Assembly: GCA_002255955.1 (NCBI GenBank)
Contig: NKIM01000035.1
Coordinates: 1-50,185 of the forward strand
Length of the DNA: 50,185 bases
Source: Burkholderiales bacterium PBB2
GTDB lineage: Bacteria > Pseudomonadota > Gammaproteobacteria > Burkholderiales > Burkholderiaceae_C
Reading direction: 5' to 3'
Numbering within the stretch: position 1 is the stretch's first letter; every line of letters starts with the position of its first letter. A model generated the notes under the pieces. That model was not told the origin of the DNA. It made no database searches and was given only the letters and a program-made list of their open reading frames with translations. Positions 1-50,185 of this stretch are shown here, piece after piece. The translations under genes were made by a program, and so were the position numbers.

Positions 1-3000
1 CCCACCCGCAAGCTGGCAGCCAGGGTGCGCGCGGCATGTTCCCACACAGTGGCGTGCTCGGCGCTGATGGTTGGCGTGAAGTAGGCATCTTCCGCCCCTG
101 CTGGGACGGCTGGTCCTTCCAAAAACGCAACGCTATGGTCCAACAGTTCCAGGTCTCCCGTGGCGCGCAGATAGTGCACCAAGGCATGGGGCAACCACAG
201 CAGGTCGTCGCTGAAATGGGTGCGCACGCCGGCACCGCCGGGTGCATGCCACCAGTGCTGCACGTCCCCCGCTGCAAATTGGCGTGATGCGCACAGCACA
301 AGCTGCTGGCGTAAGAGCGCAGGTGCCACCCAGGCCAAGGCCATGGCGTCTTGCAGTTGGTCACGAAAGCCGGTGGCACCGCCGGCTTGGTAGAAGCCCG
401 CCTTGGCCCACATGCGGCAGCCCACGGCCTGGTAAAGCAGCCAGCGGTTGGCCATTGCATTGAGCAGCGGGTCGGGCGTGAGCACGGTGCAGGCCCCCAA
501 AAGCGTGTTCCACGCGCCTGTGGCTTCCGCCTCCCGCTTAAGTGCATTTTTGGCATTTGAGGCCGCAGATAGTGCGGGAGCAGCTATCAAACTAGGAGCA
601 TGCCCCAGCAAAAACACAATTTCTACCGGCACTCCCATGCGCAGCTCCAAGGCCAATGCCAGTGCCGCGCAAGGGTCCAGGCCCTCGCCGCAGCGTGCGC
701 CCAGCAGGGCGGGTAGTTCGATTTGGCCGGAGATACCGAAGAACTCGCGGCGGTCACAGGTCCACTGGATTTCCTTCAACCCATCCGCCCTGAGTGCACT
801 GACGCTGAAGAATGCCGTGGTGTCGCCAAAGCCCCCTTCGTGTGCCCGCTGGCTACACAAAAGGGTGGTGCTGGAAAAGGTGGGCTGGGCGGCCACCTGC
901 ACCCGCGTGGAACAGGTCATGCGGTCCTCGCGTCCCGCGCCCATGATCCATTCGACCAGGCCCACCAGGCGTAGGCGCTGGGCCCGCAGTCCGCTATTGG
1001 TCAGCACCACGCGGATCGACTTCACCGCCGTTTCCGTGTCCACGCACCATGTCACCCGTGTTTGCAGGCTTTCGCGTTTGTGGGTGATGGCGGTGAAGCC
1101 TATGCCATGGGTTACTTGGTATCGCAAGCCAGGTTCCCCGAACCCGTTGGGCGTCATGCTCCAAGTGGCGCCGCTGCGGGTGTCCTGCAGCAAGAACCAC
1201 TCACCGCAGGGGTCACAGACCGGGTCGTTGGACCATGCCGTGATCTGGTGCATGCGGCTGTTGGTGGCCCAGGTGAATCCACCGCCACTTTCAGTCAGCA
1301 CGCAGCCGAAGTCGGGGTTGGCCAGCACATTGCTCCAGGGGCGTGCGGGACGCATGGCCTGGGATACGGGAAATGTGTAGGCGCCGCTCACGTCGTCAAA
1401 TTGTCCTAAGGGCGCAACCACGCCAGAGCGCACGCGCTGCCGTGGCAGCGCAATCCGATTGCGGTGCCGGCGGGTGTGTTGCTCGGTGTCGTGTAGCGCC
1501 AGCCAGTCCTGCAAATGGTGGATCAGGGGGCGACCATCGGCGTGCAGGTGCAGCCGCGCCAGGGCCTGCAAGGTGTTGATTTCGGTCACACTGAGATCAT
1601 GCGCGCGCAGCAAGTGCATCGCGGTAGAGGTCGCAGAGGTGACGGCATCCTCGGCCAGGCGCTCACTGATTTCCAGGATCTGGCGCTGCAGTGCCATGGC
1701 GTAGGAGTTGGGTTCATGGTTTAGCACGACCAAGTCGCAGGCCAAACCCGACCAGGACCAAAGGCGCATGGCCCGCGCCAGTGACCGGATCAGGCCGGCA
1801 CCCTGTAAGACCCCCACCGATACCAACAGAATCGGGCGGTTTCCTGAGATGCCAAATCGCCACAACGCGCTGCGATCACACGCGGGGGGCGTGCGCCGGG
1901 GCAGGCCGTGGCCCTCGCTGTCCAGGCCAGCGACGCCGTACAGCATGGCGGTGGAGACACATTGCAGCGCCGCAAACTGCTCACTGCTGATTTTGAGTGC
2001 GCGCATGCGAATGCCGCCCAGTGTGGCCGACATCAGCGACGCCCGTTGGATGTGGCCAGCATGGAGCGATTTGTCAATCACAGCGTGTAGCGCCTCGGCG
2101 CTAGCTGCCACCGCCGTGGCAAAGGTGACAGTGCAGTGCCCTCCAGGTGCAATGCTGATACGCACCCCCAATGCGCTACAGGGGTCCAGACCTGTGGGCA
2201 TGTCGGTGCTATCAGGGGCGGCAACACTGAGTTGTGCCCGAGGGTTGCTACTGTCACGGTTGCGGCCCAGCCACTGGCTGCGCTGGGTACATACGCGCAG
2301 GCCCAGTATCGCGGTGTCGCACTGCGCCACAAAGTGTGCGGCATGTACGCTGCGGTCTGTGGCCATGCGCGGTTTGCGCTCAAACACCAGGGCCCGTTGC
2401 TCTGCCTGCCAGCGGGACTGAACAAACATGCCCGAAAACGCCGGGTGGGCCTCGTCGGCCCCGGCTTCTGCCAGCACCACGTCCCAGGCAGACACCAGCT
2501 CCAGCTCCAGTGTTTGGGGGCCGGGGTTGCGCAGCTCCACTTGGCGAAATTCGATATCGTCTTCCGGGCTCACCCACACCGTGGTGTGGGCCTGCAGCAG
2601 CTTCCACTGGGCAGAGAAGCAAATGCGGTCGGAATGAAAAACACTGTCATACGTGGCATCGGGGTCCGGTGCGGGGTGGCTAGTCAGTGAGACGAGTGGA
2701 GCGGGGTGACCGTAATGGTCCGGTTGGCAGAAGTCCAGGTACAGAAAGTGCCCATGGGCGTCGCGCAGCAGGTCGTCGCGCCAGCGCGTCACATGGGTGC
2801 GTCCCCAGCGGGTGGACCCCGCGCCGTTGGCGCGCAGCGCCACGGTAAAGCGCCCATTGGACAGCAGATGGGTGGGCTCCACCGCACTGACCCCCGGGCG
2901 CACGCTGCGCAGCAGCCCCGCGGGGCGGTGCCGCAGCGTTTGCAAGGGCAGGCTGCTGGGCAGGGTGTAGAGACGGGAGATTTCGCGCGGGGTGCGCTCG

Positions 3001-6000
3001 TGTAGCAAGGAACTGATGGCCTGCAGCCGTGGATTGGCCATGCCCCAGCGCTGCACGGTGTGATCGCGCAGCAGGTTGGTCAGTGCGGCCAGACCCATGC
3101 CCTGGTGGTGCGCCATGTAAGAGGCGACTGGGGTCATGGCGCCTGCGGTGGTCTGCCGCGCCGGGGTGTAGTCCAGCGCTTCAATCAGGCCGTAGCGCTG
3201 CCGTGCACCCAAGGACTCCAGGGCGCACAAATTACGCCAGGTGGCCAGAGGCGCCAGGGGCGCCGCCAGCAGGCAGGCATAGGGGGCAACCACCAACTCG
3301 TCGGCAGGGGTGCGCCGCAGGGCCAGGCGCGGTACGCCCTGGGGGGCGTATTGGTAGGCCAGGGTGTCGTCCTGGGCTGCGTAGGCCGCCTCAGAGATGC
3401 CCCAGGGCACTTGAAGGTCGGCAGCAAAAGCCATCTGCTCGCGCAGCGCCATATGGCATGCATCGGCCAGCACGCTGCCGGCGGGCTCCGCCATGACCAA
3501 ACCCGGCATCAGGTATTCAAACATCGAGCCTGACCATGAGCGCAAACCCGCCTGGCCCTGCAGCACACAAAACATGCGTCCCAGTGCGGACCAGTGAGCC
3601 ACGGGCACATCGCCTTTGGCGATGGCTACCAAACTCGTGAGCCGTGCCTCTGAGGCCAGCAAATCATAGAAGCCTGCGTCCAGTTGCTGCTCCGCCGGGC
3701 GGTAGCCAATGTGCAGCAGGTGACGCTTGGTGTGGTACAGAAATGCGAAGTCTGGTTGCCAGGCCAGTTCTTCTAACTGTGCTGCAAGCCTGCGCAATCG
3801 GTGCACCAGGTCTTCTAGTGCAATAGGCGCCATCGACCCGGTGCCCTGTCGCACAGATGCCAGCGCGCTGCGGTGGTCCACCAACAGCTCGCGCAAGTGG
3901 TCGCGGCCTCTGGCATCCAATGAGGAGCGTTGTCGCAGTTGGTGTCGCAAGCGCTGCAGCGCATGGGCCTGAGCGCCTCGCAGCGCCTGGGTGTCGTCAG
4001 GTGACGCTGCCAGCAGGTGGCAGGCTTGCGCCACGGCCAACAAAAAGGTGGACAGGTTGCCGCTGTCCACAGTGGACACATAGCGTGGCAACAAGGCTTC
4101 GCCGCTTTGGGTGTCGTACCAGTTCAAAAAGTGCCCGTGGTCACGCTCCAGTCCCAGCAGTGTTTGGGTGGTGGCCTCCAGGCGCTCTACCAGTGCCTGG
4201 GTTGAGAGCCAGCCGAATTCGCGCGCGCAGGCCACGCTCAGCAGGTAGAGGCCGATATTGGTGGGCGAGCTGCGGTGGGCCACCATCTCCTGCGGCAGCA
4301 GCTGCAGATTGTCGGGGGGCAGCTGCCGGTCTTGCGGGCCGACGCAGCGCTCGAAGAAGCGCCAGGTGTCGCGGGCAATGCCGCGCAGATAGCGCTGCTC
4401 GGCCCCATCCATGCGCTGCGATCGCCGCCCGGCTTGCAGCCAGCCGGGCCGGCTGGCCCAGGCCAGCCACAGCGGGCTGGCGGCCCAGAGCAGGCACAGG
4501 CCCAGGGCCAGGCGCGGTGCGGTGGCGGGCGCCAGGCTCAGGCCTGCGGCCAGCAGTAGGCCGGCCACGGTGACGCGGCGGTGCCGGGCCCAGATCGCTG
4601 TCCAGTGCGTGCCGCTGTGCAGCAGGGCCGCCTGTGCGGCGGCAGCGGTGGTCCATTGCAGCAGCAGCCGGTGGCTGTGGCCGCTGCGCCAGAGCGCGCG
4701 CACGATGGCATCCAGGGCCAGGGCGCTTTGCTCCAGCAGCAGGGCCAGCTGCCAGAGGCTGGCCAGCAGGGCCCGGGCCAGCTCGGCCCCGCCCTCGCGC
4801 AGGAAATGACCGAGGGCGATGCCGCTGCGGCTGGGCAGCAGGCCGGCCAGGGCACCCAGCAGCGGCCCGGCCAGATGGGCGGCCAGCACCAGAGCCAGGG
4901 CCGCGCCCGGTGCCAGCCAGAGCCCGGCCGGCAGGCCCAGGGCCAGCAGCAAGAGCAGCAGCGAGGCCGGTGCCACCAGGGAGCGGCGCAGGTTGTCGGC
5001 CAGCTTCCAGCGGTTCAGCCCGCCCAGCTGCAGGACCTGGCGGCTCCAGCGCTGCGGCATCAGGGCGGGCAGCAGAAACGGCAGCAGCTGCCAGTCACCG
5101 CGGATCCAGCGGTGCAGGCGCGAGGCGGCCACCTCGGCATGAAAGGGCGCATCCTCGACCAGGCTGATGTCGCTGACCGCGGCGCAGCGCGCCAGCGCAC
5201 CTTCCAGCAGGTCGTGGCTCAAGACCTGACCCTCGGGCAGGCGGCCGTTCAGCACGGCCTGCAAGGCCTGCACATGGAGCAGGCCCTTGCCGCTGAAGCT
5301 GCCTTCGTCGAACAGGTCCTGGTAGGTCTCGGAGCTGGCCGAACCGTAGGGGTCGATGCCGCACTGGCCGGCAAACAGCCAGTGGTAGGGCGTGAAATCG
5401 CTGCGCGCCGGCAGCGGCGTGACCACGCGCGGCTGCAGGATGGCATAGCCGGCCAGCACGCGGCGCGGCTGCTCGGGCGTGGCGCCGGCCTCGCTCAGGC
5501 GCGGCTCGTTGCGCGGGTGGGCGGCCACGCCGACCAGCTCGCGCAGGCGGCCGGGCGGCATCTGGGTGTCGCTGTCCAGGGTCAGCAGGTGGTGGATGCC
5601 CGGCGCCGGCTGCGAGAGCCGGCCCAGCTCGACAAAGGGCGACACCGCCTCACCCGGGCAGGCCAGATGCTCGACCAACTGCTCCAGCTTGCCGCGCTTG
5701 CGCTCCCAGCCCATCCAGCGCTGCTCGCTGTCGCTGAAGCGGCGCGGGCGGTGCAGCAGCAGAAAGCGCGCCGGGGCCTCGGGCGCCACCGGAGCGGCGC
5801 GGTTGAGCGCGCCGAGGGCGGCGACGGCGGCGCCGAGCAGGGCCTCGTCGCCCTCGCTGCTGGCCTGATCGGCATCGGCCCAATCACTGAGCAGGGCGAA
5901 CTGCGCCTGCGGCTCGGGATTGGCCAGCTGGTGCAGGTGCAGGCGGTGGGCCAGAGCGGCGATGGTGGCCGCGTCGCTGAGCAGCACCGGCATCACCACC

Positions 6001-7469
6001 AGCACACGCTGGGCCGGTGGAATGCCGTCGGCCAGAGCCAGGCGGGGCAGCTCGGCCGGGCGCAGCGATTCGCTGAGCAGGCGGTTCATCAAGGCCAGGC
6101 AGGCCTCGGAGGCCGGCAGCAGCATCAGGGCCGCACAGGCCAGCAGGGCCGGCCAGGGCGCGGCCGCCAGCGAGGGCTCCAGCCACCCGAACATGGCCAG
6201 CACCGCGGCCGTGGCCAGGCCCAGGCTGCCGAGGTAGAGCGGCAGCGCACGGCGGCGCAGCACGGTGCGCAGGGCCAGGCCGGGCGATTCGCGCAGGCCC
6301 AGGGCCTGCAGCAGGGTCGGCCGGCCCTCGCCTTGCAGCCAGTGGCCGCAGGTCTGGGTGTGGGCCGCAGGAAGATCGACGCCGGCGTGTGGGCAGCGCA
6401 TCACATCGAGCAGCAGCTGGGCCACGCCCAGTTCGCTGCGACCGCAGCGGCGCGCCAGCGCCTCGATGGCATGCAGGGTCTGGTCGCGGGTGCGGCTGTG
6501 CTCGGCGGCAAAGCTCTCGCAGCCCAGCAGCAACTGCATCAGCGGGCTGCTGCGGGCGATGATCTCGGGCCAATCGGCCTCGCCGATCACGCGCAGGGAG
6601 TGCACGGCATTGCTGACGCTGAGGTTGTCGGCCGTCTGCTCGGCCGCTTGTTGCAGCTGGGCGGCGGCCGGGTCGGGCAGGGCTTGCAGCAGCCAGGCGC
6701 GGCGGGCCTGGCTGGCCAGAGGCGCTGCCGCATCCAGCGGCTCGGCACGGTGCAGCAGGCGCTGGGCCATCTGCGCCAGAAAGGGTTGGTCCAGGCCGCG
6801 CTGCTGCAGGGCGGCGCGCTGGGCTTCCAACGTGGCCACATCGAGCTCGGCCATCCGGTCACAGGCCTGGTTGGCCAGCTCACGCGCGGCCTTCTGGCCG
6901 GCCACGCGCTCGGCCAGGCGGCGCAGGTTCTCGATCAGCACCACGCGCAAGGTGGTGGGCAGGGCCCAGATCTCGCCCAGATTGAGCGGCCGCACGCCCT
7001 GGTAGGCACACAGGAAATGGACCAGCAGGTCTTCATCGAAGGCGCCGTCGGTGTGGGCGATGCAGGCCCAGGCCACGCCGTAGACGCGCGGCAGGCCGGC
7101 CAGCGGCTCTTCGCTGAGCACGGGCAGGGCGCGGAAGTAGCGCCGCGGCAGGCCTTGCTGCACCTCTTGCAGCTGGGCCTCGATCAGGTGGAAGTTGTCG
7201 AGCAGCCATTCGGCCGCCGGGCTGATGTCGAAGCCGGTGCTGGCCTGGCGGGCCAGGAAGCGGTGGGCCTGGCGCAGGCTGTCGATGTTGCTGCGCAGGC
7301 GCGGCACAAAAGTCTGGCCGCGCCGCTGTTCGCGGGCCGCGCGCACCCGGTGGGTGGCGGCCAGGCTGCGGCCATGCTGGGCAAAGCGCTGCTGGCCAAA
7401 GATTTCCGCGCGGATGGGCGCCAGCATGCGGCCCTGCCGGGGGTCGAGCAGGGCGTGCAGCAGCTCCAT
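1..7469 (-). CDS. ndvB: Cyclic beta-1,2-glucan synthase NdvB, C-terminus beyond window
   Basis: Makes cyclic beta-1,2-glucans, periplasmic osmoregulated oligosaccharides, from UDP-glucose at the inner membrane. Open in one frame from the ATG at 7469 to the left edge (about 2489 residues; family about 2800, so roughly the last 340 are missing). In order: membrane segments near residues 410-460; GT84 glycosyltransferase with VLVVMPVLLSDAATI (about 490-502) and the LDSD aspartates (about 630); more membrane segments about 826-873; glycoamylase-like domain with WGISEAAY (about 1355) and YMAHHQGMG (about 1450); GH94 phosphorylase-like part with SNVLANPDFG (about 2046) and GGATGFRDQLQDAMA (about 2360). 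The window ends just before the expected GDWNDGM active-site loop. Follows the small gene by 3 bases, so probably cotranscribed with the ompA-like gene. DNA right of about 4.2 kb is 70-80% G+C, left of it 50-65%. Confidence 0.93.
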   Translation of the reverse strand, partial: MELLHALLDPRQGRMLAPIRAEIFGQQRFAQHGRSLAATHRVRAAREQRRGQTFVPRLRSNIDSLRQAHRFLARQASTGFDISPAAEWLLDNFHLIEAQLQEVQQGLPRRYFRALPVLSEEPLAGLPRVYGVAWACIAHTDGAFDEDLLVHFLCAYQGVRPLNLGEIWALPTTLRVVLIENLRRLAERVAGQKAARELANQACDRMAELDVATLEAQRAALQQRGLDQPFLAQMAQRLLHRAEPLDAAAPLASQARRAWLLQALPDPAAAQLQQAAEQTADNLSVSNAVHSLRVIGEADWPEIIARSSPLMQLLLGCESFAAEHSRTRDQTLHAIEALARRCGRSELGVAQLLLDVMRCPHAGVDLPAAHTQTCGHWLQGEGRPTLLQALGLRESPGLALRTVLRRRALPLYLGSLGLATAAVLAMFGWLEPSLAAAPWPALLACAALMLLPASEACLALMNRLLSESLRPAELPRLALADGIPPAQRVLVVMPVLLSDAATIAALAHRLHLHQLANPEPQAQFALLSDWADADQASSEGDEALLGAAVAALGALNRAAPVAPEAPARFLLLHRPRRFSDSEQRWMGWERKRGKLEQLVEHLACPGEAVSPFVELGRLSQPAPGIHHLLTLDSDTQMPPGRLRELVGVAAHPRNEPRLSEAGATPEQPRRVLAGYAILQPRVVTPLPARSDFTPYHWLFAGQCGIDPYGSASSETYQDLFDEGSFSGKGLLHVQALQAVLNGRLPEGQVLSHDLLEGALARCAAVSDISLVEDAPFHAEVAASRLHRWIRGDWQLLPFLLPALMPQRWSRQVLQLGGLNRWKLADNLRRSLVAPASLLLLLLALGLPAGLWLAPGAALALVLAAHLAGPLLGALAGLLPSRSGIALGHFLREGGAELARALLASLWQLALLLEQSALALDAIVRALWRSGHSHRLLLQWTTAAAAQAALLHSGTHWTAIWARHRRVTVAGLLLAAGLSLAPATAPRLALGLCLLWAASPLWLAWASRPGWLQAGRRSQRMDGAEQRYLRGIARDTWRFFERCVGPQDRQLPPDNLQLLPQEMVAHRSSPTNIGLYLLSVACAREFGWLSTQALVERLEATTQTLLGLERDHGHFLNWYDTQSGEALLPRYVSTVDSGNLSTFLLAVAQACHLLAASPDDTQALRGAQAHALQRLRHQLRQRSSLDARGRDHLRELLVDHRSALASVRQGTGSMAPIALEDLVHRLRRLAAQLEELAWQPDFAFLYHTKRHLLHIGYRPAEQQLDAGFYDLLASEARLTSLVAIAKGDVPVAHWSALGRMFCVLQGQAGLRSWSGSMFEYLMPGLVMAEPAGSVLADACHMALREQMAFAADLQVPWGISEAAYAAQDDTLAYQYAPQGVPRLALRRTPADELVVAPYACLLAAPLAPLATWRNLCALESLGARQRYGLIEALDYTPARQTTAGAMTPVASYMAHHQGMGLAALTNLLRDHTVQRWGMANPRLQAISSLLHERTPREISRLYTLPSSLPLQTLRHRPAGLLRSVRPGVSAVEPTHLLSNGRFTVALRANGAGSTRWGRTHVTRWRDDLLRDAHGHFLYLDFCQPDHYGHPAPLVSLTSHPAPDPDATYDSVFHSDRICFSAQWKLLQAHTTVWVSPEDDIEFRQVELRNPGPQTLELELVSAWDVVLAEAGADEAHPAFSGMFVQSRWQAEQRALVFERKPRMATDRSVHAAHFVAQCDTAILGLRVCTQRSQWLGRNRDSSNPRAQLSVAAPDSTDMPTGLDPCSALGVRISIAPGGHCTVTFATAVAASAEALHAVIDKSLHAGHIQRASLMSATLGGIRMRALKISSEQFAALQCVSTAMLYGVAGLDSEGHGLPRRTPPACDRSALWRFGISGNRPILLVSVGVLQGAGLIRSLARAMRLWSWSGLACDLVVLNHEPNSYAMALQRQILEISERLAEDAVTSATSTAMHLLRAHDLSVTEINTLQALARLHLHADGRPLIHHLQDWLALHDTEQHTRRHRNRIALPRQRVRSGVVAPLGQFDDVSGAYTFPVSQAMRPARPWSNVLANPDFGCVLTESGGGFTWATNSRMHQITAWSNDPVCDPCGEWFLLQDTRSGATWSMTPNGFGEPGLRYQVTHGIGFTAITHKRESLQTRVTWCVDTETAVKSIRVVLTNSGLRAQRLRLVGLVEWIMGAGREDRMTCSTRVQVAAQPTFSSTTLLCSQRAHEGGFGDTTAFFSVSALRADGLKEIQWTCDRREFFGISGQIELPALLGARCGEGLDPCAALALALELRMGVPVEIVFLLGHAPSLIAAPALSAASNAKNALKREAEATGAWNTLLGACTVLTPDPLLNAMANRWLLYQAVGCRMWAKAGFYQAGGATGFRDQLQDAMALAWVAPALLRQQLVLCASRQFAAGDVQHWWHAPGGAGVRTHFSDDLLWLPHALVHYLRATGDLELLDHSVAFLEGPAVPAGAEDAYFTPTISAEHATVWEHAARTLAASLRV
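544..602. repeat. AT-richer element inside ndvB resembling a Comamonadaceae interspersed repeat
   Basis: About 60 bases at 50% G+C inside the GH94 part of ndvB. On the coding strand it contains TTTGATAGCTGCTC, then GCGCAC-like and GCGGCC steps. From memory this matches short elements that recur between and inside genes of Rhodoferax, Acidovorax and relatives. It keeps the ndvB frame open. Identification rests on recalled motif shape only. Confidence 0.35.
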
Positions 7470-7472
7470 CGC

Positions 7473-7736
7473 TCAGTGCCAGGCCTGGTAGAGCAGGGCG
7501 GCCAGGGTGGCCAGCAGCAGGGCACTGGTGACGCTGCGGCGGCTGACAAAGCCCACCAGGGCATCGGCACCGCAACGCAGGGCGAACAAGCGCCCGCGCA
7601 GGGCCCGGCACAGGCCCAGATGGGCGCCCAGGGCGGCGGCGCTGGCCGCGGAATCGTCACCACGACCTGGCGGGGCCAGGCGGTCTTGCACGCGGGCTGA
7701 GTTCGGGGAAGTGAAGGCGGGCAGGCTGGGGCTCAT
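7473..7736 (-). CDS. Small membrane protein between ompA-like gene and ndvB
   Basis: An 87-residue protein with no family I recognise. The N-terminal half is polar and Pro/Ala rich; the last 20 residues (SVTSALLLATLAALLYQAW) form one membrane segment. The ATG at 7736 is chosen over an upstream TTG because GGAG lies 6 bases before it. It starts 14 bases after the ompA-like stop and ends 3 bases before the ndvB start, so translation is probably coupled. Position suggests an accessory or anchoring role for glucan synthesis, but nothing in the sequence proves this. Confidence 0.65.
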   Translation of the reverse strand: MSPSLPAFTSPNSARVQDRLAPPGRGDDSAASAAALGAHLGLCRALRGRLFALRCGADALVGFVSRRSVTSALLLATLAALLYQAWH

Positions 7737-7750
7737 GTGCAGCTCCAATA

Positions 7751-9004
7751 TCAGCGCGGGCTGCTGCTGACTTCGGCCTGCACCTCCACCTCGACCCGGC
7801 GGTCAGGCTGCAGGCAGCGGACCAGGGCGGTGGATTTGAGCTCGCCCTTGCAGTCGCCGGCGCGCGTCATCGGCATCGATTCGCTCTTGCCCAGGGCGCT
7901 GATCTTGCTGGCCTCGATGCCGCCAGGGTTGATCAGATAGGCTTTGACCGCATCGGCGCGCTGCTGCGACAGGGTCTGGTTGTAGTCGCTGCTGCCGAGG
8001 CGGTCGGTGTGGCCCTCGACCGTGACGAGCTGGAAGCTGCTGCCCTTGAGCTCGGCCGCCAGGGCATCGAGCGCCCGCGCGCCCTCGGGGCGAATCTGGG
8101 CCTCGTCAAAGCCGAACAGCGATTCGGCCGAGAAGCTGAGGCGCCGCGGTGGGATGGGGATGCCGGCCGCAGTTGGCGGCAGCAGCATCGGTGTGGCCAC
8201 GGGCTCGGGCGGCGGCGGCGCGGCGGCCATCACCGCGGCGGGCGGGGTGTAGCTGGGCGCCACGCTGCTCATGCGCGGAGCCGGTGTGGGCGAGCGGCCG
8301 AAGGGGAAGACCAGGCTCAGCGACACCAGGTTGACGGGGATGTGATAGCCCAAGGCATTGCGCACCCGATAACGCTCCGCTTCGGCGCGCACGGCCATGC
8401 CGCCCGGGTTCCATTCCAGACCGGCGCCGAGCTTCATATTGGTGTCGCGGCGGCTGGGGTCATAGCTGTTCAGTGCGGCGGCACCGCTGCCGTCGAAATG
8501 GGTGCGCGTGCGGTTGAACTGCGTGCCGATGCGGCCCAGCAGCGACCATTGATCGCTCATCGGCAGCTTGCCGACCAGATCGAGGTTGATGCCTTTCAGG
8601 TCGAAGCGGCCGTTGACCGTGCCGGCCGGTGTGGTGCTGGCATCGATATTGAATCGGCCGAGCTGGAAGTAGCCGGCCTCGACCGCCCAGTAGCGGTTCA
8701 TCTGGTAGCCGAGAAAGAGCTTGTAAGCCGTGTCGCGTTCGTCGCGCGAGATGCTGGTGGCGGTGACGCCAGCGGGCAGCACCACGCCGAGGGCGCGCTC
8801 GGCATCGAGCTTGGCCCGCGCCTGGCCGGCGCCGAAGCCGCCGTACATATACGGCTCATCGGACTGTGCCCAGGCGGGCAGGGCCAGCAAGGGCAGGAGG
8901 CCGATCACGCTGCAAAGCCCCGCTCTCGCCAGGCCTTGCGTGAGCGGACGAGCCGCAAGCCGGAGTGAGGGGCGGCGGCTGCGGAGGTGTGTGCCATGCG
9001 ACAT
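7751..9004 (-). CDS. OmpA-family outer membrane protein
   Basis: 417 residues. The signal peptide ends near residue 46 (LALPAWA-QS). An N-terminal eight-strand-type beta barrel follows (GGFGAGQARAKLD, YWAVEAGYFQLG). A Pro/Ala linker about residues 245-280 leads to a C-terminal OmpA/MotB peptidoglycan-binding domain with LFGFDEAQIRPEG, VEGHTDRLGSSDYNQ, LSQQRADAVKAYL and DRRVEVEV. It would tie the outer membrane to the cell wall. The ATG at 9004 has AAGGA 7 bases upstream; the longer open frame to 9337 runs through the neighbouring gene and lacks a start signal. First gene of the ompA-small protein-ndvB operon, with the palindromic operator at 9097-9110 upstream. Confidence 0.9.
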   Translation of the reverse strand: MSHGTHLRSRRPSLRLAARPLTQGLARAGLCSVIGLLPLLALPAWAQSDEPYMYGGFGAGQARAKLDAERALGVVLPAGVTATSISRDERDTAYKLFLGYQMNRYWAVEAGYFQLGRFNIDASTTPAGTVNGRFDLKGINLDLVGKLPMSDQWSLLGRIGTQFNRTRTHFDGSGAAALNSYDPSRRDTNMKLGAGLEWNPGGMAVRAEAERYRVRNALGYHIPVNLVSLSLVFPFGRSPTPAPRMSSVAPSYTPPAAVMAAAPPPPEPVATPMLLPPTAAGIPIPPRRLSFSAESLFGFDEAQIRPEGARALDALAAELKGSSFQLVTVEGHTDRLGSSDYNQTLSQQRADAVKAYLINPGGIEASKISALGKSESMPMTRAGDCKGELKSTALVRCLQPDRRVEVEVQAEVSSSPR

Positions 9005-9068
9005 GGTGATCCTTGTGGAGTGAAGACGGGGCAGGGTGCCAAAGCGCCCTGAAAGACTGCGAACTTTC

Positions 9069-9110
9069 AGTCTCAGCGGCTTTGCCTCAGGGGTCTGTAC
9101 GCTGGCGTAC
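9069..9110 (-). promoter_or_regulatory. Promoter of the ompA-ndvB operon: palindromic operator plus -10
   Basis: A perfect 6-2-6 inverted repeat, GTACGC-TG-GCGTAC (9097-9110), is centred 29.5 bases upstream of a -10-like GAGACT (minus strand, 9074-9069). That puts the operator at -41.5 from the inferred start near 9062. The same layout recurs at 9910-9951, 11636-11677 and 15715-15756. The operator lies inside the 3' end of the neighbouring gene. Confidence 0.55.
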
Positions 9111-9752
9111 CGCAGCGCTGTGGCGTGCCTCCGGCGCGGCAGGGTTGGGAGGGGGTGATCCAGCGGGCGCCGAGCTGCGCGCGCGCAAGTGGCTGCCCAA
9201 GGCCCGGTCCCAAAAGCTGCTGCTGACGCCGTAGCAGCGCGAAGCGCCGCCCTGGTGATGCAGGGCATGCCAGCGTGCGCGCCGGGCCAGCCAATCGCCC
9301 GGTGCTCGCTCGGCCGCCAGCCCTTGATGCACGGCATGGTGGATGGCCGAGTACATCAGGTAGCCGCTCAAGACCCCCATCAGCAGCAGACCGCTGAGCC
9401 AGGCGCCCAGCAGCAGCCACAGCGGCGCAAACACCAGCGTGGCGAACAGGCTGGCGCTGAGCCAGGTGGGCAGGCCCACATGGGCTTGTGGCAAGGCATG
9501 GTGCAGGGCGTGCCAGCGCTGGAAGGGCTGCAGGCCGTGCAGCACAAAGCGGTGGGTCAGGTACTCCAGCAGCGACCACAGCAGCAGGCCCAGCAGGAAC
9601 AGGCCCAGCACTCGCGTTGCGGATTGCGGCTGCCAGCTTGGCGCTGCGGCGTTCAGCCACAGGGCGGCCGCCAGGCTGGCGATGGCCAGGGCGTAGAAGG
9701 CCAGATCGGCCAGGCAGGCGCGCCGGCTTTGGCGCAAGGTGATCAGGGGCAT
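9087..9752 (-). CDS. Fatty acid hydroxylase/sterol desaturase-superfamily membrane protein
   Basis: 221 residues with four hydrophobic segments and the histidine clusters of the di-iron membrane hydroxylase superfamily: EYLTHRFVLHG, WHALHHALPQAH, AIHHAVHQG and WHALHHQG. These would bind two irons and hydroxylate or desaturate a lipid at the membrane; the substrate cannot be told. ATG at 9752 is chosen because AAGGA sits 6-7 bases upstream; an upstream TTG would add five residues. The Pro/Ala-rich C-terminal tail (last 35 residues) is dispensable-looking. It stops 83 bases before the ompA-like start, and its end contains the ompA operator. Confidence 0.85.
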   Translation of the reverse strand: MPLITLRQSRRACLADLAFYALAIASLAAALWLNAAAPSWQPQSATRVLGLFLLGLLLWSLLEYLTHRFVLHGLQPFQRWHALHHALPQAHVGLPTWLSASLFATLVFAPLWLLLGAWLSGLLLMGVLSGYLMYSAIHHAVHQGLAAERAPGDWLARRARWHALHHQGGASRCYGVSSSFWDRALGSHLRARSSAPAGSPPPNPAAPEARHSAAVRQRTDP

Positions 9753-9909
9753 GGGATTCCTTGGCAAGGACGAAGACAGGAGGCGTGGCCTGTTGGCCGC
9801 CCGGCCCAGGCTAAAGGCCGGAGGTGCCTGCGCTCTGTGCGCCTGCGCACCGATGGGGCATGGGGTGCAGCGGATGTGTTTGGACGCAGGCGTTGGGCTT
9901 GGCCCTTGT

Positions 9910-9951
9910 GTACGCTGGCGAACATACCGGCCAGGCTCGGCTGCCTATAGT
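9910..9951 (+). promoter_or_regulatory. Promoter of first Crp/Fnr-type gene
   Basis: Operator GTACGCTGGCGAAC (9910-9923), centre 29.5 bases before the -10 hexamer TATAGT (9946-9951), placing the operator at -41.5 from an inferred start near 9958. If the adjacent regulator binds it, this is autoregulation. The leader to the ATG at 10046 would be about 88 bases. Confidence 0.55.
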
Positions 9952-10045
9952 CGGGCGAACGCCCTGCACGCCAGACCCTGGCTGCTGATGGCGTTCGGCG
10001 CAGGAGCGAGCTCTGCGCACCACCGCACCACCACAGGGAGCTGCG

Positions 10046-10765
10046 ATGCCACACACGATGGACCCGAAGAAGAACCACCTGCTGGCCGCTTTGCCCGAGG
10101 CCGAATGGCTGCGCTGCCGAGGATTTCTGGAGCCGGTGGACCTGCCCCTGGGCCAGGTGCTGTACGAATCGGGCCGGCCCATGAGCCATGTCTATTTCCC
10201 CTGCAATGCCATCGTCTCCCTGCTGTTCGTGATGGAGAACGGCGCCTCGGCCGAGATCGCTGTGGTGGGCAATGAAGGCATCGTCGGCATCTCGCTCTTC
10301 ATGGGCGGCGGCTCTACGCCCAGCCGCGCGGTGGTGCAGAGCGCAGGCCTGGGCTACCGCATGCGCGCCGGCGCGCTGACCGAGGAGTTCAACCGAAGCG
10401 GTCCGCTGATGCATCTGCTGCTGCGCTACACCCAGGCCTTGATCACGCAGATGGCCCAGACGGCCGCCTGCAACCGACATCACAGCCTGGATCAGCAGCT
10501 CTGCCGCTGGCTGCTCTTGAGTCTGGACCGCTTGCAGGGTGCTGAGCTGGTCATGACCCAGGAGCTGATCGCCAACATGCTGGGTGTGCGCCGCGAGGGC
10601 GTCACCGAGGCTGCGCTCAAGCTGCAGAAACTGGGCCTGATCCGCTATGCGCGCGGTCACATCTCGGTGCTGGACCGTGCCGGTCTGGAGCAGCGCAGCT
10701 GCGAGTGTTACGGCGTGGTCAAGAAGGAATACGACCGCCTGTTGCCCGAGCGCCGCGCGACCTGA
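10046..10765 (+). CDS. Crp/Fnr-family transcriptional regulator (copy 1)
   Basis: 239 residues. N-terminal cyclic-nucleotide-binding-type beta roll (about 12-140; YFPCNAIVSLLFVME, VVGNEGIVGISLFMG), dimer helix with ITQMAQTAACNRHHS, and a C-terminal winged helix with QELIANMLGVRREGVTEA (about 175-200). The typical cAMP-contact motif is absent and there are no Fnr-type Cys clusters, so the signal is unknown. The recognition helix keeps the Arg-Glu pair that reads TGTGA-like half-sites in Crp. GGGAG precedes the ATG. The gene is followed by a paralogue and by dps; operators of matching form precede itself, dps, the ompA-like gene and the DUF3309 gene, so it is the best candidate activator for them. 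Confidence 0.9.
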   Translation: MPHTMDPKKNHLLAALPEAEWLRCRGFLEPVDLPLGQVLYESGRPMSHVYFPCNAIVSLLFVMENGASAEIAVVGNEGIVGISLFMGGGSTPSRAVVQSAGLGYRMRAGALTEEFNRSGPLMHLLLRYTQALITQMAQTAACNRHHSLDQQLCRWLLLSLDRLQGAELVMTQELIANMLGVRREGVTEAALKLQKLGLIRYARGHISVLDRAGLEQRSCECYGVVKKEYDRLLPERRAT

Positions 10766-10894
10766 GGCAGGAGGGCTTGTGCTGGCGCAGGCTCGCATGT
10801 GCGCTTGCAGACAGAACAAGCCGTGTACCTGCCTCAGGCTGGAAGGAGCAGCGCTGCCGACCCGGCGGTGCAACCGAAAGCTGCCGTGAACTTG

Positions 10895-11674
10895 ATGACA
10901 CCGCCAGTTTCTGCTCCTTTGCTTGAGGGCGCAGCCCTTCCGCCCATGCAGAACCGCCTGATCGCCTCACTGCCCGCAGCGCGAAGAGCCAGCCTTCTGG
11001 CTTTGTGCGAGCCCGTGCATTTGCAGCTGTCGCAACGCCTGTGCGAGGCAGGGGAGGAGACCCGTTACGTCTTCTTTCCGATGGATGCCTTCATCTCCTT
11101 GCTGGCCCGCATCGATGAGCACCCAAGCCTGGAAATGGGCATGGTGGGCCGTGAGGGCATGCTGGGCCTGCAGCTGATCCTCGGCGTCAGCCGGGCCCCG
11201 CTGGGCGCCATGGTGCAAGGTGAGGGCCGGGCCTGGCGCTTAGGCGCGTCGGCCTTTCGGGCCGAGCTCTTGCGCAGCCTGCCGCTGCGCCTGCTGCTGC
11301 AACGCTACCTCTACGTACGCCTGGCCCAGCTGGCCAGCGCCGCCGGCTGCCTGCGCTTCCACCAGATCGGCCCGCGCCTGGCGCGCTGGTTGCTGATGAG
11401 CCAGGATCGCGCCGGCCATGCCCAGCTGGCGGTGACGCAGGAGTTCCTGGCCTTCATGCTGGGCGTGCGGCGCGTGGGTGTGACCCAAGCGGCCGGCGCC
11501 ATGCAGCGCAGCGGCCTGATCCGCTACCACCGTGGCCTGCTCACCGTGCTGGACCGGGCCGGTCTTGAAGCCGCTGCGTGCAGCTGTTATGCCTGCGACC
11601 AGCGCCACTATGCCGCCCAGTTTCCGGCGCTCAACGTGCGTCGGCGCACAGATTCAAGTGGGGCTGGCGCCTAA
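10895..11674 (+). CDS. Crp/Fnr-family transcriptional regulator (copy 2)
   Basis: About 259 residues from the ATG at 10895; ATGs at 10799 and 10946 are alternatives, none with a strong ribosome site. Same architecture as copy 1: RYVFFPMDAFISLLARI, MVGREGMLGLQLILG, dimer helix LAQLASAAGCLRFHQ, winged helix QEFLAFMLGVRRVGVTQA. The recognition helix reads RRVGVTQA where copy 1 has RREGVTEA, so two likely base-contacting acidic residues are lost. It may bind other DNA, or modulate copy 1 through heterodimers. Its last codons contain the operator of the following dps gene. Confidence 0.85.
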   Translation: MTPPVSAPLLEGAALPPMQNRLIASLPAARRASLLALCEPVHLQLSQRLCEAGEETRYVFFPMDAFISLLARIDEHPSLEMGMVGREGMLGLQLILGVSRAPLGAMVQGEGRAWRLGASAFRAELLRSLPLRLLLQRYLYVRLAQLASAAGCLRFHQIGPRLARWLLMSQDRAGHAQLAVTQEFLAFMLGVRRVGVTQAAGAMQRSGLIRYHRGLLTVLDRAGLEAAACSCYACDQRHYAAQFPALNVRRRTDSSGAGA

Positions 11675-11677
11675 GGT
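11636..11677 (+). promoter_or_regulatory. Promoter of dps
   Basis: Inverted repeat GTGCG-TCGG-CGCAC (11636-11649) centred 29.5 bases before TAAGGT (11672-11677); inferred start near 11684, 27 bases before the dps ATG. Same geometry as the other three sites, weaker palindrome centre. Confidence 0.45.
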
Positions 11678-11710
11678 GGGCTGGATTCTTCACCCCACCG
11701 GAGCCTCCGC

Positions 11711-12265
11711 ATGTATCCCACTCCCACCCCTGTCCACAACACCCAGGGCGCTCTGGCGCACCGCGGCGCCGCGCTGCAAACCCCGACCGACCTGCACCCC
11801 AACGCCACCCGTGACCTGTCGGCCAGCCTCAACGGCGTGCTGGCCGATGTGTTTGCGCTCTACCTCAAGACCAAGAACTTTCATTGGCATATGAGTGGCC
11901 CGCATTTTCGCGACTACCACCTGATGCTGGACGAGCAATCGCTGGAGCTCCTGGCGATGACCGACCCGCTGGCCGAGCGCATTCGCAAGCTCGGCGGCTC
12001 CACCTTGCGCTCCATCGGCCACATCACCCGCAGCCAGCGACTGCTGGACAACGACGCGCCCTTTGTCGAGCCGGCCGACATGCTGGCCGAACTTTGCGAG
12101 GACAACAAGACGCTGAGCCAATGGCTGCGACAGGGCCATGAACTGTGCGTCGAGCATCGCGACCTGGCCACGGCCAGCTTGATCGAAACCTGGATCGATG
12201 CCGGCGAGCGCCGCACCTGGTTTCTGTTCGAGTCGGGTCGGCATGGCGACAGCAGCGGCCATTGA
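11711..12265 (+). CDS. dps: Dps-family DNA-binding/iron-storage ferritin
   Basis: 184 residues. Forms a 12-subunit shell that oxidises and stores iron with peroxide and protects DNA. The inter-subunit ferroxidase ligands are visible: His58 (KTKNFHWHMSG), His70 and Asp74 (YHLMLDEQ), with the spacing of E. coli Dps His51/His63/Asp67. Helices B-D follow (LLAMTDPLAERIRKLGG, DMLAELCEDNKTLSQWL). The 35-residue N-terminal tail is polar, without the usual Lys cluster, so DNA binding is uncertain. Start ATG 11711 follows CGGAGCCTCCGC. Confidence 0.93.
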   Translation: MYPTPTPVHNTQGALAHRGAALQTPTDLHPNATRDLSASLNGVLADVFALYLKTKNFHWHMSGPHFRDYHLMLDEQSLELLAMTDPLAERIRKLGGSTLRSIGHITRSQRLLDNDAPFVEPADMLAELCEDNKTLSQWLRQGHELCVEHRDLATASLIETWIDAGERRTWFLFESGRHGDSSGH

Positions 12266-12314
12266 TGATGGCCCGAGGCTCCAGCCCTTCGAACCCTGCC
12301 ACCGGAGAACTGCC

Positions 12315-12773
12315 ATGACGCTGAATCTCACACACCTGCGCCCACTCCCGCGCCCACCCCCGTTCCGCCGCATCGCTCGGGCGGCTTGCCTGGGCCTGCT
12401 GGCCCTCAGTGCCGCCCTGGGGCCGGCCCAGGCTCAGCCCGGGGGCGAACGTGGGCGCAGCGAAGCGCAAGGCCGGGACAGGCAGGAGCGCCAGGAGCGC
12501 CGCGAAGGGCGACATGCTCGCGACGAGCCGAGAGACCGGAGTCAGTCACACGGCCCCGGCGAGGCCCGCGGCGCTGGCCCCGACCATGCCTACTACCGCG
12601 GCAGCCGCCTGCCGCGCGAGTACCGTGGCCCGCGCTATGTGGTGGAGGACTGGCGCGGCCACCGGCTCAGCGCGCCGCCGCGCGGCTACCACTGGGTGCA
12701 GTCGGGCGGTGACTACCTGCTGGTGGCCATTGCCACCGGGGTGATCCTGCAGCTCTTGCTCCAGCAGCAATAG
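12315..12773 (+). CDS. RcnB-like periplasmic protein
   Basis: 152 residues. Signal peptide (residues about 20-42, ending ALGPAQAQ), then a very charged Arg/Glu/Gln-rich stretch (about 45-90), then the RcnB-type module [33 protein letters not shown] and [12 protein letters not shown]. Family members are periplasmic and are linked to nickel/cobalt balance in E. coli; many homologues have no tested role. ATG at 12315 has GGAG upstream; the longer frame to 12198 overlaps dps and is rejected. Confidence 0.8.
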
Positions 12774-12906
12774 CCGCAGTGGTTGGGCGGGTCGCGGTGG
12801 CTGCCAAGCGCCCGCGCCCCGTTCTTGCTATGCTGCCTCGCGCCAAGTTCACGGGCTGCCGCAACCCGGCACCCGTGCCAGCCCAGAACCGCAGAGAGCC
12901 CGCAGC

Positions 12907-13425
12907 ATGAGCCAGTTCCGTCTTCATATCAACGGTGAAGTCCGCCAGGTCGATGTGGCGCCCGACACGCCCCTGCTTTGGGTGCTGCGCGACAGCCTGG
13001 ACCTGGCCGGCACCAAATACGGCTGCGGCGTCGGTGCCTGTGGTGCCTGCACCGTGCACCTCAACGGTGTGCCCACCCGCTCCTGCATGACCCCGGTGGC
13101 CACCGTCGGCCTCAAGAAAGTGCTGACCATCGAAGGCCTGGATGCCCAGGCCCGCCATCCCCTGCAACAGGCCTGGGTGGAGCTGGATGTGCCGCAGTGC
13201 GGCTATTGCCAGGCCGGCCAGATCATGACGGCCGCGGCCTTGCTCAAAGAGAACTCCAAGCCCAGCGACGCCGACATCGACGGCGCCATGTCTGGCAACC
13301 TCTGCCGCTGTGCCACCTACCTGCGCATTCGCGCGGGCATCCACCGTGCCGCCGAGATTGCGGCTGTGCCCGTCAAATCTCCGGTGTCCCGGAAGACCAA
13401 GCCGCAAGCAAAGGAGGGCGTATGA
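12907..13425 (+). CDS. iorA: Isoquinoline 1-oxidoreductase-type alpha subunit, [2Fe-2S] protein
   Basis: 172 residues. Electron-transfer subunit of a xanthine-dehydrogenase-family molybdenum hydroxylase. N-terminal plant-type [2Fe-2S] domain with Cys40, Cys45, Cys48 ([13 protein letters not shown]) and Cys60; C-terminal four-helix [2Fe-2S] domain with [11 protein letters not shown] and NLCRCATY. Full family length plus a short basic tail. Its TGA overlaps the ATG of the large subunit, so the two are translationally coupled. The substrate (an N-heterocycle or aldehyde) cannot be read from sequence. Confidence 0.92.
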
Positions 13426-15659
13426 GCCGCGCCGCCCTGGTGAACCCCAGCCGCCGCCGTTTTCTCGGCCAGAGTGGCGCCGGTCTGGTGCTGGCGCTCA
13501 GCGGCTCGACCGTGGCCCTGGCTCAAAGCGCCAAGCCCGCAGCGGCCCAGGCGTTCAAGCCCAGCGCCTTCATCAGCATCTCCCCCGAGGGCGTGGTGAC
13601 GCTGATTTCCAAGCAGCCCGAGATCGGCCAGGGCATCAAGACCTCCCTGCCCATGGTGATCGCCGAAGAGCTGTCGGTGAACTGGCGCGATGTGAAGATC
13701 GTGCAGGGCGATCTGGACCCGGCCTACGGCAGCCAGGGCGCGGGCGGCTCCACCTCCACGCCCACCAACTACCAGGACTTCCTGCGCCTGGGCGCCACCG
13801 CCCGCACGCTCTTGGTTCAAGCGGCGGCGCAGCGCTGGGGCGTGCCGGTGGCGGATTGCCAGGCACGCGACTCCTTCGTCCACCACCGGCCCACGGGCCG
13901 CAAGCTTGGCTATGGCGAGCTGGCCAGCCTGGCCGCTACCTTGCCCCTGCCCGATGCTGCCAGCGTGCAGCTCAAGGACCCCAAGGACTACCATCTGCTG
14001 GGCCAGCGCATCGGCGGCGTCGACAACGCTGGGCTGGTGCGCGGCGCGCCGCTGTTCGGCATCGACGTCAAGCTGCCCGGCATGCTTTACGCGGTGTACG
14101 AGAAATGCCCGGCCTTCGGCGGCAAGGTGCTCAGCGCCAATCTGGCCGCGGTCAAGGCGCTGCCCGGCGTTCGGGATGCCTTTGTGATCGAAGGCACCAG
14201 CAATCTCAACGGCCTGATGCCCGGTGTGGCCATCGTGGCCGAGACGACCTGGGCCGCCCTCAGCGCCCGCAAGCAGCTGCGCGTGCAGTGGGACGAGGGC
14301 TCGGTCGCCACGCAGAGCTGGGACGGCTTTGCCGCCCAGGCTGCGGCTTTGCGCGGCAAGCCCGGCGCCAGCAGCCTGCGCCGTGACGGCGATGTCGAGC
14401 AGGCCCTGCGGGCCAGCGGCGCCAAGGTGGTGGAGGCCAGCTACAGCTATCCCTTCATCTCGCACGCCAGCATGGAGCCTCAGAATTGCACCGCCTGGTG
14501 GAAGCCAGAGAGTGCCAGCCTGGAACTCTGGGCCCCGACCCAGAATCCGGCCTCGGGCCAGAACCTGGTGGCCAACACCCTGAATATCCCTAAGGAAAAA
14601 ATCAGCCTGCACATCACGCGCAGCGGTGGCGGCTTTGGGCGGCGCCTGAGTTCGGACTTCATCGTCGAGGCGGCGGCCATCGCCCAGCGCGTGGCCGCGC
14701 CGGTCAAGCTCTGCTGGAGCCGCGAAGATGATCTGCGCCACGACCATTTCCGCCCGGGTGGCTTCCACCATCTGCGTGGCGCGGTCGATGCGCAAGGCCG
14801 GGTCAGTGCCTGGCACAACCATTTCGTTACCTTCGCCAACCGGGTGCAGCGCGAGGGCCAGTCAGTGCTGCAGCCGGGCAGCGGCGGCAGCCTGTCGGGC
14901 GACGAGTTCCCCGGCCGCTGGCTGCCCAACATCCTCCTCGAGCAGACCGCGCTGGAATGCGGCGTGCCCATGGGCCCCTGGCGGGCGCCGGGCAGCTGCG
15001 TGTTCGCCTGGGTGTTCCACAGCTTTATCGATGAGCTGGCCCATGCGGCTGGGCGCGACCCGTTGGAGATGCGTCTGGAGCTGCTCGGCGATCGCGACAT
15101 CGTGCCGCCCAGCAGCGAGCGCGGTCAGCCTTATCACGCCGGCCGCATGCGCGCCGTGCTGCTGGAGGTGGCGGCCAAGTCCGGTTGGGGGAAGAAAAAG
15201 TTCCCGCGCGGCCAGGGCCAGGGCATGGCCTTCCACTTCAGCCACCGCGGTTACATCGCCGAGGTGGCCGAGGTGACGGTCAGCAAGAGCGGCCAGCTCA
15301 AGGTCGACCGCGTGGTGGTGGTGTCCGATATCGGCCGCCAAATCGTCAATCTCAGCGGTGCCGAGAACCAGGTAGAGGGCTCGGTGCTGGACGGCCTGGG
15401 CACGCTGATGCATGCCCAGCTCGACCTGCAGCGGGGCCGCATCGTGCAGGGCAATCTGGGCGAGTACCCGCTCCTGCGCATGCACGAGTCGCCGACCCGG
15501 GTCGATGTGCATTTCCTGCGCAGCGACCATCCGGTCACCGGCCTGGGTGAGCCGGCCCTGCCGCCGCTGGCGCCGGCCGTGTGCAATGCCATCTTTGCAG
15601 CAACCGGCCACCGTATGCGTCAGCTGCCGCTGAGCTTGAGCGATCTGAGCTGGTTCTGA
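13422..15659 (+). CDS. iorB: Isoquinoline 1-oxidoreductase-type beta subunit, molybdopterin-binding
   Basis: 745 residues. Catalytic subunit carrying molybdopterin-cytosine-dinucleotide-type cofactor. It opens with a Tat signal ([19 protein letters not shown]), so the enzyme is exported folded to the periplasm, with the small subunit presumably carried along. Molybdopterin motifs include [34 protein letters not shown] and [15 protein letters not shown] 13422 overlaps the iorA stop (ATGA). A long in-frame upstream extension is out of frame with iorA and is rejected. No XdhC/MobA-like maturation gene or cytochrome subunit lies next to it. Confidence 0.92.
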
Positions 15660-15714
15660 GCCCGGCAGCCCTCGCTTGTGGCGGTGTTGTCTGCACGGCC
15701 CAAGCGAGCGGTAT

Positions 15715-15756
15715 GTTCGCAAGCGCACCGAGGCTGGGTGCGCGCCGGCGTAGTCT
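15715..15756 (+). promoter_or_regulatory. Promoter of DUF3309 gene
   Basis: GTTCGCAAGCGCAC (15715-15728) is, on the other strand, GTGCGCTTGCGAAC, two substitutions from the site at 9910. Its centre is 29.5 bases before TAGTCT (15751-15756); inferred start near 15763, 52 bases before the ATG. Confidence 0.55.
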
Positions 15757-15814
15757 GAAGGTGGAGCGACATTCCGTGCGCTGCCCTCGCATCCACACAG
15801 ACCCGGAGCCTCCC

Positions 15815-15973
15815 ATGAGTTTGTCCACCATTTTGTTGATCGTCCTGATCCTGATGCTGATCGGCGCTGCGCCGACTTGGCCGCACAGCCGGGGCTGGGG
15901 CTATCTGCCCAGCGGCGGGCTGGGCTTGATCCTGCTCGTTGTGCTGGTCCTGATGCTGCTGGGTCGCATCTGA
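15815..15973 (+). CDS. DUF3309-family small membrane peptide
   Basis: 52 residues: two hydrophobic segments (STILLIVLILMLIGAA and LGLILLVVLVLMLLGRI) around PTWPHSRGWGYLPSGG, which is the DUF3309 signature. Function unknown in the family; common in Proteobacteria and often near stress genes. ATG 15815 follows CCCGGAGCCTCCC. Its promoter carries the shared operator, which groups it with dps and the ompA-like gene. Confidence 0.85.
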   Translation: MSLSTILLIVLILMLIGAAPTWPHSRGWGYLPSGGLGLILLVVLVLMLLGRI

Positions 15974-16028
15974 GCCTGCTTGCCTGCGCCTTTGAAGGCT
16001 GCAGCACGCTACAAGGAGGAGGCCGCCC

Positions 16029-17039
16029 ATGAAACCCGCTGATTCCCAAGAGGGGCAAAGCTGGCTGAACCCGCCACCGCGGGCCCTGCATGCCCACCCC
16101 AACAGTCCGACCCAGGGCAGCAGCCATGGCCTGGTGCTGGATCCCAGCGCCGGTGATGTGTCCCTGGCCGACTGGAGCGTCTTGCTCGACGCCGTCAAGC
16201 AGCGCCTGCGCGCCAGCGTCAGTACGGCGCATGGCGGCGATAGCTTCGCATCGACCCATCAGGCCGACCCGCCAGCCCGGCAACTGGCCGAGCCACCAGC
16301 CTTGCGGCGCACCGTGCTGGAATGCGTGCAGGCCCTGGATCAGCTGCACAGCACCTTGCTGCACGAGCTGGCGCGGCGGCTGCAACTGGAGCTGCAGGTC
16401 TTTGATGGCCAGGTGGCGCTGGCTCAGGCACAGGCAGAGCTGGGCGGGCGCGCCTCGCTGGGCGCCAGCGCGACGCCGGCGGACCCTGCGGCCCCTGCGG
16501 CCCAGCGCACGCCGGCCGGCCCCGATGCCTTCAGCCGCAGCCGCCACCTGGCCTTGCACGATCCCTTGACCGATCTGCCCAACCGCCGTTTCTTCCTGGA
16601 GCGCCTGGCCCATGGCCTGGTGCACCGGCGCAGCGAGCAGCCCTGCATCGCGGTCTTCAGTTTCTGCGTGGAGGGCTTTGCCGCCATCGAGGCCGAACAC
16701 GGCCCCGAGTTCGGCCAGGCCTTGCTCAAGGTGGTGGCGGCGCGCTGGAGCCGGGTGCTGCGGCCCGAGGACATGCTGGCCCGGCTCGACGGAGCCCATT
16801 TCGCCTGCCTGCGCCTGAACCAGGGTGGCGACGCCCAGGCTTTGAGCCTGGCCTCGAGCAAGCTCTTGCTGGCCCTGGCCGGGCCGGTGCGGCTGGCGCC
16901 CTTGACCGTGCCGCTGCGCTTGAGCCTGGGCATGGCGCAAAGTCTGGCCGGCGCGGATGAGGCCCTGGCTTTGCTCGAGCGGGCCGAGGCAGCGCGACTG
17001 GCCGCGCGGGCGGCGCGCGACGAGGCGGCCCCGTCATGA
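16029..17039 (+). CDS. GGDEF-domain protein with degenerate active site
   Basis: 336 residues, soluble. The first 150 are low-complexity with a helical stretch (LECVQALDQLHSTLLHELARRL). A diguanylate-cyclase-type domain starts near residue 175 (ALHDPLTDLPNRRFFLERL). The GGDEF signature is replaced by RLDGAHF, and the rest of the domain is Ala/Leu rich, so cyclic-di-GMP synthesis is unlikely; a binding or scaffold role is possible. ATG 16029 has AAGGAGGA upstream (a strong site). Lies between the DUF3309 gene and a convergent histidine kinase gene. Confidence 0.8.
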   Translation: MKPADSQEGQSWLNPPPRALHAHPNSPTQGSSHGLVLDPSAGDVSLADWSVLLDAVKQRLRASVSTAHGGDSFASTHQADPPARQLAEPPALRRTVLECVQALDQLHSTLLHELARRLQLELQVFDGQVALAQAQAELGGRASLGASATPADPAAPAAQRTPAGPDAFSRSRHLALHDPLTDLPNRRFFLERLAHGLVHRRSEQPCIAVFSFCVEGFAAIEAEHGPEFGQALLKVVAARWSRVLRPEDMLARLDGAHFACLRLNQGGDAQALSLASSKLLLALAGPVRLAPLTVPLRLSLGMAQSLAGADEALALLERAEAARLAARAARDEAAPS

Positions 17040-17071
17040 TGAAGCGGCACCGCGCGCTGGCCGCAGCCCAC

Positions 17072-17797
17072 TCAGCCCACCGGCAAACGCACTTGCAAGC
17101 GGCAGCCCTCACCGGCCGGCGCATGCAGCAGCAGCTGACCCTGCTCGGCCTCGATGCGCAAGCGCATGGCCAGCAGGCCAAAGGAGGCGCTGCGCTCGGG
17201 CGTGCCGCTGAAGCCGCGGCCATCGTCCTGCACGCTGAGCTCCACCCAGGCTGGCTCGGGCGCCGTCGCGGCCAGGGTCAGCAGCCGCACCTCCAGGTGC
17301 TGCGCGGCTGCATGCTGGGCCACATTGCTGAGGGCTTGCTGCAGTGCGCGGTAGAGCACCAGCTGGCGCGCCGGGCTCAGCGTGACCGGCTGCAAGGCAC
17401 TGCACAGCTGCAGGCCGCTGCTGTCGGCAAAGTCCTGGCACAGGCCCTGCAGCGCCGGCAGCAGGCCGAGGTGGATCAGGGCCGAGGGCCGCAGGTCTTC
17501 GATGATGCGGCGCTTCAGCGCAATCACGCTGTTCAGGGTGGCACTCAGGTGATCGAGCCGCTCCAGCGCCACGGCTGCATCGGGCGGCTGCTGGCGCAGC
17601 CGGGCCTGGATGCGCGCGGTGTCCAGCTTGGCCGAGGTCAGCAGGGCGCCCAGCTCGTCGTGCAGATCACCGGCCAGGCGCTGGCGTTCGTCTTCGCGCG
17701 CGCTTTGCAGATGCAGGCTCAGCTCGGCCAGCTGGGCGGTGCGCTGCTGCACCAGGGCTTCCAGCTGGGCCAGTCGGCGCTGGGCGCGGGTCTTCAT
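17072..17797 (-). CDS. Soluble NarL-type (HisKA_3) sensor histidine kinase
   Basis: 241 residues, no membrane segment and no sensor domain. A coiled coil (about 8-40) leads to the phospho-acceptor His46 in DERQRLAGDLHDELG, then the ATPase domain with N box QALSNVAQHAAAQH and G box DDGRGFSG. ATG 17797 is preferred to a TTG at 17848. It is divergent from the NarL-type regulator starting 71 bases away, its likely partner. Input may come from a separate protein, for example through the coiled coil. Confidence 0.85.
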   Translation of the reverse strand: MKTRAQRRLAQLEALVQQRTAQLAELSLHLQSAREDERQRLAGDLHDELGALLTSAKLDTARIQARLRQQPPDAAVALERLDHLSATLNSVIALKRRIIEDLRPSALIHLGLLPALQGLCQDFADSSGLQLCSALQPVTLSPARQLVLYRALQQALSNVAQHAAAQHLEVRLLTLAATAPEPAWVELSVQDDGRGFSGTPERSASFGLLAMRLRIEAEQGQLLLHAPAGEGCRLQVRLPVG

Positions 17798-17868
17798 GGG
17801 GCAGGCCTGCAGGTGGCGCTGTGCGCCGAGGGGCGGTGCATGGAACAAGGCAACGGGGGCTCCTTGCG

Positions 17869-18522
17869 ATGATCCATATCGTCATCGTGGACGATCATGC
17901 CGTTGTGCGCGCCGGCTTGCGCCAGTATTTTTCCGAGCAGCCCGATTTCTGCGTGGTGGCCGAGGCCTCCCAGGGCCGCGAAGCCCTGGCTTTGTTGCGG
18001 GGGGCCGAGCAGGCCGGCATGGCCATCGATGTGATGCTGCTGGACATTGCCATGCCCGAGCAAAGCGGGGTCGATGCCTTGCAGGCCATCCGCGCCCGCG
18101 CGCCCAGCTTGCCGGTCCTGATCTTCAGCGGCTTTCCCGAGAGCCAGTACGCCAGCCTCTTGCTGCGCCAGGGTGCCAGTGGCTATCTGAGTAAGGACTG
18201 CGAGCCCGAGGCCCTCCTGCAGGCCATCCGCACGGTCAGCCGCGGCCGGCGCTACATCAGCGCGGCCGTGGCCGAGCAGCTGGCCGATGGCCTGGCAGCC
18301 GGTGGCGTGGATGCCTCCCAGGCCCACCAGCAGTTGTCCGAGCGCGAGCTGCAGGTCTTTCTGCGCCTGGCTGCTGGCCAAACGGTGGGCCAGCTGGCCC
18401 TGGCCCTGTGCCTCAGCGTCAAGACGGTCAGCACCTACCGCAGCCGGGTGATGGACAAGATGGGCCTGGCCAGCAACAGCGAGCTCACGCATTACGCCTT
18501 GCGCCACGGTTTGATTCTTTGA
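17869..18522 (+). CDS. NarL/FixJ-family response regulator
   Basis: 217 residues. Receiver domain with acidic Asp8/Asp9, phospho-acceptor Asp59 (VMLLDIAMPE), Ser87 and Lys109 (GYLSKD); LuxR-type DNA-binding domain about 150-215 (LSERELQVFLRLAAGQTVG, VKTVSTYRSRVMDKMG). All switch residues are present. Divergent from the soluble kinase gene. Targets are not apparent from the window. Confidence 0.9.
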   Translation: MIHIVIVDDHAVVRAGLRQYFSEQPDFCVVAEASQGREALALLRGAEQAGMAIDVMLLDIAMPEQSGVDALQAIRARAPSLPVLIFSGFPESQYASLLLRQGASGYLSKDCEPEALLQAIRTVSRGRRYISAAVAEQLADGLAAGGVDASQAHQQLSERELQVFLRLAAGQTVGQLALALCLSVKTVSTYRSRVMDKMGLASNSELTHYALRHGLIL

Positions 18523-18537
18523 ACGCGCATGCGACGC

Positions 18538-18942
18538 TCAGTCCGTGAGCGGCACCGCCACGGGCACCAGGCTGCGCAGGTAGACGATAAGCGCATCGAT
18601 CTCGCCGGATTTGTCAAAGATGCGGTCGGCGCCCAGCTCCAGGCAGCTGCGACGGATGTCGGGCGTGGCGTAATTGCTCAGCACCACCAGGCGGCGCGGC
18701 AGGGCGGGCGGCGGCAGGCGCTGCACCGCACGCAGCAGGCCCAGGCCGGAGCCACCCTTGAGGAAGATGTCGATCAGGATCAGGTCGACCGCATGGCCTG
18801 GCTGGGCCAGCCAGCGCAGGGCGCTGGCCTCGCTGTCGGCCACACCGAGCACCCGCAGCGGCAGCAGCTCCTCCAGGGTGGCGATCAGCTCCGCTTGCAG
18901 CAGGGGGCTGTCTTCGACGAGAAAGGCCTTGAGTTCAAGCAT
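18538..18942 (-). CDS. Stand-alone receiver-domain response regulator
   Basis: 134 residues, a single CheY-like receiver: Glu10/Asp11, phospho-acceptor Asp58 (LILIDIFLKGGSG), Ser89, Lys111 (RIFDKSGEID). No output domain, so it acts by protein contact or as a phosphate sink. Convergent with the NarL-type regulator, 15 bases apart; may share its kinase. Confidence 0.85.
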   Translation of the reverse strand: MLELKAFLVEDSPLLQAELIATLEELLPLRVLGVADSEASALRWLAQPGHAVDLILIDIFLKGGSGLGLLRAVQRLPPPALPRRLVVLSNYATPDIRRSCLELGADRIFDKSGEIDALIVYLRSLVPVAVPLTD

Positions 18943-19009
18943 GGGGGCCAGTGTCGGGCGCCTGCTGGCCCCGCGCCATCAGAGAAGCCGGTGAGGGCGT
19001 GTCGGACAA

Positions 19010-19046
19010 GGCCTACAAGCGAAGCGGCCGTGTCGGCCTGTAGGCC
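19010..19046. repeat. 8-bp inverted repeat upstream of Cys-repeat protein gene
   Basis: GGCCTACA (19010-19017) and TGTAGGCC (19039-19046), perfect arms, 21-base spacer, with a further GGCCTAC copy just after. Lies in the 244-base gap before the gene at 19187. Operator or RNA structure; no other feature seen there. Confidence 0.4.
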
Positions 19047-19186
19047 ACGGCCTACGCGGGCTCGCGGCTCCGTCCGCTGTTGGCCGATGCGCTGCCCGCC
19101 CACACTGGCCTTGGCCCGAGCCGCGAGCCCTGCGTGGCGGCTCTCTCCTTTTGTTTTCAACGCACCCAGCCCAAGGAAAGCCCATC

Positions 19187-19756
19187 ATGAAATTCCATGC
19201 CACTCCCAAGTCTTCCGTGTTCCAGCGCAGCGCCCTCGTCAGTCTGCTGCTTGCAGCCCTGCCGCTGAGCAGCGCCTGGGCCATGAGCAAGGCCGAGAAC
19301 GCCGATGCGCGCAGCCGCATCGAAAGCAGCTACAAGTCCGAGCGCGCGGCCTGCAATGCCATGGCGCACAACGCCAAGGACATCTGCATCGAGGAAGCCA
19401 AGGCCAAGGAAAAGGTCGCCCTGGCCGAGCAGGAGTTCGCCTTCACCGGCACGCTGTCTGACCAGCGCAAGGTCGGCGTGGCCAAAGCCGAATCGGCCTA
19501 TGCCGTGGCCAAGGAGCGCTGCGACGACAAGTCCGGCAACGACAAGGATGTCTGCGTCAAGGAAGCCAAGGCCGTCGAGACCAAGGCCCTGGCTGACCTG
19601 ACCCTGGCCAAGAAGGTCGGTGAAGCTGTCACCGAAGCCAAGGACGACAAGCGCGATGCCAATTACAAGGTCGCAGCCGAGAAATGCGATGCCATGGCCG
19701 GCACGGCCAAGGACAACTGCGTGGCCGAAGCCAAGCTCAAGTACGGCAAGAGCTGA
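19187..19756 (+). CDS. Periplasmic protein with three Cys-x10-Cys repeats
   Basis: 189 residues, no named family recognised. Signal peptide ends near residue 32 (PLSSAWA-M). The mature chain is Ala/Lys/Glu-rich, helical, with three copies of a unit of the form Cys-Asp/Asn-x8/9-Asp-x-Cys-x2-Glu-Ala-Lys: Cys56/67, Cys112/123, Cys167/178, at a period of 55-56 residues. Each pair is spaced the same, suggesting three disulfide-pinned helical hairpins or metal sites. ATG 19187 has AAGGAAAG upstream; a start at 19151 is weaker. Related proteins occur in other Burkholderiales as uncharacterised envelope proteins (recollection, not checked). Confidence 0.8.
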   Translation: MKFHATPKSSVFQRSALVSLLLAALPLSSAWAMSKAENADARSRIESSYKSERAACNAMAHNAKDICIEEAKAKEKVALAEQEFAFTGTLSDQRKVGVAKAESAYAVAKERCDDKSGNDKDVCVKEAKAVETKALADLTLAKKVGEAVTEAKDDKRDANYKVAAEKCDAMAGTAKDNCVAEAKLKYGKS

Positions 19757-19777
19757 GCCAGGGAGGGGCGGGATGGA

Positions 19778-21337
19778 TCAGCTGGATCCATCCCGCCAGG
19801 CCTGGGCCAGTGCGCGCACGGCCGGGCCGATCTCGGCCGTGGGTACGCTGGCAAAGCCCAGCACCAGGCCCGCTTGCTGGCTGTGCGCCGGCAGGCCGCC
19901 CATTTGCGCCAGCGCGCCCAGCTCGATGCCGGCGCGCCGCGCCCGTTCGGCCAGGCGCGTCTCCTCCGTGCGGTCGGCCAGGGGCAGAAAGGCCTGCAGC
20001 CCAGCCGGCACCGGCTGCAGGCGGTGCTGCGGGTGCAGGGGCAGCAGCTCCTGGGCCCAGGCCTGCAGCAGGGCGTCGCGCCGCTCGCGTGCGGCCCGGC
20101 GCATGCGCCGCACATGGCGCAGAAAATGCCCCTCGGCCATGAACTCGGCCAGCACCGCCTGATCGGCGATCGAGGCCTGACGGTCCAGCACCGAGCGCAG
20201 GCGCGCCAGCGTCGGCAGCCAGGCCGCCGGCGCCACCAGATAGCCCAGGCGCAGGCCCGGGAACAGCAGCTTGGAGAAGCTGCCCACGTACAGCGTGCGC
20301 GCATCCGACTCGCCCTCCAGCGAAGCCAGAGGCGCCAGCGGCACGCCGCTGAAGCGGTACTCGCCGTCGTAATCGTCCTCCAGCACGTAGGCATCGTTTT
20401 GGCGGGCCCAGGCCAGCAGCTCCAGGCGCCGTTGCGCACTCATCACCACCCCGGTCGGATATTGGTGCGAGGGCGTGGTGTAGACCAGGCGCAGCCGCCC
20501 CAGGGCCTGCAGTGCGCCGATGCGCAGGCCCTGGCCATCCAGCGGCACCGGCAGCACCTGCGCGCCGCTCAGCCCCAGCGCCGCAGCGGCAGCGCGGTAG
20601 CCGGGGGACTCCATGCCCACCCGGTCGCCCGGCCGCAGCAGGGCCAGGGCGGCCATGGCAATCGCCTGCTGCGAGCCGGCCGTCACCAGCACCTGATCGA
20701 CGCAGCAGTGCAAGCCGCGCGAGTGGCTCAGATAGCCGGCGATCAGCTCGCGCAGGCGCGGCAGGCCAGCTGCATCCTCGTAGCTCAAGGAGGCCCGAGG
20801 GCCGGGCCGCGCTTGCGCGCGCCAGAAGCGGGCCTGCAAGCGCGACCAGAGCGCGTGGGGGAAGAGATCCAGCGCCGGCAGGCCGTGGCGAAAGGCCCGG
20901 CCCGGGCCTTGCACGACAGGGCTGGGCTGGTAGTCCTGCAGGCGCAGCCAGAGCGGGCTGTCGGGCGTGCGCGGGCTCGCGGCGCGGCTTGGGGCCGTGG
21001 GAGAGGCGGATGACGACGGTGCGGCCAGATCGCTGACATAACTGCCCGCTCCCATGCGCGAGCGGATGAAGCCCTCGCTCTCCAGCTGCTCGTAGGCTCG
21101 CAGCACCGTGTTGCGCGAGACCGCCAGGGCTTGGGCCAGGGCGCGGCTGGTCGGCAGGCGCGCGCCGGGTGCCAGCTGGGCCTGCAGGATGCGGGCCTTG
21201 ATCTGGCCGTGGATCTGCTGGCTCAGGCCAGGCACCGCGTCTTTTCCGGCGCCCGCCTCGCCCAGCAGCTGCATGCCGGTCGGGTCCAGTGCCAGGGCGG
21301 CTTGTGGCGGCTGCCGCTTGGAAATTGGTTCCATCAT
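19778..21337 (-). CDS. MocR/PdxR-family regulator (GntR HTH fused to aminotransferase fold)
   Basis: About 519 residues. GntR-type winged helix about residues 30-95 (LPTSRALAQALAVSRNTVL, AYEQLESEGFIRSRMG), Ser/Pro linker, then a fold-type-I aminotransferase domain with the PLP-binding lysine in SFSKLLFPGLRLGYL and DDYDGEYRF. Such proteins sense PLP or an amine and activate or repress a divergent gene. Start is uncertain: ATG at 21337 or 21334 overlaps the inverted repeat; an internal ATG (MQLLGEAG) is possible. The frame open to 21835 is only overlap with the divergent gene. Likely controls the PaiB-like gene next door. Confidence 0.88.
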   Translation of the reverse strand: MMEPISKRQPPQAALALDPTGMQLLGEAGAGKDAVPGLSQQIHGQIKARILQAQLAPGARLPTSRALAQALAVSRNTVLRAYEQLESEGFIRSRMGAGSYVSDLAAPSSSASPTAPSRAASPRTPDSPLWLRLQDYQPSPVVQGPGRAFRHGLPALDLFPHALWSRLQARFWRAQARPGPRASLSYEDAAGLPRLRELIAGYLSHSRGLHCCVDQVLVTAGSQQAIAMAALALLRPGDRVGMESPGYRAAAAALGLSGAQVLPVPLDGQGLRIGALQALGRLRLVYTTPSHQYPTGVVMSAQRRLELLAWARQNDAYVLEDDYDGEYRFSGVPLAPLASLEGESDARTLYVGSFSKLLFPGLRLGYLVAPAAWLPTLARLRSVLDRQASIADQAVLAEFMAEGHFLRHVRRMRRAARERRDALLQAWAQELLPLHPQHRLQPVPAGLQAFLPLADRTEETRLAERARRAGIELGALAQMGGLPAHSQQAGLVLGFASVPTAEIGPAVRALAQAWRDGSS

Positions 21338-21369
21338 TTTTTTGAAAAGTGGCTCTTTGATGGTACCAA
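21325..21369. promoter_or_regulatory. Inverted repeat between MocR and PaiB-like genes
   Basis: TTGGTTCCATCA (21325-21336) and TGATGGTACCAA (21358-21369): 11 of 12 positions pair, arms 33 bases apart centre to centre (three helical turns). It covers the MocR start codon and lies 11-23 bases before the PaiB-like start, fitting an operator for the MocR protein. Confidence 0.55.
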
Positions 21370-21391
21370 GCGGCGCCCTATGCTGAGCGCC

Positions 21392-22042
21392 ATGTACCAA
21401 CCTGCCCATTTCCGCTGCGAAGAGTTCGCCCACGCCCGCCGCTTCATGGCCGAGCAGCCCCTGGCCCTTTTGATCGGCCCCGATGCCCAGGGCGAGAGCT
21501 TTGGCAGCCATCTGCCGCTGAGCCTGCTGGAGCTGCCCGCGGACGGGCAGGGCCAGCCGGCCTGGTGTCTGGAAGGCCATATGGCCCGCGCCAACCCGCA
21601 CTGGGCCTGGTTGGCCGGGCTGCTGCAGGCAGGAGGCCCGCAGGTGCTGGCGGTATTCAGCGGCCCCGGCGCCTATGTCTCGCCGCGCCACTACGACAGC
21701 CTGCAGAACGTGCCGACCTGGAACTACATGGCCGTGCATGTCTACGGTGAGCTGGAGTTGGTGGACGAGGTCCAGGCCAAGGACGCCCTGCTCAAGCGCC
21801 TGATCACCTCGCACGAGCCGGCCTATGCCGAGCAATGGCGCGGTCTCTCACCCGATTACCAGCAACGCTTGCTCGGCGCCATCGTCGGTTTTCGCCTGCA
21901 CATCCGGCGCTGGGAGGCCAAGTTCAAGCTGAGCCAGAACCGCAGCGCCGCCGAGCGCCAGCGCATCCGTGCCGCCTGGAGCGAGGGCGGCGATCCGCGC
22001 GAGCAGGAGCTGGCGGCCTGGATGGAAAAGCTGGGCCTGTGA
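21392..22042 (+). CDS. PaiB-like FMN-binding protein (negative transcriptional regulator family)
   Basis: 216 residues from ATG 21392 (MYQPAHFR, the usual family start; ATG 21380 would add four). Split-barrel flavin-binding fold with SHLPLSLLE, LEGHMARANPHW, GPGAYVSPRHY, VPTWNYMAVHVYG and the C-terminal FRLHIRRWEAKFKLSQNR. B. subtilis PaiB affects sporulation and protease genes, but most homologues are probably flavin or heme enzymes. Divergent from the MocR regulator. Confidence 0.88.
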   Translation: MYQPAHFRCEEFAHARRFMAEQPLALLIGPDAQGESFGSHLPLSLLELPADGQGQPAWCLEGHMARANPHWAWLAGLLQAGGPQVLAVFSGPGAYVSPRHYDSLQNVPTWNYMAVHVYGELELVDEVQAKDALLKRLITSHEPAYAEQWRGLSPDYQQRLLGAIVGFRLHIRRWEAKFKLSQNRSAAERQRIRAAWSEGGDPREQELAAWMEKLGL

Positions 22043-22128
22043 GACACCGATCAACCCACCCACTGACACAGCAGATGCAAGCCGAACCGCAACAACTTCA
22101 AGTCCCAGTGCCTCAGGACATCGCCCCG

Positions 22129-22713
22129 ATGCAGATTCAGCCCGTGCGCCTGCAAGGCCGCGTGGTCTGTCTGGAGCCTCTGGACCTCGCCCGGCACCTG
22201 CCTGGCTTGTGTGCCGTGGGCCTGGACCCCGAGCTCTGGCAATGGGTGCCCACCCAGGTGCGTAGCGAAGCGCAGATGCGGGCGTACGTGGAGACGGCGC
22301 TGCAGGAGCAGGCGCGCGGCAGCTCGCTGCCCTTTGCCATCCGCTCGCTGGCCGAGGACCGGGTGATCGGCTGCACCCGTTTCGGCAACATCTCGCCGCG
22401 CGACCATCGGCTGGAGATCGGCTGGACCTGGCTGGGTCGCGCCTGGCAGCGTAGCGGCGCCAACACCGAGGCCAAGACCTTGCTTTTGACCCATGCCTTC
22501 GAGAGCCTGGGCGCCTGGCGGGTGGAGCTCAAGACCGATGCGCTCAATGCCAAATCGCGCGCTGCCATCGCCCGCATTGGCGCGCAGCAAGAGGGCATCC
22601 TGCGGCGCCACACCCTGACCGACACCGGCCGCGTGCGCGACACCGTCTACTTCTCGGTGCTGGACCAGGAGTGGCCGGCGGTGAAAGCGGGGCTGCAAGC
22701 GATGCTGCGCTGA
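22129..22713 (+). CDS. GNAT-family N-acetyltransferase (RimJ/RimL-like)
   Basis: 194 residues from ATG 22129, which has AGGA 10 bases upstream; ATG 22075 (212 residues) is the alternative. RimJ/RimL-type fold: VCLEPLDLARHLPGL, IGCTRFGNISPRDHRLEIG, GWTWLGRAWQRSGANTEAK (acetyl-CoA loop region), AWRVELKTDALNAKSRAAI and IGAQQEGILRRH. Acetylates an amine on a protein N-terminus or small molecule; substrate unknown. 86 bases after the PaiB-like gene. Confidence 0.85.
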   Translation: MQIQPVRLQGRVVCLEPLDLARHLPGLCAVGLDPELWQWVPTQVRSEAQMRAYVETALQEQARGSSLPFAIRSLAEDRVIGCTRFGNISPRDHRLEIGWTWLGRAWQRSGANTEAKTLLLTHAFESLGAWRVELKTDALNAKSRAAIARIGAQQEGILRRHTLTDTGRVRDTVYFSVLDQEWPAVKAGLQAMLR

Positions 22714-22873
22714 TCGGCGCCCCGGGCTCAGGGGCTGAGGCGGGCAGGCCATGCAGGGTCAGACCGGAGCCGCTGGGGCGGTGGCGGGTGTTAGGGTGCG
22801 GGCTTGAAAGCTGTGGCGCTCCCGCTCGACGGACGGTTCAGCCTGTGTTCACCCTTGCTGACCGACCCATCCG

Positions 22874-24136
22874 ATGAGCACCGCTGCCAAGACCTTGCTT
22901 GATTCCGAGCGCCGCTTTCTTCACCCTTCGTTCTTCATGTTCCTGATCGCGCCGTTTGGTGCGACCACCGGCTACACCGCGGTCTGCCTGGCCTATCTGC
23001 TGACCCAGGCCCAGGTGGGGGCCGAGTCGGTGGCAGGCCTGCTGGCCCTGGCGTATGTGCCGCAGACCTGGAAGTTCCTCTGGGCCCCGGTGGTGGACCT
23101 GAGCCTGAGCCGCAAGACCTGGTATGTGCTGGGCCTGGTGGGCATCGTGCTGTCCATGCTGCTGGTGGGCAGCAGCCCGCTGAATGCCGCCTCCATGACC
23201 CGACTGACGATCTGGGTGTTGGTGATGGGCACGGCCTCCACCTTTCTGGCCATGGCGGTGGACAGCCTGATGGCGCACCAGACGCCCGAGCATGCCAAGG
23301 GCCGCGCGGCCGGCTGGTTCCAGGCCGGCAATCTCGGCGGTGGTGGCCTGGGCGGCGGTGCGGCCCTGTGGCTGATCCAGTCCGGTGGGCTCTCGCCCCA
23401 GATGGGCGCAGCGGCCCTGGCCGGCCTGTGCGTGCTCTGCGCCTGGCCGATTTTCTGGGTGTCGGAGGGCAGCGAGCCGGCCGCCGAGCAAGCCGAGGGC
23501 GCGGCACCGGCGCGCATCGGCGAGCGCTTGCGTGAAACCTGGGCTGATCTCTGGGCCGTGGTCCGCTCGCGCAATGGCGCCCTGGCCATGCTGCTGGTCT
23601 TCCTGCCACTGGGCACGGGCTCGATGTCGAATATGTACTCCATCATGGCGACCGAGTGGCAGGCCTCGGCCAACACCGTGGCCCTTGTCACCGGCACGGT
23701 GGCCGGCCTGCTTTCGGCCCTGGGTTGCCTGGTCGGCGGGTACATCTGCGACCGCATGAACCGGCAGATGGCCTATGTGCTGTTCGGCCTGCTGCTGGCG
23801 GGCGCCAGTGTGGCCATGGCGGTAGCGCCGCACACCGAGTGGCATTTCGTGCTCTGGACCAGCCTCTACTCCCTGATCACCGGCCTGTGCTATGCCGGCT
23901 TTTCGGCCGTGACGCTGGAGGCCATCGGCAAGGGCGCCGCCGCCACCAAGTACAACCTCATGGCCTCGCTCTCCAACACCCCGATCGGCTGGACCACGGC
24001 CTTGTACGGCTGGGTGTTTGCGCAGTTCGGCGGCCGCCTGACCTTGCTGGCCGAGCTGGCGTTGACGATTCCGGCCGCAGTGCTCTTCATCTGGGTGTTC
24101 CGCAGGAGCCGGGCTCGGGCGGCAGCCATGCTCTGA
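22874..24136 (+). CDS. Major facilitator superfamily transporter, AmpG-like
   Basis: 420 residues, about 12 membrane segments. PQTWKFLWAPVVDLS in the second to third segment and the central loop about 195-225 fit the AmpG/acetyl-CoA-transporter-like branch. AmpG imports anhydro-muropeptides; here the substrate is unproven. ATG 22874 at the start of MSTAAKTLLDSERRF. Convergent with the subtilase gene; the gap 24137-24241 holds a TGCG tandem run but no clear terminator. Confidence 0.82.
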   Translation: MSTAAKTLLDSERRFLHPSFFMFLIAPFGATTGYTAVCLAYLLTQAQVGAESVAGLLALAYVPQTWKFLWAPVVDLSLSRKTWYVLGLVGIVLSMLLVGSSPLNAASMTRLTIWVLVMGTASTFLAMAVDSLMAHQTPEHAKGRAAGWFQAGNLGGGGLGGGAALWLIQSGGLSPQMGAAALAGLCVLCAWPIFWVSEGSEPAAEQAEGAAPARIGERLRETWADLWAVVRSRNGALAMLLVFLPLGTGSMSNMYSIMATEWQASANTVALVTGTVAGLLSALGCLVGGYICDRMNRQMAYVLFGLLLAGASVAMAVAPHTEWHFVLWTSLYSLITGLCYAGFSAVTLEAIGKGAAATKYNLMASLSNTPIGWTTALYGWVFAQFGGRLTLLAELALTIPAAVLFIWVFRRSRARAAAML

Positions 24137-24241
24137 GCTGCGTGCGTGCGTGCGTGCTTCGCGCAGCAAGGCCGAAAGCCGCGCTGCCTGGGGCAGAGCG
24201 GCTCGCTCTCAAGTCGAGGATGACGCAAGTGCGCCAGTTCG

Positions 24242-26188
24242 TCAGAGCGTCATCTTCAAGGTGTAAGCCCCGGTCGTGCCCGCACTGCGCATCACGCGCA
24301 GTACCAAGGTGACGGCACTGCTGCCGGGGTTGCTGATCTTGAGCTGCTGGCTGGCGCCGACGATGCCATTGGACAGAAGCACGGTCTGACCCGTGCTCAT
24401 GTAGACACCGACGCCGAAGCCCGAGGCCGCGCTGCTGGCGCTCAGCACGGCGGTGACCGTCTTGCCGGCCGGCAGGGTGAACTTGAAGTAGTCGTTGTCA
24501 CTGGTGCTGCTGATGCTGCCGGCCACCTGGGCGGGCAGGCTGGCAACAGCCTGGGCCGTGGCGATGCTCTCGTTGGGCTCCTTGTCGCTGAGGTTGAGCA
24601 GGGCCGGGATGGGCGAGGGGGCCGGTGCCGGCTTCGGTGCGGGGGTGGGTGCGGGCACCGGGGCTGGCTTGGGCGCCGGTGTCGGGGCCGGGGCGGGTGC
24701 CGGCGCCGGGGTTGGTGCGGGCGCAGGGGCCGGCGCGCTGGTCTTGGCCGCCACGGCGGCCAGCACCGCGGCATTGGCATCGACCAGGCCGCTGCCGCAG
24801 CCGCTGCAGGCGGCAGGGAAGGCGCGGGCGCTGCTCTTGAGCAGGGTGGCCACCTGGTCCGGTGTCAGCTTGGGGTTGGCCGCCAGCATCAGGGCGGCGA
24901 CACCGCTGACCACCGGCGTGGCCATGGAGGTGCCCATCATCGAGCCGTAGTTGTCGGCGCCGGGCGTGGTGGTGCCGGCGTTCCAGGTGGAGAGGATGCC
25001 GAAGCTGCCGTCGCCGCCCGGGGCGGCCAGTGTCACCTTGCTGCCGAAGTTGGAGTAGCTGGCGCGGCCGCCGGTCTTGCCGGTGGCGGCCACCACGATC
25101 ACGCCGCTGCAGTTGGCGGGCGAGCTGCCTGCAGCGTCGATGTTGCTGTTGCCGGCCGCCACCACGACCACGGCGCCCTTGGCTCTCGCGGTGTTGATGG
25201 CATTCTGGGTGGTCGTGCTGCAGACGCCGTTGCCGCCCAGGGACAGGTTCAGCACCTTGGCTGGGTTGGGGTTGACCGGCAGGCCGCTGACGCTGCCGCC
25301 CACGGCCCAGACGATGGCGTCGGCGATGTCCGAGTCGTAGCCGCCGCAGCGGCCCAGCACGCGCAAGGGCAGCACCTTGGCGGCATAGGCCACTCCGGCC
25401 ACGCCCACCGCGTTGCCCCCGCTGGCGGCGGCGATGCCGGCCACATGGGTGCCGTGCCAGGAGCTGTTGCCGGCCCGGGAGCCGTTGCCGCATTGGTTGT
25501 TGAGCGTGAAGTCGCCGGGGTCGCTGGCATCGGCATCGCGGGCATTGCCGTCGCCCGCGAAGCTGGCGCTGCTGATGAAGTCATAGCCGGGCAGCAGGCG
25601 GGCCGCCAGGTCGGCATGGGGGCGTACGCCGGTGTCCAGCACAGCCACGGTCACACCGGCACCGGTGCTGCGGTCCCAGGCGGCCAGGGCACGGATGCCG
25701 GCCACGTTGTCGCTGAGGCTCCATTGCTGGGCCAGCAAGCTGTCGTTGGGCACCAGGGTCGGGTGGTGCAGGCGGTCGGGCTCCACATACTCGATGGCGG
25801 CATCGCCCATGCGCAGATTGGCAGCCATGGCGCCGGCATCGGCCAGACTCAGGCGGCGGTCGAGGTGGAAGACCTGGGCTCCGTTGGCCATGCGGCGCAC
25901 GTGTTTCATGCGCACGCCCTGGCGGTTGGCAGCCACCTGCATGGCGGCTTCGCTGCGGGCATTGGGGCTGCCGTCGGCATTGCTGCTGACCGCGCCGCTG
26001 CGGTATTTGACGATCAGGCGGTCGGTGTGCGGGCTGGGCTCGAAACGCGCCATCGTGGGCGTGAGATCGTCGAGCTGCAGGGGCGGGCGGGCTTGGGCAG
26101 GGAAGCTGGCCGAGCTGGCCCAGGTTGCCAGGGTGAGTGCGGCGGCGAGCTGGGTGGCGCGCAGGGGGAATGTGGCCAGGTACTGCAT
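24242..26188 (-). CDS. Secreted subtilisin-like (S8) serine protease with PPC domain
   Basis: 648 residues. Signal peptide ends near residue 33 (FPAQA). A propeptide of the inhibitor-I9 type (about 55-130) precedes the catalytic domain with Asp185 (AVLDTGV), His245 (HGTHVAG) and Ser421 (GTSMATP), all present. A Pro/Ala-rich linker (about 483-528) joins a C-terminal pre-peptidase-type (PPC) beta domain (LPAGKTVTAVL). Likely a general extracellular protease that gathers amino acids. The 281 bases upstream (26189-26469) hold its promoter region and the terminator of the preceding gene. Confidence 0.93.
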   Translation of the reverse strand: MQYLATFPLRATQLAAALTLATWASSASFPAQARPPLQLDDLTPTMARFEPSPHTDRLIVKYRSGAVSSNADGSPNARSEAAMQVAANRQGVRMKHVRRMANGAQVFHLDRRLSLADAGAMAANLRMGDAAIEYVEPDRLHHPTLVPNDSLLAQQWSLSDNVAGIRALAAWDRSTGAGVTVAVLDTGVRPHADLAARLLPGYDFISSASFAGDGNARDADASDPGDFTLNNQCGNGSRAGNSSWHGTHVAGIAAASGGNAVGVAGVAYAAKVLPLRVLGRCGGYDSDIADAIVWAVGGSVSGLPVNPNPAKVLNLSLGGNGVCSTTTQNAINTARAKGAVVVVAAGNSNIDAAGSSPANCSGVIVVAATGKTGGRASYSNFGSKVTLAAPGGDGSFGILSTWNAGTTTPGADNYGSMMGTSMATPVVSGVAALMLAANPKLTPDQVATLLKSSARAFPAACSGCGSGLVDANAAVLAAVAAKTSAPAPAPAPTPAPAPAPAPTPAPKPAPVPAPTPAPKPAPAPSPIPALLNLSDKEPNESIATAQAVASLPAQVAGSISSTSDNDYFKFTLPAGKTVTAVLSASSAASGFGVGVYMSTGQTVLLSNGIVGASQQLKISNPGSSAVTLVLRVMRSAGTTGAYTLKMTL

Positions 26189-26420
26189 CAGGGATCTGCC
26201 TCGTGAGGATCGAGGCCAGGCACCGCCATCTCTAGGCAGCCACCTGGCAGCCCCGCTACCGTGGCGCGTTGTCGGGCAGTGCGCTGTAGGCCGGAGGCTT
26301 TGCGTCCCTTGCTTTCACAAGGTTTGCGGGTGCCCGGACGATAGGGCCGGGGCCTGCGGCAGTCCAGGGGCGCAGAGCGCACATCGCGCAATTGTGAGAA
26401 TTTGTATGCAAGCGGCGCAC

Positions 26421-26452
26421 AAAAGAAAACGGGCCCTGTGCAGGGCCCGTTT
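26421..26452 (-). terminator. Rho-independent terminator of ETF-QO gene
   Basis: A perfect 12-bp stem AAACGGGCCCTG / CAGGGCCCGTTT (26427-26438, 26441-26452) with a 2-base spacer; on the minus strand it is followed by TTTTCTTTT. 17 bases past the ETF-QO stop. Confidence 0.85.
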
Positions 26453-26469
26453 GCGGCGCGATTTTTCTG

Positions 26470-28158
26470 TTACATGCCGGCGTAGTTGGGCCCGCCGCCG
26501 CCCTCGGGCGTGACCCAGACGATGTTCTGGCTCGGGTCCTTGATGTCGCAGGTCTTGCAGTGCACGCAGTTCTGGGCGTTGATCTGCAGGCGGTCTTCAC
26601 CGGCATCGGTCTTGACGAATTCGTAGACGCCGGCCGGGCAGTAGCGGGCCTCAGGCCCGGCGAACTTGGCCAGGTTCAGCGACACCGGCACCGAGGCGTC
26701 TTTCAGCGTCAGGTGGGCGGGCTGGTTTTCTTCGTGGTTGGTGTTGGACACGAAGACCGAGGACAGGCGGTCAAAAGTCAGCTTGCCGTCCGGCTTGGGG
26801 TAGTCGATCTTGGCGCAGTCGGCCGCGGGCTTGAGGTAGAGGTGGTCGGGCAGAGGGCGGTGGATGGTCCACGGCGGGCTCTTCATACCCAGCTTGGGCA
26901 GCAGCCATTGCTCGATGCCGGTCATCAGCGTGCCGACGGTGTTGCCCTTCTTGAACCACTGCTTGAAGTTGCGCGACTGGTTCAGCTCTTCATGCAGCCA
27001 GCTTTGCTCAAAGGCGGCGGGGTAGGCGCTCAGCTCGTCATGCTGGCGGCCGGCGGCCAGGGCCTCGAAGGCGGCCTCTGCCGCCAGCATGCCGGTCTTG
27101 ATGGCGGCATGGCTGCCCTTGATGCGGGCGGCGTTCAGGTAGCCAGCATCGCAGCCCACCAGGGCGCCGCCCGGGAACACGGTCTTGGGCAGGCTCAAGA
27201 GGCCGCCGGCCGTGATGGCGCGGGCGCCGTAGCCCAGGCGCTTGCCGCCTTCGATGTGCTTGCGGATGCTGGGGTGGGTCTTCCAGCGCTGCATTTCTTC
27301 AAAGGGCGAGAGCCAGGGGTTTTTGTAGTCCAGGCCGACCACATAGCCCAGAGTGACCTTGTTGCCCTCCAGGTGGTAGAGGAAGCCGCCGCCGTAGGTG
27401 TCGCCGTCCATGGGCCAGCCGGCGGTGTGCACCACCAGGCCGGGCTGCGCTTGAGCAGCCGGCACTTCCCAGAGTTCCTTGATGCCGATGGCGTAGCTTT
27501 GCGGGTCTTTGCCGGCGTCGAGCTGGAACTTGGCGATCAGCTGCTTGCCCAGATGGCCGCGGGCGCCTTCGGCAAAGATGGTGTACTTGCCCAGCAGCTC
27601 CATGCCGAGCTGGAAGTTCTCGGTCGGCTCGCCGTCCTTGCCCACGCCCAGATTGCCGGTGGCGATGCCGCGCACGCTGCCGTCTTCACCGTAGACCACT
27701 TCGGCGGCGGTGAAGCCGGGGAAGATCTCCACGCCCAGGCCCTCGGCCTGTTCGCCCAGCCATTTGGTGACGGCGCCGAGCGAGATGACGTAGTTGCCAT
27801 CGTTGTGGAAGCAGCCGGGGATCAGCCACTGCGGCGTGCTGGTGGCGCCGGTTTCGTTGAGGAAGAGCACCTCGTCGGCCTGCACCGGCTGGTTCAGCGG
27901 CGCGCCGAGCTCCTTCCAGTTGGGCAGCAGCTCGGTCAGCGCGCGTGGGTCCATGACGGCGCCCGAGAGGATGTGGGCGCCCGGCTCCGAGCCTTTTTCC
28001 AGCACCACGATCGAGAGCTCCTGGTTCTTGGCCGCCGCCAGCTGCTTGAGCCGGATCGCGGTGGCCAGGCCGCCGGGGCCGCCGCCGACGATGACCACGT
28101 CGTACTCCATCGATTCACGCGGTCCGTACTGGCTCAGAAGTTCTTGGTTCGTCGTCAT
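26470..28158 (-). CDS. etfD: Electron transfer flavoprotein-ubiquinone oxidoreductase
   Basis: 562 residues, normal length. Passes electrons from ETF (fed by acyl-CoA and amino-acid dehydrogenases) to ubiquinone at the inner membrane. FAD-binding Rossmann motif DVVIVGGGPGGLATAIRL near the N-terminus; ubiquinone/membrane region in the middle (GWPMDGDTYGGGFLYHLEG); C-terminal [4Fe-4S] ferredoxin-like part with CVHCKTCDIKDP. ATG 28158 retains the full FAD motif. Divergent from an SDR gene; a palindrome in the shared promoter region may be a TetR-type operator. Confidence 0.95.
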   Translation of the reverse strand: MTTNQELLSQYGPRESMEYDVVIVGGGPGGLATAIRLKQLAAAKNQELSIVVLEKGSEPGAHILSGAVMDPRALTELLPNWKELGAPLNQPVQADEVLFLNETGATSTPQWLIPGCFHNDGNYVISLGAVTKWLGEQAEGLGVEIFPGFTAAEVVYGEDGSVRGIATGNLGVGKDGEPTENFQLGMELLGKYTIFAEGARGHLGKQLIAKFQLDAGKDPQSYAIGIKELWEVPAAQAQPGLVVHTAGWPMDGDTYGGGFLYHLEGNKVTLGYVVGLDYKNPWLSPFEEMQRWKTHPSIRKHIEGGKRLGYGARAITAGGLLSLPKTVFPGGALVGCDAGYLNAARIKGSHAAIKTGMLAAEAAFEALAAGRQHDELSAYPAAFEQSWLHEELNQSRNFKQWFKKGNTVGTLMTGIEQWLLPKLGMKSPPWTIHRPLPDHLYLKPAADCAKIDYPKPDGKLTFDRLSSVFVSNTNHEENQPAHLTLKDASVPVSLNLAKFAGPEARYCPAGVYEFVKTDAGEDRLQINAQNCVHCKTCDIKDPSQNIVWVTPEGGGGPNYAGM

Positions 28159-28208
28159 GGTGTTCTTGTCCTGGCTGAAGCTGTAGAGCTGGCTTGTCTG
28201 CGCGGCAT

Positions 28209-28247
28209 TCTATAAGGGGCTTTGATAAAACGAACGGTCGTGCTTTT
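28209..28247 (-). promoter_or_regulatory. Putative ETF-QO promoter with TetR-type operator
   Basis: Minus-strand -10-like TATAGA (28214-28209) preceded by a palindrome AAAACGA-ACGG-TCGTGCTTTT (28227-28247) that would cover the -35 region, a repressor-like position. TetR-type fatty-acid regulators use sites of this shape; no such regulator is in the window. Confidence 0.4.
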
Positions 28248-28376
28248 CTTGCCGCTAGGTGCAAGGCTCTAGCGGCTTGTCGCATGTCAATCAGACCTCG
28301 GCCGGGCGCTCTGTTTTCCTCGTCGGCCCCGGGGTCGCGTGCTACGCTTCTTCCGCAGTTTTCCCAGAGGATGACC

Positions 28377-29159
28377 ATGAGTTACAGCATTGATTTGTCG
28401 GGCCGCGTGGCCCTGGTGACCGGCGCGTCCAGCGGCCTGGGCGCCCAGTTCGCCCGAACCCTGGCCCAGGCCGGCGCATGTGTGGTCCTGGCCGGCCGCC
28501 GCACCGAGCGGCTCAAGACCTTGCGCAGCGAAATCGAAGGCGCCGGTGGCGACGCCCATGTGGTGACCCTGGATGTCACCGATCTGGACAGCATCAAGTC
28601 GGCCGTGGCCCATGCCGAGACGGAAGTCGGCACGCTCGACATCCTGATCAACAACTCCGGCGTCAGCACCACCCAGCGCCTGACCGAGGTCACGCCCGAC
28701 GACTACGACTTCGTCATGGACACCAATGTCCGCGGCGCCTTCTTCGTGGCACAGGAGGTGGGCAAGCGCATGCTGGCCCGCGCCCAGGGCTCGGCGCCCG
28801 GCACCTTCATTGGTGGCCGCATCGTCAACATCGCCTCCATGGCCGGCCTGCGGGTGCTGAGCCAGATCGGCGTCTACTCCATGAGCAAGGCCGCGGTCAT
28901 CCACATGACCCGCGCCATGGCGCTGGAGTGGGGCAAGTACGGCATCAATGTCAACGCCATCTGCCCGGGCTACATCGACACCGAGATCAACCACCACCAC
29001 TGGGGCACCGAGCAGGGCAAGAAGCTGGTGGACTTGCTGCCGCGCAAGCGCGTCGGTCAGCCGCAGGACCTGGACACCTCTCTGCTCATGCTCTGCGCCA
29101 ACGAGAGCCATTTCATCAACGGGGCCATCATCCAGGCCGACGACGGTTTCGGGGTCTGA
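28377..29159 (+). CDS. Short-chain dehydrogenase/reductase
   Basis: 260 residues, classical SDR. Cofactor loop TGASSGLG (about 15-22), ILINNSGVS, catalytic Ser in NIASMAGL, and YSMSK (Tyr and Lys of the YxxxK motif). LAGRRTERL after the second strand suggests NADP(H). C-terminal AICPGYIDTEIN. Probably a 3-oxoacyl-CoA/ACP-type or alcohol reductase; the position opposite ETF-QO hints at fatty-acid metabolism. ATG 28377 has AGAGG 6 bases upstream; ATG 28371 lies within that signal. Confidence 0.9.
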   Translation: MSYSIDLSGRVALVTGASSGLGAQFARTLAQAGACVVLAGRRTERLKTLRSEIEGAGGDAHVVTLDVTDLDSIKSAVAHAETEVGTLDILINNSGVSTTQRLTEVTPDDYDFVMDTNVRGAFFVAQEVGKRMLARAQGSAPGTFIGGRIVNIASMAGLRVLSQIGVYSMSKAAVIHMTRAMALEWGKYGINVNAICPGYIDTEINHHHWGTEQGKKLVDLLPRKRVGQPQDLDTSLLMLCANESHFINGAIIQADDGFGV

Positions 29160-29165
29160 ACATCC

Positions 29166-29840
29166 ATGTCTTTGCGAACCCTGAGCGCCCTGGAGGCGCG
29201 TGTGCTGGCGGTGCTGGTGGAGAAGGAATCCACGGTGCCGGACAGTTATCCCCTGTCCCTCAACGCCCTGACCCTGGGCTGCAACCAGAAGACCGCCCGT
29301 GATCCGGTCATGAACGCCAGCGAGGCCGATGTGCTGCTAGCGCTGGAAGAGCTCAAGGCCATGCACCTAGTCAACACCGTCAGCGGCAGCCGCGTCGTGC
29401 GCTTCGAGCACAACGGCGCGCGCGGCCTGGGTGTGCCCGGCGCCGGCCTGGCCTTGCTGACCTTGCTGATGCTGCGCGGCCCGCAGACCACGGCCGAGCT
29501 GCGCCTGCACACCGAGCGTCTGCACCGTTTTGCCGATGTGTCCTCGGTCGAAGGCTTTCTCGAGGAGCTGGCCGAGGCCACGGACAAGCGCCCGGCCTTT
29601 GTCGTCAAACTCGCCCGTGCGCCTGGCGCCCGCGAAGCGCGCTGGGCTCATCTGCTCTGCGGCGAGCCGGTGATCGAGGCGCACAGTGCGGTTTTCCCCA
29701 GTGCCGGCAACCCCGAGCAGGCGGAGGACATTGCCCATCTGCGCGCCGAGCAGCAGCGCCTCAGCCGCGAGCTGGAGCAGCTCAAGGCCTTGGTGGAGCG
29801 GATGGCGGGCGAGTTGGGGATAGACTCCAAGCTCAGCTGA
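29166..29840 (+). CDS. yceH: YceH-family (DUF480) protein
   Basis: 224 residues. DUF480 family with two winged-helix-like halves: VLAVLVEKESTVPDSYPLS, NALTLGCNQKTARDPVM, then LLTLLMLRGPQTTAELRLH and a C-terminal coiled coil (about 180-215). No tested function. Only 6 bases after the SDR stop, so the two form an operon. Confidence 0.9.
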   Translation: MSLRTLSALEARVLAVLVEKESTVPDSYPLSLNALTLGCNQKTARDPVMNASEADVLLALEELKAMHLVNTVSGSRVVRFEHNGARGLGVPGAGLALLTLLMLRGPQTTAELRLHTERLHRFADVSSVEGFLEELAEATDKRPAFVVKLARAPGAREARWAHLLCGEPVIEAHSAVFPSAGNPEQAEDIAHLRAEQQRLSRELEQLKALVERMAGELGIDSKLS

Positions 29841-29992
29841 CCGCGGCGCCCTGTGTTCCTGCCCGCCTTGCGCCTTATGAGGTGGCGTGAGGTGGCGCGA
29901 GGGGCAGATCAGGCCGATTCGGCTCGGCCTTTCACCACCGGCATCGACAGCCTCAAGAGCATCGAGCCCATCCAACGAGGGATACACGGACC

Positions 29993-30268
29993 ATGAAGTC
30001 GAGCACCACGCTGAATCGCGCTTTCGTCTGCAGCCTGAGCGCTGCCGCTGCCCTGGGCCTGAGCGCTTGCGCCAGCACCGGCGATGCGAGCGACAAGGAA
30101 GGCAGCTACGAGCGCCCCGAATACACCACCGGCAGCAACCTGGCCCGCAAGGGCAAGGATGCGGGCCGCCTGCCGGACAACGTCAAGCTGGTGGACAAGG
30201 ACGCCTTCCAGGCCGGTCTGCCAGGTGCCGCCGGCGCCGCCACGGCGGCCAGCGCCAAAACCAACTGA
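29993..30268 (+). CDS. Small lipoprotein
   Basis: 91 residues. Signal peptide with lipobox LSAC (Cys at about residue 24), then a polar chain with no known domain (GSYERPEYTTGSNLARKG). Asp does not follow the Cys directly, so sorting to the outer membrane is expected. The 152-base gap before it holds a short GAGGTGGCG tandem repeat. Confidence 0.75.
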   Translation: MKSSTTLNRAFVCSLSAAAALGLSACASTGDASDKEGSYERPEYTTGSNLARKGKDAGRLPDNVKLVDKDAFQAGLPGAAGAATAASAKTN

Positions 30269-30275
30269 AGACTGC

Positions 30276-30297
30276 GCCCCGGCATGCCGACCGGGGC
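30276..30297. terminator. Possible terminator between convergent genes
   Basis: GCCCCGG (30276-30282) and CCGGGGC (30291-30297) form a 7-bp stem with an 8-base loop in the 34-base gap between convergent genes. No T run on either side. Confidence 0.4.
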
Positions 30298-30302
30298 CTG
30301 GC

Positions 30303-31478
30303 TCAGAGCTCGCCCCAGCGCTTGATCAAGGGCTGCCAGAGCTGGTGGCCGTTCAGGCTGTTGCTCAAGAAGACCAGGCCGCTGCCCTGTGAAGGGTTGA
30401 ACTGGCAGTAGGCGCGGAAGCCGCTGCTGTTGGTGCCGGTGTGATAGATCACGCGGCTGCCATCGGCCATGGGGTTGAGGATCCAGCCCAGGCTCCAGTA
30501 GGCCTTGGCTGGCTGGCCCGGCAGATCGAGGGCGCGCCCGGGCCGCTCCAGCGGTTGGCGGTCGCCGGCCACAGTCTGTGCGGCCAGCATTTCGCGCCGC
30601 CCCTCTTCATGGAGCAAAGCGCTGGCCGTGGGTGCCGGGCGCAAGAGCGCCGCCAGAAAGCGACCGTAATCCTGCGCCGTGGTGTGCAAGGTGTAGGCCG
30701 CATTGGCCCGTTCGTAGCGGCTCCAGGGCAGGGGCTGGCCGTCCTCGCCATGGCCGCGCGCACGCCGGGCTTCGAGCGCCGGCGTCAGCACAAAGCTGCT
30801 GCTGCTCATGCCGAGCGGCGCGAAAAGCTCGCGTTCGGCCGTGGTCTGCAGGGGCTCGCCCAGCAGATGTTCGAGTGCGCGCTGCAAGTAGAAATAGCCT
30901 TCGCCCGAATACTCAAAGCCCTCGCCGGGCGTGAACTTCAGGGGCAGGGGGCCGGTGTTCTCGTCGCCGCTGCGCCAGTTGGGCAGGCCGGAGCGGTGGC
31001 ACAAGAGCATGCGCGCCGTGATGCGCGCCTGCGCGGCTTGGGGCGGCTGAAAGCGCTCGGGGTAGAAATCAAGAATCGGCTGATCGAGGCCCAGTCGCCC
31101 GCGCTGCACCTGCTGCATCAGCAGGTAGGCAAACACGGGCTTGCTCATGGAAGCGCACTCGAACACCGTGCTGGCCGTGACCGGCTCCGAGTTCTCCTCG
31201 CCGAATTGGCGCCGACCCAGATGCCAGGCTTCGCTGAGCTCGCCATGCTGGATCAGCTGCAAGGCCAGGCCCGGCACACCGAGCTTGGCCATCAAGCCTG
31301 GCCATTGCTGCTCGATCTCCTGGCGCCGCTCCAGCAGACGCCGCGCCAGGGACAGGGCCTGCCAGGCGGCTGAGTTGCCGGAACCCGGCTCAACCGGCGT
31401 CCCGGCAGGCTGGGCGCGCACCCCAGTGGCGGACAGCCCCGCCGCGGCCAAGGCTTGCAATCCGAGACGGCGCTTCAT
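30303..31478 (-). CDS. Beta-lactamase-fold serine hydrolase (S12 family)
   Basis: 391 residues. Signal peptide (about 1-22). Class C/DD-peptidase motifs: Ser110-x-x-Lys113 (ASMSKPVFAYL), Tyr190 (EYSGEGYFYL), and YHTGTNSSGF as the KTG-like box. Probably an exported esterase or peptidase, not an antibiotic resistance enzyme. ATG 31478 begins the signal peptide. It lies 38 bases after the TonB receptor stop on the same strand, so it may be read with it; a role in cyanophycin use is possible only by position. Confidence 0.85.
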   Translation of the reverse strand: MKRRLGLQALAAAGLSATGVRAQPAGTPVEPGSGNSAAWQALSLARRLLERRQEIEQQWPGLMAKLGVPGLALQLIQHGELSEAWHLGRRQFGEENSEPVTASTVFECASMSKPVFAYLLMQQVQRGRLGLDQPILDFYPERFQPPQAAQARITARMLLCHRSGLPNWRSGDENTGPLPLKFTPGEGFEYSGEGYFYLQRALEHLLGEPLQTTAERELFAPLGMSSSSFVLTPALEARRARGHGEDGQPLPWSRYERANAAYTLHTTAQDYGRFLAALLRPAPTASALLHEEGRREMLAAQTVAGDRQPLERPGRALDLPGQPAKAYWSLGWILNPMADGSRVIYHTGTNSSGFRAYCQFNPSQGSGLVFLSNSLNGHQLWQPLIKRWGEL

Positions 31479-31516
31479 GCCCACCCTCTCGCCCGCCCGC
31501 CCGCCCACGCGCCGCT

Positions 31517-34270
31517 TCAGCGGAACTGGTACTGCACGCTCAGGTAGCCGAAGCGGCCGCGCGGGTCGGTGTAGCTGGGGTCGTAGCCCGAGAGGAAGAA
31601 CCAGGCCTGCTGCGAGAACGGCGGCGCGGTGTTGAACAGGTTCTTGACGCCGGCCCGCACGGTCAGCGCCGGGGTCACTGCCCAGGCACCGGTCAGGTCC
31701 CACAGGGAGTAGGAGCCCACCTTGCGGTCGACTTTGCCGACGATGGTCTGGTCTGTGTAACCCGAGAGGTAGCTGTTGCTCAGGGTGGCGCTCCAGGGGC
31801 CTTGCTCCCAGTCGGCGCTGACGGTGTGGCGCCAGCGTTGCACCACGCCGTCGTTCACGAAGTGGGCGAGGTTGCTGTAGTAGGGGTCGTCGTTGGCGGT
31901 TTGCTGCTTGGAGCTCAGGGTCACCGTGCCGTTCAGGCGCAGGCCCAGGGTGCCCAGCGGGCTCTTGAAGCCGGAGAGATTGAGCGCCAGGTCCAGGCCG
32001 GATATCTTCTGGCGGCCGCGGTTGCCCTTGACCAGCTCGATGTAGTCGATCTCGTTGTCCTCGTCTCGATGCACGAGACTGCCGTACTTGGCGAGGTTGG
32101 CCAGGATGGAGTCCACGCCCAGCGTGCCGATCAGGTTGCGCTTCTGGATGTTCCAGTAGTCCAGGCTCAGGGTCACGCCGGCCTGCGGTTCCAGCACGCC
32201 GCCGAAGGAGAACTGCTTCGAGCGCTCGGGCTTGAGCGAGGCATTGCTGTAGGTCAGGGTCTGCCAGGTGTCCGAGCAGTCGGTGACGGTGTTGCTCGGG
32301 TCAGCGGCCAGGCAGACCGGATCGACCAGGGTGGCGGCCGTTCCCTGCGTGACCGGGCGGTAGAGATCGGTCAGGCTGGGCGCGCGGAAGCCCGAGCCGA
32401 CCGAGGCACGCAGCAGCAGCTGCTTGCTGGGCGTGTAGCGCAGGCCCAGCTTGGGGCTGGTGGCGCTGCCGGTGACCTGGTAGCGCTCATGCCGGATGGC
32501 CGCCTGCAGCTCCAGCTCCTTGCTCAACGGCGCATTGATTTCGGCAAACACGGCCGCCACCTTGCGCGAACGGCCGAAATCGGCATCCGGGCCTTGCGAG
32601 GTCTCGCCGAGGATCAGATCCTGGGCCAGAGCCTCCGATTGGTGGTAGTTCTGCTTCTCGCGGCGGAACTCGCCGCCCAGGGCCAGGGCCAGATCGCCGC
32701 CTGGCAGGGCCATCAGGTTGCGCGAGGCTTTGACGTCCAGGCTGTCCACGGTGCCGACGGCGTTGCGCACCTCGCCGCGGATCTGCGCCTTGTCGTACAG
32801 GGCCAGGCCGGCCGCGCTGGAGGGGCCGAAGGGGTTGAGCGTGCCATCGGCAAAGCCCTTGAGGATCATGCCCTCGTTGAGGTAACCGTTGTGGTCGCGG
32901 TCCGAGACTTTGCTGCGGCCGTGGTTGTAGGCCACTTCGTAGTCCCAGCCGGCCAGGGAACCATTCAGGCCCAGCACCACGCGCTCGCCGGTGGAAACCA
33001 GCTCGCTGGTGCGCAGGCCGGCTTCGCTGAGCCGGGTGCGCACGGTGATGATGCGGTCTTCGTCGTCCGCGTCCAGGGTGGCCAGGGTGGTCTTGCTCAG
33101 GCTGGCGATCTTGCCCACATCGATGTCGGCATCGACCCGGTTCGGTGTGCCGGAATACAGCGTTTTGGCGCGGGTCAAGGAGGCTTCGGCAAACAGCTGA
33201 TGGCCACCGCCCAGGTCGAACACGCCGCGGCCGAACAGGCTGGACTTGTTGGACTTGGGGTAGAGCTCGATGTCACGCATGTAGTCATACGTGCAGCCGT
33301 CGACGCCGCCGATGCCGTCCGGCAGATAGAGCGAAGACGGCGCGTTACAGCCGGTGGCCGCCGCGGGGTTGATGGTCTTGCTGTCGATGACCGTCTTGCC
33401 ATTGGTCGAGAACTTGTCGTCGATCAGGTAGTCGCGCTGGCTGTTGCTCAAGCGCATATTGCCGGGGAAGGCGGCGCTGGAGAGCAGGTCGGGCAGCCGC
33501 TCCGGGATCTTGAGGTCGTTGATGAACTTGCGCTGGCTGGCGTTCATGGCGCCGGTCTTTTGCAGATCGATCACGCCGAAAAGATTGAAGCCATCGCGGC
33601 CATAGTCGCCCACGCCGCCGGCGATGGAGGCGGTGCGCTTGCTGGCACCGCCCTCGCTGGTGTTGCCGGCGCTGGCATTGAGCTCGATGCCGGTGTAGTC
33701 CTTGCGGGTGATGAAGTTGATCACGCCGCCGATGGCATCGCTGCCGTACAGGGCCGAGGCGCCGTCCAGCAGCACTTCCACGCGCTGGATGGCGGCGGCC
33801 GGGATGTTGTTCAGGTCCACGCCGGTGTCATCACCGGGCGAAGCGAAGTTGGCCATGCGTCGGCCGTTCAGCAGCACCAGGGTGCTGGAGACGCCGATGC
33901 CGCGCAGATTCGCGCCGTTCATGCCGGTCTGGTCGCGGAAGCCACCGTAGGAGATGCTGCCTCCGTCGGTGCGGTTGTTGGTGCTGGCGCTGAGGCGGGC
34001 GACGATCTCAGCCGCGGTGGTCAGGCCTTGCTTGACGATGTCGGCCCGGGTGATCACCTGCACCGGCAGCGCCGTTTCCGATTCCAGGCGCTTGATGGCC
34101 GAGCCGGTCACTTCGACGCGGTTCAAGGTGCTGGGCGTCTCCTGCGCCAGGGCCGGCTGGCTGGCGATGGCGGCCGTGGCCATCAGGGCGGCCAGGGCGG
34201 TGGCGCGCAAAACGGGGCTGGGGGCGGGGGCGTGGGTGGGAATTGGGGCGCAAGTGCGGGGCTGTGTCAT
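31517..34270 (-). CDS. TonB-dependent outer membrane receptor (copy 1, cyanophycin locus)
   Basis: 917 residues. Signal peptide to about residue 43 (ASQPALA). Plug domain with RVEVTGSAIKRLE, LVLLNGRRMANFASPG, IQRVEVLLDGASALYGSDA and GGVINFITRKDY; 22-strand barrel ending YLSVQYQFR. Belongs to the large receptors lacking an N-terminal signalling domain, which import oligomers with TonB energy. ATG 34270 has GGGAG upstream. Divergent from the first cyanophycinase across 312 bases, and closely similar in the plug to the receptor at 36179-38929. Proposed cargo: cyanophycin fragments (beta-Asp-Arg). Confidence 0.92.
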   Translation of the reverse strand: MTQPRTCAPIPTHAPAPSPVLRATALAALMATAAIASQPALAQETPSTLNRVEVTGSAIKRLESETALPVQVITRADIVKQGLTTAAEIVARLSASTNNRTDGGSISYGGFRDQTGMNGANLRGIGVSSTLVLLNGRRMANFASPGDDTGVDLNNIPAAAIQRVEVLLDGASALYGSDAIGGVINFITRKDYTGIELNASAGNTSEGGASKRTASIAGGVGDYGRDGFNLFGVIDLQKTGAMNASQRKFINDLKIPERLPDLLSSAAFPGNMRLSNSQRDYLIDDKFSTNGKTVIDSKTINPAAATGCNAPSSLYLPDGIGGVDGCTYDYMRDIELYPKSNKSSLFGRGVFDLGGGHQLFAEASLTRAKTLYSGTPNRVDADIDVGKIASLSKTTLATLDADDEDRIITVRTRLSEAGLRTSELVSTGERVVLGLNGSLAGWDYEVAYNHGRSKVSDRDHNGYLNEGMILKGFADGTLNPFGPSSAAGLALYDKAQIRGEVRNAVGTVDSLDVKASRNLMALPGGDLALALGGEFRREKQNYHQSEALAQDLILGETSQGPDADFGRSRKVAAVFAEINAPLSKELELQAAIRHERYQVTGSATSPKLGLRYTPSKQLLLRASVGSGFRAPSLTDLYRPVTQGTAATLVDPVCLAADPSNTVTDCSDTWQTLTYSNASLKPERSKQFSFGGVLEPQAGVTLSLDYWNIQKRNLIGTLGVDSILANLAKYGSLVHRDEDNEIDYIELVKGNRGRQKISGLDLALNLSGFKSPLGTLGLRLNGTVTLSSKQQTANDDPYYSNLAHFVNDGVVQRWRHTVSADWEQGPWSATLSNSYLSGYTDQTIVGKVDRKVGSYSLWDLTGAWAVTPALTVRAGVKNLFNTAPPFSQQAWFFLSGYDPSYTDPRGRFGYLSVQYQFR

Positions 34271-34353
34271 CTGTACTTCTCCCGGGGGTGTGAGGGGTCG
34301 GGGCACGCGCCGAGGCGGGGGCGACCGGGCATCCAATGAGGTGTCCGCGCCAG

Positions 34354-34434
34354 TCTAGGAAGCATGAGCCTCTCGGGCCATAGGGGATTCACGCTGCAGT
34401 CGCATCAGCGCAACTCAGGGTGCAGATCTTGCGC
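34354..34434. promoter_or_regulatory. Shared control region of receptor 1 and cyanophycinase 1
   Basis: Within the 312-base divergent gap: TCTAG (34354-34358) and CCATAGGGG (34378-34386), 24 bases apart start to start, a pair repeated with identical spacing at 39030/39054 before receptor 2. Also an inverted repeat GCGCAA / TTGCGC (34408-34413, 34429-34434). On the minus strand CTAGAC could serve as a -10 and CCCCTATGG as an activator site. Confidence 0.4.
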
Positions 34435-34582
34435 GCGGCGTTCGCATAGCGTTCCAAATGCCCGGTGAGCGGCCTCAGACTGAGTGGTGCCATGGCCGCC
34501 CCTGCGGTCATGCCATGATTCGCTCCGCCACCGCTGGAGTTGTGTTTTTTGCGGTGGCTCATTCACAGAAGTTTCCCAGGCC

Positions 34583-36097
34583 ATGAACACCAAGCACGTA
34601 TCTGTTTCGTTGATCGCCACCCTGGTGGCGGGCCTGCTGGCCGCGGCCAGCTTTGGCGCATCTGCCCAGGGCGGCACGGTGCACACCTTGAAGCCGGGCA
34701 CCTTCGGCCCCGCCGGCACGGTGCTGGGCGCCACACCGCCGCCGCCCACCACGCCGGTCAAGGGCGTGCATGCGCCCTCGCCAGTGCCGGCCAAACCGGC
34801 CAGTTCGACGGCGGGCAGCAGCAACCCGGCCAGCAACAGCGCCGGCCCCGGCCCGTTGGGCGCGGGTGAGGGCGCCATCAAGGGCTATGCCGTGCCCATC
34901 GGGGGGGCATTGAAGGCCGACAACGAAGACGTCTGGGGCCGCATCGTGCAACTGGCCGGCGGCAAGGGCGCGCGTTTTGTCGTCTTCGGCACCGCGGCCG
35001 AGGACCCCGAGGCCAGCGCCAAGACGGCGGTGGACATGCTGCAAAAGCGCGGAGCCGTGGCCGAGGCCCTGCCGGTGGCCCCCAAGTTCAGCTGGGTGGA
35101 CCTGAGCAAGGTGGTGCGCGACCCGTCCTTGATCGCCAAGGTCAAGAACGCCCGCGGTGTGTTTTTTACCGGCGGCTCGCAAGAGCGCATCGTTGACGTG
35201 CTGATGCCGGGTGGCAACAGCACGCCCATGCTGGAGGCGATCTGGGACGTCTACCGCCGCGGCGGCGTGGTGGCCGGCACCTCGGCCGGTGCCGCCATCA
35301 TGAGCACGGTGATGTTCCGTGACGCCCCCAGCGTCATCAACATCATGAAAGGCAAGTGGGCCGAGGGCAAACAGATCGACCGCGGACTGGGCTTTGTCGG
35401 CCCCGACCTGTTCGTGGACCAACACTTCCTCAAGCGTGGCCGCTTCGGCCGCATGATCCCGCTGATGATGGCCAAGGGCTACAAGCTGGGCTTGGGCGTG
35501 GAAGAGAACTCGGCCGCCGTGGTGCATGGCGATGAGGTCGAGGTGATCGGTGCCAAGGGCGCCTTGCTGGTGGACCTGACCGATGTGAAGACCGACCCGA
35601 CCCTGGGCGCCTTCAATGTGACCAGCGCCCGCCTGAGCTTCCTGGACCAGGGCGACCGCTACAACCTCAAGACCCGGCAGACCACGCCGGCGCCCATCAA
35701 GCTGCGCGGCGCCAAGCATGACCACACGGCGCCGGACTTCAAGCCCTATTTCACCGAAGACCGTTTCGATCTGGACATGCTGGGCGATTCCACCATCGCC
35801 AATGCCATGACCTATCTGATCGACAGCAATCGCACCGAGGTGCGCGGCCTGTCCTTCGACGTGCTGCCCAGGCCCGGTGACCCGGTGGCCGAGCTCGGCT
35901 TCCTGTTCCGCCTGTACAAGGGCAAGGGCAGTTATGGCTGGAGCACCGAGGAGTGGGGCGGCGAGGAGTTCACCGTGGTCAATCTCTACCTCGATGTGAC
36001 CCCGGTGCGCATGCCGCAACCGCTGTACAGCGCCTGGCCCGGCCCGGACCGCGCCACCGGCCCGGCCCCCGAGCGGGGCGACGGGCCGAGCAAGTAA
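34583..36097 (+). CDS. Exported cyanophycinase (S51 family), copy 1
   Basis: 504 residues. Cleaves cyanophycin (poly-Asp with Arg side groups) to beta-Asp-Arg. Signal peptide ends near residue 28 (FGASAQ). A Pro/Ala/Ser linker (about 45-95) precedes the S51 domain: oxyanion loop PIGGALK, substrate-binding FFTGGSQER (Gln200, Arg202), nucleophile Ser234 (AGTSAGAA), His281 (VDQHFLKRGR) and acid Glu307/308 (LGVEENSA), the triad of CphB. The C-terminal half is longer than intracellular CphB. ATG 34583 begins the signal peptide. Divergent from a TonB receptor, so the polymer is likely attacked outside the cytoplasm. Confidence 0.9.
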   Translation: MNTKHVSVSLIATLVAGLLAAASFGASAQGGTVHTLKPGTFGPAGTVLGATPPPPTTPVKGVHAPSPVPAKPASSTAGSSNPASNSAGPGPLGAGEGAIKGYAVPIGGALKADNEDVWGRIVQLAGGKGARFVVFGTAAEDPEASAKTAVDMLQKRGAVAEALPVAPKFSWVDLSKVVRDPSLIAKVKNARGVFFTGGSQERIVDVLMPGGNSTPMLEAIWDVYRRGGVVAGTSAGAAIMSTVMFRDAPSVINIMKGKWAEGKQIDRGLGFVGPDLFVDQHFLKRGRFGRMIPLMMAKGYKLGLGVEENSAAVVHGDEVEVIGAKGALLVDLTDVKTDPTLGAFNVTSARLSFLDQGDRYNLKTRQTTPAPIKLRGAKHDHTAPDFKPYFTEDRFDLDMLGDSTIANAMTYLIDSNRTEVRGLSFDVLPRPGDPVAELGFLFRLYKGKGSYGWSTEEWGGEEFTVVNLYLDVTPVRMPQPLYSAWPGPDRATGPAPERGDGPSK

Positions 36098-36119
36098 AAA
36101 ACCAGTCCCGACTGAAGAG

Positions 36120-36158
36120 AAAAAAGGGCCGGGTGCGTGATGCACCCGGCCCTTCGTT
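36120..36158. terminator. Bidirectional Rho-independent terminator
   Basis: 11-bp stem GGGCCGGGTGC / GCACCCGGCCC (36126-36136, 36142-36152) with A-run before and TTCGTT after, between convergent cyanophycinase 1 and receptor 2. Confidence 0.8.
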
Positions 36159-36178
36159 GCTTTGAAGCCGCTACAGCT

Positions 36179-38929
36179 TCAGCGGAAGCTGTAGTTCAGG
36201 CTCAGGTAGAAGTTGCGGCCGCGCGGGTCGGTGTAGGTCGGGTCATAGGTTGCGAGGAAGTAGTAGCCCTGGTTGGAGAAAGGCGGCTGCGTGTCCAGCA
36301 GGTTCTGGATGCCGGCGCGCAGCTTGAGCTGCTTGTTGATGCGCCAGGAACCCGACAGATCCCACAGCGAATAGGCCTCGACGCTGCGGGCCGGCAGCAG
36401 CTGGCTGGTGTTGGGGTTGAAGGCGGTGTTGTGGTCGCGGTAGCCCGAGTAATAGGTGTTGCCCAGGGTCAGGCCGTAAGGGCCCATATCCCAGTCCACC
36501 GACAGGCGGTGGCGCCATTTCTGGATCACCTGGTCGCTCAGGAACTGGCCGGCGTTGTTCATGAAGGGCTCGCCGGCGCCGGGCTGGCGCTCGTACTTGA
36601 GCACATAGGTGCCGCTCAGCGAGGCGGTGAAGCGGCCCCAGCCCTCGGTCGCTTGGCGCAGGGTCAACTCCAGATCCAGGCCCGAGGTGCGCAGCTCGCC
36701 CTGGTTGTCCTTCTTGAGCAGGATGGTGTCGATGAACTCGCCGAACTCGTCGCGTTTGACGAAGTCCTTCTCGTACTTGGGCAGGTTGCCGAGGATCACC
36801 TGTTCCGAGAGGTCACTGATGACATCGGTCTTGCGGATCTGCCAGTAGTCCAGGCTGGCGGTGGCGTCCTTGCTGGCTTCGAAGACCACGCCGAAGGAGG
36901 CCTGCTTGGACTTCTCGGGCTTGAGATTCGGGTTGCTGCGGCGTTCGACGCGCCATTGGTCGGTGCAGTCAGCAACGGCAAAGCCCTGGGCCACGCAGCC
37001 CGGGTCGGTCAGGAAGGCCGAGCTGCTGCCAAACGAGGTCGGGCGGGTCAGCTCGGTGATGGTGGGCGCCCGGAAGCCGGTGCCGGCAGAGCCGCGCAGC
37101 ACCAGCTGCTTGTTCGGTTGCCAGCGCACGCCGAGCTTGGGGTTCAGGGTGTCGCCCACGCCGCTGTACTTGTCATAGCGCAGCGCGCCCTGCAGCTCGA
37201 GCTCGCGGCTCAGGGGGGCGTTCAGTTCGGCGAACACGGCGCCGACCTTGCGGCTGTTGCTGCTGGCCACCGGCGCGTCACCGCGCGAGCTGCGGTCGCC
37301 CTGGATGTTGTTGGTCAGCAGCAGGGCCGAGGGCGTGAACTCGCTCACCTCGCGGCGCAGCTCGGCGCCCACAGCCAGGCCCAGATCACCGCCTTCCAGC
37401 CGGCCCAGGCTGCCGCTGAGTTTGACGTCCAGGGTGGTGGTCGTGCCCTTGGAGCGGCGCGATTCATCCTGCACGCGGATGCTGTTCAGCAAATCCTTGC
37501 CGGCCTGTGGCGAAGGCCCGAAGGGGTTGATCTTGCCGGTGCGCACACCGGCGACGAACTCGTTGTAAAGGAAGTAGCCATCCTCGATGGCATCGGTCGA
37601 GCGGTTGACGGCGCGGTTCAGGGCGATGTCATAGTCCCAGCCGCCGAACTGGGGCAGGCTGCCGCTGGCGCCCACCACCAGGCGCTCGGCATCGCTGGTC
37701 ACCTCGTTGGTCCGGTTGCCGGCTTCGGTCACGCGCTGGCGGATGTCCACCGTGCCGCCGAAGGGCAGGGGCTTGCTCAGGAAGGGGTTGATGGCGCTGG
37801 TCGGCACCGCGGTGATTTCGATCGGGTTGGGGCTGGCCACGTACTGGGTCGTGGTCTTGCTCTTCAGCACTTCGGCGAAGAGTTGGTGCTGCTCGTTCAG
37901 CTGGAAGACGCCGCGGCCCAGAAAGGCCAGCTTCTCGGATTCGGGGTAGAGCTCGGTGTCCTGCATGTAGTCGAAGCTGCAGGCCTCGGACAGGTTGTCG
38001 GGCGCGTAGACCGTGGCCGGCGGGTTGCAGGCCGGGGCCGAGAGGTTGATGGTGCGCTGGGTCAGCGGCTTGCCGTTGAATGTGAAGCCGGCGGCATTGA
38101 GCGCATCAAGCTGCACCTTGCGTGCGGCCGCCCGGCTGGCCAGGCGGATGTTGCCGGGGAAGGTGCGGCTGCTCATGTAGAAGGGCAGGGTGCTGGCCAG
38201 GGGGCGCTCCTTCAGGAAGTCACGCTCGCTGCTGCGCAGGGCGCCGAGCTTTTGCGCGTCGATCACGCCGAAGACATTGAAGCGGTCCTTGGCCAGGTCA
38301 CCAAAGCCACCGCCCAGCGAGGCGGCCGTCTTCTCGGCGCCGCCCTCTTGGGTGCGCGAGGCGTAGACATTCACATCGGCGCCGCGGTAATCCTTGCGGG
38401 TGATGAAGTTGATGACGCCGCCGATGGCGTCGGTGCCGTAGATGGCCGAGGCGCCGTCCTTGAGGATTTCCACGCGCTCGATGGCGCCGGCCGGGATGTT
38501 GTTCAGGTCCACGCCCGAGTTGTCGCCAGGCGAGGCGAAATTGGCCATGCGCCGTCCGTTCAGCAGCACCAGGGTGCTGGAGACGCCGATGCCGCGCAGG
38601 TTCGCGCCGTTGAAGCCGCGCTGGCCGCCGGTGCTGTCGGTGATGGAGGCGCCATCCGTCAGGCCGGCGGCATTGCCGCTGATGGATTTCATGATCTCGG
38701 CCGCGGTGGTGGCGCCGGTCTTGTCGATGTCGCTGCGCTTGAGGGTCTGCACCGGCAAGGCGGTCTCGCCCTCCAGGCGCTTGATGCTGGTGCCGGTGAC
38801 TTCCACACGTTCCAGTTTCGCTTCCTGGGCTTGGGCGCTGCTCAAGAGCTGACTGCCGAGCAGCAGCATGGCGGCCTGGGCCAGGCGCTGGGGTTGAAAG
38901 AGTCGATGCGGCTTGCGGGCTTGCGTCAT
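36179..38929 (-). CDS. TonB-dependent outer membrane receptor (copy 2, cyanophycin locus)
   Basis: 916 residues, a paralogue of receptor 1 of nearly equal length. Signal peptide to about residue 34 (QLLSSAQA). Plug motifs RVEVTGTSIKRLEGE, LVLLNGRRMANFASPG, IERVEILKDGASAIYGTDA, GGVINFITRKDY; barrel end YLSLNYSFR. ATG 38929 has CAAGG upstream; the longer frame to 39256 overlaps the divergent gene. Divergent from cyanophycinase 2 across 309 bases, so module 2 mirrors module 1. Cargo as for receptor 1 is inferred from position. Confidence 0.92.
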   Translation of the reverse strand: MTQARKPHRLFQPQRLAQAAMLLLGSQLLSSAQAQEAKLERVEVTGTSIKRLEGETALPVQTLKRSDIDKTGATTAAEIMKSISGNAAGLTDGASITDSTGGQRGFNGANLRGIGVSSTLVLLNGRRMANFASPGDNSGVDLNNIPAGAIERVEILKDGASAIYGTDAIGGVINFITRKDYRGADVNVYASRTQEGGAEKTAASLGGGFGDLAKDRFNVFGVIDAQKLGALRSSERDFLKERPLASTLPFYMSSRTFPGNIRLASRAAARKVQLDALNAAGFTFNGKPLTQRTINLSAPACNPPATVYAPDNLSEACSFDYMQDTELYPESEKLAFLGRGVFQLNEQHQLFAEVLKSKTTTQYVASPNPIEITAVPTSAINPFLSKPLPFGGTVDIRQRVTEAGNRTNEVTSDAERLVVGASGSLPQFGGWDYDIALNRAVNRSTDAIEDGYFLYNEFVAGVRTGKINPFGPSPQAGKDLLNSIRVQDESRRSKGTTTTLDVKLSGSLGRLEGGDLGLAVGAELRREVSEFTPSALLLTNNIQGDRSSRGDAPVASSNSRKVGAVFAELNAPLSRELELQGALRYDKYSGVGDTLNPKLGVRWQPNKQLVLRGSAGTGFRAPTITELTRPTSFGSSSAFLTDPGCVAQGFAVADCTDQWRVERRSNPNLKPEKSKQASFGVVFEASKDATASLDYWQIRKTDVISDLSEQVILGNLPKYEKDFVKRDEFGEFIDTILLKKDNQGELRTSGLDLELTLRQATEGWGRFTASLSGTYVLKYERQPGAGEPFMNNAGQFLSDQVIQKWRHRLSVDWDMGPYGLTLGNTYYSGYRDHNTAFNPNTSQLLPARSVEAYSLWDLSGSWRINKQLKLRAGIQNLLDTQPPFSNQGYYFLATYDPTYTDPRGRNFYLSLNYSFR

Positions 38930-39029
38930 GGTGGAACCTTGGAGGAAGGAGAAGTGAACAGGTGAAGGGGTGAACAGGTGAGGGAGATGAACAACCTTGG
39001 GCGCCGGGGTGGCTGGGGTTCGAACGGAC

Positions 39030-39106
39030 TCTAGAAGTGGCCCTCGTGACTTGCCTATGGGGTTTTGGCGCCTCGGTCGCTTGCGTGTAAATGCATGTCG
39101 CAAGCG
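39030..39106. promoter_or_regulatory. Shared control region of receptor 2 and cyanophycinase 2
   Basis: TCTAG (39030-39034) and CCTATGGGG (39054-39062) repeat the spaced pair found before receptor 1. An inverted repeat CGCTTGCG / CGCAAGCG (39078-39085, 39099-39106) and further TTGCATG/TTGCG units follow toward 39170. Confidence 0.4.
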
Positions 39107-39238
39107 CGCAAACCTCGATGAACAGGGGTGAAACGCGCTTGCATGGATGCGACACGCACTTGCGCTTTGCGTCCTTTGCAGGCGCTGCAGCGGGCCAACC
39201 CGCTGGTTTTGCGGCGCGCGCGCTGACAGACTGGCGCC

Positions 39239-40606
39239 ATGCAAACCCCAAGCCACTCCATCGCATCCGGTGCGCGCGCCGCAGGCCGCCGTCGCTTTCT
39301 GCTGGCCTCACTGCTGGCCTCGCTGCTCGCCGGCACGGGCCTCTTCGCCACGCCCAGCCATGCGCAAACTTCGGTGGATGCTGCGCCGCGCGGCACGGCC
39401 ATCGTCATCGGCGGCGCGCTGAAGTACGACAACGACGCGGTCTGGAAGCGCATCGTTGACGAAGCCGGCGGCCCCGGCGCGCGCTTTGCCGTGTTCGCCA
39501 CCGCTGCGGCCAACCCCGAGCGCAGCGCCGGCCAGATCATCGAAGCCTTGCAGCGCCAAGGTGCCCGCGCCGAGCACATCCCCGTGGCGCCGCGCCTGGC
39601 CGGCAGCGATGTGGCCGCTGCCGTGCGAGACCCGGCCTTGCTGGCCAAGGTGAGTGCGGCGCAAGGCGTGTTCTTCTCGGGCGGCGCGCAAGAGCTGATC
39701 GTCGACAGCCTGCAGCCCGGCGGCCAGCCCACGCCCATGCTCGATGCCATCTGGGCGCTCTACCGCCGCGGCGGTGTGGTGGCCGGTACCAGCGCCGGCG
39801 CGGCCATCATGAGCAGCACCATGTTCCGCGACGCGCAGGACTCGCTCAAGGTGCTCAAAGGCCAGCTGCGCCGCGGCCAGGAGGTGGACCGCGGCCTGGG
39901 CTTCGTCGGCCCCCATCTCTTCATTGACCAGCACTTCCTCAAGCGTGGCCGCATCGGCCGCCTTCTGCCCCTGATGCAGGCCGAGGGCTATCGCCTGGGC
40001 CTGGGCGTGGAAGAGAACAGCGCCGCTGTGATCAAGGGCGAGGCGCTGGAGGTCATCGGCGCGCGCGGCGTGCTGCTGGTGGACTTGAGCGAGGCCAGCC
40101 GCGATGCGCGCCTGCCCGCCTTCAACATCCGCGGTGTGCGTCTGAGCTTTCTCGACCGCGGTGACCGCCATCACCTTGGCAGCGGCGAGACCACGCCCTC
40201 GGCCGCCAAGCGCGCCGGCCACAAGATCGACCCGCGCGCGCCGGACTTCAAGCCCTTTTTCACCCAGCAGCCTTTCCTGATGGACATGCTGGGCGACAAC
40301 ACGATTGCCAACGCCATGGCCCAGCTGATCGACAGCCCCTTCCAGGAACTGCTGGGTCTGGCCTTCGCCGGCCCGCGCGCGGTGCCTGTATCGGCATCGG
40401 CATCGGCATCGACAGCGAGCGCGACGGGCAGTGAGCCGGACAGCGAGCTGGGTTTTGAGTTCCGCCTCTACAAAGGCCCCGACAGCCTGGCCTGGTTCAC
40501 CGGCGTCCTGGGCGGCGAGGACTACACCGTGCTGAATCTGCGCCTCGATGTGCTGCCGGTGCGGGTGCAGCAGCCTTTCTACAAACCCATCAGCCCCCAG
40601 CCTTGA
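39239..40606 (+). CDS. Exported cyanophycinase (S51 family), copy 2
   Basis: 455 residues, paralogue of copy 1 without its Pro-rich linker. Signal peptide contains RRRFLLASLLASLLAG and ends near residue 42 (PSHAQ); the Arg run could allow Tat export. S51 features: VIGGALK, FFSGGAQEL (Gln151; the Arg of copy 1 is Leu here), nucleophile Ser185 (AGTSAGAA), His232 (IDQHFLKRGR), Glu258/259 (LGVEENSA). A Ser/Ala repeat (VSASASASTASA, near residue 385), encoded by tandem TCGGCA, interrupts the C-terminal part. Could favour different chain ends or dipeptide forms from copy 1. Confidence 0.9.
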   Translation: MQTPSHSIASGARAAGRRRFLLASLLASLLAGTGLFATPSHAQTSVDAAPRGTAIVIGGALKYDNDAVWKRIVDEAGGPGARFAVFATAAANPERSAGQIIEALQRQGARAEHIPVAPRLAGSDVAAAVRDPALLAKVSAAQGVFFSGGAQELIVDSLQPGGQPTPMLDAIWALYRRGGVVAGTSAGAAIMSSTMFRDAQDSLKVLKGQLRRGQEVDRGLGFVGPHLFIDQHFLKRGRIGRLLPLMQAEGYRLGLGVEENSAAVIKGEALEVIGARGVLLVDLSEASRDARLPAFNIRGVRLSFLDRGDRHHLGSGETTPSAAKRAGHKIDPRAPDFKPFFTQQPFLMDMLGDNTIANAMAQLIDSPFQELLGLAFAGPRAVPVSASASASTASATGSEPDSELGFEFRLYKGPDSLAWFTGVLGGEDYTVLNLRLDVLPVRVQQPFYKPISPQP

Positions 40607-40610
40607 GCTG

Positions 40611-40753
40611 AGAGGGAGAGAACTTTTTACTGCGCGGCCGCCATACGTCGTTGGCCGAATGCTCGGAATCCTCACGTACACAAAGTACGTTCCGGTTCCT
40701 GCGCTCCGCCCGCCTAGTCTGACGGCCGCTCGCTACAAAAGTTCTCACCCTCT
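40611..40753. repeat. 143-bp long imperfect palindrome (MITE-like or structured RNA)
   Basis: The left arm from 40611 (AGAGGGAGAGAACTTTTTAC) mirrors the right arm ending 40753 (reverse strand AGAGGGTGAGAACTTTTGTA); pairing continues through GGCCG blocks to an inner hairpin CACGTAC / GTACGT near 40673-40690. The whole element folds back on itself. It starts 5 bases after the cyanophycinase 2 stop. From memory, similar sequence occurs between genes in unrelated Proteobacteria. Rest of the 281-base gap (40754-40887): nothing seen. Confidence 0.7.
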
Positions 40754-40887
40754 GCGCCCGCACCATCGGCGCATGTACTTCCGGTCCCGTCTTTCGAACT
40801 CGGCCCTGGGCTCTCGCCCAGCCGAGCGGGGCAGGGCTATGCCCGCCCAACTACCCCAAGCACTTTCATTTCTTCATCCACACCCTC

Positions 40888-42009
40888 ATGCGCCGCCACC
40901 TTCATGCCCTACCGCCGGCCCATGCCGGCAGTGCCCGCCAGCTGCACAGCCTGCATTTCGGTGCCGGCCAGAGCGGCCGCAAGGTCTACATCCAGGCCTC
41001 CCTCCATGCCGACGAGGTGCCGCCCATGTTGGTGGCCCAGCACCTGAAAGATCGATTGCAGGAGCTGGAGGCGGCCGGCCATCTGCCCGGCGAGATCGTG
41101 CTGCTGCCCCTGGCCAACCCCATCGGCCTGGCCCAGGAGCTGCAGGGCACGTCCTTCGGCCGCTTCGACCTCAGCACCGGCGTCAACTTCAACCGCGGCT
41201 ATCAACATCTGACCCCGGCCCTGCTGCCGCGCCTGCAGGGGCAGCTGGGCACCGATGCCGCGGCCAATGTGCGCACGGTGCGCGCGGCAGCCCAGTCCCT
41301 GCTGGCCGAGCGGCCCGCGGCCACCGAGACCGAAGCCCTCAAGCGCCTGCTGCAAAGCCTGGCCCTGGACGCCGATGTGGTGCTGGACCTGCACTGCGAC
41401 AACCAGGCCGTGCTCCATGTCTACACCGGCACGCCCCTGGCCTCGGCCCTGGCGCCGCTGGCTGCGCGCCTTGGAGCCCAGGCCTATCTGATCTCGCGCG
41501 AGTCGGGTGACGACCCTTTCGATGAGTCCCTGGCCCGCCATTGGTGGGAGCTGGCCGAGCATTTCGGCCCGGCCACGCCGGTGCCTCTGGCCTGCCTGGC
41601 CGCCACGGTGGAGCTGCGTGGCGAGACCGAGGTGTCGCACGAGCTGGCCGCGGCCGATGCCGCCGCCCTGATCGAGTTCCTGCGCGACACCGGTGATGTG
41701 GTGGACCGCCCGCCTGCCGCGCTCCAGGGCCTGGCCTGTCCCGCCACGGCGCTGGAGGCGGTGGAGCCCATCGTCGCGCCCCATGCCGGCGTGCTGGTCT
41801 TCCTCAAGGCGCCCGGTGATCGCGTCGCCGCTGGCGAGGCCGTGGCCGAGCTGGTCGATCCTTTGAGCGAGCAGCGCAGCCTGCTCTGCGCACGCGCCGC
41901 TGGCCTGATGTTCGCCCGTGTGTCTCGGCGTTATGCCAGCTCCGGCATGCGGGTCTGCAAGGTCGCAGGCGCCATTCCTTTTCGCAGCGGCAAGCTGCTT
42001 TCCATGTGA
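40888..42009 (+). CDS. cphZ: CphZ/AotO-like zinc dipeptide hydrolase (beta-Asp-Arg)
   Basis: 373 residues of the succinylglutamate desuccinylase/aspartoacylase family. Zinc ligands His40 and Glu43 (QASLHADEVP) and His169 (LDLHCD); substrate-binding NFNR (100-103); catalytic Glu242 (TVELRGE). A C-terminal barrel-like domain follows (IVAPHAGVLVFLKAPGDRVA). Length and layout match CphZ and P. aeruginosa AotO, enzymes known to split beta-Asp-Arg into Asp and Arg; AstE-type desuccinylases are shorter at the C-terminus. No signal peptide, so it acts in the cytoplasm. Two cyanophycinases upstream and arginine genes downstream support this reading over AstE. Its last codons overlap a possible GTG start of the permease. 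Confidence 0.82.
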   Translation: MRRHLHALPPAHAGSARQLHSLHFGAGQSGRKVYIQASLHADEVPPMLVAQHLKDRLQELEAAGHLPGEIVLLPLANPIGLAQELQGTSFGRFDLSTGVNFNRGYQHLTPALLPRLQGQLGTDAAANVRTVRAAAQSLLAERPAATETEALKRLLQSLALDADVVLDLHCDNQAVLHVYTGTPLASALAPLAARLGAQAYLISRESGDDPFDESLARHWWELAEHFGPATPVPLACLAATVELRGETEVSHELAAADAAALIEFLRDTGDVVDRPPAALQGLACPATALEAVEPIVAPHAGVLVFLKAPGDRVAAGEAVAELVDPLSEQRSLLCARAAGLMFARVSRRYASSGMRVCKVAGAIPFRSGKLLSM

Positions 42010-42017
42010 GCCCGGCC

Positions 42018-43448
42018 ATGTCCACGCCTGTCACGCCTCTGAGTCCCACCCCAGCCGCCAAGCCCCTCAAGTTCCCCAACACCTTTGTCCTGCTGTTCGC
42101 CCTGCTGGCCCTGATCGCCCTGGCCACCTGGGTGCTGCCCGGCGGCCAGTACCAGACGGAGCTGGTTGATGGAAAAAAGGTGATCGTGGCCGACTCCTTC
42201 CGCCACATCCCCAATCAGCCGCAAGGCCTGGTGGCCTTGATGACGGCGCCAATCAAGGGTTTCGTCGAGGCGGCCCTGATCATCGGCTTTGTGCTCATCG
42301 TCGGCGGCGCCTTTTCAGTGCTGCAGCGCAGCGAGGCCATCGACGCGATGATCAAGTCCGTGGCCCGCGCCCATCGGCACTCGGCCCTGGTGCGCGCCGG
42401 CCTGATCCCGCTCTTCGTCGGCCTGTTCTCGCTCGGCGGTGCCACCTTCGGCATGGCCGAGGAGGCGATTCCCTTTGTGCTGATCTTCATCCCCCTGGCC
42501 CTGGCGCTGAAGTACGACAGCATCGTCGGCGTGGCGATTCCTTTCGTCGGCTCGCAGATCGGTTTTGCCACGGCCTTTCTCAACCCCTTCAACGTCGGCG
42601 TGGCCCAGAACATTGCGGGTGTGCCCATGTTCTCGGGCCTGGGTTACCGCCTGGTTTGCTGGCTGATCTTCACCACGGTGACCATCACCTTTTTGATGTG
42701 GTACGCGGCCCGTGTGCAGCGCGATCCGCGCCTGAGCCCCTGCTTTGAGCAAGACCAGGAGCGCCGCCGCCATCTGGACCTCAGCAGCTTCGAGCAGTTC
42801 GAGGGCCTGCAGCCGCGCCACAAGCTGGTGCTGGGCCTGTTTGTGCTGACGCTTCTGTCCATGATCGTCGGCGTGGTGCGTTTCGGCTGGTACATCGAGG
42901 AGATCGCGGCCCTGTTCCTGGTGATGGCCCTGGCCGTGGGCCTGGTGGCGCGGCTCTCGGCCGAGGACTTCGTCGTCGCCTTCATGCAGGGCGCCAAGGA
43001 CCTGGTCAGCACCGCCTTGGTGATCGCCCTGGCCAAGGCCACCGTGGTGCTGATGCGCGACGGCCACATCATCGACACCGTGCTGCACAGCCTGGTGCCC
43101 CTGGTGGAATCGAGCAGCCCCGTCTTTTCGGCGCAGAAGATGTTTCTGATCCAGTCGGTGATCAACTTCTTCATCCACTCCGGCACCGGCCAGGCCGCCC
43201 TGACCATGCCGGTGATGGCGCCGTTGGCCGATCTGGTGGGGGTGAGTCGGCAGACCGCCATCCTGGCATTTCAGTTCGGCGAGCTGACCACGCCGGTCAT
43301 CCCGACCTCGGGCATCACGGTCGGCGTGCTGGCCCTGGCGGGCATCCCCTGGAGCCGCTGGGCCCGCTGGATGCTGCCCCTGCAACTGGCCTACCTGCTG
43401 CTGGCCTTGCTGCTGCTGGCGGTGCCGAGCTGGATTCAGTGGCACTGA
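42018..43448 (+). CDS. YfcC-family permease (amino acid/dipeptide, DcuC-like fold)
   Basis: 476 residues, about 12 membrane segments; C4-dicarboxylate/ArcD-like YfcC family. Signature stretches: GGAFSVLQRSEAID, GATFGMAEEAIPFV, SQIGFATAFLNPFNVGVAQ and NFFIHSGTGQAALTMPVM. Relatives move arginine, ornithine or small peptides. ATG 42018 is used; a GTG at 42006 overlaps the cphZ stop. Sits where P. aeruginosa has the AotJQMP ABC transporter next to AotO and ArgR, so uptake of beta-Asp-Arg or arginine is likely. Confidence 0.85.
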   Translation: MSTPVTPLSPTPAAKPLKFPNTFVLLFALLALIALATWVLPGGQYQTELVDGKKVIVADSFRHIPNQPQGLVALMTAPIKGFVEAALIIGFVLIVGGAFSVLQRSEAIDAMIKSVARAHRHSALVRAGLIPLFVGLFSLGGATFGMAEEAIPFVLIFIPLALALKYDSIVGVAIPFVGSQIGFATAFLNPFNVGVAQNIAGVPMFSGLGYRLVCWLIFTTVTITFLMWYAARVQRDPRLSPCFEQDQERRRHLDLSSFEQFEGLQPRHKLVLGLFVLTLLSMIVGVVRFGWYIEEIAALFLVMALAVGLVARLSAEDFVVAFMQGAKDLVSTALVIALAKATVVLMRDGHIIDTVLHSLVPLVESSSPVFSAQKMFLIQSVINFFIHSGTGQAALTMPVMAPLADLVGVSRQTAILAFQFGELTTPVIPTSGITVGVLALAGIPWSRWARWMLPLQLAYLLLALLLLAVPSWIQWH

Positions 43449-43514
43449 GCCCGTGCCGCCCGCCGCTTGCCGTACAGTGACCGCGTGAACGGCGACACCT
43501 CGATCTCCCCCCGC

Positions 43515-44606
43515 ATGCCGGCGTCTGAGCCGCAGGCGGCCGCGTTCGCCCCCGAGACGGCCACGCACTGCCGCTGCGCGCTTGTGCTGCTACCCGGCGC
43601 CGCGCTCTTGTCGGTGGCCGGCGTGCTGGAAGCCTTGCAGCGTGCCAATGCGCTGCAAACGGCCTGCCGCTACGACTGGCGCTGCTTCACGCTGGAGGGC
43701 CAAGCGCCCGCCTGGCCCGGCCTGGCGCTGCTGGCGCCCGAGACGGTGCCGCTGCGAGGCGAAGAGGGGGGCGAAGAGGGGGGCAAAGAAGGCAGTGAAG
43801 AAGGTGGCGGCGCAGGGCTGGACGCCGAGCTCCTGCTGGTCTTCAGCGGCGAGGCTGCGCTGGATGATGAACGCCTTTTGTTCTGGCTGCGCCGGCAGGC
43901 GCAGCTCGGAGCCGAGCGCATGGCCATCGCCGGCATCGATGGTGGCAGCGCCTGGCTGGCCGCTGCCGGCCTGCTGGAAGGCGAGCGCGCCACCGTGGCC
44001 AGCGAATGGATCGAGGCCTTGCAGGAAGAGCAGCCGGCCGTGGTCTGGAGCGACAAGGTCTGGGAGATGAATGCTTCGGGCCTGCGCATGAGCTGTGCCG
44101 GCGGCAGCGCCAGCGTCGATCTGATGACCGCCTGGCTGGGCCGCCGCCACGGCGAGCGTCTGGCGCAAGACCTGACCCTGGCCCTGGGCCTGGAGCGCGC
44201 GCGCGGGCGCGATGAGCGCCAGCGCCGCCCCGTGGCCGAGCAGCGCGGCAACAGCCCCAAGCTGGCCGAGGCCCTGAGCCTGATGGAGGCCAATCTGGCC
44301 GAGCCCCTGCCGACTGAGGAGGTGGCGCGCCTGGTGGGCGTGTCGCGCCGCCAGCTCGAGCGCCTGTTCAAACAGCATCTCGACGCGCTGCCCTCGCGCT
44401 ACTACCTGGAGCTGCGCCTGAACCGCGCGCGCCGCCTGTTGCAGCAGAGCAGCCAGTCGATTCTGCAGATCGGCCTGAGCTGCGGCTTTTCCTCGGGCCC
44501 GCATTTTTCAAACGCCTACAAAGCCCATTTCGACAAGACCCCGCGCGACGAGCGCAGCCAACGCGCGGCGGCCTGGCGCCGCCCGGCAGGAGAGAGCCCC
44601 CCATGA
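43515..44606 (+). CDS. GlxA/ArgR-like AraC-family regulator
   Basis: 363 residues from ATG 43515; GTG 43485 and TTG 43467 are alternatives. N-terminal DJ-1/PfpI-like domain (VLLPGAALLSVAGVLEALQRAN, IAGIDGGSAWLAAAGLLEG) and C-terminal AraC helix-turn-helix pair (LVGVSRRQLERLFKQHL, ILQIGLSCGFSSGPHFSNAY). This is the layout of P. aeruginosa ArgR, which activates aot and aru/ast genes with arginine. An acidic Gly/Glu repeat (EEGGEEGGKEGSEEGG, from tandem DNA near 43760-43800) is inserted in the first domain. Its TGA overlaps the ATG of the next gene. Likely controls this operon. Confidence 0.88.
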   Translation: MPASEPQAAAFAPETATHCRCALVLLPGAALLSVAGVLEALQRANALQTACRYDWRCFTLEGQAPAWPGLALLAPETVPLRGEEGGEEGGKEGSEEGGGAGLDAELLLVFSGEAALDDERLLFWLRRQAQLGAERMAIAGIDGGSAWLAAAGLLEGERATVASEWIEALQEEQPAVVWSDKVWEMNASGLRMSCAGGSASVDLMTAWLGRRHGERLAQDLTLALGLERARGRDERQRRPVAEQRGNSPKLAEALSLMEANLAEPLPTEEVARLVGVSRRQLERLFKQHLDALPSRYYLELRLNRARRLLQQSSQSILQIGLSCGFSSGPHFSNAYKAHFDKTPRDERSQRAAAWRRPAGESPP

Positions 44607-45679
44607 ACCTCATTGAGCCGCACGATCCGCGCGCGCTTGTCTTGCGCCCGGTGGCGCTGCCCGACCTGGCGGCGCTGGAGCGCATCGCCGCCGCCAGCGA
44701 GCATGGCATCAGCTCCTTGCCGCATGACCGCGAGCAGCTGCGCCAGCGCATCGCCCACTCGATCGAGTCCTTTGCCAGCGCCGACGATGCCAGTGGCGAA
44801 GAGCGTTATCTCTTTGTGCTGGAGGACCTGGCCCGGGGCGAGGTGGTGGGCTGCAGCGGCATCGCCGCCAGCGCCGCTTTCCATGACCGCTTCTACAGCT
44901 ACCGCAATGAGTTCGTGGTCCACGCCAGCGCCGCCTTGGGCGAGAGCCACCGACTGCACACCCTGCATCTGTGCCACGACCTGACCGGCTACACCTTGCT
45001 CACCTCCTTCTACATCGACCCGGCCTATGCCGAGGGCCCGGCGCCGCAGCTGCTCTCGCGCGCCCGCCTGCTCTTCATCCTGCGCCATCTGGGGCGCTTC
45101 AACGACCGCATCGCGGCCGAGAGCCCGGGCCTGGCCGACGAGGCCGGGCAAAGCCCCTTCTGGGACGCGGTGGGCCGGCGATTCTTCGACATGGACTACC
45201 CGCAGGCCGAAGCCGTTACCGGCGGGCGCAGCAAGTCCTTCATTGCCGACCTGATGCCGCAGTCGCCCATCTACGTGCCCCTGCTGCCCGAGGCCGCGCA
45301 GTTCGCCATCGGCCAGCTGCACCCGGTGGGCGAGCTGCCGTTTTCCATTCTGCAGGACGAGGGTTTCGATGCCGACAGCTATATCGACATCTTCGACGGC
45401 GGCCCCACGGTCGAGGCCAGCCTGCACCTGCTGCGCAGCGTGCGCCACGCCCGCGAGCTGAGCGTGCGCGCCGACGCCATGGCCCTGGGCCAGCCGGTCT
45501 GGCACCTGGCGGTTCACAACGCCCGGCCGGGCTTTCGCGCCGTCTTGGCCGAGCTGCCACCGGCCGCCCAGGCCCTGGCGCCGGGGCATGAGGCCGTGCA
45601 ACGCCTCGGCCTGAGCGAGGGCCAAAGCTTGTGGGTGACGCCGCTGCAGCCCGAAGCGCAGGAAAGGAGCCGGCCATGA
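44603..45679 (+). CDS. astA: Arginine N-succinyltransferase, first subunit
   Basis: 358 residues. First step of the arginine succinyltransferase pathway: succinyl-CoA plus arginine to N2-succinylarginine. AstA/AruF-family features: ASEHGISSLPHDREQL, SYRNEFVVHASAALGESHR, HDLTGYTLLTSFYIDP, SPFWDAVGRRFFDMDYPQA and ILQDEGFDADSYIDIFDGG. ATG 44603 overlaps the regulator stop (ATGA) and has AGGAG upstream. Followed by a coupled second subunit. Later pathway genes (astB, astC, astD, astE) are not in the window. Confidence 0.92.
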   Translation: MNLIEPHDPRALVLRPVALPDLAALERIAAASEHGISSLPHDREQLRQRIAHSIESFASADDASGEERYLFVLEDLARGEVVGCSGIAASAAFHDRFYSYRNEFVVHASAALGESHRLHTLHLCHDLTGYTLLTSFYIDPAYAEGPAPQLLSRARLLFILRHLGRFNDRIAAESPGLADEAGQSPFWDAVGRRFFDMDYPQAEAVTGGRSKSFIADLMPQSPIYVPLLPEAAQFAIGQLHPVGELPFSILQDEGFDADSYIDIFDGGPTVEASLHLLRSVRHARELSVRADAMALGQPVWHLAVHNARPGFRAVLAELPPAAQALAPGHEAVQRLGLSEGQSLWVTPLQPEAQERSRP

Positions 45680-46440
45680 GCGCCGCAGCAGCAACTGACT
45701 TCGGCCGCCTGCGCCCCTGGCGCGCCGAAGACGCCGCCCACATCCGCGCGGCCGGCTGGCGCAACCAGACCGGTGCCGCCCTGCAGCTGGACGCCCCCGC
45801 CGAGCAATGGCTGCTGCTGGCGGACCCGGAGGACGAGCGGCCGCTGGCCTGCCTGCGTCTGGTGGCGCGCCTGGGCCAGGCGCCGCTGCCGCGCTACAGC
45901 TACCACCTGGGCCAGATCGTGCACGCCGCCGCCGAGTTGGGCCTGTTCCGCGCCCAGCGGACCTTGCTGCTGGGCAATGACCACACGGGCGAGAGCGAGC
46001 TGGCCGATCTGGCCTGCGCGCCGGAGCTGGATGCGGCCCAGCAGCAGACCGCCCTGCAGCGCCTGATGCGCGCGGCCCTGGAATCCATGGCCGCCCACCC
46101 TGAGCGTTATGGTCGCCAGCTCCTGATCGAACTGGCCGGCCCCCGCGATGCGTCCGGCGCCTCGCCCTTCTGGCAAGGCCTGGGCGCGCATTTCTTCAGC
46201 GGCGACCCGGCCGCCGCCGAAGCGCGCCTCGGCGAGGCCTGGCGCAGCCACCTCGCCGCCTTGCTGCCGCGCCAGACCTTGTACCTGTCTTTCCTCAGCC
46301 CCGAGGCGCAAGCCGCCGTGGGGCAGGTGGGTGATGCAGGCCGTGCTGCCGCAGCGGCAGCGGCCTCACTCGGCTTTGCCGACTCCAGCCATGTGCGGAT
46401 TGATGATGGTGGGCCGGTGTGGGGCTTGCGGCTGCGCTGA
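45676..46440 (+). CDS. Arginine N-succinyltransferase, second subunit (short)
   Basis: 254 residues. Same fold as the preceding subunit: LPRYSYHLGQIVHAAAELG, LFRAQRTLLLGNDHTGESE, SPFWQGLGAHFFSGDPA, LGFADSSHVRIDDGGP. P. aeruginosa has a two-subunit enzyme (AruF/AruG) with both chains near 340 residues; this one is about 90 shorter, mainly at the N-terminal GNAT half and the C-terminus. ATG 45676 overlaps the previous stop and has AAAGGAG. Last gene of the operon; native G+C ends soon after it. Confidence 0.85.
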   Translation: MSAAAATDFGRLRPWRAEDAAHIRAAGWRNQTGAALQLDAPAEQWLLLADPEDERPLACLRLVARLGQAPLPRYSYHLGQIVHAAAELGLFRAQRTLLLGNDHTGESELADLACAPELDAAQQQTALQRLMRAALESMAAHPERYGRQLLIELAGPRDASGASPFWQGLGAHFFSGDPAAAEARLGEAWRSHLAALLPRQTLYLSFLSPEAQAAVGQVGDAGRAAAAAAASLGFADSSHVRIDDGGPVWGLRLR

Positions 46441-46463
46441 CGCAGGGGTCGTCGACCGCAAGT

Positions 46464-46808
46464 TCAATGCCCAGATTGGGCCGGGGTGGCCGCGCGAAGC
46501 GCGTCCAGGGCCTCGGTCAGCACGGCCTCCCCCATCGTCCGCCGAATCAAGTCGTGGAGCTTGCCCTCCGAAAACTCCTTCCAGCTGCATTGGGTGGAGC
46601 CGGATGCGTGGGCATAACGCCCGGTGGCGGCGCAAATGGTGCCGTTGTCAAAGAGGAAGAGTTCGTAGAGATCGCCGCCCGGGATGTCGAGCGTCCAGCT
46701 TCGAAGGGTCTTGGGAGCGGTGTATCTGCGGGGCACCATGCTTGAGCTTGGGCGGGCCTGCTTGTTCCCGAAGAGCCGGGTCACCCAGTGGATGAACACG
46801 CGGCGCAT
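46464..46808 (-). CDS. Unknown protein coupled to PQQ-propeller gene
   Basis: 114 residues, no family recognised. Basic N-terminus (IHWVTRLFGNK), a central beta-rich part (SWTLDIPGGDLYELFLFDNG) and a helical C-terminus (LHDLIRRTMGEAVLTEALDAL). Its ATG overlaps the stop of the upstream gene (TGATG), indicating translational coupling and a joint function. Convergent with the arginine genes, 23 bases away. G+C lower than the operon next to it. Confidence 0.65.
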   Translation of the reverse strand: MRRVFIHWVTRLFGNKQARPSSSMVPRRYTAPKTLRSWTLDIPGGDLYELFLFDNGTICAATGRYAHASGSTQCSWKEFSEGKLHDLIRRTMGEAVLTEALDALRAATPAQSGH

Positions 46809-47920
46809 CAGCGAAGGCCTGATTCTGTAGCGAGTGACGGGTCGCTGCCGAGCTCGTAGGCCGACACATGAGGTCCGTGGGTCACGAACATCCGCCCTTG
46901 GGCGAGCGCAATGCCGCCCGCCGAAGAGGGCTGTGTCTTGAGTCGAAACTCGGATTCAGGGGCGCCGGAACTGGCGCCGATACGGCAGATGACGCCATCA
47001 TGGGTCAGATAGAGCAGGCCCTGCTCGCCGACCGGCAGCGGTGCGCCGCACAGGCCCCGCGCTTCTTGCATTTGCCAGGCGATGGACAGGGACAGCTTCT
47101 CGCCAAACAAGCCTCGGGACGCCTTCACGTCAAGGGCAGTGATCGAGTCGGCGCCTGGGCGGAGGTTGTCGCGCCAGACGTAGAACCGGCCTTCGCTCGG
47201 GCCTTGCACCAGTCTGAGCGTTTGGTTCTGATCTTCGAGCGGCAGTTCGGCAAGCAGCTTGCCACCCGCCGCATCACGGATCTGGAGCGCGCGGCTGTTG
47301 CAGACATAGAGCCGCTTGCCCGAGACGATGGGGTTGTAAAAGTAGAGGCTGTCCGTGATCGACCACCCGCTCTTGCCGGTCTCAAGCGACAGGCTGTGAA
47401 GCGAGCATCTCGAGGGCTCGTCCATCCGGGTGCTGGCTGCGGCGCTGTGGAACACGCGGCCATCGGCCATCGTGAGTGGATAGGCGTGGCCGCCGCCATC
47501 AAATTTCCACAAGGGTTCGCCCGAGTGCCGGTTCAGGCACCAGGTGAACTTCGCGCCGCCCGCGATCTCGGCAAAGACCAGCCGATCACCTGACAGAACA
47601 GGCACGCCGATATTCCTTCCACACTCAGGCCCCTGCCAGATCCGCTGCCCTTGCGCGTCGAGCGCATGAATGGATCCTTCAAAGCTGCTCCAGTAGGTGA
47701 TGTCGCCAGCGGCGACCGGCTCGTTGCCGACGTGATCGATCAGACAGCTCCAGATTTCACGGCCCGTCGCCGCCTCGAAGGCGCACAGCTTGCTTTGAAA
47801 GAAGCCTGCTTTTTCATAGTGAAAGCAAACAAGAACCCGGTCACCGGCGATGACCGGCCGCCGTGCCTGAACGCGCCGCTCCTTCGGCAACTTGAAAGAC
47901 CATTTCAGTTGTGCCTCCAT
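46808..47920 (-). CDS. PQQ-like beta-propeller repeat protein, cytosolic
   Basis: 370 residues. Repeated blades of PQQ/BamB type: LCAFEAATGREIWSCLID, IHALDAQGQRIWQGPE, LNRHSGEPLWKFDGGG, LSLETGKSGWSITDSL. No signal peptide or lipobox, so unlike BamB it should stay in the cytoplasm; ligand unknown. GAGGAGG lies upstream of ATG 47920. About 60% G+C. It overlaps by one base with the small gene downstream. Paired cytosolic propeller plus small partner in an accessory region could be a defence or toxin-immunity pair, but nothing confirms that. Confidence 0.8.
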   Translation of the reverse strand: MEAQLKWSFKLPKERRVQARRPVIAGDRVLVCFHYEKAGFFQSKLCAFEAATGREIWSCLIDHVGNEPVAAGDITYWSSFEGSIHALDAQGQRIWQGPECGRNIGVPVLSGDRLVFAEIAGGAKFTWCLNRHSGEPLWKFDGGGHAYPLTMADGRVFHSAAASTRMDEPSRCSLHSLSLETGKSGWSITDSLYFYNPIVSGKRLYVCNSRALQIRDAAGGKLLAELPLEDQNQTLRLVQGPSEGRFYVWRDNLRPGADSITALDVKASRGLFGEKLSLSIAWQMQEARGLCGAPLPVGEQGLLYLTHDGVICRIGASSGAPESEFRLKTQPSSAGGIALAQGRMFVTHGPHVSAYELGSDPSLATESGLR

Positions 47921-47944
47921 CAGAACCCTGACCTCCTCTCAGGT

Positions 47945-48054
47945 GCAAAACGTGTGAATTGAGCTTCAAGTAGCGGCTGGGCAAGCAAGGCCAAGAATGA
48001 ACTGGAGCTTGAAGTGGGTATGCGTTGCCCGTCGGATCGAGCGACTGGTTGGGT
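47945..48054 (-). other. Degenerate attC-like site
   Basis: ACCCAAC core (minus strand, 48054-48048) to GTTTTGC (47951-47945), 110 bases. The right-hand flank AATTCACACGTT is the same as in the good attC at 48902. The cores do not pair well and the core of the cassette start (GTTGTCA) does not match ACCCAAC. Confidence 0.35.
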
Positions 48055-48079
48055 TTGCCTATGCCGGTGCAGCTCACCC

Positions 48080-48397
48080 CTACTTCCCTTGAGCAGGATA
48101 GATACCGGAAACCTTCCAGCCTCGTTCTGGCGCATCATCGATATACCCATCGAAGTCGAGGTTATCTATTAGAAAGGATACGGTGTACTCATCTTCGACT
48201 CGACACCGAAAGCTTTGACATTCCGTACTCCACTCGCTCGAAGTAATTTTCTGAACACGGAGGAGCGGCCACTGAATCTCTTGTCCAGGAACAGGCGCAA
48301 ATGGAAGAACTTCCTCACGGGTGAGAACCGCAAAACGTGCTTTCGGATCTTCGTGCTGCGCGTCGAAGACGTATTTGAGGAATTCGACTTTGAACAT
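48080..48397 (-). CDS. Cassette gene, unknown small protein
   Basis: 105 residues, no signal peptide, no family recognised. Acidic, aromatic-rich, one compact domain by look: KYVFDAQHEDPKARFAVLT, WPLLRVQKITSSEWSTEC, VSFLIDNLDFDGYIDDAPE. The ATG at 48397 lies directly at the end of the upstream recombination site, typical of cassettes with no leader. About 53% G+C, far below the neighbouring operons. Confidence 0.65.
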   Translation of the reverse strand: MFKVEFLKYVFDAQHEDPKARFAVLTREEVLPFAPVPGQEIQWPLLRVQKITSSEWSTECQSFRCRVEDEYTVSFLIDNLDFDGYIDDAPERGWKVSGIYPAQGK

Positions 48398-48528
48398 GAC
48401 AACCGTTTGAATGTGGGGAATAGCGTTCGAGCAAACCGGCCCGCGACGGCAGGACGCCGTAGGGCCAGAATGAAATGAGGCCCGTAGGCGGCGTGCCGTT
48501 GTGGGTCCGGTTGAAAAAATGGTTAGGC
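48397..48528 (-). other. attC-like site, 132 bases
   Basis: Minus strand starts GCCTAAC (48528-48522), which matches the GTTAGGC start of its own cassette, and contains a long palindrome (CCGG, CGGCA and GCCG blocks pairing around 48455). The far core is GTTGTCA, a poor fit to GTTRRRY. Confidence 0.55.
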
Positions 48529-48539
48529 GGCTGGTTCAT

Positions 48540-48884
48540 TCAAAGGCCTGGTAACGGCACTGCCCAGTATGCCTCTGACTTGGAGAGCACGGCCTTGGCG
48601 CACCACGGCTTGGAGGCTTTCCGTGCCTCTGCCGAGGCAACCTCCGTTGCGCTCAACGGGCGCCAGCTGGATCCTCGACGATAGCCTGTTGCCACCTGAA
48701 CGTTGAATGGATGCCTCATGAGCGCGGCGCCTTGTGCCTCAGCTAGCGAATCTGAATTAGCGCCACCTGCAGTAGCAGGATTGGCAAGCTGCACGGGATC
48801 GTCCTCCCAGTCGCAGACCGGGCAAATTTCGTATGAACCGTACTCGCCTTCGCGGGTAAGGACGCCGCAGTATGGGCATGGCAT
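48540..48884 (-). CDS. Cassette gene, CPCC-family cysteine-rich protein
   Basis: 114 residues from ATG 48884 (GTG 48893 also possible). N-terminal zinc-ribbon-like module MPCPYCGVLTREGEYGSYE, ICPVCDWEDDPVQ, then GGANSDSLAEAQ, the signature of the CPCC family. Four Cys in two CPxC pairs probably bind zinc. Function unknown; family members are frequent in accessory DNA. Starts 17-24 bases after the attC core and ends 12 bases before the next one. Confidence 0.8.
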   Translation of the reverse strand: MPCPYCGVLTREGEYGSYEICPVCDWEDDPVQLANPATAGGANSDSLAEAQGAALMRHPFNVQVATGYRRGSSWRPLSATEVASAEARKASKPWCAKAVLSKSEAYWAVPLPGL

Positions 48885-48901
48885 ATCGCGCACGGGAAAC
48901 C

Positions 48902-48959
48902 GCCTAACGTGTGAATTCAGAGGCCGCCGTAGGCGGTCCTCTGGAATGAAGGGTTAGCC
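48902..48959 (-). other. attC recombination site, 58 bases
   Basis: Minus strand: GGCTAAC, then CCTTCATTCC, stem AGAGG-CCGCC around TAC, CTCTGAATTCACAC, GTTAGGC. Compact attC form with both simple cores, inner palindrome, and the GGCTAAC core complementary to the start of its own cassette. The best-supported site in the array. Confidence 0.85.
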
Positions 48960-48960
48960 A

Positions 48961-49467
48961 TCATTTGGCCTCCACAGTCGCGCGTGTGCCCCGCCGAAGA
49001 ATCGCTCTCAGGGACTTCCCATTGTGGCGAAGATCGTCGATCAACCAGCAGCCGGAAGCTGCGCGAACAAGATGAACATCGGAAACCTTCGCGCGCGGAT
49101 GACTCTCCGGCGCCAAGCGAAATTGGTATTGAAGTCTAACGATGACTTTTTCTCCGCTCCGGTTGACCAGCGCGCCCTTGGCATCCGGAGAAGCGGTACC
49201 GTCCTGAGCATCTGTCCAGAAGTCCCAGTCAACTGCGCCGACGTCGCCAGCTTTCAAGTTTTGCTGGATGTTCGCCGCTACGAGTGCCCGCAACGACTCG
49301 CTGAGTGGCGGAGATCCAGCCCCGTCATGGATGAAGTCGTAATGGTGCTTGTAGAGCGCCACTGCAGCGACCACAGGGGACTCGTTCGAGCATGTTTGCG
49401 CGTAAGCCGTGGCGCTCACAGAAGCGGCAACAGCGATGATCACTGCAGAACGAATTAGGGCGCGCAT
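48961..49467 (-). CDS. Cassette gene, secreted DUF3828-like protein
   Basis: 168 residues from ATG 49467. Signal peptide (about 1-23, SVSATAYAQ). Mature part resembles DUF3828-type proteins: ALYKHHYDFIHDGAG, LSESLRALVAANIQ, DWDFWTDAQDG, then a strand-rich half with GCWLIDDLRHNGKSL. Two Cys (near 25 and 143) could pair. The stop abuts the attC, and the start lies 9 bases after the GTTAGCC core, normal cassette spacing. Role unknown. Confidence 0.75.
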   Translation of the reverse strand: MRALIRSAVIIAVAASVSATAYAQTCSNESPVVAAVALYKHHYDFIHDGAGSPPLSESLRALVAANIQQNLKAGDVGAVDWDFWTDAQDGTASPDAKGALVNRSGEKVIVRLQYQFRLAPESHPRAKVSDVHLVRAASGCWLIDDLRHNGKSLRAILRRGTRATVEAK

Positions 49468-49475
49468 TCGATGAT

Positions 49476-49616
49476 GGCTAACGTGTTGTATGTCGATCGT
49501 TAACGAATTTTGCACAACATTTGAGCATGCGCACGAGGCCTAGACCGGCCCCACAAACCCGATCAGCTTTCCTGCCCTGTACCGAGTTGTGTGTCATTGC
49601 ATACGTCGGGTTACTC
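49476..49616 (-). other. attC-like site, 141 bases
   Basis: Minus strand GAGTAAC (49616-49610, overlapping the end of the GFA gene) to GTTAGCC (49482-49476). The end flanks are mirror-like (GTATG blocks). The inner palindrome is imperfect. Could instead be a secondary insertion site or attI remnant. Nothing else is seen in 49468-49610. Confidence 0.45.
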
Positions 49617-50027
49617 ATCCAGAAACTTCCAGGTATCCGCCCCGTCAAACCTGCGCACGCGCACGGAGGCGATCAGCTGCGGATCGAAGTTACCGAGGTG
49701 GATGCCATGTTTGGCGCCGGGCTCGGGTGAAATGGGCTCCCAATGGGTCACGCTGCCGCAGTGGGCGCAGCGCACGGTTCGCAGGGGCTTGTCGCCTTGG
49801 ACGTAGGCCTGTTGCGGTAGCGCGCCTGGCGCGGTTTCGATCTTCACCGCGCCCCACTCGAAATACACCCAGGGTCCGTCGACCCGGCGGCACAGCGAGC
49901 AGTTGCAGGAGGAGGCCGTCTCGGGCGTGTTGGGCAGGGTGAGGCGGACGGCGCCGCAATGACAGGAACCTTGGTGCTGAAGATGTTGCATCTTCTCTTG
50001 CTGCTGCTGCTGCTGTTGCTTCTGCAT
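49611..50027 (-). CDS. GFA-family zinc protein
   Basis: 138 residues. Mss4-like fold with zinc ligands in GSCHCGAVRLTL, SSCNCSLCRR and CAHCGSVTHW. Family name comes from a glutathione-dependent formaldehyde-activating enzyme, a role that is doubtful for most members. N-terminus has a run of Gln (residues 4-10) from CTG-type triplets; ATG 49991 downstream would remove it. ATG 50027 has AGAGG upstream. The longer frame to 50183 is low-complexity and rejected. Higher G+C than the cassettes, so it may be chromosomal. Confidence 0.82.
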   Translation of the reverse strand: MQKQQQQQQQEKMQHLQHQGSCHCGAVRLTLPNTPETASSCNCSLCRRVDGPWVYFEWGAVKIETAPGALPQQAYVQGDKPLRTVRCAHCGSVTHWEPISPEPGAKHGIHLGNFDPQLIASVRVRRFDGADTWKFLDE

Positions 50028-50078
50028 GGTTGGAGGCCTCTGGCTTGGTGGGTCAAAGAGGATGGCGGAATGACTGAA

Positions 50079-50185
50079 TGAATGGAGGGATGGATGGATG
50101 GAAGAGAACGAGCGTAGGTGTTTGCGCGCAAAAAAAGAGTAGCGCAGGCGTGCGAGCAGGGGCAAGGGCAAGGGTAAGGGCAAGG
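50079..50185. repeat. Short tandem repeats at right edge
   Basis: ATGG units around 50080-50100 and GGGCAA/GGGTAA hexamers from 50159 to the window end, possibly continuing. No gene seen from 50028 to the edge. Confidence 0.6.

Follow-up and report, generated by a model that had tools for sequence, protein, structure and literature searches.

Does a locus that combines outer-membrane receptors, exported hydrolases and an arginine-type regulator allow a bacterium to use cyanophycin, a polymer in which other bacteria store nitrogen, as a source of food? The question is raised by the window, i.e. the whole analysed stretch of 50,185 nucleotides (contig NKIM01000035.1) from Burkholderiales bacterium PBB2, which is a Paucibacter-like bacterium. 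An initial inspection of the letters (the sequence-only reading) had proposed a counterpart of a polysaccharide utilisation locus dedicated to a polyamide. This part of the reading is supported: receptors and exported enzymes of the cyanophycinase type were found together with CphZ, a porter of the inner membrane and a regulator of the ArgR type and, judging from their sequences, are likely to form an arginine-controlled cyanophycin-utilisation locus with its own outer-membrane receptors.

All named proteins are encoded by intact ORFs (Table 1). Two divergent receptor/S51 pairs in tandem (receptors on the minus strand, all other genes on the plus strand) are followed by the genes of CphZ, a YfcC permease, an AraC-type regulator and an AstA-like pair, and this grouping is more than chance. 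The approximately 16-kb gene set delimited previously is retained except for its edge at 30303, where an AmpH-like beta-lactamase-fold gene was rejected as a member, being an occasional neighbour only: its homologue adjoins TBDT1 in 4 of the 80 named loci, the best 80 of 367 (L043, L044, L082 and L102). The opposite-strand ORFs over the receptors were also rejected (no family match; the receptors lie on the minus strand).

Table 1. Features of the locus, with positions in the window.
Feature	Position	Strand	Evidence
TBDT1, TonB-dependent receptor (Plug + barrel)	31517..34270	-	PF07715/PF00593; ATG start within ORF 31517-34336
S51a, exported, cyanophycinase-type (predicted), divergent from TBDT1	34583..36097	+	TIGR02069; ORF 34484-36097, likely ATG 34583
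Two-way terminator-like stem separating the two modules	36123..36155	both	14-pair stem
TBDT2, TonB-dependent receptor	36179..38929	-	Pfam; ATG start within ORF 36179-39256
Divergent promoter region with two tandem ARG boxes	38930..39238		TGTCGCN8AA matches
Putative ARG box 1 (GNAA-N5-TGTCGC-N6-GNAA)	39087..39111	+	consensus of PMC10963909
Putative ARG box 2, opposite strand to box 1	39139..39163	-	consensus match
S51b, exported, cyanophycinase-type (predicted)	39239..40606	+	Tat-like signal (RRRFL), by eye
Long imperfect palindrome between S51b and cphZ	40611..40753		fold z-score -6.2
CphZ/AotO-type beta-Asp-Arg hydrolase (by homology)	40888..42009	+	8ein match, AstE_AspA_cat; no signal peptide seen
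DcuC/YfcC-type permease	42006..43448	+	PF03606 340 bits; NF008611 373 bits, cut-off 500 not reached
AraC-type regulator, ArgR-like by presumed operator	43467..44606	+	HTH_18
AstA/AruF-like succinyltransferase, alpha	44603..45679	+	TIGR03243 365 bits, cut-off 284
AstA/AruG-like second subunit, short	45676..46440	+	TIGR03243; ORF 45631-46440, likely ATG 45676

Both S51 proteins exceed the cut-off of the equivalog model TIGR02069 (132.1 and 132.7 bits for S51a and S51b versus 126.6, a margin of just 5-6 bits), and signal peptides were recognized by eye on both of them as well as on both receptors. The catalytic residues S185, H232 and E259, i.e. the full Ser/His/Glu triad described in the sequence-only reading, are present together with the pocket residues Q151, D230, Q231, R236, R238 and R241. 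These nine residues are invariant in 15/15 and in 101/101 matches, the loci behind the latter count having been found partly via the motif DQHFLKR, which comprises four of them. The aligned CphB structures cover S51b to residue ~321, and the part beyond is barely probed by the comparison. S51a and S51b are thus probably exported cyanophycinase-type enzymes.

Plug and beta-barrel domains (Pfam) were identified in both TBDT1 and TBDT2, in agreement with their earlier naming as TonB receptors, and the two proteins are 49% identical. A SusC-type identity was not supported, TBDT2 reaching 43.7 bits with TIGR04056, far under the cut-off of 368. Cyanophycinase genes elsewhere standing without such receptors had been named in advance as evidence against the proposal, but this check did not refute it. 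Of the 75 named loci (out of 80) in which 4 kb or more of upstream sequence is available, 64 have a divergent receptor beside the S51 gene, and in 299 family genomes 43 of the 57 receptors belonging to the window's clade lie within 1.5 kb of an exported-type S51 gene. The phase is kept across relatives (TBDT1 with S51a, TBDT2 with S51b). Counting against the reading, no receptor of the clade adjoins 25 of the 68 exported-type S51 genes. Likewise, among the 65 named loci with at least 8 kb downstream, to which some genomes contribute two, CphZ, porter, regulator and AstA are all absent downstream of S51a in 15 of 23 cases and of S51b in 6 of 42; the TBDT1/S51a module stands without the other locus genes in most named loci.

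The named loci were found with S51 motifs. In a separate scan, three candidates were scored per genome and, among the matches listed, 99 of at least 400 bits were used, and from a further match list 90 of at least 67 bits, weaker and mostly partial ones being dropped. Since the relatives share descent, these counts are not independent. Among 398 sampled genomes of the phylum, S51b had matches at E 1e-30 in the source genome and one other only (G585, from another family of the order), with none of the other locus genes near the latter's S51 gene (L210). A plasmid home was rejected, none of 72,556 plasmid records containing an S51b relative at E 1e-20.

Downstream of S51b, the CphZ candidate (P0005) matches PDB entries 8ein and 8eip over residues 8-365 (E 8e-77; 262 bits for 8ein), both of which we take to be CphZ/AotO structures (they are filed as succinylglutamate desuccinylase). 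As a full-length homologue of 8ein it is predicted to be the CphZ/AotO-like hydrolase recognized previously. Its HADE, DLHCD and TVEL motifs align with the metal ligands HxxE...H and with the Glu that is Ala in 8eip, which are presumably also their roles here. The permease was likewise correctly assigned to the YfcC type, and several relatives carry a HisJQMP/Aot-type basic amino-acid ABC transporter in its place, e.g. L061 with the order HisJ-HisQ-HisM-CphZ-HisP-AraC-AstA. AotO corresponds to CphZ, and the Pseudomonas gene order is aotJQMOP-argR. AotO/CphZ, ArgR-type and AruFG homologues are grouped in both Pseudomonas aotJQMOP-argR/aruFG and the window, whereas the window has S51 and receptor genes in front, YfcC instead of the ABC transporter and no AstB.

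Among named models the regulator scores best with GbdR (choline metabolism), its 226 bits falling below the cut-off of 480, and no ArgR is among the 25 models shown; the reading of the regulator as ArgR-like, put forward from the start, rests on the operator. The tandem ARG box TGTCGCN6GNAA with 5-bp spacing is the consensus of ArgR, a regulator of the AraC/XylS type (PMC10963909), which controls aotJQMOP-argR in Pseudomonas according to the available part of PMC12341379. The 50-kb window contains only two TGTCGCN8AA matches, both within the divergent promoter region of TBDT2 and S51b. Among 39 TBDT2/S51b and 32 TBDT1/S51a gaps scanned (the window's own and one near copy, L118, included), the tandem box was found in 38 of the 39 former. 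Where the regulator gene is missing, a tandem box was seen in 0 of 43 cases, a count from which S51 copies were dropped if no regulator was in view and less than 7.5 kb lay downstream (L047 and L054, each with an ARG box, being among them), and whose 'no box' side is inflated because, wherever two S51 copies stand in tandem, part of the 700 bp upstream of the second belongs to the first. Exact boxes are mostly absent from the TBDT1/S51a module; since a half-site with one mismatch allowed occurs in 13 of 32 S51a gaps versus 2.3 in shuffles, the two modules cannot be separated sharply on this basis. The conserved operators support the assignment of the regulator as a putative Pseudomonas-type ArgR.

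The arginine route fared differently. Of the two arginine succinyltransferase subunits reported earlier, the first was confirmed above cut-off; the second is short and weak (133 bits, below the same cut-off). No AstB match was obtained in the source genome or in any of the 299 family genomes, and the best AstD match in the source genome reaches 259 bits (cut-off 579). Arginine breakdown via AST was therefore rejected and, with AstB found in 0/299 genomes, the AstA pair is an orphan, unexplained.

In the proposed mechanism, exported S51a and S51b would cut cyanophycin outside the cytoplasm to beta-Asp-Arg, and TBDT1 and TBDT2, as their conserved pairing suggests, would take cyanophycin pieces or dipeptides through the outer membrane. 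The YfcC permease may then move dipeptide or arginine over the inner membrane, and cytoplasmic CphZ, by homology to its solved family, would split beta-Asp-Arg. Once arginine appears, the regulator is expected to act on the TBDT2/S51b module via the conserved tandem ARG boxes, and arginase, rather than AST, may use the arginine.

That the polymer comes from lysed cyanobacteria, as the sequence-only reading had it, is unproven. The source genome encodes its own cyanophycin synthetase (CphA over cut-off) as well as another CphA-like protein, and a cyanobacterial origin of the food is therefore not required; many genomes of the family encode CphA too (185 of 299 match CphA at E 1e-150, 179 over cut-off). 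The locus might serve to recycle cyanophycin from the cell itself or from dead kin, which we consider unlikely. The genus makes the polymer, the only two S51 proteins found in the whole source genome are the exported ones, and CphA is present in 43 of 48 genomes with exported-type S51 versus 142 of the other 251, all of which fits recycling; however, signal peptides and a receptor partner are needless for a cytoplasmic granule, and five genomes have exported-type S51 without CphA. Gene distances (compared for 39 of the 68 S51 genes of exported type and for 13 low-scoring ones; cphA among the matches listed) also argue against it: exported S51 genes sharing a contig with a listed cphA are at least 0.94 Mb from it (8/8), while 4 of 10 low-scoring ones on a contig with cphA lie within 0.9-13.4 kb.

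General scavenging of arginine or basic peptides, in which the S51 proteins would have other isoaspartyl or arginine-rich peptides as substrates, would explain why ARG boxes and the HisJQMP-type transporter of relatives point to arginine and not to cyanophycin as such, and the closest solved structure by sequence is a pseudo-CphB; but the S51 proteins retain each of the six pocket residues described for cyanophycin, and the neighbouring gene encodes a CphZ-type hydrolase, which makes this explanation quite improbable. Hardly credible is a role of the receptors in importing iron, haem or cobalamin, with chance or hitch-hiking having placed them beside S51. The best named models for both are indeed siderophore, haem and B12 receptors, and eight clade receptors lie by themselves (L191-L197 and L199; neighbours named with Pfam in 4/8 loci and compared with the window proteins in all 8), yet those model matches are all far below cut-off, pairing and phase are kept in relatives, and even where the genes are ordered differently (loci L090, L106, L190 and L201) the receptor still belongs to the cluster.

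Cyanophycin utilisation as a locus is not a new concept, and the window holds a better-equipped version of an already described kind. A cyanophycin utilization locus and scavenging clusters are in print (Ben Hania et al., Flammeovirga work), as cited in the accessible text of PMC10206079, through which these loci are known here; both they and the window combine cyanophycinase, isoaspartyl dipeptidase and transporter in one cluster, whereas the window has CphZ as the dipeptidase, two receptor/S51 modules and an ARG-box-type operator in one of them. In Citromicrobium sp. JLT1363 a TonB receptor likewise lies near a cyanophycinase gene, cyanophycin being its proposed substrate (PMC3400609, in part). 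That is a single case; the divergent module of the window is conserved, comes with an operator and a downstream pathway, and is backed by counts over many genomes. The sequence-only reading knew of no named system with paired TonB receptors for cyanophycin; a receptor beside a cyanophycinase is already published. Pseudomonas CphE, an extracellular cyanophycinase from a 1260-bp gene (PMC3235067, in excerpt), resembles the window S51 proteins in being exported and in length, and has their catalytic residues as well as five of the six in the pocket; the window proteins are receptor-paired, and Thr223 of CphE is replaced in them by the CphB-type Gln (Q231).

More tentatively, in the Roseateles family and some relatives a receptor/cyanophycinase module may have captured a Pseudomonas-type arginine operon (CphZ/AotO, ArgR, AruFG), giving an arginine-sensed 'polyamide utilisation locus' in which the AstA pair, without AstB, newly handles imported beta-Asp-Arg or arginine, e.g. 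by feeding or protecting a pool that CphA proteins restore as cyanophycin; we regard this as possible, though doubtful. Independently of this, a cyanophycin-utilisation locus of the kind proposed would mean that a non-ribosomal polyamide can enter by a TonB-dependent route. It would bring cyanophycin turnover between bacteria within reach of experiment, by way of two receptors, two enzymes and a single regulator, and would reveal an AstA pair that functions in the absence of the AST pathway. It also bears on the scarcity noted in the available sections of PMC10206079, where only 3% of cphA1-containing betaproteobacterial genomes had a recognisable cyanophycinase: many relatives have CphA, and their exported S51 is located elsewhere, beside receptors.

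Among minor features, a promoter scan of 34100-46900 returned no sigma-70 type site, and terminator-like sites numbered 11 in the region versus 7.9 in shuffles. The core motif of the palindrome between S51b and cphZ is present in L082 too.

The window constitutes contig C75 of a 5.48-Mb host genome, and the nearest named relatives of its S51 (cyanophycinase-type) proteins are proteins of Paucibacter/Roseateles, family Sphaerotilaceae. The locus opens with the TonB-dependent receptor TBDT1 (- strand), the predicted exported protein S51a (+), the receptor TBDT2 (-) and S51b (+). After S51b come the predicted β-Asp-Arg hydrolase CphZ, a permease of the DcuC/YfcC type, a regulator of the AraC type and two AstA-like proteins, the second of them shorter. 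TBDT1 and TBDT2 are 49% identical, and S51a and S51b 61%. The sequence-only reading had described paired receptors; two are indeed present, arranged as one receptor per divergent receptor/S51 module, and the sequence indicates that the locus contains two such modules in tandem with a putative two-way, terminator-like stem between them. By ORF coordinates, neighbouring genes from cphZ to the second AstA gene either share 4 bp or have 18 bp between them, a run resembling a single predicted transcript.

Features of the window and their coordinates
Feature	Position (nt)	Observation
Subtilase gene	24242-26188	mycosin model 162 bits, under the cut-off of 279
SDR gene	28194-29159	in many relatives a homologue (75-93% identical) adjoins the TBDT1/S51a module; some S51b loci have one too
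Receptor/S51 locus	about 31.5-46.4 kb	
S51b residues 322-455	40202-40603	C-terminal stretch past the CphB fold; includes two long strands and is conserved in exported S51 proteins
Palindrome in the S51b-cphZ interval	40611-40753	long, imperfect; folds far better than shuffles

Absence of the receptors beside cyanophycinase genes in other genomes would have refuted the sequence-only reading; the comparison did not refute it. Eighty loci were named, the best 80 of 367; of the 75 with enough flank, 64 have a divergent receptor no more than 1.5 kb from the S51 gene. The complete tandem is also found in L041, L043, L044 and L082, and partially in the short L118; the remaining named loci have a single module within about 10 kb. 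Among the matches listed for the 299 family genomes, TBDT2-related receptors split into a group of 57 (at least 667 bits), here called clade receptors, and a lower group (at most 536 bits). An exported-type S51 gene lies within 1.5 kb of 43 of the 57 clade receptors (divergent in 41 of the 43) and within 12 kb of 3 more, and near none of the 42 lower-group receptors (400-536 bits) counted among the matches listed. All 41 genomes with clade receptors fall within the 48 having exported-type S51. Eleven clade receptors have no S51 gene within 12 kb. Two of them, in L190 and L198, adjoin cphZ; the one in L200 stands where its contig ends; the other eight (L191-L197, L199) represent a paralogue without neighbours of the window type, as compared with the window proteins. 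This lone paralogue is mostly 53-57% identical to TBDT1, and its eight genomes also carry exported S51; neighbours could be named for four of the eight loci, and these differ. An adjacent clade receptor is missing at 25 of 68 exported-type S51 genes, the receptor can remain inside the cluster where gene order differs (L090, L106, L190, L201), and none of 22 low-scoring S51 genes is flanked by a receptor among the matches listed. Niveibacterium (L059) and an Uliginosibacterium bin (L066), both of Rhodocyclales, are among the named loci, which places the cluster in more than one order; in a sample of genomes from the phylum it is rare elsewhere. The recurrent SDR neighbour suggests an old chromosomal site.

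In Pseudomonas, the ArgR half-site is TGTCGCN8AA. This motif was the query, and flanking bases were not part of it. The window contains two matches, an unremarkable number per 50 kb; the unusual part is their position, both being inside the TBDT2/S51b gap. Half-sites occur in 38 of 39 gaps of this type (the window's own included), versus 0.57 expected from shuffles, and in 15 of 16 gaps that are less than 60% alike. Of 57 sites, 51 have G at the fourth-last place, and a further GNAA is set off by a 5-bp gap (its A positions kept in 55 and 57 of the 57). Half-site and flanks match the tandem ARG box layout of PMC10963909. The box is present in 37 of 43 S51 copies with an AraC gene downstream and in none of the 43 without one. 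Of 32 TBDT1/S51a gaps, 4 contain an exact half-site, and 13 do when one mismatch is allowed (2.3 in shuffles). The host genome has one further site with a facing pair of boxes.

Among 42 S51b loci, 25 encode YfcC and 7 others an ABC transporter of the HisJQM type; no locus has both. In L061 the order is HisJ-HisQ-HisM-CphZ-HisP, with CphZ at the position of AotO in Pseudomonas; its binding protein scores above the lysine/arginine/ornithine model cut-off and the other transporter parts under theirs. Because one porter replaces another at the same site, the comparison supports a predicted role of YfcC in uptake.

Arginine catabolism by the arginine succinyltransferase (AST) pathway, proposed earlier, had to be abandoned: AstB was found neither in the host genome nor in any of the 299 family genomes (E. 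coli and Caulobacter controls were positive), and AstD had no match above cut-off in the host genome, which encodes arginase and agmatinase. The 34 copies of AstA-alpha occur in 31 of the 299 genomes, every one with exported-type S51, and 31 copies lie within 6 kb of such a gene. Of the three remaining copies, the one in G011 adjoins TBDT2 and CphZ, and the one in G288 has its start 83 bases away from the end of a contig; for the third, in G182, the S51 gene is near the end of its own contig. Within the family, the AstA pair accompanies the S51 locus, not an AstB.

The host also encodes a cyanophycin synthetase above cut-off, with a second CphA-like protein adjoining. CphA matches (E 1e-150) were obtained in 185 of 299 family genomes, 179 above cut-off; of the 48 genomes that carry exported-type S51, 43 have CphA and five lack it. 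For 39 of the 68 exported S51 genes, and cphA among the matches listed, all eight pairs on a shared contig are separated by at least 0.94 Mb, whereas, with 13 low-scoring S51 genes used and cphA likewise among the matches listed, 4 of the 10 on a contig with cphA lie within 13.4 kb of it; the locus therefore looks outward. Besides cyanobacteria, kin or other bacteria may supply the polymer.

A receptor near a cyanophycinase gene has already been reported in PMC3400609, where cyanophycin is put forward as a likely receptor substrate. PMC10206079 discusses clusters for cyanophycin scavenging, with a citation to a 'cyanophycin utilization locus', and refers readers to a sister study on CphZ-type hydrolases. 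Searches on cyanophycin or cyanophycinase with TonB receptors, and on Paucibacter with cyanobacteria and cyanophycin, run in a library with few subscription journals, returned no account of the locus. Within the scope of these searches, four points are new: a conserved divergent module whose partners are matched, its ARG box, the exchange of one transporter for another, and an AstA pair unaccompanied by AstB.

Two further elements were observed. The core motif of the palindrome is shared by L082, at the corresponding position, and a single copy occurs near the lone receptor of L196; a small mobile repeat is one possible identity for the palindrome. Upstream of TBDT1 and TBDT2, on the receptor strand, lies a TAGA[CG]T element, usually as part of CTAGA, which is found on that strand in 52 of 71 receptor/S51 gaps versus 1 of the 6 lone receptor paralogues examined, and CCTAGA occurs in 32 of the 71 gaps versus 1.4 in shuffles; the element looks like a candidate shared promoter.
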